64,000 nucleotides of DNA from Sinorhizobium terangae (GTDB lineage Bacteria; Pseudomonadota; Alphaproteobacteria; Rhizobiales; Rhizobiaceae). Where the stretch lies: assembly GCF_029714365.1 (NCBI RefSeq), contig NZ_CP121661.1, forward strand, positions 248,001-312,000. The letters run 5' to 3'. Position 1 is the stretch's first letter, and the number at the start of each line of letters is the position of its first letter. The translations under genes and the position numbers were made by a program. Positions 1 to 64,000 of this stretch are shown one piece after another. Under the pieces are notes generated by a model that made no database searches, was not told the DNA's origin, and saw only the letters and a program-made list of their open reading frames with translations.

Positions 1-3000
1 CCTTTACGAATGCGGCGGCCTGCGCGATGCCAGGATGAGATACGACCGCCGTCTCAATTTCCTCAAGCTCAATTCGGAAACCCCGAAGCTGAATTTGGTT
101 GTCCGCTCGACCGCAAATCTCCAGAAGACCTTTGGCCGAGATGCGGGCGATATCACCACTACGATAAAGGACGCTGTATTGACCTTCATCGTACGGATTT
201 GGAACGAAACAGTGTTCTGTTCGCTCGGGATCCTTCCAATAGCCCGAGCTCACGCAGCGTCCTGCCACACAGAGTTCACCTGCGACTCCGACGGGAACCC
301 GTTTCAACTGGGCGTCAAGGACGTACATTCTCACATTATCGATCGGGCGCCCGACGGGCACAGCCGAAGATCCATCGTCGGCGTCCGATGTTCCGTACAC
401 CGCTGCATTGGACGCGCACTCTGTCGTGCCATAAAAATTCCATAGCGGCACATCTGGAAAACACTCTCGCCAACGAAAGGGAAGTGAAGGCGGCATCGGT
501 TCAGCGCTGCTTGTAACCAGGCGCAGGTTGGTCGTTTTCTGCAGGCGCTTTTGAGCGGCAATTAAACCGGACAGAATGGGCGGAGAGGCAAACAACCGCG
601 TGACGTGATGCCGTGCCAAAGGGCTCAACAAAAGTTCCGGGTCGTGCAACTGCTCATCGGTCAGAATCAGGGTGGGCACCCCCTTCAGGAGCCCCCCAAA
701 ATACTCCCATGTCGCAGCAACAAGTGCCGCTGACTTCTGTACAGCCATCACGTCGAAGCGATCAAAGGGAAAGCATCGCCACATCCAGTTCAGTCGATTG
801 AGTATTGCGGATTCCGGTATGAGAACGCCCTTCGCCTTACCCGTCGACGATGAGGTGTATATCAGGCTGGCTGCGCCCTCATCGGCCAATTCGACAGTTC
901 GGTGCGTGAGCGGCCCGGGGGCGTATCTAGCCTCCAGGGTAGACAGATTAACGCACGGCACACCGAAATCGACCTCTTCCTCCTCGCTGGCGTGAACAAG
1001 CAGCTTCGCGCCACTGTCCCTCACGATATGGCCGACACGTTCCTCCGGGTAATCTGGCGATATAGGCACGGCAGTTGCCCGCAAATCCCGGATGGCCAAA
1101 GTCGTGGCCGCTACATCTGGAGACCTGTCGACCAGCATCGCAACGATATCTCCCGGCCCCACACCGCACCTTCGCAGAACGGACCGGATCGCAGTCATGC
1201 GTTCGCGCAGTTGGCCAAACGTGATTGCTCCGAACTCGCCGAAATAAGCCACCCGATCGATATTTGAAGCGCTCACCTGATCGAACGCTTCTACAAGTGT
1301 AGGCTCGCTTTCATATGACCGCTCGTCACCTTTGAGCGAGTTTAGAATGGCGACGTCCGACGGGCTGAGGCTGCTCAGGGCGACAATCGGCTCGGCCGAT
1401 CCCTCGACACAGGCAGCAATGAGATGGCGAAGATTCTCGGCCATGCGAGCGATGACATCGCTCGAAAATACGTCTTCCGCATAAGCCAGCTGCAATGCGA
1501 TTGCATCGCCTTCGTCTTGTGCGTAGAGCGTAAGGTCGAATTTCACATACCCTGTGTCGTATTCGCGAAATGTCAGTTCCAAATCGCGCTTGGCAGGAGG
1601 TTCCGCGGGCTCGGAGTACATGTTGAACATGGCTTGGAAGATCGGCGATCGACCGGGTTCGCGGTAGAGTCGGGTATCCCTGACCATCCAGCTAAATGGA
1701 TACGCCGAGTTCGCGATCGCATCGCTTATGAGGTCCTGCACATGAGTTACGTGAGCCGCGAAGGACTTATTGACGTCGATCATGGTTCGAATTGGCATCA
1801 TGTTGAGGAAAAATCCGACGATCTCCTCGGTGCCTGGCTGGCTGCGCACCACGTGCGGTATGCCAACGATCACATCGTCTTGGCCGCTATACATCCGCAA
1901 CAGCAGCTTGAAGCATGCCAATAGGGTTGTGGAAGTCGTGCACCTGTGCCGGCGCGCAAAATCCCGCACTTGATCAGACAGTTCGCCGCCAAGGAGAACC
2001 GCATGCGACTTCCCGCGGTAGGAACCTGCTTTCGACCGCAGTCGATCATTCCCGAGCGAAAGTACGGGAGGATTGTCGCCCAGCTGACGACGCCAATAGC
2101 GCCGCTGATCACTCAGCGACTCCGGTGTAACATGTACACTTTCCCAGAGCGCATAGGTCGACAGTGAAGGGCGATTTGCTGGAGAGACTGCAGCGGCATT
2201 GGAGTATCTCGTTTGTAATTCCCTGAGCAGGACAGAGATTGACCACGCATCTATGATGATTTCGTGCGCGGTTATCAGCATGAGATGGTCGTCGGCGCGA
2301 AAACGGATCATGCGCGCACGAAACAAATTGCCCTGACTGAGATCAAAGGGATTGTTGAGCTCCGTCCGCCGCAACTCCGCCAAAAGCTCCTCGCCCTCTT
2401 CTTGAGGCAGGTGAGTAGCGTCCACCAACTCTATATCGGAGCTCTGCGGATGATCAAAAATCTGAACCGGCCCATCTTCGTCGCTGAAACGTGCCGAAAG
2501 CGCGTCATGCGCCTGAACAACATCGTTCCAGATTTTATTGAATGCGGTTGGGTCGATAGCACCTCGGATACGCACACCACCCTGAATGATGTAATTTTTC
2601 GCGGTCGGATCCAACTGCCAGAGAAACCAAAGGTGTTCTTGCACTCGCGTCAGGGGCGCTCGTCTGAGCTTCCCACACGCGGGAAGCACGTCCTTTGTCG
2701 TTTCGGATTGGCCTGATATCGACAATGCAAGCGACCTGATGGTCCCATTCAGAACAACCCTGAAATCCGCATTTGCTCCGAGCTGCCTCCGAATCTGAGC
2801 CAATATAAGTACCGCGCGGAGCGAGTCGCCCCCGAGATCCATGAATTGGTCATCGACGCCAATGCCTTCGATCCGAAGAACGCTGGACCAAATATCTCGT
2901 AGTGTGTTTTCAAGCTCCGTCTTTGGTTGTTCGGGCGGACTCAGCAGTTCCGGGCGAACCGTTGTCGGATCGGGCAGTAACGCGAGATCCACCTTCCCGT

Positions 3001-4573
3001 TTCGGGTGATAGGCATCCGCTCGACACGAATGATCCGCTCGGGAAGCATGTAGCCAGGAAGCGTTTCGGCAGCAAAGCTCCGGAGTTCACCCTCTGAAAG
3101 TTCGGCAGGAGCCGACACATAGGCCAGTATTCGTCTTGGCCCAGTTTCTCGGCCGGTGTTGGTAATATCCCGAGCCGTGAGCTTCACGCTCTCGTTGGCG
3201 GGTGCGATAGCAACGGCGGCACTTACCAAAGGATGAGCGCAGAGGCGAGACTCGATTTCTCCAAGTTCGATCCGGTGCCCCCGGATCTTGATCTGGCGAT
3301 CTCGTCTACCAAGACACTCCAGCAGGCCGTCTGCCCTGATACGTCCGAGATCGCCGGTCTTGTAGAGCTGCCGATAGGATGGATGGTCCGAGAACGGGTT
3401 CGGCAAAAAGACGTCTTTGGTGCGCACGCCATCGTTGATGTATCCATCAGCGACACCGACTCCGCTAACACAGATCTCGCCAACTTCTCCCGTCTTGCAC
3501 AGACGCGATCCATTGGCGACATAAACGGTAAGATTGGCAATAGGCTTACCGACGGGCAAATAGGTGTCAGCTGTACTGGGCGGGAGAGATATCAAATGGT
3601 GTGTAACCCCATCCGCACATTCGGTCGGTCCGTAGTGATTGAGAATTGGCACTCGAGGATAAAGTGTCAGCCACCCGTGCGCCAAGGCAGGCGTCAGCGG
3701 CTCGCCGACCGTGGAGACCATGCGCAACGCACGAAAAAGCCGCTTCTTGACTGAGAGTGTCTGGAGATACTCAACGAAGACGGCTAGCACCGATGGAACG
3801 AATTGGGCAATTGTGACGCGATTTGCCTGCAATGCCTCAAGAAGGGCCGTCGGAGATCTCACTGTCGAATCATCTATGATCGCGACGCAACTGCCGACGC
3901 ATAACCCTGCCAAAAGCTGCCAAAGCGAGATGTCAAAGCTATGCGAGGCAGTTTGTGCGACACAGTCCTTCTCACTTAGCTGGAGCGCATCCAGTTTGGC
4001 CCTCAAGTGGTTGTTCAGGCCTGCGCGCTTGACCATCACTCCCTTGGGTCTCCCCGTCGAACCGGACGTAAACAGAATGTAAGCGAGATGGCCCTCAGCC
4101 GAAGTTGGCATTCCAGGAGAGGCACGGCCACCGCGTAGCGCCGTCTGCACCGTCAAGAATTGTCGGCCGGTGCTGTTTTCCTGAAAGAGGTCAAGCTCTT
4201 CCGGTCTTTCCGGCCCGATAATCAGAGTGCATCCACTCTGCTCGACCATGAAAGAAATGCGGGAGACCGGCAAAGACGGATCGAGCGGCAAATATGTTGA
4301 GCAGCTTTTCAAAATTGCAATTACCGTGGCTGCCCAATGGGGGTTTCGGTCACCGAAATACCCCACGATTTTACCCTCTGCGCCGCGCTCTCGCAGCGTG
4401 CTCGCAATTCTATCCGACAGCAATCGCAGCTCACCATATGTGAGTTCCTCCGCGCCATGCTTAATCGCTATCCTGTCCGGGAACGACGCCGCAATTTCAT
4501 CGATAGCCGTAACGACATCGATGAGCTGACTTCCGACAAATTCGGACTTCGCAGTCCGGTTTTCCTTGAGCAT
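1..4573 (-). CDS. nonribosomal peptide synthetase, 5' part (A-T-C-A...), runs off window
   Basis: An uninterrupted minus-strand reading frame of 1524 codons runs from an ATG at 4573 to the window edge with no stop, so the gene is incomplete. The start is preceded by GAGGA about seven bases upstream. Order seen: adenylation domain 1 (about residues 15-530; core motif FTSGSTGRPKG near 165; NGKVD lysine near 530), carrier domain (LGGDS serine near 581), condensation domain (about 640-1080) and adenylation domain 2 (from about 1100; IYTSSSTGKAKG near 1234). Starting with an A domain and no C domain suggests a loading module that starts a chain. Two oddities: the condensation motif reads HEIIIDA instead of HHxxxDG, losing the second, catalytic histidine; and in A2 the aspartate that normally holds the substrate amino group appears as valine (LVAATWE where FDASVWE is usual). 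Product unknown. The family is certain, activity of the C domain is doubtful. Confidence 0.93.
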   Translation of the reverse strand, partial: MLKENRTAKSEFVGSQLIDVVTAIDEIAASFPDRIAIKHGAEELTYGELRLLSDRIASTLRERGAEGKIVGYFGDRNPHWAATVIAILKSCSTYLPLDPSLPVSRISFMVEQSGCTLIIGPERPEELDLFQENSTGRQFLTVQTALRGGRASPGMPTSAEGHLAYILFTSGSTGRPKGVMVKRAGLNNHLRAKLDALQLSEKDCVAQTASHSFDISLWQLLAGLCVGSCVAIIDDSTVRSPTALLEALQANRVTIAQFVPSVLAVFVEYLQTLSVKKRLFRALRMVSTVGEPLTPALAHGWLTLYPRVPILNHYGPTECADGVTHHLISLPPSTADTYLPVGKPIANLTVYVANGSRLCKTGEVGEICVSGVGVADGYINDGVRTKDVFLPNPFSDHPSYRQLYKTGDLGRIRADGLLECLGRRDRQIKIRGHRIELGEIESRLCAHPLVSAAVAIAPANESVKLTARDITNTGRETGPRRILAYVSAPAELSEGELRSFAAETLPGYMLPERIIRVERMPITRNGKVDLALLPDPTTVRPELLSPPEQPKTELENTLRDIWSSVLRIEGIGVDDQFMDLGGDSLRAVLILAQIRRQLGANADFRVVLNGTIRSLALSISGQSETTKDVLPACGKLRRAPLTRVQEHLWFLWQLDPTAKNYIIQGGVRIRGAIDPTAFNKIWNDVVQAHDALSARFSDEDGPVQIFDHPQSSDIELVDATHLPQEEGEELLAELRRTELNNPFDLSQGNLFRARMIRFRADDHLMLITAHEIIIDAWSISVLLRELQTRYSNAAAVSPANRPSLSTYALWESVHVTPESLSDQRRYWRRQLGDNPPVLSLGNDRLRSKAGSYRGKSHAVLLGGELSDQVRDFARRHRCTTSTTLLACFKLLLRMYSGQDDVIVGIPHVVRSQPGTEEIVGFFLNMMPIRTMIDVNKSFAAHVTHVQDLISDAIANSAYPFSWMVRDTRLYREPGRSPIFQAMFNMYSEPAEPPAKRDLELTFREYDTGYVKFDLTLYAQDEGDAIALQLAYAEDVFSSDVIARMAENLRHLIAACVEGSAEPIVALSSLSPSDVAILNSLKGDERSYESEPTLVEAFDQVSASNIDRVAYFGEFGAITFGQLRERMTAIRSVLRRCGVGPGDIVAMLVDRSPDVAATTLAIRDLRATAVPISPDYPEERVGHIVRDSGAKLLVHASEEEEVDFGVPCVNLSTLEARYAPGPLTHRTVELADEGAASLIYTSSSTGKAKGVLIPESAILNRLNWMWRCFPFDRFDVMAVQKSAALVAATWEYFGGLLKGVPTLILTDEQLHDPELLLSPLARHHVTRLFASPPILSGLIAAQKRLQKTTNLRLVTSSAEPMPPSLPFRWRECFPDVPLWNFYGTTECASNAAVYGTSDADDGSSAVPVGRPIDNVRMYVLDAQLKRVPVGVAGELCVAGRCVSSGYWKDPERTEHCFVPNPYDEGQYSVLYRSGDIARISAKGLLEICGRADNQIQLRGFRIELEEIETAVVSHPGIAQAAAFVK

Positions 4574-5734
4574 GAGTTTTCCTCGTAGGGCGAGACAATC
4601 ACCAGGTCAGGGTGCGGTTATCGGTGTGGGGGTCCGGCTGGCGCCGGGTCTGAGCCGGCGCGAGGCAGAAGACATCGTAGGATGGGAAGTGTCGATCCAG
4701 GACCGCCGCGACATCGAAGTGTACCCCGAACCGGAGTGGGGCCCGCATTCTGGAAAGGCGAGTATTCGACTGTGCGGGTGTCAGGACCAAGCCGATTTCG
4801 TTGGTCGTCCCGCTGGTGCATGTGGCGGCGAGGGCGGTCGCGGCGTCGGCGCCCGCGACGCCAGACGAGCTGAAGTCCGGATTGGTCGCGGATTCGACCC
4901 GGCAGTTCGTGGTGATCGTCGTCTGGCGTTGAGCTTCGTGGTGGCAGTCTGTCCGAATGTGGAGCCGAGGAAGAGCGCCAGTAAGCGCCGCAAGCGCGTT
5001 TAAAACCTAAGTAGCGTCTTTGCACTGCGTCCGTCCGAGATGCTTCAGAAATGAACGTTTATTGATGTTGCCATCCACGACATGAGAATCGGTTGGCAGC
5101 TTCTGCCGCCTCGCGACAAGGGAGTTTCAAAAGTCGTGCCAACTACGGCAGGGGAAGGAGCAGGAACAATTCTCTATGTATTATCAAAGGCTTATGAAAG
5201 GCGTAGGAATCGAACAGCATCGTGTCGCGGACTCGACAAACCAGATGTCGGGTAATCTGACGATCTCGGGTCGAAGTGCCGCCGCCAGACGCTTGCCGAA
5301 GCAATCGATGACACTTTTGACTAGAGGCCGAAGCCCCCGGGCGCACCTTGGGCGACACTCGGTAGCCAAAGGCCATCGGCGCCACGCTAGCCGAGAATCG
5401 GAATGTCGCACTTACGATCGAACTTGCCAATCGGCGCTTGGCGTACACAATTCACCGCAGTCCGGAACTTGTGGCCGGGATCTGGATGGTGCGCTCGAAT
5501 AGGCGACGTCGCACGATAGGAGGGCCAGGGCGATCAGGGCGCATAGGCTGCACTTTGGCATAGTGAGTCCCACCTCATTTCAGCAAATGCTGATTTTACA
5601 TCGGACGAAGGAGTTTGGCCTTTAGCCTTTCCGAACTAGCTCGGGCGGACGAGTCCGCGAGGCGCACTGCCGTCAAGGCGGCGCAGGCGTTTGAACGGCG
5701 ATTGACAGTCAAGAGCCGTCTCTGGTGCATGAAC
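4574..5734. other. intergenic stretch, no supported gene
   Basis: About 1.16 kb between the NRPS start and the dctA terminator. A minus-strand open frame covers roughly 4599-4998 but has no start codon in its first two thirds and no recognisable family. Other open frames here are short and overlap each other. I assign nothing beyond the presumed NRPS promoter just above 4573. Confidence 0.4.
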
Positions 5735-5769
5735 AAAAAAGGGCGCAATCTGGAAAACCAGACCGCGCC
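5735..5769 (-). terminator. rho-independent terminator of dctA
   Basis: On the minus strand GGCGCGGTCTGG, a TTTT loop and CCAGATTGCGCCC form a stem closed by a run of six T. It lies about 35 bases past the dctA stop codon. Confidence 0.8.
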
Positions 5770-5804
5770 AAGCCGCACTTACCGTGCGTTGCCCTGGGAG
5801 GCAA

Positions 5805-7130
5805 CTATTCGGCGGGCTGGACGGCCGCCGGGATGGTTTTGACCGGCACTTCACCCGCAAGTGCCGCAGAGAGCTGCGCCCGGTCGAGTTCGCCTTCCCA
5901 CCTCGCTACGACCAGCGTCGCAGTTGCATTGCCAATAATATTGGTGAGCGCCCGGCATTCCGACATGAAGCGGTCGATGCCGAGGATCAGCGCCATGCCG
6001 GCGACCGGTACCGAGGGAACGACCGAGAGCGTTGCGGCGAGCGTGATGAAGCCCGCGCCGGTGATGCCGGCAGCGCCCTTCGAGCTCAGCATGGCGACAA
6101 GCAGCAGCAGGATCTGGTCACCGAGGGACAGCGGGATATCGGTCGCCTGCGCGATGAAGAGCGCGGCAAGCGTCATGTAGATGTTGGTGCCGTCGAGGTT
6201 GAAGGAATAACCCGTCGGGATGACGAGGCCGACGACGGAGCGCTTGCAGCCTGCCTTCTCCATCTTGTTCATCAGGCCCGGCAGCGCCGCCTCCGAGGAG
6301 GAGGTGCCGAGTACGAGCAGCAGTTCTTCCTTGATGTAGCGGATAAGCGCGACGATCGAGAAGCCGTTGTAGCGCGCGACCGCGCCAAGCACGATGAAGA
6401 CGAAGAGGAAGGAGGTAAGATAGAACGTGCCGATCAGCATCGCGAGATTGGCGATCGACGCCACGCCGTACTTGCCGATGGTGAAGGCCATCGCACCGAA
6501 AGCGCCGATCGGGGCGGCCTTCATCAGGATCGCCACCAGGCGGAAAATCGGCAGCGTCAGCGCTTGCAGGAAATCGACCACCGGCTGGCTTTTTTCGCCG
6601 ACCATGGCAAGCGCGATGCCGAACAGGACCGAGATGAACAGCACCTGCAGGATGTCGCCCTCGGCGAAAGCACTGACCAGCGTCGTCGGAATGATGTTCA
6701 TGAGAAAGCCGGTGACCGACTGCTCATGCGCCTTCTCGGTATACGTAGTCACCGCCTTCATATCGAGCGAAGCCGGATCGATATGCATGCCGGAGCCCGG
6801 CTGGACCACATTCGCGACCACGAGACCGACGATGAGCGCCAGCGTCGAGAAGGTCAGGAAGTAGATCATCGCCTTGCCGGCGACGCGCCCGACCTTGGCG
6901 AGATCGGTCATGCCGGCGATACCGGTCGCGACCGTCAGGAAGATGACCGGCGCGATGATCATCTTGACGAGCTTGATGAAGGCATCGCCCAGCGGTTTGA
7001 GCTCGGTGCCGACATCCGGATAGAAATGCCCGAGCAGGATGCCCGCAGCGATCGCCGCGAGGACCTGGACATAGAGATGCCGATAGAGCGGTGTCTTGCC
7101 GCGGACCTCCGCGGAATGTTGTGCGATCAT
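5805..7130 (-). CDS. dctA: C4-dicarboxylate/proton symporter DctA
   Basis: A 441-residue DAACS-family carrier for succinate, fumarate and malate in the inner membrane, which in rhizobia feeds bacteroids during nitrogen fixation. The start at 7130 is preceded by GGAGGATATC and gives the family's usual length; the longer open frame from 7241 adds 37 atypical residues. Family landmarks seen: multiple hydrophobic segments, the serine-rich [11 protein letters not shown] hairpin, the [14 protein letters not shown] segment and the helix following [10 protein letters not shown]. It ends in a strong terminator. Upstream are a sigma-54 promoter and a DctD-like palindrome, so control by DctB/DctD and RpoN is likely, but no dctB or dctD gene lies next to it in the window, unlike the classical rhizobial locus. 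Confidence 0.96.
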
Positions 7131-7223
7131 GATATCCTCCACGCGGGCCCAGTCCGGCAACAGGCCGGGCCTCCCGGGCCACCTTTCCGAAGATCGACAG
7201 CACCGCTGCCTTGTAGAGCTATC

Positions 7224-7241
7224 GAGCAAACGGCATGCCAA
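7224..7241 (-). promoter_or_regulatory. sigma-54 (-24/-12) promoter of dctA
   Basis: The minus strand reads TTGGCATGCCGTTTGCTC. The GG and GC doublets are exactly 10 bases apart, matching TGGCACG-N4-TTGCT with one change. It lies about 95 bases upstream of the dctA ATG. Confidence 0.75.
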
Positions 7242-7313
7242 CGGACCGCGGCTCGATTAGCACCCTGAAATAGTGAGGCATTTTTCTTCGAGCGCCGGAG
7301 CGCAACATAATCG

Positions 7314-7330
7314 TGTGCGGAAATCCGCAA
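7314..7330. promoter_or_regulatory. DctD-type upstream activator palindrome
   Basis: TGTGCGGAAATCCGCAA contains the perfect arms TGCGGA and TCCGCA around AA, about 75-90 bases upstream of the sigma-54 promoter. Rhizobial DctD sites have this kind of TGCGG/CCGCA symmetry; the assignment is by resemblance. Confidence 0.55.
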
Positions 7331-8689
7331 GATCGACCGGGCAATGGGCGAAAACATACACAATGCTGCCAAATTCAGACCGGCGATGGACGACCTTTGT
7401 GCATTGCGCGCTCGCGTGCGGCAGGGATGGTCCCGGCCCATGCTTGTGCGACGCGGGCCGGCAGGCCATAGAAGACGAAATCTCGGGCGGAGGGGTCCTT
7501 GCCGACGTAGCCGAGGAATTCCAAGTACGATCAAACAGGACATGACGACTCCGGACGCTCGGCCACGTTTCACGTCGTCATCTTCCTTCCAGCGTTGACG
7601 TTGCCCGGCTTGCGACCCCGCGGCGTATAGCCGTTCTTCTGCTATTGGTCCTGACCTTCGGTGACGCCTGTTGCTGCCGCTCATTGATGTGAGCCAACAC
7701 ATCGGAGGGCCGCTTGCTGGCAGTGATTGCTACATAGGTCACGCGCTGATCCCTATCGAACACGCGGTAGGGCAGGCATGTCCTTTCCAGCGCCCGTCGA
7801 GCCGGCCATGCGGGCGGTTTCGATTCCAGCTGTATGCGTTCGGTCCTGATTGACCGCACGGCCGGTTCCTGGTCGCCTATGGGCTCGCTCGAATACCTTG
7901 ATGCCACGATCGAGTGTGCCTGTACTTCGCCGAGGACGAGGGGAGACTTTCCCATGCGAGCAGCAGTGTAGAGGAAGAGCGAGCGCTTTCAGCGCGTTCA
8001 CCACTTGCGCGGTCAGCTACGCGAGATCCTGCCCAAGTCCAGGAAAGCCCGTGTGTCCATGCCCCATCATGGTGAGGCGAATGAGAGCAAAACCGGGCGG
8101 CAAGCGGCGCAGACCTTTACCAATCCCTGTGATGGTTAATTTGCGTAAAACCCGACTCGTTGTTCAGCCTCCAAATGATGTCGCGTAGGGCAGCCGTCCG
8201 AAAAACCGGACCTGCCGTGTGTCTCGTGGTCGAAGCGACGGCCGTATCGCCGGAAGGTCGTATGGTTGTGCCGGGCTGTGGACTGATGCGCAGGCCGAGG
8301 CCTTCGTGCGATCGCTCACGCGCCATTTCATTGGCAGTGACGCAATAGCAATCGCTCAACTCAGCTATTGACCTGCTGCGGATCGACAAAGGCGCGGCGC
8401 CTGAACACGCGGAAAATCGTCGAGCGATAATGGGCGATGGGTTGTGCTGCGATCATCATGTGTGGAGCGGCCGTTTGTTGCAAGAGAGAAAATCTGTGAT
8501 GCGCTCTGGTCGGGTGCAAGCCATGTGTCCGGCCTTCGCAAGGCGGCGCATATGGCCGCAGGCCCTGATGAAGTCCGCGGATCGGGTTCCAATCAAATTA
8601 GCGCGCTCGATGCACCTTGAGCATCTCTGATTTATCCAACCCCCGGTTCGACCAGTTTGCCATCACATCTCACCACCCCTCGCTACCTA
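7331..8689. other. stretch without a supported gene
   Basis: About 1.36 kb upstream of dctA. Open frames exist on both strands but none shows a recognisable family, convincing ribosome site or consistent composition. A divergent dctB would be expected here in a typical rhizobial dct locus; I cannot see one. Confidence 0.4.
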
Positions 8690-9235
8690 CCGTCCAGCAT
8701 TCCTATTCGAGTTTGCCAAACGGAAGATTCGATTATGCAGCACCAACGTGAGCGATATAGGCCTGGTTGGGCGCCAGCAATGCCCAGGCGCTCTGTCTTG
8801 TTGGCCAGAGCCACCGGAGAGACCAGCCGGGCCGGCTTGCGGCGACTGGCCGCTTGCGCCTCGGCCTCGGCGGCGGCCGCGATGGCGCCGGGCTGGACGA
8901 CCTGTAGAAGCGATTCTTCAATGGCGTCATCAACACGTAGTCCGCCGAAGGCGATGCAGCGCGGCTCGGCATTATCCGTCCAGCCGCGACTGCAGCTGTA
9001 GCACGGAATCTGGTGCTTCATCCCGGACTAGCGGATGGTCAATTTGCGTCCGCAGCGCCGGCAACAGATCAGCCCGGCGAGGAGCGCACGGCCGTGATTG
9101 GGCGCGCCATGATGCCGGCTGGTGGGAACATTGCTACTGACCATCGTCCGGATCGCCTCGGCCTTCTCCCAGCTGACATACCCTTCATGAGCGTTTGGCA
9201 TCAGCGCCAGCCACTCCGGCCGCGCTCACGCGGGA
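8690..9235 (-). pseudogene. serine recombinase relic (zinc-ribbon region)
   Basis: Conceptual translation across stops gives pieces such as [20 protein letters not shown], then a CCRRCGRKL zinc-ribbon motif, then CIAFGGLRVDDAIEESLLQV. This is the order found after the catalytic domain of large serine recombinases (recombinase and zinc beta-ribbon domains). The N-terminal resolvase domain is absent and stops interrupt the frame. The upstream end joins the AraC relic at about 9235. It belongs to the same broad family as the relic at 58096-59682 but is clearly divergent from it. Confidence 0.7.
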
Positions 9236-9775
9236 AGCACCGTAGCCGTAGGCGGCCTTGTAGAGAACCGAGAAGCGGCTGGGATTGGAAAACCGAAGGC
9301 TCGGGGCCAAGTCGGTAATGCTCTCCGTTCGGCCGGCCTTGATCGCGCCGTGTGCTGCAGGCAGCCTGTAGCTACGGAGAATGCCAACCGGCGAGTCTCC
9401 GCGGTAGGTGCGGAACATCCTATGCAGCGCCCGAGGCTGCAGCCTGCGGCGCCGGCAAGATCGTCATCGCCAATCGTTATCGGGTTGAACAAGTTCTGAC
9501 GCATGAAAGCCTCGGCCTTGAGGCATGTGAAACGTCACGAAACTGCGAACCTCGATAGCGATTCATTTTCCTGAAGTTTCGCAGGCGCTTGCAACGTGAT
9601 TCGCGGGGAATGGATCCCGTCGATCAGTGATTTCAATCGCGCCGGCCAGCACGAAAAAGACACTGCAGCGCGTCATATTGCGTCTGGGAATCGCCTCAAG
9701 ACTGACGGTATGCTCCGGGCTCAGGATCGCGCTTGTGAACAGATGCTGCTTGCTGCAGTTGAGCCTTATTAGGCT
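9236..9775 (-). pseudogene. AraC-family regulator relic
   Basis: Two blocks resemble the intact AraC gene at 12660-13667. The upstream block (about 9563-9775) matches its cupin-like N-terminal part (FFVLAGAIEITDR and [12 protein letters not shown]). The downstream block (about 9236-9520), in shifted frames, matches the DNA-binding part ([17 protein letters not shown], then [14 protein letters not shown], then [15 protein letters not shown]). The middle of the gene is deleted and frameshifts remain, so it cannot work. Its end abuts the recombinase relic. Confidence 0.85.
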
Positions 9776-9783
9776 TGGGGAAC

Positions 9784-11427
9784 TCACCGCTGCGGTATGA
9801 TGGGAATGGGTGGATCGGATTTTCGGACTGCGCCGGTCGGACGTTCGACCAGAATGCTCGTCCGCGGTGGATTTTCTTGTCTGTTCAGCAGCTGGAGCTT
9901 TTCGTCCAACTGCTTGTCGGCGGTCGTGAGGCGATGATTGAGCCGAAGATAGTCCGTCCAGGTGGGGGTCCGGAATGCTTCGACCCACCGCGACGGCTCC
10001 TGAATGTCCCGGGTGAGCGTCCAATGGCGGGCGCCGACGCGGCTCTGTACTCTCCGGCGCTCGCGCATGAGGTCGATGAAGAGTCCAACATTCTGTTCAG
10101 GTACTGAATATTCAGTCGTCACGAGGATCGGACCGCTTCGCGGTTTGAGATCGAGAGCAATTGCCGGCATGGCAAACTCGCCCAAAGGTTCAAGTTCCGA
10201 GTTCGACCGGTTGCTGATCGGCAGTTTCAACCCGAGAGCGCCGACCAGCAATGTTGTACCCGAAGACCATAGCAACGCGATGGCGAGCGAATGACTTTCC
10301 GCTACCGCGCCCCATAACCAGCTGCCGCCAGCAATGCCGCCATATGTGAACGCGCTGTAGATCGAGATGGTGCGGCCGGTGATCCAGCGTGGACTTGCCA
10401 ATTGAACACTCACGCTAAGGCCGGACCACGCCGTCACCCAGCCGGCGCCGGCGGCAGCCAGCGAGACCGTTGCTATCACAAGCGAAGAGGTCAACGCCAC
10501 CGAAAACGAGCACATCGCACAAGCAAGGCAGGCGAGGACTATCAAGCGCTCCTGCGTGAGCGTCCGCCTGAGCGATGCGTTTGTAAGGCCCGCCAACAGG
10601 GCGCCGGCACCGAAGCCCCCCATCAGAATGCCATAGGCGATGGGACCCCCCTTCAGATGGTCACGGGCCACCAGGGGCAGGAGTGCCAATGTCGAAATGC
10701 CGGCAAGACCGAACAGTGTTCCCCGCGCGATGGTCGCCTTGATTTCCGAAGAGATGGCCGTGAAACGCAGCCCGTCATAGATCGCGGTCGCCAGGGATTC
10801 GCGGGGCAGGGTTGAGGAGCGGACCTTCCAATTGTTGCGCCACAGGGCGGCGAGCGGGGGAACAAAGCCGAGGGTCGTAAGACCAAAGGTGACCAGTGGC
10901 CCGAAGGAGGCGATGACGATACCGCCCAGTGCCGGACCTACGCTTCGGATCGTATTGAACCCGACGGACATAAGGGTAACGGCGGATGGCAGGTCTCGCC
11001 GCTCGACAATGTCGCCAACGGAGGCCTGCCAGGCCGGATCGTTGAGCGCGATCCCGCATCCTGCCAGAAAACTGAAGCCGAGTATGATCCACGGATCCGT
11101 CACGCCGAGGGCCATGAGAACAGTCAGCAACGCGGAAGCCGTCATCATCAGGCTGCGGCCGATAATCATGATCGTGCGCCGGCTGAAATTGTCAGCTACG
11201 GCTCCGACAAAGACAGCCATGAAGAACGCTGGTAAGGTCGATGAGGCCTGAACCAGCGCAACCAATGTGTCTGACGTCGAGATTGTCGCCATGAGCCAGC
11301 TTAGGGCCACAGTCTGCATCAGCCAGCCGAGGCTCGACACTTGGGTCGCGAGCCAGATCGACCGGAAGGTCGCATTCTTCAGGGGCGCCATTAGCGTTGT
11401 GGAGTCTTCCTTGGCCGCCATGGTCAT
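9784..11427 (-). CDS. MFS exporter with C-terminal soluble domain (DUF894/EntS-like)
   Basis: A 547-residue major facilitator protein. The first roughly 400 residues hold about 12 hydrophobic segments with the MFS_3-type layout shared with enterobactin exporters. The last roughly 130 residues form a soluble extension (from VTTEYSVPEQNVGLFIDLMR onward) resembling the ABM/NIPSNAP-like tail of DUF894 proteins. Start codon chosen: the ATG at 11427 after GAGGGAGCCC. Substrate unknown. Export of a peptide or siderophore-like product is possible because two assembly-line synthetases lie in the window, but nothing links them directly. It separates the UPF0262 gene at 11669 from the AraC relic downstream, as if inserted into a UPF0262-AraC pair. 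Confidence 0.85.
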   Translation of the reverse strand: MTMAAKEDSTTLMAPLKNATFRSIWLATQVSSLGWLMQTVALSWLMATISTSDTLVALVQASSTLPAFFMAVFVGAVADNFSRRTIMIIGRSLMMTASALLTVLMALGVTDPWIILGFSFLAGCGIALNDPAWQASVGDIVERRDLPSAVTLMSVGFNTIRSVGPALGGIVIASFGPLVTFGLTTLGFVPPLAALWRNNWKVRSSTLPRESLATAIYDGLRFTAISSEIKATIARGTLFGLAGISTLALLPLVARDHLKGGPIAYGILMGGFGAGALLAGLTNASLRRTLTQERLIVLACLACAMCSFSVALTSSLVIATVSLAAAGAGWVTAWSGLSVSVQLASPRWITGRTISIYSAFTYGGIAGGSWLWGAVAESHSLAIALLWSSGTTLLVGALGLKLPISNRSNSELEPLGEFAMPAIALDLKPRSGPILVTTEYSVPEQNVGLFIDLMRERRRVQSRVGARHWTLTRDIQEPSRWVEAFRTPTWTDYLRLNHRLTTADKQLDEKLQLLNRQENPPRTSILVERPTGAVRKSDPPIPIIPQR

Positions 11428-11668
11428 TTGCCGGGCTCCCTCTGTGGTCTATGGGTTCAACTGATAGCGCCGTTGTGGGGGGGTGAGTAAGCCGCAGGTG
11501 TGCCGCCTTAAAGCCGCGACAGACCCGCATCCTAGTTTAAAGTGTACTGATCTGAGGAATAGCGGATTGCCCGGAGAGAGTTTCGGATTCGGCGGCGGTC
11601 ATCGGGAAACGCCGCCAGATACAGAAATTCCCGAAACTCGGGAATTTTGGTCCATTTCTTCCAATCCA

Positions 11669-12214
11669 TCATGCCCGACCCTGTATTCGTCCGCCATAGT
11701 CTTTGCTGTGCATGAGCAAGACATGGATCAATGTGAACAACCGACGGGCGGTATCGGCGTCTACGGCAACCTTTGACCACAGGCGCCTCTTGAGCAGTTC
11801 CGCAGCCTCGTTGTGAATGGCTCGCCGTCCCGTATCGATCGCCTCGAGCCTTTCAGGGTTCGCGCGCGCCATGGCGTCGTAGTAGCTGTCGCAGACAAGC
11901 GCGTAATCCTTGAGCAACCGGCGGACGGGCGTAAGCGACAAGTGGTGACCCGTGACATGCTCCGCTTTGTCGGTCGTGATGGTCATCATAAGGCGCGCGT
12001 TCGCCAGGGCAAGGCAAAGGCGATAGGGTCCACCGCCATGTCCGACTGGCGTGAATGTGTTCTTGTCCAGAAGATCGAAGATGGCGATGGCCTGTTCCCG
12101 CTTCAGTTGCGGATTGGCCTGACTGTTCAAGTCACCATCAAGCGACACGGCACACAGTCGCAAGCCGGTAGTACAGGCAGTAGAAACCGTTGCTGCTGTC
12201 ACGTCACGCCTCAT
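11669..12214 (-). CDS. UPF0262 family protein (copy 1)
   Basis: About 181 residues if started at ATG 12214; a GTG at 12202 is an alternative. From about residue 22 it follows the UPF0262 pattern: RLCAVSLDG, the REQAIAIFDLLDKNTF segment, [44 protein letters not shown] and [14 protein letters not shown]. The family is small, soluble, restricted to Alphaproteobacteria and of unknown function. The N-terminal stretch before RLCAVSLDG is longer than in the other copies and may not be translated. Transcribed toward the MFS gene. Confidence 0.85.
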   Translation of the reverse strand: MRRDVTAATVSTACTTGLRLCAVSLDGDLNSQANPQLKREQAIAIFDLLDKNTFTPVGHGGGPYRLCLALANARLMMTITTDKAEHVTGHHLSLTPVRRLLKDYALVCDSYYDAMARANPERLEAIDTGRRAIHNEAAELLKRRLWSKVAVDADTARRLFTLIHVLLMHSKDYGGRIQGRA

Positions 12215-12254
12215 GCGATTGCTGTAGAGTCCGCAGCCGCGCCTCGTGCGGCAT

Positions 12255-12300
12255 TGAGAAAAAGATGGCTGCCGCCGAAGCGTGTTCGACGACAGCCAGG
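12255..12300 (-). terminator. terminator-like hairpin, older copy
   Basis: The minus strand carries GCTGTCGTCGAA, a 5-base loop and TTCGGCGGCAGC followed by CATCTTTTTCTC: a stem with two mismatches and a T tract. It is a diverged direct copy of the hairpin at 12427-12467, about 168 bp away. Confidence 0.55.
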
Positions 12301-12426
12301 TCGCCCTGGGAGGGGTCGGGCGACGGAAAGGTGAGGTACTGGCGCTCCCGGGACCGGCTGCGGTATCGCTGTCCGATCCGGCCGATCTGGCCACACGCCA
12401 TTTCATTGACACACGCAGAAATTGGA

Positions 12427-12467
12427 GAAAAAAGCGGCTGCCGTTGAAACAGATTCAACGACAGCCG
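12427..12467 (-). terminator. rho-independent terminator, probably of the AraC gene
   Basis: The minus strand reads GCTGTCGTTGAA, loop TCTGT, TTCAACGGCAGC, then CGCTTTTTTCTCC. The stem has one mismatch in 12 and a T tract. It lies about 195 bp past the AraC stop at 12660. Confidence 0.7.
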
Positions 12468-12659
12468 AATGACTCCGAGAGGACGGGGAAAGAGTCGCTA
12501 CACGTAGGGTCGAAGTATGTTCAGGATCGATGGGTTGCTCGGCATGGATCATTTTGCCGGTATGTAACGAACACTTGCACGTCTCGACCGCAGAGACCTC
12601 GGTCGTGCGCTTCACTGCAAGCGGCTTCCACATAGCGTGATCCAGGTCCGTCTGTTTCA

Positions 12660-13667
12660 TCAGCATTCGTCGCTTTCAGCATTCTCCATCTTGCCCTTAT
12701 CGCGTGCGAAGCGCAGGGCGGAGGAGGGACTGCAGCCGTAGGCGCTCCTGTAGAGAACCGAGAAACGACTGGGATTGGAAAACTGAAGGCTCATTGCCAA
12801 GTCGGTAATACTTGTCATTCGGCCGGCCTTGATCGCGCCGTGCGCTGCAGCCAGCCTGTAACTACAGAGAATGCCAATGGGCGAGTCGCCGCGATGGCTG
12901 CGGAACATCCTCTGCAGCGCCTGCGGGCTGCAGCCTGCAGCGACCGCGAGATCGTCGATGGTTATCGGGTTGGCCAAGTTCTCCCGCATGAAGGCCTCGG
13001 CCTTGAGGAGTTGCCTTGGGGCATCCGTCAGCGATCCGCGCCCGAATTCCTCGGCGAGGTTGTGCGGCGTCTTGGCAAACAGCTTCGCCAGTGCCAACTG
13101 TTGGTACGCTTTTGCCACTATCGGTCTCACTTCAGAAGAGACGGAAGAAAGATCTTCTTCTGCCTGTCTCAGCGTTCGATAGAGGCCCAGCCGATCGCCT
13201 TCACAAAACCTGATCGGCGGCAGCACGAATTCCTGGACATATGGCCGCCCGGTCAAGTCCTCAAAGTGTCGCCGCAAGGTGGGCTCGGGAATGTGGAACG
13301 CCAACCACGAACTGTGAGGTTCGATAGCCAGACGTTTTCCAGAACTTTCGCAGGCGCTTGCAACGTGGTTCGCGGGGATCGATAGAACCGTGCGCGCCGT
13401 GCGATCACTAATTTCCATCGCGCCGGCCAGCACGAAATAGATGCTGACGCGCGCCGTATTGCGTCTGGCGACGGCGCCGATACCCACGGAATGCTCGATG
13501 GTCACTATCGAGCCTGTGTGAAGATATTGTCGCCTGAACTTGAGTGAGCAATCCTCATCCGAATGGGCCGTGATCGTCCACCGCCAATTCGGTTCGACGG
13601 CATCAAGATTGCGCCGGATCGCATCATTCGAACTTGCATCGAAGCCAATACTTCTGAGCACACTCAT
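12660..13667 (-). CDS. AraC-family transcriptional regulator
   Basis: 335 residues. The N-terminal half (about 30-200) is a cupin-like sensing domain with [14 protein letters not shown] and the [17 protein letters not shown] segment. The C-terminal half (about 235-325) has the two helix-turn-helix motifs of AraC proteins, including [17 protein letters not shown] and the signature [16 protein letters not shown]. The start is preceded by AAAAGGGAGC and its ATG overlaps the UPF0262 copy 2 stop by four bases, implying co-transcription. A decayed paralogue lies at 9236-9775. Targets unknown; the neighbouring UPF0262/GDH/ketone-body genes are the obvious candidates. Confidence 0.93.
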
Positions 13668-14229
13668 CCGCTATGCTCCCTTTTAGTCAGACCGCGACTC
13701 GGTCCCAATTGGTGGCGCGGGGCTGCGCCTTCGTTGTCATTATTGGAGGGTGCGCTCGGCGAGCGTCGCATGAGCAGCACGTAAATCAGCGTGAACAGCC
13801 GTCGGGCGGTGTCTTTGTCGACGATCACCTTGGCCGCGAGCCGCTCTCTCAGTACTTCGGCGGCGTCGTTGTGAATGGCACGACGGCCCATGTCGATTGC
13901 TTCGAACCTGGCGGGGCTCGCGCCCGACATTGCGTCGTAGAAACTCTCGCAGGTCAGGATGTAGTCCTTGAGCAGCCGGCGGAAGGGAGCGAGCGACAGA
14001 AAATGGCTCATGACATGTGCGTCCCCGCCTCGGTTGCGACTGCTAGCTGCGCCCCCGCCAAGGCGAGGCTGAGGCGATAGGGCCCGCCGTCATGACCGAC
14101 CAGAATGAAGGTGTTCTTCTCGAGCAGGTCGTAGACGGCAATGGCGCGTTCCCGCTCGAAGTGGGGACTGCGACTGCTGAACGAGCCGTCAAGCGTCACA
14201 TGGCACAGTCGGAACGCGGCGGCGCTCAT
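13664..14229 (-). pseudogene. UPF0262 family protein (copy 2), frameshifted
   Basis: The first 73 codons from ATG 14229 give the UPF0262 N-terminus ([32 protein letters not shown]). The frame stops at about 14008, where a second frame overlapping by ATGA continues with [35 protein letters not shown] and [14 protein letters not shown]. Compared with copies 3 and 4, about two residues are missing just before the break and the frame is displaced by one base, so the single ancestral gene is split. Translational coupling through ATGA could in principle make two pieces. The C-terminal piece carries an extra tail of about 30 residues before the stop that overlaps the AraC start. Confidence 0.8.
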
Positions 14230-14810
14230 CGACGTTGCTCCGCTCGCGAGGCTTCAATGCCGATTGCGATGCCCACTCCAGCACCGGTGCAGAGCTTCCT
14301 CAGACTGGGTTGTGGCACTTCTGGAACCGCTGCCGGATCGCGTTCTGCAAAGAGCACATAGATCAACGTGAACAGCCGCCGAGCGGTATTTTTGTCAACA
14401 GCGATCTTCGGTGCGAGCCGCGCTCGAAGCAGTTCCGAGGCGTCGTCATGAATTGCCCGACGGCCCGTGTCGATTGCTTCGAGCCTTTGCGGGATCGGGT
14501 GTATCAAGGCGTTGTCATAGCTTTCGCAGATCAGGAAGTAGTCCTTGAACAGCCGACGGAACGAAGTGAGCGACAAGGAGTGCCTCACGACATGTGCGCC
14601 GTTCTCCGTCGAGATATGCAGCGCCAGGCGTTCATCTGCCAATGCAAGACTGAGACGATAGGGCCCGCCCTCATGACCGACGGGAACAAAGGTGTTGTAC
14701 TCCAACAAGTCATCGACGGCGATCGTCTGTTCGCGCTTTAGGTGCGAGTTGCGGCCGCTCAAAGAACCATCAAGCGACACGTCGTAAAGCCGGAACATGG
14801 CGGCGGTCAT
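14226..14810 (-). CDS. UPF0262 family protein (copy 3) with thiolase-like C-terminal tail
   Basis: 194 residues from ATG 14810. Residues 1-155 follow the family ([76 protein letters not shown]). The last about 35 residues are not UPF0262: SLRKLCTGAGVGIAIGIEAS looks like the extreme C-terminus of an acetyl-CoA acetyltransferase, the gene that precedes UPF0262 copy 4. The stop overlaps the ATG of copy 2. The tail is best explained as read-through into a relic of a duplicated thiolase gene end. Function unknown. Confidence 0.85.
   Translation of the reverse strand: MTAAMFRLYDVSLDGSLSGRNSHLKREQTIAVDDLLEYNTFVPVGHEGGPYRLSLALADERLALHISTENGAHVVRHSLSLTSFRRLFKDYFLICESYDNALIHPIPQRLEAIDTGRRAIHDDASELLRARLAPKIAVDKNTARRLFTLIYVLFAERDPAAVPEVPQPSLRKLCTGAGVGIAIGIEASRAEQRR
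14232..14310 (-). repeat. relic of thiolase 3' end upstream of UPF0262 copy 2
   Basis: Translates as LRKLCTGAGVGIAIGIEA, resembling the end of the intact thiolase ([19 protein letters not shown]) and standing directly before a UPF0262 start, exactly as at 17040. Confidence 0.6.
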
Positions 14811-14872
14811 CGCTGTTGCTCCGGCGCCTATTCTGCCGCTAGTGCAGAGCTTCGGCAGGCTCGATTGCAGCG
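14811..14872 (-). repeat. second, more decayed thiolase 3' end relic upstream of UPF0262 copy 3
   Basis: Translates as SLPKLCTSGRIGAGATA immediately before the ATG of copy 3. The KLCT-G spacing matches the other relic and the intact thiolase end. Short and diverged, so homology is probable rather than proven. Confidence 0.45.
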
Positions 14873-15038
14873 CTTCATTCTGATTCGGTTGAAAGCTGTC
14901 AAGATTGAGTAGCTGTCTGCGCATGGTTTCATAAATCTTCTGAGCACGTTCTTCCGGTATGTTTCCGAACTTGCGGCTGACTTGAGCCCGCCGCGATACG
15001 TTATAACATCGCATAACCTATCTTATGGAACCTGGAAA

Positions 15039-16484
15039 TCATATCCCGATCGCCTCGTAGGCTTCGGCAATCTGCCGGATGGCACCGACATATGCGGCGG
15101 TTCGGTAATCACCGAGCTCAGGCTGTTCCTCCATTAGGTCGGCGATGCGGGTCCAGGTGCTGCGCATGACATCCTCCAGTCCGGAACGAACGAGATCGAC
15201 TTCAGCGCCGCCTTCCAGGAACTCGTCGCGGATATCGGCGGGGAATTCCTTGCCGGTCATGCGCTCGAGTGCCGTTGCGATGGTCTGGTTGCGCCTTTCG
15301 CGCCGGCGCCGCTCCATCAAGCCGAAGGGAATATGCGTCAGGTTCTTCACCCACTCGAAGTAGCTGACGACCACACCGCCGGCATTGACGTAAAGATCGG
15401 GAAGAACGGTGATCCCTCGGGTGCGCAGAACCTTGTCGGCCTCGAAGGTGACCGGGCCGTTGGCGGCTTCGACAACAAGCTGTGCCTTGATGCGGTCTGC
15501 ATTACCGGCATGGATCGCATTTTCCATCGCCGCCGGAATGAGCACGTCGCAGGTCTGCTCGATCCCCGTCATATCACCCGGATAGGACGTGGCACCTTCG
15601 AAGCCGAGGATGCTGCCGGTCTTAATCTGATGGTGCTTCAGCGCGTCGATCGCCAGACCATCGGCATTGGCAACATAGCCATCCCGTTCTGCGACGACGG
15701 TTATCCGAGCGGCATCCTCTTCAGAGAGGAACTTTGCTGCGTGGTAGCCGACATTGCCGAAGCCTTGGACGATGACCGCAGCACCCTTCAGATCGCGCTT
15801 GCCGTTCAGGCCGGCAGTGCGCCCATCGCGGAGATAGCTCTGGATGGCGAACTGGACGCCTCGACCGGTTGCTTCGGTCCGGCCGGCAATGCCGCCCTTC
15901 GACAGCGGCTTACCAGTGACGCAGGCGCGCGCATTGATGACATCGGTCGGATTGGCGCGGCGGAACTCGTCCATCATCCAGGCCATTTCCCGCTCGCCAG
16001 TCCCGATGTCGGGTGCCGGAACATTGACGCCGGGGCCGATCAGGCCACGTTTGTTGAGTTCCTGGGTGAAGCGGCGGGTGATGCGCTCGAGCTCTTGCGG
16101 CGTCCATTCGCGCGGATCGATTTTCAGCGCGCCCTTCGAGCCGCCGAACGGCACATCGACCAGCGAGCATTTGAGCGTCATCAGCGCTGCCAGCGCCTCG
16201 ACCTCTTCCGCATCGGCATTCGATGCATAGCGGATGCCACCCTTCACCGGCTCGCAATGCTCGCTATGGACCGATCGCCAGCCGATGAAGCTGTACATGC
16301 GCCCTCGCAGGCGAACGCCGAAGCGCACGGTGTAGGTCGAGTTGCACTGCATGATCCGTTCCGACAGGCCTTCCGGCAGGTCGAGGAACGTCATTGCATG
16401 GCGGAAGTTCTGGTCAACGCTATTCAGGAAGCCAGCGGAGCTGGTTTCTCCGGCCTGTACGTTGCGTTGGGGTATTGCATTCAC
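15039..16484 (-). CDS. glutamate dehydrogenase (Glu/Leu/Phe/Val family)
   Basis: 481 residues, a hexameric-type glutamate dehydrogenase interconverting glutamate with 2-oxoglutarate and ammonium. Seen: KGGIRY (residues 81-86, substrate-binding lysine), LKCSLVDVPFGGSKGAL (104-120, catalytic lysine 117), and the Rossmann motif VQGFGNVG near 245. The start is supported by AAGGAGGAACC. It follows UPF0262 copy 4 by 42 bp on the same strand, so it is probably the last gene of the scoA-scoB-thiolase-UPF0262 transcript. This gene is absent from the outer copy of the duplication. NAD versus NADP use cannot be decided here. Confidence 0.93.
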   Translation of the reverse strand: MNAIPQRNVQAGETSSAGFLNSVDQNFRHAMTFLDLPEGLSERIMQCNSTYTVRFGVRLRGRMYSFIGWRSVHSEHCEPVKGGIRYASNADAEEVEALAALMTLKCSLVDVPFGGSKGALKIDPREWTPQELERITRRFTQELNKRGLIGPGVNVPAPDIGTGEREMAWMMDEFRRANPTDVINARACVTGKPLSKGGIAGRTEATGRGVQFAIQSYLRDGRTAGLNGKRDLKGAAVIVQGFGNVGYHAAKFLSEEDAARITVVAERDGYVANADGLAIDALKHHQIKTGSILGFEGATSYPGDMTGIEQTCDVLIPAAMENAIHAGNADRIKAQLVVEAANGPVTFEADKVLRTRGITVLPDLYVNAGGVVVSYFEWVKNLTHIPFGLMERRRRERRNQTIATALERMTGKEFPADIRDEFLEGGAEVDLVRSGLEDVMRSTWTRIADLMEEQPELGDYRTAAYVGAIRQIAEAYEAIGI

Positions 16485-16526
16485 TTGGGGTTCCTCCTTG
16501 GTCGGAAATCTTGAGCCGCAGCTGCC

Positions 16527-17024
16527 TCAGCTCAGCAGAACTCGGTGGTCAGCGCTTCGCACGAGGAGCGCGTATATCAGCGTGAACAGCCGGCGGGCGG
16601 TGTCGTTGTCGATGTTCACTTTCGCCGACAACCGGCTTTTCAGCAGTTCGGCAGCCTCGTTGTGGATGCCGCGCCGGCCCATGTCGATTGCTTCCAGCCG
16701 CTCAGGACCAGGGTGGCGGACGGCGTCATAGTAACTCTCGCAGATGCGGGTGTAGTCCTGTAGCAGCCGGCGGAAGGGGGTGAGCGACAGGTAGTGACTG
16801 ACGACGTGCTCGCCCGCATCGTCGGCAATATGCAGCACCATGCGCCCATCTACGGCTTCGATCTTGAGGCGATAAGGCCCGCCGTCGTGACCGACCGGCA
16901 TGAATGTGTTGCAATCTAGCAGGTCGATGATCGCGAGCGCCTGCTCTCGCTCAATGGTCGCGTCCCGGCCACCGAACGACCGATCGAGCGATACGTCGTA
17001 GAGACGGTACTCGGCCGAGGTCAT
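16527..17024 (-). CDS. UPF0262 family protein (copy 4, complete)
   Basis: 165 residues, the usual length. Motifs: [88 protein letters not shown] and [14 protein letters not shown]. Only 15 bp separate it from the thiolase stop, and glutamate dehydrogenase follows, so it is embedded in a ketone-body/amino-acid operon. All but its last 12 codons or so lie inside the inverted repeat. Function of the family is unknown. Confidence 0.93.
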
Positions 17025-17039
17025 GACCCTGCCCTCCCC

Positions 17040-18221
17040 TCACAGGGCTTCCACGCACATGGCGACACCCATGCCGCCGCCGATGCAGAGCGTCGCCAGT
17101 CCCTTCCTGGCGCCGCGGCGCTTCATTTCGAAGAGCAGTGTGTTGAGCACGCGGGCGCCGGAAGCACCGATCGGATGGCCGATGGCGATCGCGCCACCGT
17201 TGACGTTGACGATCGACGGATCCCAGCCGAGGTCCTTGTTGACCGCGCAGGCCTGGGCGGCGAAGGCCTCGTTGGCTTCGACCAGGTCGACATCGCCGAT
17301 CGCCCAGCCGGCTTTCGCCAGCGCCTTGCGCGAAGCCGAGATCGGGCCGGTGCCCATGACCTGCGGATCGACGCCGGCCGTTGCCCAGGAAACGATGCGG
17401 GCAAGCGGCTGGATGCCACGCCTGGAGGCCTGCGCCTCCGTCATCAGCAGGGTGGCGGCGGCGCCATCATTGAGGCCGGAGGCGTTGCCGGCGGTGACCG
17501 TACCCTCCTTGTCAAAAGCCGGGCGCAGCTTGGTCATCTGGTCGAGCGTTGCGCCATGGCGGATATATTCGTCCTGGTCGACGGTGACGTCGCCCTTGCG
17601 GGTCTTGACGACGAAGGGAATGATTTCCTCGGCGAAACGCCCAGCTTTCTGTGCAGCCTCGGCCTTGTTCTGCGAGGCGAGCGCGAAGGCGTCCTGCTCT
17701 TCGCGGCTGAGCTGCCACTGGCGGGCGACGTTCTCGGCGGTGATGCCCATATGGTAGCCGTGGAAGGCGTCGGTCAGGCCATCCTTGATCATCGTGTCAA
17801 TCATCTTGTAGTCGCCCATCTTCACCCCGCCGCGAAGATGCGCGCAATGCGGCGCCATCGACATCGACTCCATGCCGCCGGCAACGATGATGTCCGCATC
17901 GCCGGTGGCGATCTGCTGCATGCCGAGGGCGACCGCCCGGAGGCCGGAGCCGCAGAGCTGGTTCATGCCCCAGGCGGTTCTTTCCTGTGGGATCCCGGCC
18001 TTCATTGCCGCCTGGCGGGCCGGGTTCTGGCCTTCGCCGGCCTGCAGGACCTGGCCGAGGATCACCTCGTCCACCTCGCCGGCTTCGACGCCGACGCGCT
18101 CGAGCACGCCCTTGATGACGGCGGCGCCCAACTCGTGCGCGGGCGTGTTGCCGAACGCGCCGTTGAAGGTTCCGACCGCGGTACGTGCGGCGCTGGCGAT
18201 GACGATCGATGGGGTGCTCAT
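17040..18221 (-). CDS. atoB: acetyl-CoA acetyltransferase (thiolase), left copy
   Basis: 393 residues from ATG 18221, which follows AGAGGAGATCACT; an upstream in-frame start adds 20 unlikely residues. Catalyses reversible cleavage of acetoacetyl-CoA to two acetyl-CoA, or condensation for polyhydroxybutyrate synthesis (then called phbA). Catalytic residues are visible: Cys in [14 protein letters not shown], His in [15 protein letters not shown] and Cys in LCIGGGMG. It stands between CoA-transferase and UPF0262 genes on one strand. The translation is identical to the right copy. Confidence 0.96.
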
Positions 18222-18293
18222 AGTGATCTCCTCTCTTGTTCCTGCGAAGCCGACAGCGTGCCGGGTCCAGCGTCTCGGCAATAAGCCGAAGCC

Positions 18294-18923
18294 CTAGTTG
18301 ACGATGGTCGCCTCGGTGGCGCTGCGGATCTCGCCGTCGCTGACACCTTCGGCCAGCTCGACCAGCTTCAGCCCGCCCTCGACGACGTCGAGGACACCGA
18401 GATTGGTGATGATCCGATCGACGACGCTCTTACCCGTGAGCGGCAGGGTGCAGGCCTTCAGCACCTTGGACTCGCCTGCCTTGTTGGTGTGGTCCATGAC
18501 GACCACCACCCGCTTGACGCCGGCAACGAGATCCATCGCGCCACCCATGCCCTTGACGAGCTTGCCGGGGATCATCCAGTTGGCGAGATCGCCGTTTTCG
18601 GCAACTTCCATGGCACCGAGGATCGCCATGGCGATCTTGCCGCCGCGGATCATCGCAAAGCTCTGTGCCGAGTCGAAGAAGGCCGAATGCGGCAGCGCCG
18701 TCACCGTCTGCTTGCCGGCATTGATCAGATCGGCGTCAATCTGGTCTTCGGTCGGAAACGGGCCGATGCCAAGCAGGCCGTTCTCCGATTGCAGCGTCAC
18801 ATGCACGTCGTCCGGAATATAATTGGCGACCAGCGTCGGTATGCCGATGCCGAGATTGACGTAGGTGCCGTCTTCGAGTTCGCGGGCAGCGCGCGCCGCC
18901 ATCTGGTTTCTGTCCCAGGCCAT
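18294..18923 (-). CDS. scoB: 3-oxoacid CoA-transferase subunit B, left copy
   Basis: 209 residues. Transfers CoA from succinyl-CoA to acetoacetate together with subunit A. The active-site glutamate lies in [12 protein letters not shown] (about residue 51), and the [14 protein letters not shown] segment is typical. Starts 16 bp after scoA, with the upstream GGGGGAGACAC as ribosome site. Identical translation to the right copy. Confidence 0.95.
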
Positions 18924-18939
18924 GTGTCTCCCCCTGCCC

Positions 18940-19638
18940 TCAAGCCGCTGCGCGCACGGTGCGCTGCTCGATGCGTTTCTCGTGCTGACCCTGGATCAGA
19001 CGATGCACGTAGATCCCCGGCACATGTATCTGGTCAGGATCGAGGCTGCCGATCGGCACGATCTCCTCGACCTCGGCGACGCAGATCTTGCCGCAGGTGG
19101 CCGCCGGCGGATTGAAGTTGCGGGCCGTCTTACGGAAGACGAGGTTGCCGGATGTATCCGCCTTCCAGGCCTTGACGATCGAAAGATCGGCGACGATCCC
19201 GGTTTCGAGCACATAGATCTCGCCGTTAAAGATCTTCTGCTCCTTGCCCTCGGCAACGACGGTGCCGGCCCCGGTCTTCGTGTAGAAGCCGGCAATGCCG
19301 GCGCCGCCTGCACGCATGCGCTCGGCAAGCGTCCCCTGTGGGTTGAACTCCAGTTCGAGCTCGCCGCTAAGGTACTGCCTCATGAACTCGGCGTTCTCGC
19401 CGACATAAGACGAGATCATCTTCCTGATCTGCTTCGTCTTCAGCAGCACGCCAAGCCCGAAGTCGTCGACGCCGCAATTGTTCGATGCGATCGTCAGGTC
19501 TTTGGCGCCCGCCTCGCGGATGGCGTCGATCAACAGTTCCGGTATGCCGCAAAGGCCAAAACCGCCCGCGGCAATGAACATCCCGTCGAACAAAAGATGC
19601 TTAAGGGCAAAGCCCGCATTCACGTAAACCTTGTTCAT
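18940..19638 (-). CDS. scoA: 3-oxoacid CoA-transferase subunit A, left copy
   Basis: 232 residues. Contains the glycine-rich CoA-binding segment [16 protein letters not shown] near the N-terminus. The first 17 residues ([17 protein letters not shown]) differ from the right copy ([17 protein letters not shown]); from DGM onward the two are identical. No ATTCACRT motif is seen upstream, unlike the right copy. Confidence 0.95.
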
Positions 19639-20039
19639 CTCAATCCTTGAAGCGACAACATAACTGGCCGATGAGAGCGCCTTCCGCCGCTCGCCTCATC
19701 TGACTAAATCCGATAGAGCTGGGAGATCCAAATTCCCAAGTTTAGTCGTCGGAGGAATCTATTCATAAAAGAGCGCGGCGCGAGCGATGAGTGTTATTCG
19801 TTCGAGTAAAAATTTATGCCTCTTCAAGAATAATCTGCACGAAGCCTGATTATTTGCGCCCCCTTGAGGCGACCTCATCACATGCTCATAGACGAACATC
19901 CGCAAAAAAAGGCAACGTCAAGCGATGCCATGACTAAACGTCTAATTTCTGCGCGGACCTCACGGCCGTGCGCGAGCGCTGACAATACGCAGGAGAGGGA
20001 AAACGCCTGCCCAATCATCATCGTCAGGATGTCCTCAAC
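19639..20039. other. upstream region of the left scoA operon, no gene seen
   Basis: About 400 bp, locally AT-richer (19760-19860). It should hold the left scoA promoter; I found no convincing sigma-54 box and no GTGAAT/ATTCAC element in it. Confidence 0.4.
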
Positions 20040-20647
20040 GGGCCCAGGCTGTGTGAAAACGCCGGACATAATACCCTTTGACATGAGTCGAGGGGGGCTT
20101 CATGAAGCGGTATATCGAGGGTGTCGACAGGAGCCAGGGTACACTGCGTCCCGAGCAGTTGGATGACTGGGTGCATGAGGATAGCCCAGTTCGGGTGGTG
20201 GACGTCTTCGTTGATGAGATCGATCTGGCCGATCTCGGATTCGTGCGCTGTGAGCCAAGCAATACCTGGCGCCCAGGTTATCATCCCTCGATCCTGCTCA
20301 AGCTCTACATCTACGAACCGCATCCAGTCGAGCCGGCGTCTCGAACGCGAAGCTGGACGCAACATCGAGGTGATGTGGCTGGTTCGGCGTCTTGTCCCTG
20401 ACCATAAGACCATCGCCGATTTTCGACGCGATAACGGTGGTGCCATCAAGAAGGTCTGTACCGGCTTTGTGCTGCTGTGCCGCGAGATAGGGCTTCTCGC
20501 CAAGCCGAGTGTTGCGATCGACGGCAGCAAGTTCAAGGCGGTCAACAACCGAGGGCGCTCGAAGGCAAAACCGCCTACCATAACGCTTGAGCCACGTCAT
20601 ATCCCACAATTGGCCACGGCATTAGCGTTTTTACACAGCCAGGGTCC
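20040..20647 (+). mobile_element. IS1182-family relic with both terminal repeats
   Basis: The end GGCTGTGTGAAAACGC at 20047-20062 pairs with GGCTGTGTAAAAACGC read on the minus strand at 20625-20640, defining an element of about 0.6 kb. Inside, 20102-20580 encodes in shifted frames an IS1182/IS5-like transposase N-terminus (TLRPEQLDDWVHEDSPVR, DEIDLADLGF, then VAIDGSKFKAVNNR). Most of the catalytic region is deleted, so the element cannot move by itself. Confidence 0.8.
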
Positions 20648-20819
20648 CTTGCGGTCAGCATGAGATCCGCGCCGGGTTTGCCCAATAACAAAATCCTCGG
20701 GAGCATAACCATCCCACGACGGCCAATACTTCTATTTGGCTTACACTGAAGTAATCGCAGGTGAGATCTGAATTGTCGCACCTACCCACTACAAGCGTCC
20801 TGTCATCGCGGCTCATAAC

Positions 20820-22190
20820 ATGACTCTAACAGAAGATGTTTCCACCAAAGTCACTACGCTGACCTTTGACGCACTTCCTCAGCAGGTTCGCGACAAAGCC
20901 AAGCTTCTTGTTTTGGATCTGGTTGGCTGCATGATTGCGGGGAGCAGAACGCGCGGCGCGGTGCAGTTGATGCCCCACCTAACCTCTACCGACTCGGGTG
21001 GTAATTGCAGAGTGTTCGGCACGTCGCTGAAGTTCCATCCCGGCAACGCAGCCCACGCTAACGCCAATAACGCCAGCATGCTCACCCTTGATGACTCCTA
21101 TGTCCTTTTTGGTCACCCAGGCTCTTCTGTGATTCCGGCGGCTCTTGCAGTTGCCGAAGAGATCGACGCCTCAGGCAAGGATCTGATCACGGCTATTGTT
21201 GGCGGCTACGAAATGTCACTCCGATTGGGTGCCGCCATCAGGCCCAGTGAAAATCGCGATCGCGAGGTGAAGGGTCTCGGTACTTGGCAAATATTCGGGG
21301 CCTGCACTGCGGCAGGCCTATTGCATCGGTTCGATGCTGACCAGATGGCCGACGCTTACGGGCTTGTCCCAATGCATGCTCCGCTGCCGTTCCTGCGGAA
21401 GTTCCACTCGCGGCCAATGAGCCTTCTTAAAAACAACTACGGTTGGGCAAACAAAGGCGCGATCATGGCCGTAGATCTCGTCCGTACGGGGTTCCATGGC
21501 AACCGCACCATCTTCGATGGGGACGACGGGTTTTGGATAATGGCTGGCTCGGACCGTTTTGAGCCCGAGGAAATGCTTGGCCGTTGGGGCGAGCGATATT
21601 TTACCATTGAGACAGGCTTCAGAGCGTTTGGTGTGTGCCGATGGATACATACTTCAATCGATTCGCTTCGTTCGATACTGGCCCGCGACAAGTTCGACCG
21701 TCAGGACATTGAGCGGGTTCAAGTCGAAACCGTGTCTGAATTTGTACGTGACTTCAACGGTCCGTGGCCGGAGTCAACGATCGAGGCGGCGTTTCATATC
21801 CCTTATGCACTCGCGCTCGAGCTGCATGACAAGTCTTCCTCCACCGGGCTCCGGGAGGAAGACCTTGGAGATGAGGAATTAAAGAAAACCGCAACGAAGA
21901 TCAGGCTCTCTACGCTGAACCATGCCGATGACAAATTTTACTCGAAAAAGCTGCTGCCGGCTCGTGTAACCGTCATCCTTAAAAACGGTGAGACTCTATC
22001 TGCCGAGGCAGAGATTCCGACCGGAGCCCCGGGTGGTCCGGCTTTTGGTCAAGCTGAGGTCGAAGCCAAGTTTCTTACCCTGGCGACACCGCACATAGGT
22101 CAATCAAACGCAAATCATCTGATGGAAGCGCTCCTTAAGTTGGAGGCTCTCTCCGTGCGCGAAGCATTGCAATTCTGCGCGACACCCTGA
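20820..22190 (+). CDS. MmgE/PrpD-family protein (2-methylcitrate dehydratase-like)
   Basis: 456 residues with MmgE/PrpD features along the whole length: KLLVLDLVGCMIAGSRTRG near the N-terminus, HANANNASMLTLDDSY, and the YTGP-like AFHIPYALALEL region in the C-terminal part. Relatives dehydrate 2-methylcitrate, isomerise itaconate-type acids or have unknown substrates, so the reaction is open. It is followed after about 80 bp by a class III aminotransferase gene on the same strand, hinting at one amino-acid or dicarboxylate pathway. Start taken at ATG 20820. Confidence 0.85.
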   Translation: MTLTEDVSTKVTTLTFDALPQQVRDKAKLLVLDLVGCMIAGSRTRGAVQLMPHLTSTDSGGNCRVFGTSLKFHPGNAAHANANNASMLTLDDSYVLFGHPGSSVIPAALAVAEEIDASGKDLITAIVGGYEMSLRLGAAIRPSENRDREVKGLGTWQIFGACTAAGLLHRFDADQMADAYGLVPMHAPLPFLRKFHSRPMSLLKNNYGWANKGAIMAVDLVRTGFHGNRTIFDGDDGFWIMAGSDRFEPEEMLGRWGERYFTIETGFRAFGVCRWIHTSIDSLRSILARDKFDRQDIERVQVETVSEFVRDFNGPWPESTIEAAFHIPYALALELHDKSSSTGLREEDLGDEELKKTATKIRLSTLNHADDKFYSKKLLPARVTVILKNGETLSAEAEIPTGAPGGPAFGQAEVEAKFLTLATPHIGQSNANHLMEALLKLEALSVREALQFCATP

Positions 22191-22205
22191 TGGCACCGAA
22201 CATGC
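22191..22205 (+). promoter_or_regulatory. possible sigma-54 promoter before the aminotransferase
   Basis: TGGCACCGAACATGC has GG and GC 10 bases apart and matches TGGCAC-N5-TTGC except at one base. It sits about 65 bp before the aminotransferase start. No activator site was identified. Confidence 0.35.
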
Positions 22206-22268
22206 GCACCGCCATCACCGTCGCACGCCGACTTCGAAATTACCTCAATAATCAGGATCAGGTCATAA

Positions 22269-23640
22269 ATGTCGACTCAAAGCACCGAGCCCAAACTCGA
22301 TCAAAGGGAACCTTCAGGAAGCGCTTTTTACGCCGGTCGCGGCGTTAGCCAAACGCCAATGATTACGCACGCGAAGGGCATTTTTTCTGGGACACAGAAG
22401 GAAAGCGCTATCTCGACGGATCTTCTGGAGCGGTCGCCGCGAATATCGGCCACGGGAACGAGCGTGTGCGTGACGCAATGATGGAGCAGGCCAGTCGATT
22501 CAGTTACGTGGTCCGCACAGCTTTCACCAGCGAGGCGACCGAAACCCTTTGCAAGATGGTAGCGGATCTTGCCGGGCTGGGTTTTGATCAAACGTTTCTT
22601 GTTTCGGGTGGCTCTGAGGCCATTGAGGCCACTTTAAAGCTCGCTCGCCAATATGCTGTCGTGACCGGCCAACCGAAACGGTCCAAGATCCTTGCGCGAC
22701 TGCCAGGCTACCATGGGTCCACGATGGGTGCCGCTGCTGTCACGGGGGATCCTGACCGCGACGAGATGTTCGGACCGATGATGCGGATCATGCCAAAGGT
22801 CCCAGCACCATTGAGCTACCGCATTCCTGAAGGCTTCGATGTCGACTCCTATGCTGACTACTGCGCCAATGAACTTGAACGACAAATTCTCGCGGAGGGT
22901 GAGGACACCGTCTTGGCCTTCATCATGGAGCCGGTTGGCGGCGTTGCGACCGGCGCGCTAGTCGCTCCGGATCATTACTACAAGAAAGTGCGGGAGATCT
23001 GCGATCGGTATGGTGTGTTACTGATTTTTGATGAGGTGATGTGTGGCGCGGGTCGGACGGGCACCTTCTTGGCTGCTCATCACTGGCCAAATGCCCTGCC
23101 GGATCTTGTAGCCTGCGCGAAGGGATTGAGTGCAGGCTATACACCGCTCGGCGCCATGATTGCGCCGAACAGGATCGTCGACAAGGTGGTTGAATCAGGC
23201 GGCTTTCTGCACGGTCACACATATTCCGGCAACCCCTTTCGTCGGCGATCGGTGTCGCGGTTCTCAGGGAATTGGTAGATCAAGACCTAATGACGAATGC
23301 AGAGCGAATGGGGAACCTCCTGCGGCATAAGCTAACCGTGTTGAAGGATCGGACTAATACAATTGGCGACGTGCGAGGATTGGGTCTGCTGAATGCCGTG
23401 GAGATCGTCGAGGACAAGGCGACGAAGGCAATTTTTCCGGCGTCCAGCCAAGCCTCTTACCGAGTTTCAGCGATCGCCCGCGATCTCGGCCTACATATTT
23501 ATGGACGCCGCGCCGCGAGCGGAAAATTCGGCGAGTGGTTCATGGCAGCTCCTCCGCTCATCATAGCCGAAGACGAAATCGACCTCTTCATGGAACTGCT
23601 TACAGAGACGTTCCGCATTTTTGAGAGTGAGATCCGATGA
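22269..23640 (+). pseudogene. class III (PLP) aminotransferase with two frameshifts
   Basis: Three consecutive frames together make one complete class III aminotransferase of about 455 residues. Frame 1 ends after MITHAKGIF, where six T stand instead of the seven needed to read IFFWDTEGKRYLDG. Frame 2 carries the PLP region (LVSGGSEAIEATL, GYHGSTMG, LLIFDEVMCGAGRTG, CAKGLSAGYTPLG with the likely PLP lysine) and ends at about 23237, where one C is missing in AACCCCTTTCG. Frame 3 completes the C-terminus to the stop at 23640. Substrate unknown. Both breaks are one-base losses in homopolymers, so sequencing error is possible. Confidence 0.85.
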
Positions 23641-23883
23641 GCGGTGCTAGCACCTATTGTCGGCTCAGACACCCTCAACAATCCGGCCTAGATATCCAGG
23701 AGAAACTTCCCGTGAATACGATGAACCGCGCGGGCGGTATTGCGCTGGACAATGATCTGCTAGGAGCAGCAACGCGATGGCGCCGGGATCGAGCGTTCTC
23801 CCGCGCGCTTATTGCCATCTTTCAGCCAATGTCAAGCGAAACGACGAATTGACCCCTTTGCCGAATTGAAGAACCGGCCCCCT

Positions 23884-24300
23884 CATTGGTTTACGGTTTC
23901 GTTGGGTTCGAGCGGCGCTTTTCGCGAGACCGGTAGCGGTCGCCCCGGATAGCGAGCATCGTCGAGTGGCGAAGCAGGCGGTCCGATATTGCCGCGACGA
24001 CGACAGGGTCCTCAAAAGCACTTGCCCATTTGCCCCTGAACGGTTGGAGGTGATCAGGATCGAAATTCTCGTAGCACCGGGACGCCATCTCGTCGACGAT
24101 TAGGAATATCGGCCGCGACAAGATCGTCAACTGCTTGTCGAGCGAGCCGTCGGTGGGGCCTTTGCCAGCACCGTCACCAGCGTGGTCGCCGTGACGAACT
24201 GCACGTTGTAATTCTGGCGGATAGCCTCGCGGCCGAGGCTCACAGCCAGATGCGTCTTGGATCCAATGAACAGCACGGTATCGCTGTAAGCGATCCAGCG
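23884..24300 (-). pseudogene. IS21-family IstB ATPase relic
   Basis: Shifted frames give LFIGSKTHLAVSLGREAIR, QNYNVQFVTATTLVTVLAKA, DGSLDKQLTILSRP, FLIVDEMA and FEDPVVVAAISDRLLRHST, in IstB order. Frameshifts and internal loss make it non-functional. It ends against the IS481 relic. Confidence 0.8.
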
Positions 24301-24339
24301 GCAGGTCGCATGCTAAATCTGCCCCTGATCCAATGAGAG

Positions 24340-24620
24340 CTTCGCTTCGAAGTAGAAGCCGTCCAGCTCACGCGGCGGCTCGCCATCAAGCACATCCGCA
24401 CCAGGCCGTTGCGCCCAAGACCAAGGGCAAGGCCGAACGCCTCGTCCAGACGGGCTTGCGCGAATGGGTCTATCTCAAACCCTACGACACATCGCAGCAA
24501 TGCGCTGCCGACCTGCCGATCTGGCCGCTACGATTGGCATCGCCCGCATGGCAGCCTAAAATCTAAACCGCCCATCAGCAGACTCGGCCTCACCGAGGAC
24601 AACTTGTTTAGGATCCACAC
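24340..24620 (+). pseudogene. IS481-type transposase C-terminal relic
   Basis: KTKGKAERLVQTGLREWVYL and, after a frameshift, DWHRPHGSLKSKPPISRLGL are the typical C-terminal signatures of IS481 transposases. The N-terminal and catalytic parts are absent. Confidence 0.8.
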
Positions 24621-25534
24621 TTCGAGCGTGCTGAATCTCATGCTCACCGGCCAACAGCGGTCCGCTGTGGGAGGCGGCGCGGGTTATTGTCTGTCTATTG
24701 AAGTTCGAAGGGGCCATTCCGGGTCGCATCAGCCAAGCCTGTGGCGCGAAAGGCTGCGAACACGCGATGCGGGCACCGACTTGATCAGCAGCCACCCGAG
24801 CGAGCCGTCGTCTACCGCGAGTTGCGGCGCAGCTGGTCACCGCCGAGAAAGGACCACCGCTGATTATAACGCGCAGCCTAACAGGCAGATCGTCGCGCAG
24901 ACCGACCGATGAGTGCTGCCACTGGCCGGTCAGCCGCACCAAGCCGCTGTCTGATATCGTCCTCGACGCAAATAGCGATGTCGATCACGTCAGAAAATCG
25001 AGCTAAGGCAACGGCAACATCGGCCTGAGCCTCATCCAGGGACCGAGGCGGGCACCCCTTCGACAGTGAAACGGGTCGCGCCTCCATGCTGGAACGCGAC
25101 TATGTTTTTGCTACGGCACGCGGACGCGCCAGGCAATCGCCCCTGACACTCGATTCTTTCGCAACTTCAGGAACTCCCGGGTGGGTAGCAACCCGTCGCG
25201 ACAATTTGCCAAAGGCCGCCATATCTATCCAGCTAGGCTCAGGGTGCGGCATCGGATAAGGAAGCAATTATACACAGGAGCAGATTGCGATCTGGAAAGA
25301 GACAAGACCTAATTTTTAGGAATTGGGAAGAATCGTCAATTTCTTTGGGCATTTGTTCACTTCTGTTTTGCATCAATCGAATCAGAGATGCTGTAAATTT
25401 CTAATTTCGAACGCGCATTTACGTAGGAAGATTGAATCTTCACGGAGATGTAAAAATAATTCGCAGAACATTCAAACCACGTCTTAGCAACAGCTTGTAT
25501 CATGCTCCGACAACCAAGTGGCTGGAGCAAAGCA
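24621..25534. other. region upstream of the NRPS-PKS gene, no supported gene
   Basis: About 0.9 kb. The left half holds short unassigned frames. The last 300 bp (from about 25240) is markedly AT-rich compared with its surroundings and presumably carries the NRPS-PKS promoter. I searched by eye for a nod box and a tts box and saw neither. Confidence 0.4.
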
Positions 25535-28500
25535 ATGGATTATGTTACGCGTCCGTTGTCGTATGGGCAGATGGGCCTTTGGCTGCATCATCAAAAGAGG
25601 CCGACCGGCAGCGAATACAACCTGCCGGTCGAGCTGAGCATAAAGGCAACGTTCAACCGTACTGCCTTGCGTCGAGCGCTTCAGCTTTTGATTGATCGCC
25701 ACAAGATGCTGCGCACAACCTTTCACCAGGAAGGCGGACGCGTCGTTCAGCGCATCCACGAGACAGTCACCTTGAGCTTGGAAGTCGTTCCGCTGCAGAG
25801 TGTCAACGAGCCCGATTTCCAGCAATCTATTGCTGCGGAAGCTCGCGCCCCTTTCGATCTGGAACAGGGGCCGGTATTTCGCGCGCACCTGTTCATTCGC
25901 AGTGCCGCGGAAGAAATCCTCCTCCTTAATTTCCATCACATCATTTCTGACGCTTATAGCATCCGCACCTTTCTGCATGAGTTCGGCAGGCTCTATCAGG
26001 CGTGTTGTGGCAACACGGAGATGCCAAGGCTGGCTGCTGCGGCTTCCTACGATGACTTCGTAGCTTGGCAGGAAGGCCACCTCGCCGGTAACGACGGAGA
26101 ACGTATGTGGGCCTACTGGCGCGGCCACTTTGTCGATCACGAGCCCGACCTCACCCTTCCCACAGACAGGCCACGAGCTGCGCTCGCGACGCACACTGGA
26201 TCAGTTTTCTCCTTGGATTTTAAGATGCCGCTGGTCGCGCGATTGGAGCGACTTGCACACAAGGAAAAAGTGACGCTCGCTACCGTCCTGCTCGCTGCCT
26301 ATTACGTCCTGCTGCATCGCTATAGTGACCAGGACGTCATCACCCTGTACATGCCACGCCTCGGTCGTCCGACAGAAATTTTTTCGGGGACTTTCGGCTA
26401 CTTTGTGGCCATGGGCGCTCTACGGCAGGGTCTTTCCGGAAATCCCGTCTTCCTCGACCACCTGCAACAAGTGCGTCAGCTGATGCGCTGCGCGCGCAAG
26501 CACGAGCATTTTCCTCTTCCCCTGCTGGTGGAGAGACTTAAGCTCCCCAGCGTATCTGGTCGCAATCCACTCGCGCAAGCGGTTTTCAACTTCACTCCGG
26601 AGGCGGTAAGCTCTCTTGGCTTCAGGCGATGCGACGTCGATCTCTCTGGCTTGCCTGCACAAATCCGATTTTGCGAGACCGAAATCTGGATTGATCTTGA
26701 TTTCCGAATCCTCGCCGGAGAAGAAGGTCTCCGCCTTGACGTGGTATACAATGCTGCGTTGTGGGATAGCAGCACCATTGAGCAACTGGCGAAGCACTAT
26801 TGTGTGCTGCTCGAGGCGATTGCAGATGCACCAACGCGACGGGTAGGCGACTATAGACTTCTGTCGCCGGAGGAAGAGCACCAGATTCTAATGGATTGGA
26901 ACGAGACGGCTGAACCTTTCCCGTCCGATATTTGCTTTCACAACCTGATCGAAGCGCAGGCTGCCACTTACCCACATAATATCGCTGTGAGCTGCTCATC
27001 GGAAGCGCTCACCTATGCCGCGCTTGAGGAAAGGGCAAACAGGATTGCCCATCATCTGATTTCAAAAGGTGTCCGCCTCGGAGACGTCGTCGGCATTCTC
27101 GTTGAGCGTTCGTGCGATCTCATTGTCAGCTTTCTAGGGGTTTTGAAAGCGGGGGCCGTCTATCTCCCTCTCGATCCGCACGTCCCAGCCCAGCGCCTGC
27201 GCTTCATTGTGCGAGACGCTGGTGCCACTGCCGTCATCACCAAGACGGAGCTTGCAGAACTGCCTTTTGGGAAAGACCAATCAGAACTGAACCCTAAAGG
27301 TGCGAATAGATGCGCGTTGGTTCTCCTTGACAAGGACGAGGCGGAGATTTCTCTGCATGACGTAACGCCTCCGCACTGCCCCGCCGGCCCCTCGGATTTG
27401 GCTTATGTAATCTACACGTCAGGTTCCACGGGTAAGCCGAAAGGCGTGATGGTTGAACATCGCAGCGCCTGCAATATGGCGGAGGATCTAAGGCGGACCT
27501 ATCAACTGATGCCAGATAGCCGAGTACTGCAGTTCGCTTCCTGCGGATTTGATGCATCGCTCTTTGATTTCATGTTAGCCCTATCTTCTGGCGGTCAATT
27601 GTGTATGGCGCCCCCATCAGCGTCGCTGCCGGGGGCAGAACTTGTCGAGTTCATGCGCCGTGAGCGCATCACCGCTGCCGGCCTTACTCCGACAGCGTGG
27701 ACCACCTTGCCGTCGACTGACCTTCCTGATCTCACCACAATCAAGTCAGGTGGAGAGCCCTTGCCGTCGAGCCTCATCGAGCGATGGGGTGAGAACCGCC
27801 GTATTTTCAATTCCTATGGGCCCACAGAAACGACCGTTTATTGCATACGAACAGAGGTGAAGGGTAATGGACAGAAACCGCCAATCGGGCGGCCCGCGAT
27901 CAACACCCAGGCCTACATTCTCGATCGGTACGGCAGTCCGGTACCGGTTGGCGCTGCCGGTGAACTTTACATCGGTGGAGTCGGCGTTGCTCGCGGCTAC
28001 CTCAACCACGACGAACTCACACGCGAACTTTTCCGACCAAACCCGTTCGATGATAAACCTCAATCCAGGCTATACAGGACGGGGGATCGGGCCCGGTATC
28101 GGAGAGACGGCTCGATTGAGTTCTTGGGGCGGAAGGACGAACAGGTCAAGATCCGCGGCATGCGTGTTGAACTTGCTGAAATTGAACAGTGCCTGATGGA
28201 GCACGAAAACGTCGAGGCGTGCTGCGTTACGCTGAGAGACCATCCCAATGAAAATACAAACCTTACAGCCTATGTGGTGAGCCGAAGCGAGGCGTCGGAA
28301 AATGCCGACGATCTTCAGGCCTTTCTGCGCGCCCTGATGCCAAGCCACATGATCCCATCGCAATTCGTATTCCTCCCGCAGATACCGACCAACCGCAGCG
28401 GCAAGATCGATAGGCGCGCTCTTCCTGAGCCGAGAGGCACCTCCAGATCAAAAACGCCGATCTTAGCCTCGAGCAGACTGCAGACGGAACTGGCTGACAT

Positions 28501-31500
28501 CTGGAAGGATGTACTGATGCTGGACTCTGTTGTTGGGGCAGAAGACAATTTCTTTGATCTTGGCGGAGATTCCATAGCGATCGTCCAAGTTCAGGCGCGC
28601 ATCCACGAACGCTTAGGCGTTGACTATAAAATCCTGGATTTGTTTCAGCACCCCACCATAAGAACGCTCGCTGCGCATTTGGGCACTATTTCAGCTGGTC
28701 ATCGCCCTGCTCAAGATTCGGAGATACCGATTGCCTTGACCGCAAGCACGAACGAGCCCGACAACGAGCGGGATGCTGTTGCGATCATCGGTATGGCGGG
28801 CAGATTCCCGGGCGCGGAGGATGTCGATCATTTCTGGACTAATCTGGTCGATGGTACAGAATCTATCTCGGATCTGGATGAACAGACATTGCGAAATGCC
28901 GGCGTCGATCCCGACACTTTTAACAAGCAAAACTACGTGAGGCGCGAAGGCATTATCAGCGGAGTTGACCTGTTCGATGCAGCCTTCTTCGGCATCTCGC
29001 CTAAGGAAGCAACGTGGATGGATCCGCAACAGAGAATTCTGTTGGAAACAGCGTACCAAGCCCTCGACCACGCCGGATATGGATCGCGTGGCAGGGAGTG
29101 TCGCGTTGGCGTTTTTGCGGGCGTGGGCGCCAATCACTATCTGGCTGATCGCGAGGAAGGCCAAAACTTGCTGGATTCAGAAAAACTGCAGGTTCACATT
29201 CTCAATGGCTGCGATTTCACAGCGACACGAATCGCTTATAAGCTCAACTTGACCGGGCCTTGCTTGTCAGTTCAGACGGCCTGCTCCACTTCGCTGGTTG
29301 CTGTCCACCTGGCTTGTCAGAGCCTGCGCTGCAACGATTGCGACATGGCATTGGCAGGCGGCGCATCAATTTCCCTTCCCCATGGAAAAGGCTACCTCCA
29401 TCAGCAAGGCCACATCTTGTCTCCTGACGGGCACTGCCGAGCGTTCGATTCTAAAGCACAAGGAACGGTGAGAGGCAGTGGAGCTGCGGTCGTCGTTCTC
29501 AAACGGCTGAGCGATGCCCGTAGAGACGGCGACTATATCTGGGCAGTCATAAAGGGGACGGCCGTCAACAATGATGGCGCCGCCAAAGTAGGCTTTACCG
29601 CCCCCAGCGCCGACGGACAGGCTGCGGTGATTCAAGCTGCTCTCATCGATGCTGACGTCTCTGCGGACACGATCGGTTATGTGGAGGCGCATGGTACGGG
29701 AACCTACCTTGGAGACCCCATCGAAATCTCCGGCCTGACCAAGGCTTTCCGTTCCCACACCTGGAGGAAACAATTTTGCGCAACGGGTTCGGTGAAGACA
29801 AATATAGGTCATCTTGACACCGCCGCGGGTGTAACGGGTTTGATCAAGCTCGCCATGATGCTGGACAAGGGCATCATTCCTGCCAGCCTGCATCTTCATG
29901 AGCCCAATCCGAATATCAACTTTCAGGAGAGCCCGCTGTTCGTGAACAAGACGTGCACAGCTTGGCCAAGGGGTGAAAAGCCACGGCGTGGCGGAGTCAG
30001 CTCATTTGGCATTGGGGGCACGAACGCGCATGCTATACTTGAGGAGGCCCCACCGCGGACTGGGGAGCAAAGCGGTCGGAGGCTGCACGTATTTCCGGTA
30101 TCGGGGGCGAGTAGATCGTCTCTGAACGAAATGCTTCGGCAACTCGCCGACTTGATGCGGCGAAGCAACATGCAGCGCAACGCAGCAAATATCGCATACA
30201 CTCTGCAAAAGGGGCGAGGCGCCCTCAGATATCGCGTAAGTTTCGTGGGATCCGATCTGGCGGAGCTGGCCGACCAACTCGATCAGGCGAGATTGCAGGA
30301 GAGCTCGTCGCGAGAGGTGCCAGGCAGTGAGCACCCCACCGTGTTCATGTTCTCCGGGCAGGGCGGGCAGCAGGTTGGAATGGGTCGGGAGATCTATGAA
30401 CAAGAGCCGGTATTCCGCAGCGCAATCGATGAATGCGCAAGGTGGATTGAGGAACTCGCGCATATTGATTTTCGCGCGCTGCTTTACGGGGAATCAAAAT
30501 CCGAAGCCGAGCTGGAAGCAGTAATACAGACCGTCATTTTTGCTACACAATATGCAATGGCGAAGCTTTTCATGTCGTGGGGCATTTTCCCTGCGGCTGT
30601 GATTGGCCATAGCATCGGAGAATATGCGGCCGCTCACATAGCGGGCATTATTTCACTACCAGATGCCATCCGGCTGACATTGATAAGGGGACGGCTAAGC
30701 TCCCGTGTGCCCGCCGGCGCCATTGTCGCAGTCGGCCTGTCCCCCGACGAACTCCAGCCTCATTGGAGTGAAAGTCTATCCCTCGCGGCCATAAACGGGC
30801 CGCGTCAGTGCGTTGTTTCGGGGGCCGCGCCCGAGATCGCAGCGTTTCAGGAGCGGCTAAAGGCGAAGTCTATCGCGAGCAAACGAATACGCGCAAGTCA
30901 TGCCGTGCATTCAGCCTTGCTGGATCCAATCCTGCCGGAGCTTAGGGTTCATGCGGAACAGATCGAATTTCATGCGCCGCAAGTACCTTTCATGTCAACG
31001 GTGACAGGTGACTGGCTTAAAGCGGACGTGCCGGTTGCTGACTACTGGGTCCGCAATCTGCGCGAGACAGTTCAGTTTCGTTTGGCCTTCGACCGGCTGG
31101 TGCAGTCGGGTCACGAATTATTTATAGAGATGGGACCGGGCGCAGCGTTGACCAGATATTCAAGGCAGTTTAAATCACGCGGCGACCTGCGTAGCCCCGT
31201 CGCATTTTCAGCCTTGCCGGGGGGCGATCATGGTCAAGGAGATCACGCGAGACTGTTACAGACGCTGGGCGACCTTTGGACCAGCGGCGTTGACATTGAT
31301 TGGTATGCACTGAACCACCACCACCCCCCGCAGCGTATCCCACTACCCCCTTATCCCTTTGATCGCAAACGATACTGGCATACGGCGGCCGCCAATGAGC
31401 ACAGCGAAAATATGGAGTCGGGTCGGTCAAATACCGAGGACATCTCTGTCAAACCGGCTGGGTCCGAAGAAGCACTGAGTTCAATTGGGGCTGACATACC

Positions 31501-32578
31501 TGCCGACGCGGCTTTGTACCACCAAATCGCGGCGGTCTACCGGGACGTATTGGGATTAGATAACGTTACCCCGACGGACAGTTTCTTTGATCTTGGTGGC
31601 GATTCTTTAAGTGCGTTGAGCGTCATCAATTGCATCGAGCAGCTTACGGATGAGAAAGTGGCTGTTTCTCTTCTGCTGGAACACCAGACGCCAAGAGCGC
31701 TCGCGATAGCCCTGTCGAAGTCCGCGAGAAGCGCGGCTTCTAGCGCATTGGTGCCGATACAAACCAGCGGCTTGCGTACACCATTGTTTTGTCCGCATCC
31801 ATTTGGCGGACATGTACTCGCCTACACGCCTCTTGCCAAAGCACTGGGCGCGGAGCAGCCACTGTACGGCCTACAGGCACGCGGTCTGCACGGAGAGGCG
31901 AGTCCTCATCTGAGCATTCCGGAGATGGCGCGGGAATATATTGATGCCATTAAGTGCGTACAAGAACGCGGACCTTATCAGCTTGTCGGCTTCTCCATGG
32001 GCGGCAGCATTGCTTGGGAAATGGCCTGTCAATTACGCGATGCTGGTGAGGAGATAGCAATACTTGGATTGCTAGACACCAAAGCGCTTCACACGCAGGA
32101 AGAGCACACAACCCGTCATTCCTTGTTAGGCAACAGGCGCATTCCTGATTGGCTGAGCGAGCGAGTTGTAATCTTGAGCATGCTCTTCCCCGCGCTGACG
32201 AAACATTGGAAAAAGTTGAAGTTAGTCGACCGTGAGCGTCAGGTCACTGCCTTGCTTGATTTTGGAGCGCAGGCAGGCAACATTACGGAGGTGGGCGAAA
32301 CGCAACTCAACCATATCCTGGCAGTTGCTGAGGCAAATCGAATTGCTCTACATGAATATACGCCTCGACTCAACAACAGCAGGTCCGTTCTTTTTACGGC
32401 CGAGAAGGGGCTCCGCATATCCACCAATCAGCATAATGGCGATCTCGGATGGAAGCAATTCGCCAGGGGATGCTTGGATATTCACAGGGTGCCGGGTGAC
32501 CACTACACGATGGTAGCTCCGCCGCATGTAAGCGTCCTGGCGAGCAAGCTTGATAAGTATCTCATTCGAGATGCCTGA
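25535..32578 (+). CDS. hybrid NRPS-PKS megasynthase (C-A-T-KS-AT-T-TE)
   Basis: 2347 residues from ATG 25535, preceded by CTGGAGC; the ATG at 25502 lacks a ribosome site. Domains in order: condensation (about 5-430, intact HHIISDA at 134), adenylation (about 450-945, YTSGSTGKPKG near 626, SGKIDRRALPE lysine), carrier (LGGDS serine about 1012), ketosynthase (Cys 1250 in TACSTS, then VEAHGTGT and KTNIGHLDTAAG), acyltransferase (GHSIGE serine about 1693; HAVH resembles the malonyl-type HAFH), carrier (LGGDS serine about 2024) and thioesterase (GFSMGG serine about 2153, DTK, GDH histidine). There is no KR, DH, ER or methyltransferase, so one amino acid would be extended by one malonate-derived unit with the keto group kept. 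The N-terminal C domain implies an acyl or aminoacyl donor from elsewhere. Product, donor and amino acid are unknown; no MbtH-like or phosphopantetheinyl transferase gene was seen nearby. Confidence 0.97.
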   Translation: MDYVTRPLSYGQMGLWLHHQKRPTGSEYNLPVELSIKATFNRTALRRALQLLIDRHKMLRTTFHQEGGRVVQRIHETVTLSLEVVPLQSVNEPDFQQSIAAEARAPFDLEQGPVFRAHLFIRSAAEEILLLNFHHIISDAYSIRTFLHEFGRLYQACCGNTEMPRLAAAASYDDFVAWQEGHLAGNDGERMWAYWRGHFVDHEPDLTLPTDRPRAALATHTGSVFSLDFKMPLVARLERLAHKEKVTLATVLLAAYYVLLHRYSDQDVITLYMPRLGRPTEIFSGTFGYFVAMGALRQGLSGNPVFLDHLQQVRQLMRCARKHEHFPLPLLVERLKLPSVSGRNPLAQAVFNFTPEAVSSLGFRRCDVDLSGLPAQIRFCETEIWIDLDFRILAGEEGLRLDVVYNAALWDSSTIEQLAKHYCVLLEAIADAPTRRVGDYRLLSPEEEHQILMDWNETAEPFPSDICFHNLIEAQAATYPHNIAVSCSSEALTYAALEERANRIAHHLISKGVRLGDVVGILVERSCDLIVSFLGVLKAGAVYLPLDPHVPAQRLRFIVRDAGATAVITKTELAELPFGKDQSELNPKGANRCALVLLDKDEAEISLHDVTPPHCPAGPSDLAYVIYTSGSTGKPKGVMVEHRSACNMAEDLRRTYQLMPDSRVLQFASCGFDASLFDFMLALSSGGQLCMAPPSASLPGAELVEFMRRERITAAGLTPTAWTTLPSTDLPDLTTIKSGGEPLPSSLIERWGENRRIFNSYGPTETTVYCIRTEVKGNGQKPPIGRPAINTQAYILDRYGSPVPVGAAGELYIGGVGVARGYLNHDELTRELFRPNPFDDKPQSRLYRTGDRARYRRDGSIEFLGRKDEQVKIRGMRVELAEIEQCLMEHENVEACCVTLRDHPNENTNLTAYVVSRSEASENADDLQAFLRALMPSHMIPSQFVFLPQIPTNRSGKIDRRALPEPRGTSRSKTPILASSRLQTELADIWKDVLMLDSVVGAEDNFFDLGGDSIAIVQVQARIHERLGVDYKILDLFQHPTIRTLAAHLGTISAGHRPAQDSEIPIALTASTNEPDNERDAVAIIGMAGRFPGAEDVDHFWTNLVDGTESISDLDEQTLRNAGVDPDTFNKQNYVRREGIISGVDLFDAAFFGISPKEATWMDPQQRILLETAYQALDHAGYGSRGRECRVGVFAGVGANHYLADREEGQNLLDSEKLQVHILNGCDFTATRIAYKLNLTGPCLSVQTACSTSLVAVHLACQSLRCNDCDMALAGGASISLPHGKGYLHQQGHILSPDGHCRAFDSKAQGTVRGSGAAVVVLKRLSDARRDGDYIWAVIKGTAVNNDGAAKVGFTAPSADGQAAVIQAALIDADVSADTIGYVEAHGTGTYLGDPIEISGLTKAFRSHTWRKQFCATGSVKTNIGHLDTAAGVTGLIKLAMMLDKGIIPASLHLHEPNPNINFQESPLFVNKTCTAWPRGEKPRRGGVSSFGIGGTNAHAILEEAPPRTGEQSGRRLHVFPVSGASRSSLNEMLRQLADLMRRSNMQRNAANIAYTLQKGRGALRYRVSFVGSDLAELADQLDQARLQESSSREVPGSEHPTVFMFSGQGGQQVGMGREIYEQEPVFRSAIDECARWIEELAHIDFRALLYGESKSEAELEAVIQTVIFATQYAMAKLFMSWGIFPAAVIGHSIGEYAAAHIAGIISLPDAIRLTLIRGRLSSRVPAGAIVAVGLSPDELQPHWSESLSLAAINGPRQCVVSGAAPEIAAFQERLKAKSIASKRIRASHAVHSALLDPILPELRVHAEQIEFHAPQVPFMSTVTGDWLKADVPVADYWVRNLRETVQFRLAFDRLVQSGHELFIEMGPGAALTRYSRQFKSRGDLRSPVAFSALPGGDHGQGDHARLLQTLGDLWTSGVDIDWYALNHHHPPQRIPLPPYPFDRKRYWHTAAANEHSENMESGRSNTEDISVKPAGSEEALSSIGADIPADAALYHQIAAVYRDVLGLDNVTPTDSFFDLGGDSLSALSVINCIEQLTDEKVAVSLLLEHQTPRALAIALSKSARSAASSALVPIQTSGLRTPLFCPHPFGGHVLAYTPLAKALGAEQPLYGLQARGLHGEASPHLSIPEMAREYIDAIKCVQERGPYQLVGFSMGGSIAWEMACQLRDAGEEIAILGLLDTKALHTQEEHTTRHSLLGNRRIPDWLSERVVILSMLFPALTKHWKKLKLVDRERQVTALLDFGAQAGNITEVGETQLNHILAVAEANRIALHEYTPRLNNSRSVLFTAEKGLRISTNQHNGDLGWKQFARGCLDIHRVPGDHYTMVAPPHVSVLASKLDKYLIRDA

Positions 32579-33129
32579 GGGGGCGGTGCCGGCAACACAT
32601 TGGTGAAACTTACTCGGTCAAAGCTTCATGGGCGAAGACGCCAGTTCAACCTGTCTCATGGCTGGGGCGGCCAGGCAATGATCAGCCTGGTGGCTATGCG
32701 GCGTGGGTATCCTGTGTGATCGCTCAGACCACGGACCGAAGCTGATCTCGAACGGGGTGCTGCTCCAGACAGCTGCCCAAATGAGGCCGTGGCGGAAAAA
32801 GTATGGTTGCCTTTTCCAATCCAAGCGTGAACAGCGATGTGGTGATGGAGACTATCAGAAGTTCGGCATACAGTTCGATTCGATTGTGTTCTTTGTTGGT
32901 CAAGGCCGGCGGCTCGCTTATGGGCGTTGTCGACACTTTCGGGTGCCTGCGTCCTCTGCGTGCTGAGGTGGCACTTGATCGGGTAAGCTCGGTTTGGATC
33001 GGCTGTGTTGAAAGCGTAGTAGGCCGCTCTGGCTGGCCGCATGCTACAGAATCTGCGCCATCCAGCCCTCCTTGGGGCGTCTCTCCGCTCGGGAGCTCGT
33101 TTCGGTCTCCTATCTGGGCGACTGGCAGC
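32579..33129. other. stretch after the NRPS-PKS, no supported gene
   Basis: About 550 bp. A 70-codon minus-strand frame (32724-32936) has no recognisable family. No clear terminator was found directly after the synthase stop. Confidence 0.35.
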
Positions 33130-33320
33130 TACGCGGCTTTGAAGTCGATGTCGTGCTGCAGCATTGCATGCATGATGATGGCCAGCCGTCGGGCGAGAGC
33201 AATCCGCGCCTTTCGCATCAACGGGCGTTTGCGGTCTCAAAGAGCTTAGAACAGGGTCCGCATCCGCCGGTCACTACACTTGGAGATGCCGCCCATGTAG
33301 TCGACCTCGCCTGACTGGAA
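33130..33320 (-). pseudogene. IS110-family transposase C-terminal relic
   Basis: The minus strand gives SGEVDYMGGISKCSDRRMRT and, after stops, MRKARIALARRLAIIMHAML, the standard end of IS110 transposases. Only about 60 codons remain. Confidence 0.75.
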
Positions 33321-33406
33321 GCGGCGTAGCACTAGGGTTAAAACGCAATCAGCCTATTGATAGTGTTTGATTTCCATGATTCTATTCCGAAATAACGGAG
33401 TTGAGC

Positions 33407-33790
33407 ATGGGAAGCGAATTCTGGCTGAGCGATCAGCAATGGTCCGTTATCGAACCGCTTCTGCCGAAGAACCGGCCCGGTGCGCGCCGGGTCGATGACC
33501 GCCGGGTCATCAGCGGCATTGTGCATGTGTTGCGGGTCGGCTGCCGTTGGCAGGATTGCCCGGCCGTCTATGGCCCACCAACCACGATTTACAACCGCTT
33601 TCATCGTTGGGCCGGCCGCGCCTGTGGCAGAAACTGTTTTCGGCCCTGGTCGCGGCCAGTCCATGCGACATGCAGATGATCGACAGTACCACCGCGAAGG
33701 TCCATCGCTCGGCCGCTGGTGGAAAAGGGGGCGCAGACGCAGCGTGAAGCCGCAGTAACGGGCAAAGGCATGGCAATCACGCGACAATGC
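33407..33790 (+). pseudogene. IS5-family transposase relic (N-terminal half)
   Basis: MGSEFWLSDQQWSVIEPLLP and VLRVGCRWQDCPAVYGPPTT are the N-terminus of an IS5/IS427-type transposase; a frameshift follows, then MQMIDSTTAKVHRSAAGGKG with the first catalytic aspartate. The rest is missing. Confidence 0.85.
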
Positions 33791-33889
33791 AGGACTCACC
33801 GGATCTCAATCGTCATTCATTCGTCCTCTCATGAGAGAGGGGTCAGTTCCTGATTTCGATCGGGGCAAGTTCTCATTTCACCCAGCTGC

Positions 33890-35600
<1,711 letters not shown>

Positions 35601-35816
35601 ACACAAACAGTCCCTATGCAGACGAAAGGGCGGGATATTACACCGGAGACGACCAACATCGAGTCTAAATGAAAACCAGAGCTCGCACCAACCGCTTCCC
35701 ACTCCAGCCGACGTAACACAGCGTTTTTCTAGGACGCGGGCTGGATATCAAAGCTTACCGAGTGTGCCCATTGCAGTAAGCGATAGTTTCACAGGGTTTC
35801 TGTGGCGACAGACGCG

Positions 35817-36524
35817 TCAGGTTTCCTCCTGTTCTAAGGCATAGCCGGCGGAACGTACGGTTTGAATGCAATTGTGGGCCGCCACGCTACTAAGGGCCTT
35901 TCTGATTCGGCTTATATGGACATCGACGGTCCGCGCGTCGACATGGATGTTGTCTGGCCAGGCCGCCTCGATCAACTCGCCGCGGCTGCACACCTTGCCG
36001 CGGTTCTCGATCAAATAACGCAGCAGGTTGAACTCGATCGAGCTCAGATGGACTCGTTGGCCATTGCAGCAGCGTATCTGATGGCTGGCGAGCCGCATTT
36101 CCAGGTCACCCCAGATCAGCAGCCGGCCGTTCTCGCCCCCGTCGAGGCCCAGCCGCGCAATCGCCAGCTGCGCGCGCAAGTAGGCGAGCAGCTTGGCTGG
36201 AGCGATGGGTCGCACAAAGCTTTCGTCAATGCCGGCCTTTAGCAGATCGAGATGCTGGTGCTCGGCGCCTGGTGCGATCAACGCGACTACGGGCAGAGCG
36301 CTAGTCCGCAACTCGCTTTTGATGCGTGCACAGATAGTCGGCCCTACAGCGTTGGTCGGTTGGCAATCAAGTACAACGGCTTGCGGCTCCCGCTCAGTGA
36401 CCTGCCGGATCGCTTCCTCCACGCTGGCAGCCAGATCGCTTGCGAAGCCGTCCACCTCCAGGACGTGGCTGAAGTTGAGGTAGAATTCGGGATCCTCTGA
36501 ACAAATCAGGACCAGTGGCTTCAT
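35817..36524 (-). CDS. OmpR/PhoB-type response regulator, orphan
   Basis: 235 residues. Residues 1-120 are a receiver domain: acidic pair E10/D11, probable phospho-acceptor D53 in AVVLDCQP, but the conserved lysine appears replaced (FVRPIAP where TKPF-like is usual). Residues 135-230 are a winged-helix DNA-binding domain (LSSIEFNLLRYLIENRGKVC, RTVDVHISRIRKAL, VRSAGYALE). No intact histidine kinase is next to it. Symbiotic plasmids often carry such orphan regulators of secretion or nodulation genes; I cannot assign it to TtsI or another named regulator from memory. Confidence 0.9.
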   Translation of the reverse strand: MKPLVLICSEDPEFYLNFSHVLEVDGFASDLAASVEEAIRQVTEREPQAVVLDCQPTNAVGPTICARIKSELRTSALPVVALIAPGAEHQHLDLLKAGIDESFVRPIAPAKLLAYLRAQLAIARLGLDGGENGRLLIWGDLEMRLASHQIRCCNGQRVHLSSIEFNLLRYLIENRGKVCSRGELIEAAWPDNIHVDARTVDVHISRIRKALSSVAAHNCIQTVRSAGYALEQEET

Positions 36525-37559
36525 CAGCCTAGTCCTCGCCCTCGGGATTGAAAGCGGTTGCGCAGGTATCTGCGCTGCAACTTTCGGCTGGGTTTCCCTG
36601 ATAAAAGTATCATCATCTCCCAGCTATTGGTTTTTCCAGCCAACGGCATACTGTTGGATTCGGGAACGCCGTGCCGACTCAGATGCGCCCGAAACAAGGA
36701 TTGTAATGATAGTTCCGAGAAGTTGCTGAGCGTGTCGGACTAGATTCAGTAGTACTGCTAGGCATGCTGGAGATGCTTGCTGTATCCGCATCACAGAAGG
36801 GGCCCGCATTTGTTTACCGTCGAGATCCAGCCGTTCCCCGGATGCCCCAGATACGGAGACACTCCGGGATGGTGCCGAGGTTGCGACCAACGATCTGGAG
36901 CGCGTCGGCGCTCTTGGGCGGCAAACCCCCCTTTGCCGACGCGCACGAGGACAGGCAAAACGTCGGCGGATTCCATAACGAAACGAGCCGCGAGCATGCA
37001 CAGGTCGAAATGCTCCTTCAACTGGCGTTCGATCTGGGAGGCAATATGTGTGACACGATCCAACCGCAGAGCCGCAGTTTCAAAGGATTCTCGATCTGCA
37101 GCACGCTCTTGCCGCGCCCAATATCTTGAGCGGCGCCGATCATTGTCAGGTACCAGCCGCTCTGATGTTCGCCTAGAAGTAGGCCGGCACTCCCGTTTTC
37201 GTGGCGAGCTGCCGAACAAAGGCACATCAGACTGCGGCTCAGTCGCTCGACTAAGCCCGCAGCACGGCCGATGCGGTAGATGCCATGCAGACATTCAACG
37301 TCCATGCCTATTCCGCGGCGCTGCCGGCGGCCGGCAAAGTCGATGCCCTTTTCGTGCGCGCGACTTAGCTGAGGCAGACTTGACATAATCCTTTCCTTCG
37401 CTTCATCGGTCGTGATCTCACCAATATGAGCAATGACTACACTCAATTTTCGTGCCAACTTGCCGAAATGAACCTCAGACGATTTTCTGCATGTCGGGCC
37501 AGTCGCTTAACGACATGCACGAGTAGCCACCCTCAACCACCACCGCGTCGCGGACGCGA
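36525..37559. other. decayed or unrecognised region
   Basis: About 1 kb upstream of the response regulator. A 146-codon minus-strand frame (37018-37458) appears to continue in another frame (36791-37100, CMLAARFVMESADVLPVLVR), suggesting a broken gene, but I do not recognise the protein. Confidence 0.35.
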
Positions 37560-38020
37560 CAAACCCGACAGTAGGCTTTACGAGAGCTTCGAAGTTCTGC
37601 ACCGAAAGGTGCTCTCCATCGTTCCTGAGGATGTGACCTGCCGACGCTTGATGGCCATTCCGGGGCGTTAGGCCCGTTGTCGCTTTGGGCTTTGTCAGCA
37701 CGATCGACATACGAGGGCGCTTTGAAAACTTCAAAGCCGTTGGCCCTGCGTTAGGGCCGACCCCGGTGATGAACCAATGTGGTGAGAGCAATCGCGTCGG
37801 CCGGATTTCCCTATGTGGTGACACAATGATGGGAGCGCTGCTCTATGAAGCCGCTCAAGTCATGCTGATCGTGTTCAAAAATGGTCCTGGCTTAAGGCGT
37901 GGCCGATGAATATCGCCAACGTCGCGCCCATCAAAAGGGCAATTGTGACTTTGGCACGCCGACTGGCTGTGATCACGCATCGCATGTGGGTAATGGCACA
38001 GAATTCCAGTGGTCAAAGAA
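37560..38020 (+). pseudogene. IS110-family transposase C-terminal relic
   Basis: Successive frames give RKVLSIVPEDVTCRRLMAIP, RVGRISLCGDTMMGALLYEA and IVTLARRLAVITHRMWV, in the order of an IS110 transposase C-terminal half. At least two frameshifts separate them. Confidence 0.8.
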
Positions 38021-38404
38021 CCAAGGACTGGCCCTAAGGCCTGAGTACTTTAGACGACTAGACTCCACCCGCCGGTGGAAAGAGGTGCTTCACGGGACGA
38101 TGAAGTAAGTCCGGTATGGAACTTGTACCGATCGGAATTTACCAGGACGCGTCTGAGATTGTTCAACTTCATTCTACTGACCCCATAATGGGAGGGGCAA
38201 AACCCCGATCCTGGAGAGAAGCGAGTCTCCGTGACCGACCTCAAAATCGGTGAAAGTGGAAGGCTCGACAGCGCTTGACCTCAAGACGCCGAACAGAGAA
38301 GTTCCAGAATCAGGCGCAGGCATAGAAGCTCAATTCGGCTCACAATCTGCACGACTGATATCCGACCGCTAATACCCTACGCCAGACGGGGGTCTCCTCG
38401 CCAC

Positions 38405-38630
38405 ACTCTATCAGGTGTCGCCGAGGTTAATGTCAAGCCCAAGACCATGACAGTCCGGAAGAGTAATTACCCGGACACGATCGACATGTCATCGCCGCTT
38501 TACCCAGCCATGGTCAGACCGGCGGCACTTCGGCGTGCAGTCGGGTCGATTAGTTGGTCGATTACGCTATTTCCGGCATCGGAAGAAGAGGGGCGATCTG
38601 CCCAAAATCCCCGCACCAGGCGCCTGGTAA
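38405..38630 (+). pseudogene. relic of the 3' end of the ATP-grasp gene
   Basis: From ATCAGGTGTCGCCGAGG onward this stretch aligns with 40300-40500, the 3' end of the intact ATP-grasp gene (SWSITLFPA here, CWSITPFPA there). It is diverged in most codons and lacks everything upstream. Confidence 0.75.
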
Positions 38631-39263
38631 TGGATAATATCAATGTCGCCGAACATTGGCGCACTCGCGAGCAGCTTAGTGGTGGGCTCGTCAGCCTGAG
38701 TAAGATCAAGCGGTATGCCCGCAAAAAAGCGCGCGGCTATATTCTGCGGCGCATCACCGGCTACCGTCGTCGTAAACGAGCACCCCCTATCCACGTTTCC
38801 AGAACTGTCACCGTGGAACTGTTCCCCCGCCGAAATGCGGACCTGGAGGGCGGCATTCGTCAATTCCTCGTGGTTTCGCAATGTTATCCGAGCAGATTAT
38901 GGCACATGTGTCGAAATCGTACTCTCAGCGACCTCGGCGGGATGGTTGCAGCCGTCGCAGGGACTTCGTTGATTATGTTGTACGCTTGGTGCTCACATTA
39001 GGTGACAATCCAACGCTCCTTTTCAAAACAAATGCCCGTTCTCGAAATTAATCAAACGCCCGCCCGTGACCGTTGGCGCAGAATTCTATTGAAAGCCAAA
39101 AGTTGCAACGGATCCTTCAACTAAATTCATAGGATCTTCATCAACGCCGATCGCTGACAGTGGTACCTTCACAGCGAAGTCCTGCGGTGGGGCACAGCTG
39201 AAAAAAGCCGCTGCTCATCTACCTTCGGATCGCCGCACAGCACACCAAGAAGGGTTAACACCG
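38631..39263. other. leader region of the ATP-grasp genes, no supported gene
   Basis: About 630 bp. Open frames on both strands up to about 39000 show no recognisable family. The last 250 bp is AT-rich and ends in AGAAGGGTTAAC, the ribosome site of the ATP-grasp gene. Confidence 0.35.
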
Positions 39264-40529
39264 ATGAAAAGAAGAGCGCTCATCATGATTGACGGGACTT
39301 CGAGCAATGGTCCGCTGTACATCCAAGCGGCCCAGCGTCTTGGTCTTCATCCAATTATTCTGTCGGCTGATCCAGCTCGGAACGACTATCTTGCGACCGA
39401 AGGAATTGAGGCAATCCGTGTCGATACAGATAATCTGGATACGCTGATCTACGAATGTTCCCGGCTACGTGCAACCTATGACATTGCTGGCATTACGAGC
39501 GCTGCGGAGGAGGTCTATGCAACGGTTGGCAAGCTCTGCCGGCATTTCGATCTACCCGGACCGAACCCCACATCGATTGAACGATGCTGCGACAAATTCG
39601 TTCAACGTCAGCTCCTTGCGGAGGCCGGCGTACCAATGCCTGCTTACCGCTTAGCAACGAATGCGATGGACGTCGAAAGCTCTGCCGCGGAGATCGGGCT
39701 GCCGGTGGTTCTTAAGCCAGCCGTCGGCTACGGTAGCATCGGTGTCCGATTGTGCAGCAGTGTCGATGAGTTGACCGAACACACGACCTATCTGTTGGGT
39801 GGGAAGCACAAATGGCTGGCTTCTCCGAGGATACTGGTCGAAGAATTCGCACAAGGCCCATACTATGGTGCTAGCTTTATGGGAAATGAGGTCATTGGGG
39901 TTGCCGCCGTAGACTTCGGGCATCCACCCTATTTCGTCGGTCGTGAGTGCATCCATCCGGCCCCGCTGACTGATGACGAATATAAACGTATCGCCGATGT
40001 TTCGCTGAGCTGTTTGCGAGCTCTCGGTCTTGGCTGGGGGCCAACGAATATTCAATTCCGATGGACGAGGCGTGGCCCAGTCGTCATTGAGGTAAATCCG
40101 CGTATTGCTGGCGGCTCTCAATTAGTTCAGCTGGCTTACGGTGTTGATCTCGTCACCGAGCACATCAAGCTTGTCATCGGCGACAAATGCGATTTGCGCA
40201 GGAGGCATTCAGAGACTGCTGCCGCGCGGTACCTTCTTCCTGATCGCGACGGCATCCTCGATTGGATCGATGGGGACAGCCGGGCGGCTGCGGTATCAGG
40301 TGTCGCCGAGGTCAAATTGTATGTCGAACCCAGGATGCCGATCGTCAGGAAAGGCGATCACCGAGACACGATCGGACAGGTTATCGCCGTTTCACCAAGC
40401 CGTGCTCAGACCACGGCGATACTTCAGCGTGCCGTCGATTTAATCTGTTGGTCGATCACACCATTTCCGGCCCTTGGCGAACTGGAACAATCTGCGTCCC
40501 CTCACGTCCCTGGCCGACGGAGAACGTAG
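39264..40529 (+). CDS. ATP-grasp ligase (amino-acid/peptide ligase type)
   Basis: 421 residues. An N-terminal Rossmann-like part (MKRRALIMIDGTSSNGPLYI) is followed by the ATP-grasp fold: CDKFVQRQLLAEAGVPMP near 110, LPVVLKPAVGYGSIGVRLCS near 150, and the metal-binding end VVIEVNPRIAGGSQ near 275. Relatives join a carboxylate to an amine through an acyl phosphate (BacD-like dipeptide ligases, carnosine-synthase-like enzymes). The C-terminal 110 residues are a helper domain. It lies about 130 bp upstream of a second ATP-grasp gene and downstream of a relic of its own tail. Substrates unknown. Confidence 0.88.
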   Translation: MKRRALIMIDGTSSNGPLYIQAAQRLGLHPIILSADPARNDYLATEGIEAIRVDTDNLDTLIYECSRLRATYDIAGITSAAEEVYATVGKLCRHFDLPGPNPTSIERCCDKFVQRQLLAEAGVPMPAYRLATNAMDVESSAAEIGLPVVLKPAVGYGSIGVRLCSSVDELTEHTTYLLGGKHKWLASPRILVEEFAQGPYYGASFMGNEVIGVAAVDFGHPPYFVGRECIHPAPLTDDEYKRIADVSLSCLRALGLGWGPTNIQFRWTRRGPVVIEVNPRIAGGSQLVQLAYGVDLVTEHIKLVIGDKCDLRRRHSETAAARYLLPDRDGILDWIDGDSRAAAVSGVAEVKLYVEPRMPIVRKGDHRDTIGQVIAVSPSRAQTTAILQRAVDLICWSITPFPALGELEQSASPHVPGRRRT

Positions 40530-40658
40530 TTACGGAACAGATTATTACGACGGTGGCCGGCCGGACAGGCAGGGCGGGGGGTCCAGACTGCTGTTCCCCT
40601 CGGTCAACCAAATCCGAGCGTATAAACGTGATCGGAGCAAACATCCAAGGAGTAGCTC

Positions 40659-41651
40659 ATGCGGGTAGCCGTCGTGTGGAACCATGACAATACGGGTGTG
40701 ATCAATCGGTTCGGTCACCCTAATCCCGAAGTCGACGACCGCGAGGAGGTCGAAAGCGTGGTGGCGGCATTGCAAGAGGGCGGCCACCAGACGCTGCTGT
40801 GCGAAGGCGATAAAGGACTGCTCGCTGCGCTCGAACGGTTCATGCCCCCCGATTCGCAAGCCCGCCCCTCGGGAATCGTCTTCGTCAAGGCGACCGGAAT
40901 TCAGGGGGAATGCCCTTCCAGCCATGTTCCGGCCATGCTCGAGATGGCCGGCGTGCCGTACACCGGATCCAGCCCACTCGGGTGTGGGCTGGCGCTCGAC
41001 AAGGTCATCACGAAGAGGCTTATCCGTGATGCCGGCGTGCCAACGCCGAACTTTCGCCTGATGCGTCGCGGCACGGAGAGCACCGGCGACCTACGATTCC
41101 CAGTAGTAGTGAAGCCGAGTCGCGAATACAACAGCCGCGGATTGCTGTTCGTATATGAGCCCGCTCAATTGAGGCAAGCCGTGGAAGTGACCGTCACTCA
41201 GTCTGCGCAGGATGCTCTCGTGGAAGAATACATCGAGGGGCGAGAGATCACCGTCGCGCTGCTCGGAAACGGAGAGCTTGAGGTATTGCCTCTTGTGGAG
41301 AAAGACTTCGGCGATCGCGAAACGCATACTGCCAGGTGGAAAGACAAGAGACGGATGGCGGCGGCGCAGAGGATTTGCCCGGCGCGACTCGGAAGCAATC
41401 TTACGACAATGCTGCAGGAGATATCGGTTGCGACCTTCCATGCCTGCCAGTGTCGGGATTTCGCTCGCGTCGACCTGCGGATCGATCGCTCCGGCCAGCC
41501 CTTTGTCTTGGAGATCAACCACGATCCGTCACTTGCTATGGGCGCCTCCTATGTCCTGGCCGCGAAGACGGCCGGGCACAGCTTCTCAAGCTTGGTCAAT
41601 CGCATCCTCGACGTCGCCCATACGCGGTATTTCGGAATCGGCACAGGCTGA
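40659..41651 (+). CDS. D-alanine-D-alanine ligase-like ATP-grasp enzyme
   Basis: 330 residues with ddl-like motifs: ALDKVITKRLIRDAGVPTPN near 110, FPVVVKPSREYNSRGLLFVY near 145, LVEEYIEGREITVALLGNGE near 188, and FARVDLRIDRSGQPFVLEIN near 270 ending in the metal-binding EINHDPS. True D-Ala ligases are chromosomal and clustered with mur genes; here the partner is another ATP-grasp ligase on an accessory element, so a role in a dedicated peptide-like product, or in self-protection, is more likely. The start follows AAGGAGTAGCTC. Confidence 0.88.
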   Translation: MRVAVVWNHDNTGVINRFGHPNPEVDDREEVESVVAALQEGGHQTLLCEGDKGLLAALERFMPPDSQARPSGIVFVKATGIQGECPSSHVPAMLEMAGVPYTGSSPLGCGLALDKVITKRLIRDAGVPTPNFRLMRRGTESTGDLRFPVVVKPSREYNSRGLLFVYEPAQLRQAVEVTVTQSAQDALVEEYIEGREITVALLGNGELEVLPLVEKDFGDRETHTARWKDKRRMAAAQRICPARLGSNLTTMLQEISVATFHACQCRDFARVDLRIDRSGQPFVLEINHDPSLAMGASYVLAAKTAGHSFSSLVNRILDVAHTRYFGIGTG

Positions 41652-41777
41652 ACAGCTCTCGAATCGTGACCGGTTTCACCCAGGCTATTGATCACGCAAC
41701 GGCTGGATGGGGGTCTAAGGCCGGGCGCCAGCGGATCAGTGTTGGTTTCGACCGAGACTAATGGGTCGGCCGTGAAC

Positions 41778-42095
41778 TTAAGCGGCGTGCGGGTTCGCTC
41801 CCCCGAACAGACAGACGAGCACCAGCCGCAAAAGCTGCCTCAACCAGTTAAGTAACCCTCCGGCGTGAGCCGCAGCGGACGCGCTATGCTTTGGCGCGGA
41901 TTTTTCTGGTCCATTTTTCGCGAGTGCGCGGAGTGCCTGTTCGATCGCCGGCTTGTCGATGTGGTTGGGATCGAACTGGTCACTGCCCCACCATTTGACG
42001 AGGTCGTCGTGGCGCTCGTGCTGGGGGTCGGCAAGCACTTCGAGGAATTGCTGATATCCCCATGGCCCGCCAATGTCTTCGGGCGGGCAGCGCAC
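41778..42095 (-). pseudogene. pRiA4b ORF-3 family, C-terminal relic
   Basis: CPPEDIGGPWGYQQFLEVLA and the following acidic stretch match the end of pRiA4b ORF-3-like proteins, common on rhizobial and Agrobacterium plasmids. The N-terminal half is not present in frame upstream. Confidence 0.6.
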
Positions 42096-42313
42096 CCATG
42101 CAGAGGTACTTCATCTCAAGGTAGTCCTCGAGCCCGTGGCGCGACCCTCGCTGCGGTGCCAGATTGCGTCACAACCCCCCAAAAGGTGCATCTTCGGAGG
42201 GCACGTCCCCTGGGCAACCGCTAGATCGGTGGCGCAGTCTCCAGCTTGCGGGCTCTCACGAGGTCGCTGGCCACCGAGCCGGGCCGGTGCTTAGTCCAGC
42301 GGAGCGTACAAAC

Positions 42314-43189
42314 TCAGCCCGTTGCCGGATCGACGACCTGTCGGAACCAATCGCAGAAGGCAGCCACCGCCTTCTGGCGTGAAGCCTTGCTGATCAAGAA
42401 ATAGCTTTCGGTGTCAAGAACTGAGATATCCGAGAGGACGATGAGATCGCCGTTTTGGATTTCCCGCCTGCAGACCTCGACCGGACAAAGCGCAACGCCG
42501 TGCCCGGCAATGGCGGCGGTCGCGAGCAGATTGAAGTCCTGGAAAACCGGACCTGTTGGCGCTCGACCTGGCAGGAGGCCAGCTTTCGAGAACCATTGCT
42601 CCCAATGAGTGATTGTCTCGTCGTGCAGGAGGTCCGCTGTTGCAATCTGTTCGGCACTCGTCAGATCGCTTTTTCCTTCTAGATAGCGCGGGCTCGCAAC
42701 GGGTTTGTTCACCCGGGAAAATAGCCGCGTGCAAAGAACACCGTCCGACGTGTCCGCGCCGAGTGTGATGAGCACATCGCAGCCGGTTTCGCGCAAACGC
42801 TGCTCTGCCATGGCATAGACTACCTTGACCATGATGTCGGCATGAGTGGCGAGGAAATTGCTAAGTGCCGGGATCAACCAGCGTGTTGCGATCGAGGGAA
42901 TGCAGGCGACGGTGATCTCCGATTTCGTCCTGCGTCTCAAGGCTTCTGCTTCAGCGGCAATGCGGTTGAAGCTTGCACAAAGCGCTTCCGCGAGCCGTTC
43001 CGCTTCCGAGGCGAGGCGGACGCCGCGCTTTTCTCGCAAAAACAGAGGGCGGCCGAACCATTCCTCCAACTGCCGGATCTGATGGCTCACCGCAGCATGG
43101 GTTACATGCAGCTCGTCGGCGGCGCGCGAAAAGCTTGCGAGACGGGCGGCGGCCTCGAACACGCGCAAGGCACCGAGGGGCGGCAGCAT
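42314..43189 (-). CDS. LysR-family regulator (GcvA-like) next to ectC
   Basis: 291 residues. N-terminal winged helix-turn-helix (LGALRVFEAAARLASFSRAA, THAAVSHQIRQLEEWFG) and a C-terminal effector-binding domain from about 90. Divergent from ectC with a 139-bp gap, so it probably controls ectC and itself. It is distinct from the second LysR gene at 45573. Confidence 0.93.
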   Translation of the reverse strand: MLPPLGALRVFEAAARLASFSRAADELHVTHAAVSHQIRQLEEWFGRPLFLREKRGVRLASEAERLAEALCASFNRIAAEAEALRRRTKSEITVACIPSIATRWLIPALSNFLATHADIMVKVVYAMAEQRLRETGCDVLITLGADTSDGVLCTRLFSRVNKPVASPRYLEGKSDLTSAEQIATADLLHDETITHWEQWFSKAGLLPGRAPTGPVFQDFNLLATAAIAGHGVALCPVEVCRREIQNGDLIVLSDISVLDTESYFLISKASRQKAVAAFCDWFRQVVDPATG

Positions 43190-43328
43190 ATGTAAACACT
43201 CCTAAACTATCCGGTTAGGAATCATCATTTGTTCGCTCTGAAAATCAAGCAGATAAGGGAGAGGCATCGCGATCATTCTGCACTCGCGTTACCGCAACTG
43301 TCAATTTTTTTAATCCGAGGAGAACGCC

Positions 43329-43715
43329 ATGTTCGTGCGCAGCCTGCAAGATGTCGAAGCCACTGATTGCTTTGTCGAGTGGGGCAGCGGTACCAGCCAT
43401 CGCCTGCTGACGGAAAAGGACGGCATGGGCTTTACCGTCTGCCACACGGTAGTCAGGGCAAACACGGTTTCGCTGCTTGAATACCGCAACCATCTCGAGG
43501 CTTGCTACTGCATCGATGGAGAGGGTGAGGTTGAGGACATGGAAGGCAATGTCTTCCCGATCCGCAAGGGCGACATCTATGTGCTCGACAAACATGACCA
43601 GCACTATTTGCGCGGCGGTCGCGACCAGGACCTGATCCTCGTCAGCGTCTTCAACCCGCCACTCAAGGGCACAGAGCGCCACAATCTGAATGACTCATCA
43701 GGCTCGGCCTACTGA
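43329..43715 (+). CDS. ectC: L-ectoine synthase EctC, solitary
   Basis: 128 residues, full length, cupin fold. Family motifs: [54 protein letters not shown]. EctC cyclises N-gamma-acetyl-diaminobutyrate to ectoine, but ectA and ectB are not in the window. Solitary ectC genes are known in non-producers; the enzyme can run in reverse or act on related compounds. Here it borders a carnitine/betaine island, so a compatible-solute role is plausible. The start follows CCGAGGAGAACGCC and a strong terminator follows. Confidence 0.93.
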
Positions 43716-43737
43716 TAAGGCAACTGAACCCGGGAAA

Positions 43738-43778
43738 TAAAAGGGCTGAATCCTTCAGGTTTTAGCCCTTTTATTTTC
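43738..43778 (+). terminator. terminator after ectC, probably bidirectional
   Basis: AAAAGGGCT, an interior segment and AGCCCTTTT followed by ATTTTCC form a stem with A and T tracts on the two sides. It separates ectC from the convergent thioesterase gene. Confidence 0.8.
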
Positions 43779-43981
43779 CTTTGGCGCATTGGCCTCGTGC
43801 ACAAGCTCCGCACGCCACCATTCTCCCGCACATCCGTCTGACCTGCCCGTCAGCCTCGATGCCCTGAGCCCGCCCCCATGGGCCAAGGCTGATAGCTGAT
43901 TAAAGGTACGCATCGCTTTAATTGTCTTTAGAGCACAAGAACGAGGCAGCGCAGCACCGCCACCACGCATCGTCTGATCAG

Positions 43982-44425
43982 CTATTCTTGCTTGCGTGTT
44001 ATCGAGAGCTTCGGCACGACGTCCGCCGACGGAGTTGGCCAGGACAAAAAGTGGCGGGTGATATCTTCGTTGAAGTTCGCCACCTTGCGGCTGTCGGGGT
44101 CAAAACACAAGTTGAGCGTCTCGACACTGCACATCAATTCCTCGCCACTTCTGATGTGGTGGAGCAGCTGAAATCTCTTGTTGTCGAAAGCAACCAACGC
44201 TGAAACTACCTCTACACTCATTCCGAGACGCAACTCTCGCAAATAACGAACGTGGGTTTCCGTCATCACAAATTCGAGCTTGCTCGCCAGCGAGTCGTTC
44301 GCCCGCTTCCAGATATCCAGCGAGGCCATATCAGCCACGCGCTGGTACTGTAGAAAGTTGACGTGATCGAGCTCGTCGATCCAGTCGCGTTCGACCTTTC
44401 CCTCCCAGGTTACTACCCAACTCAT
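43982..44425 (-). CDS. cdhB: hotdog-fold thioesterase (CdhB-like)
   Basis: 147 residues of the 4-hydroxybenzoyl-CoA thioesterase type (DELDHVNFLQYQRVADMAS near the N-terminus, with the Asp/His region typical of the fold). Its ATG overlaps the stop of the carnitine dehydrogenase gene by four bases, so both are co-translated. In characterised carnitine clusters the thioesterase hydrolyses betainyl-CoA to glycine betaine; that role is inferred from the neighbours. Confidence 0.85.
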   Translation of the reverse strand: MSWVVTWEGKVERDWIDELDHVNFLQYQRVADMASLDIWKRANDSLASKLEFVMTETHVRYLRELRLGMSVEVVSALVAFDNKRFQLLHHIRSGEELMCSVETLNLCFDPDSRKVANFNEDITRHFLSWPTPSADVVPKLSITRKQE

Positions 44426-45375
44426 TGGGCGCCACCATTATGCTTCCTGACGTCCTCAAGAAGCAGCCTGATTTTGGCGATCCCTTCGTTTCTCAGAGCG
44501 ACCAGTTTACTCTGGCCTTCAGCGCCGATACCTCGGCACACTTGATCGGCGTAAGCGTTCATCAGAGCCTTGTCCGCCTTGAAGGACGCAGGAGCCGTGT
44601 AGCCGCTTTCCATCTCATGCGCGAGCAGATCGACGAACTCCTGGTATAGGGAAGGATCGCGAGCTCCGAGATAGAATACCGAGGAGGGGCCTATCACAGC
44701 CCATCTGATAGCCGGGCCGGCTACGATCGCTCTGTCGATTGCCTCGAGATCCGCTACACCCTGCGAGAATAAGTAGAGAACTTCACGGAAAACGGCAAAC
44801 TGGATCCGGTTACCGATGTAGCCGTCGATTTCTCGTACCAGTTCGACGACTTCGCAACCTGTAGTCTTATAGAATTCGGTTGCGATAGAAATCGCCTGCT
44901 TCGCCACATCACCCCCCGCCAATTCCACGAGCGGAACAAGATAAGGAGGGTTGAATGGATGGCCGATAATAATCCGCTCCCTGTGCTTCGCGTTGCGCCT
45001 CAGATCGGCCGCAAGAAAACCAGACGAACTCGAAGCAATAACAGCTTCGGCTGGCGCTAAGTTGTCGATCTGCGAAATCAAAGCGATCTTGGCATCGGCG
45101 TCTTCCGTGGCGCTCTCTTGGACGAACTGGCAATCCGAGAGCGCTTCCTCAAGATCCGTCGTGAACTTTACGCGGGATGGCGATGCGCCGGGTGCCAGCC
45201 CAAGCTCCTGTAAAGACGGCATCGCTCTGTCTAATGACTCCCTCAAATAGGCTTCGCGGCCAGCGGACTGATCGTGGACAGTCACATCCAGGCCACTCCG
45301 CATGAAGTGTGCCGCCCAGCCTGAGCCGATCAAGCCAGCGCCCACGCAGGTGACTTTAGAAATCGCTTTGTTCAT
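44422..45375 (-). CDS. lcdH: L-carnitine dehydrogenase (3-hydroxyacyl-CoA dehydrogenase family)
   Basis: 317 residues. The NAD-binding motif VGAGLIGSGWAAHF is at residues 11-24, SSSSGF and HPFNPPYLVPLVELAGG mark the catalytic region, and the C-terminal domain is all-helical. Oxidises L-carnitine to 3-dehydrocarnitine. The pairing with a hotdog thioesterase and a nearby BKACE enzyme reproduces the cdhA-cdhB-cdhC set of Pseudomonas, which makes carnitine the best substrate guess; a plain 3-hydroxyacyl-CoA substrate is less likely. Confidence 0.88.
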   Translation of the reverse strand: MNKAISKVTCVGAGLIGSGWAAHFMRSGLDVTVHDQSAGREAYLRESLDRAMPSLQELGLAPGASPSRVKFTTDLEEALSDCQFVQESATEDADAKIALISQIDNLAPAEAVIASSSSGFLAADLRRNAKHRERIIIGHPFNPPYLVPLVELAGGDVAKQAISIATEFYKTTGCEVVELVREIDGYIGNRIQFAVFREVLYLFSQGVADLEAIDRAIVAGPAIRWAVIGPSSVFYLGARDPSLYQEFVDLLAHEMESGYTAPASFKADKALMNAYADQVCRGIGAEGQSKLVALRNEGIAKIRLLLEDVRKHNGGAQ

Positions 45376-45551
45376 TCAGTTTGGCTCCAACTGGTTGCTT
45401 CAGCTCGGCGACGATCCTCAACTCGTGTTGAATGCGCAGTAAACCTGGCGCAGTGAGATTGACCTCTTACGCGCTACCCATGGACCTGCTCGCATCGCCT
45501 CCCATTCTGCCTTCGACGTATACAACGAAAGGTCTGCCAAGATCGGTTCTT

Positions 45552-45572
45552 ATTGCAGGTGGATATGTGAAT
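45552..45572 (-). promoter_or_regulatory. ATTCACRT motif between lcdH and LysR
   Basis: The minus strand begins ATTCACATATCCACC. It lies about 177-197 bp upstream of lcdH and directly before the LysR start, so it could serve both genes. Confidence 0.45.
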
Positions 45573-46505
45573 ATGATAGACGAGTTGAGCATGAAGCTCC
45601 CGCCATTGCAGTCACTTCGATCCTTTGAAGCCGTCGCGCGAATGCTCAGCGTTACGCGAGCGGCCGACGAACTCTGCGTGTCCCACTCCGCTGTCAGCCA
45701 TCAGATCAGAAAACTGGAAGAGTGGATTGGCATTCCGCTTGTCGAACGCAACGGCCGGGGCATCCGGCTGACCGAGGCGGGCGAACGTTACAAGCTCAAG
45801 GTTTGCGAGGCGTTCGAAAGCATCAACGCGGAAACCGAACTTTTGCGGCAGCGCAGCTCCTCTCCAATGGTGCGGGTGTCGTGTCTACCGATGTTCGCTG
45901 TTGCTTGGTTGATGCCGCAGATGCACGATTTTTGGGGTAAATTTCCGGATGTTCAGGTAGCGATTCAATATGCACGGGCAGCTAAGGTCCTCGACCCAGA
46001 TTCCGTGGATGTCGGCATTCAGCATGGCAATCCAGGTGACTTTCCAGCTTTTGTCGCCATCCCACTTCTGGACGGAACGACGGTGGCAGTCGCCTCGCCG
46101 GAGTATCTGCAGCGCAACAACTATCAGGATCCCACGGATTTGCCGCGTCTGACTCTATTGCATGATGATGATCGAAAGTTCTGGGGTCTCTGGCTTAGAA
46201 AGATTTCGATCGATTTCGATGTCGATCCGCAGCTTTCCGAAACAGGAACAATCTTTCCGGACGGCAATCTAACGTTAGCTGCATGTCTGGCGGGGGAGGG
46301 GGTGGCGCTCTTGCCTCGCAGCGTTGTCCTGTCTCAGCTGAGGGCGAAGACGCTTGTCTCCTTGTCGACTGTGGCCATCGAAGAGGAAAAATCATACCTG
46401 CTTCTCACACCTAAGAACCGGCCGGTTCCACGTAGCGCCCTTTGTTTTGCGCAATGGATGCAGTCTCTTCCCGGCACGATTAAGATCGGCGTCCCAAAAA
46501 CCTAG
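45573..46505 (+). CDS. LysR-family regulator (GcvA-like), candidate regulator of the carnitine island
   Basis: 310 residues from ATG 45573; ATG 45591 is nearly as good and gives the usual LPPLQSLRSFEAVARM opening. Helix-turn-helix: VTRAADELCVSHSAVSHQIR. C-terminal periplasmic-binding-like domain from about 95. Divergent from lcdH. The six ATTCACRT sites around it suggest it is the regulator reading them, with carnitine or a derivative as effector; that is inference. Confidence 0.92.
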   Translation: MIDELSMKLPPLQSLRSFEAVARMLSVTRAADELCVSHSAVSHQIRKLEEWIGIPLVERNGRGIRLTEAGERYKLKVCEAFESINAETELLRQRSSSPMVRVSCLPMFAVAWLMPQMHDFWGKFPDVQVAIQYARAAKVLDPDSVDVGIQHGNPGDFPAFVAIPLLDGTTVAVASPEYLQRNNYQDPTDLPRLTLLHDDDRKFWGLWLRKISIDFDVDPQLSETGTIFPDGNLTLAACLAGEGVALLPRSVVLSQLRAKTLVSLSTVAIEEEKSYLLLTPKNRPVPRSALCFAQWMQSLPGTIKIGVPKT

Positions 46506-46900
46506 CTGTGCAACCATTTCTCTGTATTGTCTTGCAGAGCTGACGCTGCGCCGGTGATGAGGTGTCTTGCACAGTAAAAGACCGTTTTCCCAAACTCGCA
46601 CAAGTTTCCTGTCCGACCACATCGGCTAGGATCGTTCATGTTAGTGCGCGAACGATGGCGACTTCCTCCGACAGCCCCTCCCGCCTCTGACTAAGCGGAA
46701 ATGTCAATCTCATTCACGTTTCCCTCGCCAACTTTCACTTGTTTCGAGGCCCGAAGTCTCCGTTAGCTATGAATACGCTTCACAGTAAACGAGGCTTCTA
46801 ACCAGCCGTCCCGACCAAGCGTTCATTCAACGGTCCAGCGCTGATCCTATCGGCGCTGATGCCGCCGGGCGGAAAGCTACATCAATCATCGGAGATAAAC
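46506..46900. other. intergenic region holding the BKACE control site
   Basis: About 395 bp without a gene. It contains the ATTCAC motif at 46712-46732 and the ribosome site CGGAGATAAAC before 46901. Confidence 0.5.
46712..46732 (+). promoter_or_regulatory. ATTCACRT motif upstream of BKACE gene
   Basis: Begins ATTCACGTTTCCCTCGCC, 189 bp upstream of the BKACE start. Confidence 0.5.
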
Positions 46901-47785
46901 ATGAATCGCGAACCCTTCATTACTTGCGCCGTAACAGGCGGAGGCGACTTCGCAGCTAAAAGCCCACATGTACCGGTCACGCCCTTGGAAATCGCAGATA
47001 GCGCGCTCGAGGCGCATGAAGCGGGCGCGGCCATTGTTCATCTTCATGTCCGCGATCCAGAAACCCGACTTGGTAGCCGGGATATCGGACTCTATCGAGA
47101 ACTCGTCACGATAATCCGTGAGCGCAACAAGGACGTGATCATCAACCTTACTGGCGGGATGGGAGGTGAGATCCTGTTCGGCTCGGCAAGCTCCCCAATT
47201 CCTCTGGCCGTCGGAACGGACTTCGTCGGTCCGACCCAGCGTATGGAACACATCCTGGAGCTGAAGCCGGAAATCGCCAGTCTCGACACCGGGTCTTTGA
47301 ACTTCGACGACTCGCTCTATGCAACAACACCTACGTGGTTGCGGGAAATGGCGGATAGCTACAAGGAAGCCTCTGTTCTTCCTGAGATCGAAGTTTTCGA
47401 GCTTGGCCACATTGAGCTGGCAAAGCAGCTGATCAAGGAAGAGCGTATTTCACGGCCGCCACTCTTCCAGCTTTGTCTCGGAATCAAGTATGGCGCCCCC
47501 GCTACGCCGGACGCGATGATGGCAATGCGAAACGCCTTGCCGTCCAATGCCACCTGGGCGGGGTTTGGCCTGGGCGCCATGCAGCTGCCGATGGCCGCTC
47601 AAGCGGTGCTCATGGGCGGGAACATCAGAGTCGGCCTTGAAGATAACCTTTACCTGGAACGCGGCGTCCTCGCAACAAATGCGCAGCTGGTTGCCAAGGC
47701 TCGCCAGATCGCCGAGGCGATGGGGGCAAGAATTCGCTCTGCCTTGGAGACGCGGACGTTGCTCAACCTGCAGCCTCGCGGATAA
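46901..47785 (+). CDS. cdhC: BKACE enzyme (DUF849), 3-dehydrocarnitine cleavage type
   Basis: 294 residues from ATG 46901 (an upstream ATG adds 14 residues without a ribosome site). Beta-keto acid cleavage enzymes use zinc to swap a beta-keto acid with acetyl-CoA. Seen: the zinc histidines in IVHLHVRDPETRLGS (about residues 45-59), NLTGGMGG, PEIEVFELGHI and the terminal VGLEDNLYL. With 3-dehydrocarnitine the products are betainyl-CoA and acetoacetate. The neighbours (carnitine dehydrogenase, thioesterase, 3-hydroxybutyrate dehydrogenase, CoA-transferase) fit that reaction. Confidence 0.88.
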   Translation: MNREPFITCAVTGGGDFAAKSPHVPVTPLEIADSALEAHEAGAAIVHLHVRDPETRLGSRDIGLYRELVTIIRERNKDVIINLTGGMGGEILFGSASSPIPLAVGTDFVGPTQRMEHILELKPEIASLDTGSLNFDDSLYATTPTWLREMADSYKEASVLPEIEVFELGHIELAKQLIKEERISRPPLFQLCLGIKYGAPATPDAMMAMRNALPSNATWAGFGLGAMQLPMAAQAVLMGGNIRVGLEDNLYLERGVLATNAQLVAKARQIAEAMGARIRSALETRTLLNLQPRG

Positions 47786-47803
47786 AACCCATAATGAACG
47801 GAG

Positions 47804-47836
47804 GGCGTTGCGGCCGGGCAAAGGCCGCAACGCCCG
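47804..47836 (+). terminator. hairpin terminator after BKACE gene
   Basis: GGCGTTGCGGCC, a 7-base loop and GGCCGCAACGCC make a perfect 12-bp stem 19 bp past the stop. The T tract is weak. It may also stop the convergent 3-hydroxybutyrate dehydrogenase transcript. Confidence 0.75.
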
Positions 47837-47937
47837 TTGAATAGCAGAGCGGATTTGCTATGCGCCGCAAGTCCGACGCAACCCTATCGTGGTTGCGGCA
47901 CCGCGTTGCAGGGCGATCGCACCGGGTGCGACCGCTT

Positions 47938-48735
47938 TCAGACCACTAAGCTCCCGCCGTCGATCGGAAGGGCAATGCCGGTAATCGACTTGGCAGCGTC
48001 GCTGCAGAGGAACAGAACGCCGGCCGCGATTTCGTCCGTTTCCACGAAACGGCGGGTGGGCATATCCGTCAGAAAATAGTTCCGGGCAGCTTCGGCAAAA
48101 GAATATTGAAGCTCCGCAGCCTTCGCCTCGACCTGCTTCGCGACCAACGGCGTTAACACCCACGCCGGGCAAACGGCATTGCACGTGATACCAAGCTGAG
48201 CCCCCTCGAGAGCAATCTCTCTCGTCAAGCCAAGTATGCCATGCTTGGTCGCCACATAGCCGGATTTGCGCGCTTCCGCGGTGAACGAGAGGGTCGAAGC
48301 TGTGTTGACGATTCGCCCCCAGCCACGCTCTTTCATCTGGGGCCAGACCGCTCTTGTCGTGCAGAAAGCTGCAGTCAGATTGATCGCGAGAAGGCGCTGC
48401 CATTGCTCGTCCGGGAACTCCTCAATATCTGCCAAGTGCTGGGCACCGGCATTGTTGACCAGGATGTCTACTCTGCCGAGCTCGGCGGTGACAGCCCCAA
48501 CCAGATCGCTTGCTTGCTTGAGGTTTGACAGGTCGTGACCGAAATGCTTCGCTTGGCGCCCAGTCTCCTTGCAGATGTCGTTATTGATCGCTGCAATCTC
48601 TTCTGAAGACGCGAAGCCGTTCAATGCCACATCGGCCCCATTGGCAGCCAGCATCCGAGCAATTGCCAATCCGATGCCGCTTGTTGATCCGGTTACCAAA
48701 GCGACCTTGCCCTGAAGTGGTACGGAGATGTTCAT
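47938..48735 (-). CDS. bdhA: 3-hydroxybutyrate dehydrogenase (SDR)
   Basis: 265 residues. The short-chain dehydrogenase motifs TGSTSGIG (about 16-23), NNAGAQH and the catalytic YVATK are all present, and the LGITCNAVCPAWVLTPLV and LPIDGGSLVV segments are typical of D-3-hydroxybutyrate dehydrogenases. It interconverts 3-hydroxybutyrate and acetoacetate, linking to the CoA-transferase and thiolase. Convergent with the BKACE gene and divergent from the double-MBL gene. Confidence 0.92.
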   Translation of the reverse strand: MNISVPLQGKVALVTGSTSGIGLAIARMLAANGADVALNGFASSEEIAAINNDICKETGRQAKHFGHDLSNLKQASDLVGAVTAELGRVDILVNNAGAQHLADIEEFPDEQWQRLLAINLTAAFCTTRAVWPQMKERGWGRIVNTASTLSFTAEARKSGYVATKHGILGLTREIALEGAQLGITCNAVCPAWVLTPLVAKQVEAKAAELQYSFAEAARNYFLTDMPTRRFVETDEIAAGVLFLCSDAAKSITGIALPIDGGSLVV

Positions 48736-48803
48736 CGGCAGACCTTTCGTGTCCTTGAGATAAAAATCATCGGTATTCCGAGGCCCTTCAGAAAACTGGG
48801 CCG

Positions 48804-48824
48804 AACAAGAAATAACAAGTGAAT
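48804..48824 (-). promoter_or_regulatory. ATTCACRT-like motif upstream of bdhA
   Basis: The minus strand begins ATTCACTTGTTATTTC, 69-89 bp upstream of the bdhA start. Confidence 0.5.
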
Positions 48825-49007
48825 CCGCGCGCTTTCCTGTGAGCAGAATTCACGAAACAGCTGCAAGGCCAATGCTATTCTTGACGCAGGAACGCAGGCT
48901 GCCTCCCCATTGCTCGCCTCTTCTCCGTTGCGCGCCCGGTTCAAATGGCGGCTTCTGCCGCAGACGCCCCTTCGGCCGTTATGGGAAAGAGGCGTACTGT
49001 AAATGCA

Positions 49008-49039
49008 ATTCACGTGTTCGCCTCAAAAGATCAATTGAA
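49008..49039 (+). promoter_or_regulatory. ATTCACRT motif and AAAAGATCAATTGAA block upstream of the MBL gene
   Basis: ATTCACGTGTTCGCCTC is followed by AAAAGATCAATTGAA, the same 15-mer found at 51303-51317. It starts 188 bp upstream of the MBL gene. Similarity with the 51286 site continues about 50 bp further downstream. Confidence 0.6.
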
Positions 49040-49195
49040 CGACTTGCTCTCGTCACCGAGCATGTGGGCACCGGGAAGAGCGATGGCCGGCGGACAGATC
49101 TTCTCCTGTTTTGAGCTAGTTGGTTTCACCTCAATGATCCACCGCCTTTCGGCACTGCCGCGCGCAAGCATCTCAGCACCTTAAAAGGAGGTCAA

Positions 49196-51067
49196 ATGTC
49201 TCTCATCCAACTCTCCGAACACCTTTGGACATTTCGAGATACTTGTAATGTGTACATTCTGAAAAGTGGCCTGGAGTGCCTGCTGATCGATACAGGCTCT
49301 GGCGCTGTCTTGCAGCATCTTCACGCTATCAGCATCGAACGGGTCGACTGGGTTCTACATACGCATCATCATAGGGATCAGTGCTGGGGAACGCCTATTG
49401 TTCAAAGCGCCGGAGCCAAAATTGCAGTGCCGGAATACGAACGCCATCTGTTCGACAATGTCGAGGCTTATTGGCAGGCTCGGCGCATCTACGACAACTA
49501 CAACGACAGCAATACGTTTTTTTCGCTAGGAGAAAATCTTCCGGTCGATGCTGTTCTCGAAGACTACGGCACTTTTTTCTGGAAGGAGTACAAGTTCCGA
49601 GTACTCCCAGCGAAAGGTCATACATACGGCATGGTGAGCCTGATCGTCGATGTCGACGGTAAGAAAGTTGCGTTCATAGGCGATCTGATGACATGCGGGG
49701 GAAAACTCTACCAACTGCACGCGATGGAGTATGGCTATGGTGATCTTCTTGGCGTCGAATTTACAATGCAGTCGATCCTTGCCCTAAAAAAGGAAAAGGT
49801 CGAGAGCGCCTACCCATCTCACGGGGCAGCGATCACCGAGGTCAAGGGAGATATTGAAAAATTAGAATCGAGGCTCGAAGCGCTTTCCATCGTCGGCAGG
49901 CTTTGTACATCGGGCCGTGACAATAATAATTTCAATGAAAGCCAGGTCATTCGTGAGAGTAGGCTACAGCAAATTAACAAACATCTGCTGTGGGCAGGAC
50001 CTTATACATGTTCCAATTTTTACATTGTGCTGAGTGGCAGCGGCCACGCAATGTTGATTGATTACGGTTTGGCCTCGGAGGGGCATCTCCATGCCGGGGC
50101 CGATTCCGATGGGGTGCAGGCCCTGCGATTCGTCGAGCATCATATTGACCAACTGCGCGACGATTATGGAGTGAGGCATATTGAACTCGTTGTGCCAACC
50201 CACATTCATGACGACCACATCTGTGGAATACCGTTCCTCCAGCGACATTTCGGTACGCAGTGCTGGGCTCTCGACTGTATTGCCGATGTCATTGCCGCCC
50301 CCGCCGCATGGGCGAGCACCCCCTGCTGCTTCCATAAGCCGATCGAAGTGCAACGAATTCTGCGCGATGGTGAGGTATTTCAATGGAGGGGATTCGATTT
50401 TGAAGTTCATTACGCTCCAGGACAGACCGAATACCACGCAATAATTCTAGGCAACATCGACGGCAAGCGGATCGTTTTCGGCGGAGACAATCTGTTCCTT
50501 TTCAATCCGGGGGCCGGAGGGATTGAGCGCGAGATTGCCATCCAGACGACGGTCATGCGCAACAGCTTTCAGTTGGACATGCATCGCCGGTGCGCGAATG
50601 TAATGCGGGCGGTAAAACCTGACCTTGTGTGCCCGGGGCATGGAAAGTTGATCGCCATGGATCAGTCGAGGATTTCCGAGTACACGGACTATATCGAACG
50701 TAAGGAAGCAGCCCTTCGCGATATAGTCGATGAACCCGCCAATCATTTCATCGATATATTCTGGGCACGAATGCTGCCATATCTTTCGCAAGCCCGGCCA
50801 AACGCCAAGCTTACATACACGGTTAAGATCCGCAACAACTTGGAGCGCACGGCTGTGTACGGCGCTCGCCTCCGGCCGGCACTTGGTTGGGCCTCAGATG
50901 GCGAGGTCGAAAGCATTACGCTTCAGCCAGGGCAGCAAGGCGAGATATTACTTGGTGCCACTGCACCGTCTCAGGTTGATCCGCGACGAAGACTCATAAC
51001 GGCCGAAATTCTGATTGACGGTGTATCGCAGGGACCTGTCTGCGAAGCCCTCGTTTCAACGATATAA
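49196..51067 (+). CDS. double metallo-beta-lactamase-fold protein with C-terminal beta domain
   Basis: 623 residues from ATG 49196 (AAAAGGAGGTC upstream). MBL domain 1 (about 1-250) has THHHRDQ at 56-62, where the last histidine of HxHxDH is replaced by glutamine, plus KGHTYG and FIGD. MBL domain 2 (about 270-490) has an intact THIHDDH, PGQTEYH, FGGDN and CPGHGK. The last about 120 residues look like an Ig-like beta-sandwich (TYTVKIRNNLERTAVYGARL). There is no signal peptide. Reaction unknown. It lies between bdhA and the ABC importer and shares a promoter block with the importer, so it likely acts on an intermediate of the same pathway. Confidence 0.85.
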   Translation: MSLIQLSEHLWTFRDTCNVYILKSGLECLLIDTGSGAVLQHLHAISIERVDWVLHTHHHRDQCWGTPIVQSAGAKIAVPEYERHLFDNVEAYWQARRIYDNYNDSNTFFSLGENLPVDAVLEDYGTFFWKEYKFRVLPAKGHTYGMVSLIVDVDGKKVAFIGDLMTCGGKLYQLHAMEYGYGDLLGVEFTMQSILALKKEKVESAYPSHGAAITEVKGDIEKLESRLEALSIVGRLCTSGRDNNNFNESQVIRESRLQQINKHLLWAGPYTCSNFYIVLSGSGHAMLIDYGLASEGHLHAGADSDGVQALRFVEHHIDQLRDDYGVRHIELVVPTHIHDDHICGIPFLQRHFGTQCWALDCIADVIAAPAAWASTPCCFHKPIEVQRILRDGEVFQWRGFDFEVHYAPGQTEYHAIILGNIDGKRIVFGGDNLFLFNPGAGGIEREIAIQTTVMRNSFQLDMHRRCANVMRAVKPDLVCPGHGKLIAMDQSRISEYTDYIERKEAALRDIVDEPANHFIDIFWARMLPYLSQARPNAKLTYTVKIRNNLERTAVYGARLRPALGWASDGEVESITLQPGQQGEILLGATAPSQVDPRRRLITAEILIDGVSQGPVCEALVSTI

Positions 51068-51285
51068 GAGGTCAGTTGAGGACGCTTGCGGTTCGCCCCT
51101 AGCCAGTTTCCATTGGCATCATAGCAGCGGCTTGTAAGCCGCCCGCTGTTCCCAAGCCACTCTCCAGAACCGCTTCTGCCGCTGACGGACGGGCTGCCTT
51201 CCTCTCACTTCGGTGCCCATTATGTGATTCATTTAATGGATGTAAGCTTCTCCGACTCCAATCGCCGAGCGGAATTGTGAGCTCG

Positions 51286-51317
51286 ATTCACATGTTGTGC
51301 ATAAAAGATCAATTGAA
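51286..51317 (+). promoter_or_regulatory. ATTCACRT motif and AAAAGATCAATTGAA block upstream of the ABC operon
   Basis: ATTCACATGTTGTGCAT followed by AAAAGATCAATTGAA, starting 154 bp upstream of the ATPase gene. Further downstream GAGCATG and AGAGCGATNGCC also match the block before the MBL gene. Confidence 0.6.
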
Positions 51318-51439
51318 TTGGCGGCCGTCGTCGGCGAGCATGCAGTCTAGAGAATAGAGCGATAGCCAGTGAGGAAATCGCCTGCTGCTATGAGCAAATG
51401 GGCAAAGTTTGCCGCAGCTGAATAAATAAGGGGAATGAT

Positions 51440-52240
51440 GTGGACCCAAGCTCGACATTGCCGCGAGAGCAATTACTCGAAGTTCGCAATCTACACAAGT
51501 CGTTTGGTCCTGTGGAGGTGCTGAGAGGTGTTAGCATCGACGCCGCGAAGGGCGATATTGTCACACTGATCGGCCCTTCGGGTTCGGGTAAAAGCACCCT
51601 GCTGCGGTGTCTGAATTTTCTGGAGAAGCCGTCCTCTGGAGCCGTGGTTCTGGGTGGCGAACGCTTTGAGGCGCAGGAATTCTTAAAGCCCAATCGCGCG
51701 GCGCGCGCCCGACTGATTGCCCTTCGGCGGCGCGTTGGTATGGTGTTTCAATCGTTCAATTTGTGGCCCCATCGCAGCGCCCTCGGAAATGTCATGGAGG
51801 GGCCGCTGCAAGTGTTGCACGCCTCGCGTGCCGACGCGGAGGAGCGTGCAATGGCGCTCTTGGCGCGGGTTGGGCTTGCCGAGCGGGCCCATGCATATCC
51901 GGGTCAACTTTCCGGCGGCCAGCAGCAGCGGGTCGCAATTGCGAGAATGCTCGCAACAGAACCGGAAGTGCTGTTGTTCGATGAACCGACGTCAGCGCTC
52001 GATCCTGAGCTTGTGGGCGAGGTTTTGAGCGTTATGCAGTCGCTGGCTCAAGAGGGCCGCACCATGCTGGTCGTCACTCATGAGATCGCGTTCGCGCGGG
52101 ATGTCGCGAACAAAGTCATCTTCATGAGTAAGGGTGCAATCCGGGAGGAGGGCTCACCGGACGAAGTTCTACGCGGCACGAGGTCAGAGGAACTTCAAAG
52201 CTTCCTCAGTCGGTTCCGTCGCGACGATGTCCCGCTGTGA
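51440..52240 (+). CDS. ABC importer ATPase, polar amino acid type
   Basis: 266 residues with a GTG start after AAGGGGAATGAT. Walker A GPSGSGKST (near 50), Q-loop VFQSFNLWPH, signature LSGGQQQR, Walker B VLLFDEPTSALD and switch histidine VTHE are all intact. First of four collinear genes; the next gene begins within 70 bp. The proteins resemble PAAT-family systems, so the substrate may be an amino acid or a betaine-like compound. Confidence 0.95.
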   Translation: MDPSSTLPREQLLEVRNLHKSFGPVEVLRGVSIDAAKGDIVTLIGPSGSGKSTLLRCLNFLEKPSSGAVVLGGERFEAQEFLKPNRAARARLIALRRRVGMVFQSFNLWPHRSALGNVMEGPLQVLHASRADAEERAMALLARVGLAERAHAYPGQLSGGQQQRVAIARMLATEPEVLLFDEPTSALDPELVGEVLSVMQSLAQEGRTMLVVTHEIAFARDVANKVIFMSKGAIREEGSPDEVLRGTRSEELQSFLSRFRRDDVPL

Positions 52241-52309
52241 ATGACAGGGGAGCGTGATGCGCCAACGCAAACAGGTGCAATAACTACCAACGAAAGAGGG
52301 AACAAAACA

Positions 52310-53089
52310 ATGAGTACTCCACGTCGCTCGGTACTTCTAGCCACTGCTGCGCTAACCTTGGCATCTGCACTTCCCGCCTTGGCCCAGGAGAAAGTCGTCG
52401 TAGGTTTTGATGGGTCTTACCCACCATTTGCATCCGTCGGCACCGACGGGGAGCTGAAGGGTTTTGACGTCGATCTCGTCAAGTCGATCTGCGCCAGTGA
52501 AAAACTGCAGTGCGACCTTCGTAATGTGCCGTTCGATGGCATCTTTGCTGCACTCGAAGCCGGCAAGATTGACGTGATTGCCGCCGGCATGGCTATCACC
52601 GAAGAGCGAAAGAAAAAGTATGCGATGCCGGGGCCGTATCTCAAAAGTCCGCTTGTTTATATGGCTTTGACAGCCTCGACCGTTGACGGCACCACGAATA
52701 CCTTAACCGGCAAGACGGTCGGCACGGTCGCCGGCAGCGTTCTTGAAAAGTATCTGAACGAGAACATGGCATCTGTTGTTCAAGTGAATACATACGATAG
52801 TATGGACGCGGCAGTCTTGGACCTGGACTCGGGGCGCTTGGATGCCGTGTTGGGTGAGTTGGCGCAGCTGCAGCCTGCCTATATTCAAGTCAAGTCCGAC
52901 GCGTATAAGATTGCCGGAGAGCCAATTTTCGACGCGAAATATGCCGGCCTCGGCAAGGGACTTATCATACGTCTTGACGATAAATCTCTCGCAAAGTCGT
53001 TCGACGATGGGCTTGCAACCCTAATCGCCAACGGCACCCACGCTCAACTCACGAAGAAGTGGTTTGGGGTTGAAATGCCGGCGAATTGA
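52310..53089 (+). CDS. ABC importer periplasmic substrate-binding protein
   Basis: 259 residues from ATG 52310 (AAAGAGGGAAC upstream). A signal peptide with LLATAALTLASALPALAQ is followed by the family-3 solute-binding fold (VVVGFDGSYPPFASVGTDGE, GFDVDLVKSICASE, VPFDGIFAALEAGKIDVIAA). The position in the operon and the shared control block with the carnitine island make a carnitine, betaine or amino-acid ligand possible, but the ligand cannot be read off. Confidence 0.93.
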   Translation: MSTPRRSVLLATAALTLASALPALAQEKVVVGFDGSYPPFASVGTDGELKGFDVDLVKSICASEKLQCDLRNVPFDGIFAALEAGKIDVIAAGMAITEERKKKYAMPGPYLKSPLVYMALTASTVDGTTNTLTGKTVGTVAGSVLEKYLNENMASVVQVNTYDSMDAAVLDLDSGRLDAVLGELAQLQPAYIQVKSDAYKIAGEPIFDAKYAGLGKGLIIRLDDKSLAKSFDDGLATLIANGTHAQLTKKWFGVEMPAN

Positions 53090-53110
53090 CCGGGTCTTCG
53101 GAGATCTGCC

Positions 53111-53803
53111 ATGACCGCAACTCTTCCCTATCTGGGCTTTATCATCGAAGGACTGACGGTGACAATTGGCACAACGCTCGCGATCTTTGTGGGCGCTATG
53201 CTTATCGGCGCGGTAGTTGCTTTGAGCAACACCAGTGAGAAAGGCGTGCTCGTAGTTCTTGCACGGGGATATATCACGCTTTTTCGCGCCTTGCCGGAGC
53301 TTCTTTGTATCTTCATCGTCTACTACGGATCTGATGTTGCGTTGCGTGTCATGGCAGCACGCTTTGGCACCCCCTATCCGGATGTGTCACCATTTGCTGC
53401 CGTTGCGTTTGCACTCGGTATTCAATTCGGAGCCTATTGCGCCGAAATCTTCGGGGATGCACGTAGGGCGATTCCCCAAGGATTGATCGAGGCGGCTGAA
53501 GCGTTGGGTCTCGAACCGGGGCAAGTCGTAAGACGCGTGACCCTTCCGCTGATGTTCATGAATGCGACACCAGCGCTCGGAAATCTGTTTCTCGTTGTCC
53601 TGAAAGTCTCAGCGCTTGCTTCCGCAATCGGCCTCGAAGAGGTTACCAGGCGCGCCAAGATCGTCGCTGGGACAACGAGGGAGCCGTTTGCGCCTTATGC
53701 GATCGCTGCCGTGTGCTTCCTCGTTATTACTGCGATCGCTGGATTGTTGCAATCTTATCTCGAGCAGCGTTCACGGTTCGGCCGGAGCCTTGTAAGATCA
53801 TGA
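53111..53803 (+). CDS. ABC importer permease 1 (HisM/HisQ type)
   Basis: 230 residues with five or so hydrophobic segments and the EAA loop near IPQGLIEAAEALGLEPGQVV. Starts 19 bp after the binding-protein stop with GGAGATCTGCC upstream. Its stop overlaps the start of permease 2. Confidence 0.92.
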   Translation: MTATLPYLGFIIEGLTVTIGTTLAIFVGAMLIGAVVALSNTSEKGVLVVLARGYITLFRALPELLCIFIVYYGSDVALRVMAARFGTPYPDVSPFAAVAFALGIQFGAYCAEIFGDARRAIPQGLIEAAEALGLEPGQVVRRVTLPLMFMNATPALGNLFLVVLKVSALASAIGLEEVTRRAKIVAGTTREPFAPYAIAAVCFLVITAIAGLLQSYLEQRSRFGRSLVRS

Positions 53804-54549
53804 TGACTGAACTCCTATTGTCGACTGACCTTTGGCTGGCGATTCTCCGCGGGCTACAAGTTACCATTCTCATAACCGTTCTATCGGTGACAATCGGGCT
53901 CGTTGGTGGAATCGGGCTGGCCCTGCTTCGGCAGTTCGGTGGACCGATGGCTCGCGCGCTCGCGTTCCTCTACATCTTCCTGTTCAGGGGAGTGCCGTTG
54001 CTGATCCTCCTTTATTTTCTGTACTACGGTGTGCCGCAGCTTTCGATATTGCGTAATGGTCCGCTGTGGACTTATGTCTTCAGTTCGCCGTTCGTCACGT
54101 GTCTGCTTGCCTTTAGCTTGAATAATGCCGCCTACTTGGCGGAGGTGGTTCGCGGCGGCATTCTTGCGATCAAGCCTGGCGAAATCGAAGCGGGGTACGC
54201 GCTCGGATTGTCGGGTCCAAGGGTTGTTAGGCGCATAATCCTGCCCCTTTCTCTGCGAAATTGCCTAGGAGGAATCGCAAATGAGACGATTTTCACGATT
54301 AAGGCGTCGGCAATCGCGAGCGTCATCACGGTTCGGGACCTCCTTGGCGAAGCGCAGCGTTTCGGAACTGCGTTTTCCGACAACATCACCCCACTCATTG
54401 CCGCCGGGCTCGTCTACGTGCTGCTTGTCCAGTTCGTGGAATGGGGTACACGGTTCTTGCGAGCTCACTTGCACGGCGTTAGCCGCCCTGCGATCAAGGC
54501 CGCCAGTTCGTCCCCCGTGGAGGCAGTATCTACAAATCGCAGCATCTAA
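53800..54549 (+). CDS. ABC importer permease 2 (HisM/HisQ type)
   Basis: 249 residues from ATG 53800, overlapping the previous stop (ATGA). EAA loop: IKPGEIEAGYALGLSGPRVV. Hydrophobic segments as in permease 1, with which it would form the membrane channel. A longer frame from 53713 lies inside permease 1 and is not used. Confidence 0.92.
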   Translation: MMTELLLSTDLWLAILRGLQVTILITVLSVTIGLVGGIGLALLRQFGGPMARALAFLYIFLFRGVPLLILLYFLYYGVPQLSILRNGPLWTYVFSSPFVTCLLAFSLNNAAYLAEVVRGGILAIKPGEIEAGYALGLSGPRVVRRIILPLSLRNCLGGIANETIFTIKASAIASVITVRDLLGEAQRFGTAFSDNITPLIAAGLVYVLLVQFVEWGTRFLRAHLHGVSRPAIKAASSSPVEAVSTNRSI

Positions 54550-55020
54550 GGCAACTTCCCTGCAACTTTGCCACCCGGTGCAGATCGCTGTCGGCGCATT
54601 TTTCGATTTTTCGCAATCGTGCAGACAATTGATCGCGGACCGAATTTGGTCAGAAGCGGCCTTGTGTCGCCGTGGGGTTGGTTGCTCGGTCTGGTCGCGT
54701 CTGAATAGGAAATAGGCGCACATTCATCTCATTCATCCGTTCGCAGCGCGTCCACTCGACATCGAAAGCACGAAAAAAAGCTCCGATGCACCTCAGCGTA
54801 TTTTCATCAAGTCGCCGATCGTCAGTCCATGTGTCCTTTCGAAGATATGTGCGCCGAATTCACATTTCGGCTCGAAAACGAGACGAGTAATGGAGACAGC
54901 AGTTTGATAGCATTTTGAGGCGGGAACCATCGTACACATCGTCGCCTGAGCAGCTGGTTAAATTGGCCCTCTGCGGCGATGGCGGTTGGCTCGTACAGCT
55001 CCAGACGGAGGAGTAGTGAC
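54550..55020. other. upstream region of the right-hand scoA operon
   Basis: About 470 bp without a gene. It holds the ATTCACAT motif at 54858-54878 and the ribosome site GACGGAGGAGTAG before GTG 55021. Its sequence is unrelated to the region upstream of the left scoA. Confidence 0.5.
54858..54878 (+). promoter_or_regulatory. ATTCACRT motif upstream of right-hand scoA
   Basis: Begins ATTCACATTTCGGCTCGAAA, 163 bp before the GTG start. No equivalent was found before the left scoA. Confidence 0.5.
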
Positions 55021-55719
55021 GTGAACAAGATTTTTTCCAATCCCCGCTCGGTGCTTGAAGGCTTGCTGTCTGACGGGATGTTCATTGCCGCGGGCGGTTT
55101 TGGCCTTTGCGGCATACCGGAACTGTTGATCGACGCCATCCGCGAGGCGGGCGCCAAAGACCTGACGATCGCATCGAACAATTGCGGCGTCGACGACTTC
55201 GGGCTTGGCGTGCTGCTGAAGACGAAGCAGATCAGGAAGATGATCTCGTCTTATGTCGGCGAGAACGCCGAGTTCATGAGGCAGTACCTTAGCGGCGAGC
55301 TCGAACTGGAGTTCAACCCACAGGGGACGCTTGCCGAGCGCATGCGTGCAGGCGGCGCCGGCATTGCCGGCTTCTACACGAAGACCGGGGCCGGCACCGT
55401 CGTTGCCGAGGGCAAGGAGCAGAAGATCTTTAACGGCGAGATCTATGTGCTCGAAACCGGGATCGTCGCCGATCTTTCGATCGTCAAGGCCTGGAAGGCG
55501 GATACATCCGGCAACCTCGTCTTCCGTAAGACGGCCCGCAACTTCAATCCGCCGGCGGCCACCTGCGGCAAGATCTGCGTCGCCGAGGTCGAGGAGATCG
55601 TGCCGATCGGCAGCCTCGATCCTGACCAGATACATGTGCCGGGGATCTACGTGCATCGTCTGATCCAGGGTCAGCACGAGAAACGCATCGAGCAGCGCAC
55701 CGTGCGCGCAGCGGCTTGA
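55021..55719 (+). CDS. scoA: 3-oxoacid CoA-transferase subunit A, right copy (chimeric 5' end)
   Basis: 232 residues with a GTG start after GGAGGAGTAGTGAC. Residues 1-17 ([17 protein letters not shown]) are homologous to but clearly different from the left copy; from [17 protein letters not shown] onward the two are identical at nucleotide level. The breakpoint is at 55072. This suggests a resident scoA whose body was replaced by the left-hand version through recombination inside the gene. Confidence 0.95.
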
Positions 55720-55735
55720 GGGCAGGGGGAGACAC

Positions 55736-56365
55736 ATGGCCTGGGACAGAAACCAGATGGCGGCGCGCGCTGCCCGCGAACTCGAAGACGGCACCTACGT
55801 CAATCTCGGCATCGGCATACCGACGCTGGTCGCCAATTATATTCCGGACGACGTGCATGTGACGCTGCAATCGGAGAACGGCCTGCTTGGCATCGGCCCG
55901 TTTCCGACCGAAGACCAGATTGACGCCGATCTGATCAATGCCGGCAAGCAGACGGTGACGGCGCTGCCGCATTCGGCCTTCTTCGACTCGGCACAGAGCT
56001 TTGCGATGATCCGCGGCGGCAAGATCGCCATGGCGATCCTCGGTGCCATGGAAGTTGCCGAAAACGGCGATCTCGCCAACTGGATGATCCCCGGCAAGCT
56101 CGTCAAGGGCATGGGTGGCGCGATGGATCTCGTTGCCGGCGTCAAGCGGGTGGTGGTCGTCATGGACCACACCAACAAGGCAGGCGAGTCCAAGGTGCTG
56201 AAGGCCTGCACCCTGCCGCTCACGGGTAAGAGCGTCGTCGATCGGATCATCACCAATCTCGGTGTCCTCGACGTCGTCGAGGGCGGGCTGAAGCTGGTCG
56301 AGCTGGCCGAAGGTGTCAGCGACGGCGAGATCCGCAGCGCCACCGAGGCGACCATCGTCAACTAG
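55736..56365 (+). CDS. scoB: 3-oxoacid CoA-transferase subunit B, right copy
   Basis: Translation identical to the left copy (209 residues, active-site glutamate in [12 protein letters not shown]). Follows scoA after 16 bp. Within the repeat, so it cannot be told apart from the left copy by short reads. Confidence 0.95.
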
Positions 56366-56437
56366 GGCTTCGGCTTATTGCCGAGACGCTGGACCCGGCA
56401 CGCTGTCGGCTTCGCAGGAACAAGAGAGGAGATCACT

Positions 56438-57619
56438 ATGAGCACCCCATCGATCGTCATCGCCAGCGCCGCACGTACCGCGGTCGGAACCTTCAACGGC
56501 GCGTTCGGCAACACGCCCGCGCACGAGTTGGGCGCCGCCGTCATCAAGGGCGTGCTCGAGCGCGTCGGCGTCGAAGCCGGCGAGGTGGACGAGGTGATCC
56601 TCGGCCAGGTCCTGCAGGCCGGCGAAGGCCAGAACCCGGCCCGCCAGGCGGCAATGAAGGCCGGGATCCCACAGGAAAGAACCGCCTGGGGCATGAACCA
56701 GCTCTGCGGCTCCGGCCTCCGGGCGGTCGCCCTCGGCATGCAGCAGATCGCCACCGGCGATGCGGACATCATCGTTGCCGGCGGCATGGAGTCGATGTCG
56801 ATGGCGCCGCATTGCGCGCATCTTCGCGGCGGGGTGAAGATGGGCGACTACAAGATGATTGACACGATGATCAAGGATGGCCTGACCGACGCCTTCCACG
56901 GCTACCATATGGGCATCACCGCCGAGAACGTCGCCCGCCAGTGGCAGCTCAGCCGCGAAGAGCAGGACGCCTTCGCGCTCGCCTCGCAGAACAAGGCCGA
57001 GGCTGCACAGAAAGCTGGGCGTTTCGCCGAGGAAATCATTCCCTTCGTCGTCAAGACCCGCAAGGGCGACGTCACCGTCGACCAGGACGAATATATCCGC
57101 CATGGCGCAACGCTCGACCAGATGACCAAGCTGCGCCCGGCTTTTGACAAGGAGGGTACGGTCACCGCCGGCAACGCCTCCGGCCTCAATGATGGCGCCG
57201 CCGCCACCCTGCTGATGACGGAGGCGCAGGCCTCCAGGCGTGGCATCCAGCCGCTTGCCCGCATCGTTTCCTGGGCAACGGCCGGCGTCGATCCGCAGGT
57301 CATGGGCACCGGCCCGATCTCGGCTTCGCGCAAGGCGCTGGCGAAAGCCGGCTGGGCGATCGGCGATGTCGACCTGGTCGAAGCCAACGAGGCCTTCGCC
57401 GCCCAGGCCTGCGCGGTCAACAAGGACCTCGGCTGGGATCCGTCGATCGTCAACGTCAACGGTGGCGCGATCGCCATCGGCCATCCGATCGGTGCTTCCG
57501 GCGCCCGCGTGCTCAACACACTGCTCTTCGAAATGAAGCGCCGCGGCGCCAGGAAGGGACTGGCGACGCTCTGCATCGGCGGCGGCATGGGTGTCGCCAT
57601 GTGCGTGGAAGCCCTGTGA
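56438..57619 (+). CDS. atoB: acetyl-CoA acetyltransferase (thiolase), right copy
   Basis: Identical to the left copy (393 residues, ATG 56438 after AGAGGAGATCACT; catalytic Cys, His and Cys all present). In this position it would finish carnitine-derived acetoacetate breakdown to acetyl-CoA under control of the island's own promoter. Confidence 0.95.
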
Positions 57620-57634
57620 GGGGAGGGCAGGGTC

Positions 57635-58348
57635 ATGACCTCGGCCGAGTACCGTCTCTACGACGTATCGCTCGATCGGTCGTTCGGTGGCCGGGACGCG
57701 ACCATTGAGCGAGAGCAGGCGCTCGCGATCATCGACCTGCTAGATTGCAACACATTCATGCCGGTCGGTCACGACGGCGGGCCTTATCGCCTCAAGATCG
57801 AAGCCGTAGATGGGCGCATGGTGCTGCATATTGCCGACGATGCGGGCGAGCACGTCGTCAGTCACTACCTGTCGCTCACCCCCTTCCGCCGGCTGCTACA
57901 GGACTACACCCGCATCTGCGAGAGTTACTATGACGCCGTCCGCCACCCTGGTCCTGAGCGGCTGGAAGCAATCGACATGGGCCGGCGCGGCATCCACAAC
58001 GAGGCTGCCGAACTGCTGAAAAGCCGGTTGTCGGCGAAAGTGAACATCGACAACGACACCGCCCGCCGGCTGTTCACGCTGATATACGCGCTCCTCGGCA
58101 GCGCGGCATTGCCGCCCGCGACTCCAAGGCCGGGCGCGGGGAGTTCCGTTTTATGCTGCCTCCGGGCTTCTGCTGGAGCGAGGCGGGCAAGATCGAGATC
58201 GATCCGGACGAGCATGTGGCTGAGACGATCCGGCTTGTCTTCGCCAAATTCCGCGAGCTGGGGAGCGCCCGACAGGTCTTCCTGTGGCTACGGTCGGCCG
58301 GTATCAAGATGCCTGTCGTCTTGCGCAACGTCGAGATCTGCAAGCTGA
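57635..58348 (+). pseudogene. UPF0262 family protein (copy 5), 3' end replaced
   Basis: Identical to copy 4 up to LFTLIYALL (58097), missing only the last dozen or so native codons. The frame then reads 83 codons out of frame into the recombinase relic to a stop at 58348. The UPF0262 core is complete, so a 237-residue protein with a foreign tail may still fold. Confidence 0.85.
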
Positions 58349-59682
58349 TCTGGAAGGCGCCCGCCTATCATAGCGTCATGCAGATCCTCCACAACCCGCT
58401 CTATGCCGGAGCCTACGCCTTTGGCAGACGCGCACAGCGGACGCTGATTGTCGGTGGCCGCGCTCGCAAGGCCAACGGGCTGCGCAAGCCCAGGGATGAA
58501 TGGAACGTGCTGCTGCGCGACAATCATCGCGGCTATATCAGTTGGCAGGAATATGAAGAGAATCAAAAGCTTCTGCTTGAGAACGCGCACATGAAGAAGA
58601 ACTGCGCGCGCAAATCGGCGCGCTGCGGACGCTGCGGCAGAATGATGCGTGTCTTCTACGGCAGTGCGAAGGGCAACGCCCACCGCTATCAGTGCCGCGG
58701 CGACGACGCGCACGTCGGTGTCGGCCTGTGCATCGGTATTGGCGGCGTCAGAATCGATCGCGCAATCGCCGCCCAGATTCTGGAAGCGGTCTCGGACCGC
58801 GCTGTCGAGGCGGCGATCTTCGCCTCGGATCAGGTCGAGCGGTCCAGGAGTGATATCATCACCGCCGTTGAGCGAGAACTTGAAGGCGCGCGGTAGCTTG
58901 TGGATCCGGCCAAGCGGCATGTCGCTCGCGAGTTGGAGGAGCGGTGGAATGATGCGCTCGAACGCGTAAGCGCGCTTGAAGGGAAAATCGATGAGCTATC
59001 TGCACTTTCGGCCGCACGTCCAGCAATCGATCGCGGTCGGCTCCTTCAGCTTGCCTATGATTTGCCGGCGGCTTGGAACGCGCCGTCGACCGATACGCGT
59101 ACAAAGCAGCGGCTCATCCATATTCTGGTTCAGGAGATCGTTTGTGACCTCGACGATGCGACCAACGAGGCCGTGCTGCTGATCCACTGGACCGGCGGTC
59201 GCCACACCGAGGTGCGCGTTGCACGCGTCAAGACCGGCAGATATCCGAGCGACATAGCCCCATCCGCCGTCGAGGCGCTGCGAAAGCTTGGCGGACATTG
59301 GCCAGGTCGTGAGCTGGCGGTAACGCTCAATCGAATGCACTGCAAGACCGGCGATGGCGAGGGCTGGACGACCGTGTGCGTCCGCAACATGCGCGAGCGC
59401 TTGGGAATACCAGAACATGATCCCACCAAAGCCGCCGACCAGATGATCAGCCTGATGAAGGCCGCCGAGCAGCTCGGCATCTGTGTCGGATCGGCGAAGA
59501 GCCTTGCGCTCAAGGGTATATTGCCGGCAACACAAATCTTGCCGGGCTCCTCTTGGATGGTGCCTGTTGAAGCACTCACCTCCGAGACCGTGCGGATAGG
59601 TGTCCAGCGCGTGATCGATCGGAGGCCGAAGTTTTACGAGGATTGTCAATACGATAAGGTCATCCGACTCCCCGGAATCTGA
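58096..59682 (+). pseudogene. large serine recombinase relic lacking its catalytic domain
   Basis: Starts exactly at the repeat boundary in the frame [20 protein letters not shown], the linker after a resolvase domain. It continues through the recombinase domain ([20 protein letters not shown]), the zinc ribbon (CGRCGRMMRVFYG) and coiled-coil (ERSRSDIITAVERELEGAR), has an in-frame TAG at about 58894 with roughly a dozen residues missing, then resumes (LVDPAKRHVARELEERWNDA) to 59682. The N-terminal catalytic serine domain is gone, replaced by the duplicated segment. Confidence 0.85.
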
Positions 59683-59699
59683 CAAAGGGATGCATTATG

Positions 59700-60836
59700 A
59701 AACCCGCTGTAGCGGCCTGATCAAGGTGATCTGGCACGATGGCCAGGGTGCCTGCCTGTTGACGAAGAAGCTGGAGCGCGGCCGGTTCATCTGGCCGTCG
59801 CCGGCCGACGGCACGGTGGTGATCACGCCGGCGCAGCTTGGCTATCTGCTTGAAGGCATCGACTGGCGAATGCCGCAAAAAACCTGGCGTCCGACGTCGG
59901 CAGGATGAGCAAAACCGCTGGCACGGCGGGAGCGAATATGAGTCCATCCCGCCATGACCGATGCGGCCGATCAGCTTCCCGACGACCTCGCCAGTGCGCA
60001 TGCGATGATCCTCGCCGAGCGCGCGGCTCCCCGTGAAGCGGAAGCCGTTGCCGCTCGAGCCCAGTCCGTGAACTCGCATTCGGATGCTCTGATTGCCCGG
60101 CTCCGGCTGGAGATCGAGAAGCTGAAGCGCGACATCCACGGCAGCCGCGCGGAGCGCAAGGCCAGGCTTCTCGAACAGATGGAGTTGCAGCTCGAGGAGC
60201 TGGAGGCCGACGCCAGCGAAGACGAACTGGCGGCGGAGATGACGGCACGCTCATCCACGGTCAGGGCGTTCGAGCGCAAGCGTCCGTCGCGCAAACCTTT
60301 CCCCGAGCATCTGCCGCGCGAGCGCGTCGTCATCGCCGCTCCACCAAACTGCCCGTGCTGCGGTTCGGCCAAGCTTTCCAAGCCGGGCGAGGACATCACC
60401 GAGACGCTGGAGGTGATTCCGCGCCAGTGGAAGGTGATCCAGACCGTGCGCGAGGAGTTCTCCTGCCGCGAATGCGAGAAGATCAGCCAGCCGCCGGCAC
60501 CCTTCCATGTGACGCCGCGCGAGGCGCATGTGCTGGCCGCCGAGCGTCTGCATGGCGACGACACCACCGTGCCGATCCTCGCCCGCGGCAAGACCGATAC
60601 TGGTCGCATCTGGACCTATATCAGGGATGACCGGCCGTTCGGCGGAACATCGCCGCCGGCGGCGCTCTATTATGCCTCGTGCGACCGGCGGCAGGAGCAT
60701 CACCGGCATTCTGCAGGCGGACGCCTATGGCGGCTACAACCCGCTTTTCAAGGTGGATCGTGATCCCGTTCCGTTGACGCAGGCGCTGTGCTGGGCGCAT
60801 CTATGGACGCCCCCGGTTTTGCAAGGAGTAAATTAG
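59700..60836 (+). mobile_element. IS66-family relic (TnpB end, TnpC fragments)
   Basis: 59700-59908 encodes the C-terminal two thirds of TnpB (LERGRFIWPSPADGTVVITP, QLGYLLEGIDWR). 59954-60700 encodes TnpC with its N-terminal coiled coil and CPCCGSAKLSKPGED zinc motif, but after FHVTPRE it jumps to AHVLAAERLHGDDTTVPILA, losing roughly 50 residues. A frameshift near 60685 leads to ILQADAYGGYNPLFKVDRDP, and the gene is cut off at about 60836. Confidence 0.88.
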
Positions 60837-61065
60837 CGAAATTTGGCGAGCGCCGCGGCTGCAGTCATCTATTCGGCCTCTCAGCGTATCACACCCTGTG
60901 ATACCGGCCTTGATGGTAGATCCGCAAATCAGCGCCCAACCACGCGACGCGAACTCGAAGTTCGATGCGCCCAACGGGCTCTGCTGATTCCGGTTAACCC
61001 GGCTTTGCCATCATTCGCCTTCTATCCTCGCAACCGCTTCGACCAGCGGTGGCCGAACTCGAGAA

Positions 61066-61782
61066 TCATGCCATACTTATTGCCACTGGCCGGGTTGGGT
61101 GGTTGTAGGTCCCGCCAAAGCGGAGCAAAACCCAAACGACACGTGCTGTCTTGTTAGCGGTCGCGACCGCTGCAACGTTGGCAGGTCTTCTGTCTCTCAG
61201 CTTTGCTAGCCAGGTCCAGGAACGACCTCTCCAACGCATGATTGAGCGACTGCCGTGGATGAGCAATCTTCGCAGATAACCATTCCCGCGCTTGCTAATC
61301 CCACCAAGGCTCTCCTTGCCGCCAGTCGAATGTTGTCGCGGAACTAATCCCAAGCAGGCCGCGAAATGACGGCCCGATTTGAAGTCCGTGGGCTCTCTCA
61401 TCGAGGAAACCAATGCGGTGGCGGTGATGACACCGACGCCGGGAATGCTCATCAAGCGCCGGCAGACATTGCTGTTCCTCGCGACGGCAATCAAGTCGCG
61501 ATCGATCTTGAAAAGTTTAGCACTGCCTTCGCGAAGCTGGTTGACGAGGTATTGCAACGCATGCCGAGCGACTGCCGGAAGCTCATCGCAGTCGGGGTCT
61601 TCTATCAGCTTGGTCAAGAGACCGATTTTATGTGACCGATTGGGGCCGATGATGCCGAACTCCGCCAGATGTCCTCGGATTCCGTTGATCAATTGGGTGC
61701 GCTCGCGAATGAGCATCTCACGAACCCGGTGAATTACCAGAACTTCCTGCTGCATCTCCTCCTTGATCGGAACGAAGCGCAT
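61066..61782 (-). pseudogene. IS110-family transposase, N-terminally truncated
   Basis: 238 residues remain of about 330-340. Present: the middle coiled region (EEMQQEVLVIHRVREMLIRE) and the C-terminal IS110 domain (MSIPGVGVITATALVSSMRE, GLVPRQHSTGGKESLGGISK, GNGYLRRLLIHGSRSIM). The RuvC-like DEDD N-terminus is missing; the 5' end joins an IS21 relic at about 61785. Confidence 0.85.
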
Positions 61783-61789
61783 TGTTGGT

Positions 61790-62238
61790 AGCCGCGGCGC
61801 ACAGCCGAGATCTCCATCGGGAGCCCGTTCTTATCCCTCGTTACCGCGGCCACCCTCGTTGCGATGTTAGCCAAAGCCCACAGCGACGGCTCACTCGACA
61901 AACAGTTGACGATGCTCGCCCGGCCGAAATTGCTGATCATCGACGAGCTCGGTTATCTCCCCTTCGAGGCGAACGCCGCGCACCTGTTCTTCCAACTGGT
62001 GCCCCGACGCTACGAAAAAGGATCGATCCTGATCACATCAAACCGTTCTGTCGGTGAACGGGAAAGCGGATTTGGCGATCCCGTGGTGGCGACGGCGATC
62101 CTGGATCGCTTACCCCACCATTCCACGGTGATTACCATCCGTGGTGATAGCTACCGCCTTCGCGAGAAGCGCCGCTCGAAACAAACGAAACGCGAAATCA
62201 ATGAAGGGGGTCAGACTTTCGTTTCGCCAAAGGGGTAA
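61790..62238 (+). pseudogene. IS21-family IstB ATPase, 5'-truncated
   Basis: SLVTAATLVAMLAKAHSDGS, LLIIDELGYLPFEANAAHLF (Walker B region), SILITSNRSVGERESGFGDP and VITIRGDSYRLREKRRSKQT form the C-terminal two thirds of IstB. The Walker A part is missing at the junction with the IS110 relic. Confidence 0.85.
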
Positions 62239-62506
62239 ATTTTCCCTTCGCTTGAGAGCTTCGTTATGGAGAAGTCTCGAGCGAGCGCGGCCGGGATTCT
62301 CGTCGCACTTTCCGGAGGCGATTAGTTGGAGGTATCAAGAGGAAGATCTTCTTTGCAGGGGACCATTTGGCAAGCAGATAGCCTGCGACGGTCGTTCGCC
62401 TTTTGAGTTTGCTTGAAAGGACCGCGTGGAGAAGGTCTGCCTCCAACGTTTGGCGGCCGGGAATCAGTTGGACTCAACGATTCATCTCGCCAAAAGAAGT
62501 CCTTCG

Positions 62507-62800
62507 ATGCCACTTCTTCCCGACGCTCTCGCGGCGACGTTGGCGCGCTGTATTAGTCTGAGCGTCGCCCGCCGGCAGACACTGGTGATGCTGATCTTGG
62601 GCATGATCATGGCGCATACGATGGACCCATGCTATCTTGCCGCAGCCTTCGCTGGCCAAACTGACGCCCACTTGACGGCGCCTGCAGTGGTTCTTCCATC
62701 AAGTTCAACCCGATGGGGATGGCCAAGGCGCTGGTGACTTTGATGCTGAAGCGCGAAGGGTGGGACATCAACATAGAAAGGTTCCGGTCGCCGTCACCTG
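62507..62800 (+). pseudogene. possible IS4-family transposase N-terminal relic
   Basis: MPLLPDALAATLARCISLSV followed by ARRQTLVMLILGMI resembles the start of IS4-type transposases; a second piece (MGMAKALVTLMLKREGWDI) follows out of frame. Short and decayed. Confidence 0.5.
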
Positions 62801-62894
62801 CGGGATGCGCCCCGCCTTGGGCTTGCGGCCAGATCGCCCGTCTATGCTGCCTTATTGCGCAACCATGGGTGTCCGGCTTCACCGGAATACGCAA

Positions 62895-64000
62895 TCACAC
62901 CGGCCCGAGATACCGGTTGAGCACATTGCGGGTTACGATTTCAACCATGGGATCGCGCCTCAGTAGGCCTGCCACCCATTCGCTAACCCCGGCATGGAAT
63001 ACCTCGCCCTTGCCGCGCTTGAAGTTGACGATCATGCCGTTCCCATACTTATTGGGCATGCTCGCGTCCCCGTACCAGACGTAATCTCCGGACGCGAGAT
63101 CGGCATTCTCCTCCAATTTTGTCGCCATGCCGACAGCCAGGATTTCGAGCCCATCCGGTGCGCCACTCGTCGGCGAAGGGTAGGGCAGGCCGTTGCGGAG
63201 CTCGTAATCCAGCCCATCCACCTCGTAGCCAAAGATATGGCTTTCGTCGCCGAGCACGTCGCCATAAAAAAGCCCGGTCTTGGCGAAGGCCCAGTGCTCC
63301 GGACGATAGATCGGAAAGCCGCGCACCCCGCGAGGTGCAAAGCCGCGCCAGCCGGCATAGACGCCGTCGCTCGCGTTGAGGCCAAAGGTCTGGCTGCCGG
63401 GGCGGGCAACTTCCGGCGTTTCCCATTCAAGGGCGGCGCGACGCACATCGTCACTTCTGAGAACCGGGTCGTCCTCGGGGCACCCCCAGTAACTGACCTG
63501 GTAGCGGCCCTCGTCCTCAAGCCTGACCTGACTGGCGAAGTTGCCGGCGAACCGCGCTACATGGCCGCCCTGGTCGACATAGGCGTCCACCGCATCACGC
63601 ATTTCCCAGGTCCAGTACTCATCATGGCCGGTGAACACGACGCAATCATAGTCGAGCAGGATCTCCGGCGAGAAGTGCAACTCGTGCTGGCTGGCGAGAT
63701 CGATGCCGTAGCCGGCGCGCTCGGCGAAGCGGAAGAAATGGCCATCATAGGTCGCCCAGCCGGCCGAGGCGTATTTCTTCGAATGACCGGTGGCGTAGGC
63801 CCATTCCAGGTGTGGAGCACGCGGCGAGGTCATGGGCGGCATCGCCACCTCGATCGTCGCGCGTGGCGCTTCGGGCGGCAGCACGATGAAGCCCCGGCCC
63901 CAAGGCCGCTGCGTCGACACGAGCCGCGCAGACTGGTCTCGGTTCGGCCCGATGATACCTTCGTAGTGGCTGGAGCCGCCCCAGGTGTTGTAGGCGAGCC
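62895..64000 (-). CDS. N,N-dimethylformamidase large-subunit-like protein, C-terminal part
   Basis: The frame is open from the window edge (NTWGGSSHYEGIIGPN just beyond 63920) to the stop at 62895, at least 367 residues. It resembles the C-terminal domain of the dimethylformamidase beta subunit (HFSPEILLDYDCVVFTGHDE, YWTWEMRDAVDAYVDQGGHV, ARFAGNFASQVRLEDEGRYQ, WASPI-free but GNGMIVNFKRGKGEVFHAGV near the end). In the known enzyme this subunit binds a mononuclear iron and hydrolyses formamides; many homologues have unknown substrates. The N-terminal part lies outside the window. Confidence 0.75.
   Translation of the reverse strand, partial: LAYNTWGGSSHYEGIIGPNRDQSARLVSTQRPWGRGFIVLPPEAPRATIEVAMPPMTSPRAPHLEWAYATGHSKKYASAGWATYDGHFFRFAERAGYGIDLASQHELHFSPEILLDYDCVVFTGHDEYWTWEMRDAVDAYVDQGGHVARFAGNFASQVRLEDEGRYQVSYWGCPEDDPVLRSDDVRRAALEWETPEVARPGSQTFGLNASDGVYAGWRGFAPRGVRGFPIYRPEHWAFAKTGLFYGDVLGDESHIFGYEVDGLDYELRNGLPYPSPTSGAPDGLEILAVGMATKLEENADLASGDYVWYGDASMPNKYGNGMIVNFKRGKGEVFHAGVSEWVAGLLRRDPMVEIVTRNVLNRYLGPV

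Follow-up and report, generated by a model that had tools for sequence, protein, structure and literature searches.

Repeated genes that are kept alike within a genome have been described in yeast and in bacteria. On Saccharomyces chromosome XIV, a gene-bearing inverted repeat of 4 kb (flip/flop) is homogenised within strains, and the 24-kb region was re-inverted in evolution (PMC9731477). The nifH reiterations of the Rhizobium etli symbiotic plasmid are repeated genes with gene conversion, crossover and rearrangement (PMC10932983, PMC8223754), and bacterial tuf and rRNA paralogues, which evolve in concert, show greater similarity inside one genome than would be expected from their history (PMC8223754). 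Here, we report two pairs of inverted catabolic operons on a Sinorhizobium symbiosis plasmid.

The locus resembles the yeast system in its homogenised, gene-bearing inverted repeat with copies clustering by genome; unlike in yeast, where both orientations occur among strains, the setting is a bacterial plasmid with two interleaved pairs, and inversion between species is seen at pair B only. It shares with nifH the repeated genes and their recombination, which for nifH is described as giving a large deletion, whereas here the repeats are inverted catabolic operons with homogenised tracts of ~3 kb. The protein-gene tracts reported for tuf and rRNA evolution span a few hundred nucleotides, whereas in this locus identity covers all 3 kb of homology. 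Conversion with repeat-mediated inversion belongs to a known class of processes; what is new here is the interleaving of the pairs and the recurrence.

Results and Discussion

The window is the whole stretch of DNA analysed (64,000 nt); its features are listed in Table 1. Base-by-base alignment of the two arms of pair A matched 3026 of 3026 positions as reverse complements (0 mismatches; p+q=74659), which confirms the preliminary description of them as identical; chance is excluded as the origin of this identity. Mismatches begin immediately beyond each end on both sides, with flanks diverged or unrelated at both ends, and a repeat finder stretches the pair to 3031 bp. Both arms lie on a 566-kb nod/nif plasmid (contig C3), whose whole-contig self-comparison (at least 95% identity) returned three repeat pairs: arms A, a second inverted pair of 2.98 kb (pair B) and a direct pair of 1.5 kb. 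Arm A is matched in the assembly by its two complete copies, by a chromosomal relative of the thiolase part at 85% and by ten further hits that are shorter or weaker.

Table 1. Coordinates of pair A, pair B and neighbouring features in the window
Feature	Position	Strand	Remarks
gdh (Glu/Leu/Phe/Val dehydrogenase), downstream of left operon	15039..16484	-	PF00208/PF02812; position kept in many relatives
UPF0262, left, full length	16527..17024	-	PF06793, profile positions 3-152 of 153
Left arm (A): UPF0262, thiolase, scoB, scoA from codon 18	16562..19587	-	0/3026 mismatches to right arm; Pfam; reads leftwards
Acetyl-CoA acetyltransferase (atoB-like thiolase), left	17040..18281	-	PF00108/PF02803; TIGR01930 above cut-off
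scoB, left	18294..18923	-	PF01144
scoA, left	18940..19638	-	TIGR02429 above cut-off; first 17 codons (19588-19638) outside arm, own N-terminus
Transposase remnant (DUF772), between left arm and cassette B	20121..20663	+	PF05598
Upstream region of cassette B	20685..20819	+	Homologous to S. numidicum gdh-side copy: 137 aligned nt, 79%; local score 123
Arm B: MmgE/PrpD gene and class III aminotransferase (frameshifted here)	20808..23788	+	Partner at C3:335256-338238, beyond window
NRPS-PKS	25502..32578	+	Within intervals of both pairs A and B
ATP-grasp ligase genes, two	39264..41651	+	
Carnitine-type genes: two LysR regulators, thioesterase, 3HCDH-family dehydrogenase, BKACE, 3-hydroxybutyrate dehydrogenase-like	42314..48735	.	
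Amino-acid-type ABC transporter	51440..54549	+	Directly upstream of right operon
scoA, right, GTG start	55021..55719	+	95.28% to left scoA over 233 aligned positions
Right arm (A'): gene set as left arm	55072..58097	+	Identity to left arm; reads rightwards
scoB and thiolase, right	55736..57619	+	Identical to left
UPF0262, right	57635..58097	+	Shortened, in-frame fusion to recombinase remnant
Large serine recombinase remnant	58096..59682	+	tblastn with S. fredii GR64 protein

Each arm carries the order UPF0262-thiolase-scoB-scoA and reads outward from the 35-kb middle; by family function, the operon is predicted to convert acetoacetate to acetyl-CoA. The arms had been called scoA-scoB-atoB sets, and these genes are indeed present, but UPF0262 is carried as well and one edge lies inside scoA. 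There, identity ends after codon 17, left and right alike: each scoA starts in frame 51 nt beyond its arm, and the two N-termini differ but are homologous. Because the arm is identical, all 11 differences between the two scoA genes fall outside it, in those codons. The other edge lies near the end of UPF0262, at the site of the fusion on the right. Three further UPF0262 loci were observed, and the PDB held no relative of UPF0262 (E up to 1).

The recombinase remnant on the right starts at the arm edge, lacks residues 1-133 of 683 and has inner gaps and a stop; IS66 and IS110 genes lie farther out, past it. With these genes beyond a remnant that abuts the right arm, and a transposase remnant past the left arm, the arms might be taken for those of a composite transposon or other mobile element. 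We regard this as extremely improbable: the arm edges fall within genes at homologous codons, the truncated recombinase touches one arm only, the arms carry only metabolic genes, and 31 plasmid records have one place that covers at least 80% of arm A. A composite transposon in particular was rejected on its arms, which hold metabolic genes instead of IS elements and have intragenic edges.

The left copy has the context usual in rhizobia, with gdh-linked copies on many rhizobial plasmids, and the right copy borders on a carnitine-type island that relatives also have; carnitine-linked copies were found in Rhizobium gallicum M101, S. garamanticum, Sinorhizobium sp. 8-89, E. adhaerens E-60 and R. 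giardinii. Judged by context, the duplication is older than the divergence compared, each of the two contexts being present in at least two genera. No full-length copy of A was among the matches listed for a genome of the same species (G032). The regions upstream of the two scoA copies, searched in plasmids, gave no match for one and two short matches for the other. The transporter beside the right arm shares 44-68% protein identity with that of 8-89, against 81-93% for the catabolic genes, and the right context is therefore not wholly orthologous; the origin of the transporter was searched for and not traced.

This difference from a relative with the same island, by which the right junction may be recent, and the total identity of the arms would fit a recent segmental duplication, in which the left operon was copied once, inverted, into the carnitine island with no older right copy. 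Illegitimate insertion, however, would not give scoA starts at one codon offset with different homologous N-termini; moreover, five other genomes have carnitine-linked copies, and M101 shares the scoA-side edge, though not the UPF0262-side edge. We judge such a duplication to be decidedly unlikely.

From the identity, edges, contexts and recurrence of the pair A pattern, we favour (probability roughly 0.8) old paralogous operons in opposite directions and two contexts, recently homogenised by gene conversion. In the starting state, UPF0262-thiolase-scoB-scoA paralogues would have stood on the symbiosis plasmid, the left one linked to gdh and the right one to the carnitine-type genes. Homologous recombination, probably by a RecA mechanism, would recently have overwritten one copy with the other, flanks unexchanged, and the copied tract would have reached the limits of usable homology, set on one side by the divergence of scoA codons 1-17 and on the other by the point where the right UPF0262 is cut short.

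Gene conversion, which near-identity had been taken to imply if not a recent event, is supported by the second case in M101 and by a tree in which three of the two-copy genomes have their own copies grouped together, a fourth does so weakly and a fifth does not. The M101 copies are 97-100% alike in ten 300-nt bins inside the tract (0 differences in the first ~1.07 kb; a single scoB accession serves both) and 66% alike in the last 50 nt before it, and the carnitine-side scoA start is 82-84% identical to other carnitine-side copies. M101 repeats the window pattern at the scoA-side edge only; past UPF0262, where a gdh remnant comes next, likeness continues (93, 100 and 88% in the next bins), which counts against the reading.

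The tree covered scoA and most of scoB, without the thiolase, for 27 copies picked from those fetched. The two copies of one genome clustered together for the window (identical), M101 (100/100) and 8-89 (99/98); likeness within genomes thus exceeded that between genomes, with weak grouping in S. garamanticum (86/36) and an exception in R. giardinii, whose two copies stand apart and count against homogenisation. A single clade of carnitine-linked copies was rejected (p-AU 4.3e-5) in a test that left the identical window pair free, so that its result rests on the other genomes.

Copying probably ran from left over right. At UPF0262 sites that tell gdh-type and carnitine-type copies apart, the window sides with the gdh type by 15:5, 19:5 and 57:12 in three reference sets, the last of which tilts to gdh because private changes of its single carnitine copy are scored as carnitine-type. 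In one of three reference sets, scoA, scoB and atoB give a mixed or reversed signal (9:7, 5:6 and 9:16), and over the 50 nt of the scoA-start bin the copy most like the right one is of the gdh type (G022, 78%, vs 68% for the 8-89 carnitine copy); both observations count against the favoured reading.

Perfect inverted repeats of 3 kb are ample for homologous recombination, and crossovers at arms A could possibly invert the 35-kb middle (19588-55071). The inversion proposed in the preliminary description is plausible, but the left copy retains the S. numidicum arrangement, with gdh to one side and, to the other, the region upstream of the next cassette (two intervening genes are missing here), and the right copy adjoins the carnitine-type island, and therefore no swap is visible at these arms; the flanks of both look unrearranged. 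A swap of flanks relative to single-copy operons was considered and rejected: scoA begins on the inner side, and the right N-terminus resembles gdh-type copies by no more than a few bases in a fast-changing stretch. To judge by gene direction, both the promoters and scoA codons 1-17 lie to the inner side of the arms. Since the arm genes are identical, the promoter swap once suggested for the two operons would hold in that inversion changes the reading promoter, but its effect would fall downstream, on the full UPF0262 and gdh versus the truncated UPF0262 and recombinase remnant.

An active switch in a living population, flipping the middle and changing the promoter that reads into UPF0262-gdh, would be compatible with gene conversion, and pair B, on the same plasmid, is inverted between species. 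We nevertheless think it rather unlikely, given the S. numidicum linkage at the left arm, the broken recombinase next to the right arm and the finding of no second orientation of the A interval among the loci examined. Site-specific inversion was rejected, as that recombinase is truncated and interrupted and no other was found among the proteins scanned near the arms.

The arms of pair B are inverted, interleaved with pair A, and differ by two 1-nt homopolymer indels over 2.98 kb. These indels hint at leftover sequencing error, and an assembler might have duplicated one arm of A; such a duplication is very unlikely, as the assembly comprises three contigs (99.97% complete), all arm ends have distinct flanks, and like identity occurs in plasmids of other species recorded as complete.

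Cassette B was near full length in 5 of the 33 Sinorhizobium genomes searched (twice in four), and G032, of the same species, gave no match to it. Copies are 99.25-100% identical within the four genomes versus 72-92% between species, as in concerted evolution. Both downstream contexts are present in the window and S. numidicum, by which this duplication too is judged older than the divergence compared, with S. chiapasense and S. mexicanum outside that result. Relative to S. numidicum, the one species for which orientation was compared, the B interval (C3:271789-335255) is inverted with its ends in the repeats: the near flank matches in plus orientation, and 15 of 18 interior hits are minus (19,925 bp vs 2,086 bp). 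The far flank gave a single 336-bp hit at the nifH region, also matched by another part of the S. numidicum plasmid, so that the comparison consists of three flanks and the interior. Sequencing reads of S. numidicum have, by the account of its source, been deposited (PMC10281163). Judging by these alignments, the DNA between the B copies appears to have flipped during evolution, and pair B indicates that crossovers between homogenised repeats have occurred on these plasmids.

We tentatively suggest, at clearly less than even odds, that the interleaved repeats (A-B-A'-B'), each pair kept identical by conversion and invertible, form a standing engine that reshuffles the surroundings of the NRPS-PKS and the carnitine-type genes across several Sinorhizobium species. 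If so, flipping one pair would turn the other from inverted to direct, and the region could pass between invertible and deletable states. Two cassettes in several species suggest that ordinary catabolic operons, besides nif genes, IS elements and rRNA operons, can stay identical within rhizobial symbiosis plasmids, and that homogenised pairs can act as inversion points. Trees of these copies call for caution, since they record conversion as well as descent. Pairs A and B offer ready sites to measure inversion rates on a symbiosis plasmid.

No RNA families or tRNAs were found within the window. In the 35-kb middle, the carnitine-type genes from the thioesterase onward have the same gene order as in Sinorhizobium sp. 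8-89.

Base-by-base alignment of the two arms of the inverted repeat (A, left; A', right) showed perfect reverse complements, with mismatches starting immediately past each end, so the preliminary description of an apparently identical 3-kb repeat proved exact. The genome (6.63 Mb) comprises three contigs, of which the one carrying the arms (C3, 566 kb; the window spans C3:248001-312000) is a symbiosis plasmid, because it holds full-length NodA and NifH matches. Full-length NodA matches were found at two places on it, plus two partial ones. Self-comparison of all of C3 (at least 95% identity) returned three repeat pairs, the longest two composed of metabolic genes.

Coordinates of the repeats and neighboring features (C3, contig NZ_CP121661.1)
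Feature	Location	Arrangement	Content
Arm A (left)	window 16562-19587	minus strand, 3,026 bp	UPF0262, thiolase, scoB, scoA
Arm A' (right)	window 55072-58097	plus strand, 3,026 bp	UPF0262, thiolase, scoB, scoA
Pair B	C3:268808-271788 (window 20808-23788) and C3:335256-338238	inverted, 2.98 kb	MmgE/PrpD and class III aminotransferase; near-perfect, interleaved with arms
Indels, left B copy	window 22381 and 23233	homopolymers	aminotransferase frameshifts
Further UPF0262 loci	window 11669-15014		three, one broken
AraC-type regulator	window 9233-9763 and 12723-13544	second copy partial	
623-aa protein	window 49196-51067		two metallo-beta-lactamase-fold stretches
NodA, full length	C3:499770-500351 and C3:509943-510524		
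Rhizobium gallicum M101 operon copies	pRGM101a 289771-292879 and 337257-340362	direct, ~44 kb apart	one gdh linked, one carnitine linked
S. mexicanum pair	NZ_CP041240.1 239623-244087 and 254243-258707	inverted, ~4.5 kb, ~10 kb apart	MmgE, aminotransferase, amidohydrolase

Both operon copies run outward from the 35-kb middle, so that both promoters, by gene direction, lie inside it. On the scoA side, each arm edge falls 51 nt into scoA; across 233 aligned positions, the left and right proteins show 11 differences, every one of them at the N terminus. The left UPF0262 gene is complete, with gdh (Glu/Leu/Phe/Val dehydrogenase) 42 nt downstream; the right one continues, from the arm edge, as a fusion with what is left of a serine recombinase, whose sequence sets in at residue 134 of 683. 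This enzyme is no longer intact and is unlikely to drive inversion. Near the left arm are three more UPF0262 loci (47 to 69% protein identity to the left-arm copy) and an AraC-type regulator with a second, partial copy (72 to 86% in DNA pieces). A PDB relative of UPF0262, a family of unknown function, was sought by sequence, and none was found.

The sco operon is common on rhizobial plasmids: in 31 of 72,556 plasmid records, a single locus spans 80% or more of the arm (closest among the matches listed, 89.6% identical). Arm matches of at least 2.7 kb occurred in 8 of 33 Sinorhizobium genomes, two of which had two. Two contexts recurred among the fetched loci: gdh linked, often with aldehyde dehydrogenase and aminotransferase upstream, and carnitine linked, with the operon directly after an ABC transporter ("carnitine" being a label from gene order and family likeness; the dehydrogenase falls below curated NCBIfam cutoffs). 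The left arm is of the gdh-linked kind, and its outer flank is found in S. chiapasense as well (3.5 kb, 90% identical). The right arm belongs to the carnitine-linked kind; its catabolic genes have 81 to 93% protein identity to those of Sinorhizobium sp. 8-89, and its transporter only 44 to 68%. The 623-aa protein between carnitine-type genes and transporter had no match in the 8-89 locus.

The arms are best read as two old inverted operon copies homogenized by gene conversion, which the preliminary description had proposed, alongside a recent event, for their near-identity; a second case in M101, on the scoA side, and tree grouping by genome support this reading. The M101 copies are 97 to 100% identical in ten 300-nt bins within the tract (zero differences across the first ~1.07 kb) and 66% identical in 50 nt at the scoA start. 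Outside the tract, the scoA start of the M101 carnitine-side copy resembles its counterparts in R. giardinii (84%) and S. garamanticum (82%). At the opposite edge, the M101 copies are still alike past UPF0262, with gdh or a gdh remnant in both, and therefore only the scoA-side edge recurs. Recombination between these direct repeats would delete the segment between them. In a tree of 27 copies that we selected from the fetched loci (scoA and most of scoB; 1,187 columns), copies from one genome clustered together for the window, M101, and 8-89, did so weakly for S. garamanticum, and did not for R. giardinii; a single clade of carnitine-linked copies was rejected (p-AU, 4.3e-5). Judged from the UPF0262 part of the sequence, conversion probably ran from left to right; outside that part, one reference set of the three gave a mixed signal.

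The four copies follow one another along C3 as A, B, A', B'. By geometry, a flip of the B interval would turn A/A' into direct repeats, a flip of the A interval would do the same to B/B', and direct repeats permit deletion. No second orientation of the A interval was seen among the loci compared. In S. numidicum, the flank of gdh and the A operon, with a 137-nt upstream region, adjoins the M20 peptidase-side B copy; in the window, this flank adjoins the NRPS-side copy and matches the S. numidicum plasmid (200 kb compared) in plus orientation. Between the B copies, 15 of 18 matches of at least 300 bp are minus (19,925 bp, versus 2,086 bp plus), with a rank correlation of -0.65 (P = 0.004). Of the plus matches, 1,117 bp lie at IS66 genes and one of 969 bp is without explanation; the minus total also takes in 440 bp at IS66, plus some repeated fragments. 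The far B flank is weak, with a single 336-bp plus match, at the nifH region. Such a pattern is that of an inversion whose two breakpoints lie in the B copies. The arrangement is the same in two S. numidicum records, which are not independent, since both (LMG 27395 and CIP 109850) are type-strain deposits, according to the title of PMC10281163.

Gene conversion between inverted copies, the best reading of the arms, is a known kind of process; here it is accompanied by a second pair interleaved with the first and by an inversion between species. Flores and colleagues reportedly predicted rearrangements in Rhizobium plasmids about 2000. A literature search for such processes or these cassettes on rhizobial plasmids, with most subscription journals outside its scope, found, among the matches listed, no title or opening of an abstract that deals with these cassettes. 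The nearest published analogue found was the yeast flip/flop region, where homogenized inverted repeats cause recurrent inversion (PMC9731477). Rhizobial nifH repeats are described as undergoing conversion and crossover (PMC10932983, PMC8223754).

Only two 1-nt indels, one within a run of T and one within a run of C, separate the B copies on C3. Because both may reflect sequencing error, the frameshifts in the left aminotransferase, a candidate pseudogene, should be read with caution. Near-full-length B was found in 5 of the 33 Sinorhizobium genomes, twice in four of them, with 72 to 92% identity between species. Within genomes, the two copies are 100% identical, indels aside, in the window, S. 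chiapasense, and S. mexicanum, and 99.25% identical in S. numidicum, where they share an aminotransferase accession. Both downstream contexts of B are common to the window and S. numidicum, which argues that its duplication predates their split and that the identity reflects concerted evolution, a reading from gene context that holds between these two plasmids only. In S. chiapasense and S. mexicanum, where both copies have the same protein accessions, B may instead be an independent recent duplication. The ~4.5-kb S. mexicanum pair is 100% identical.
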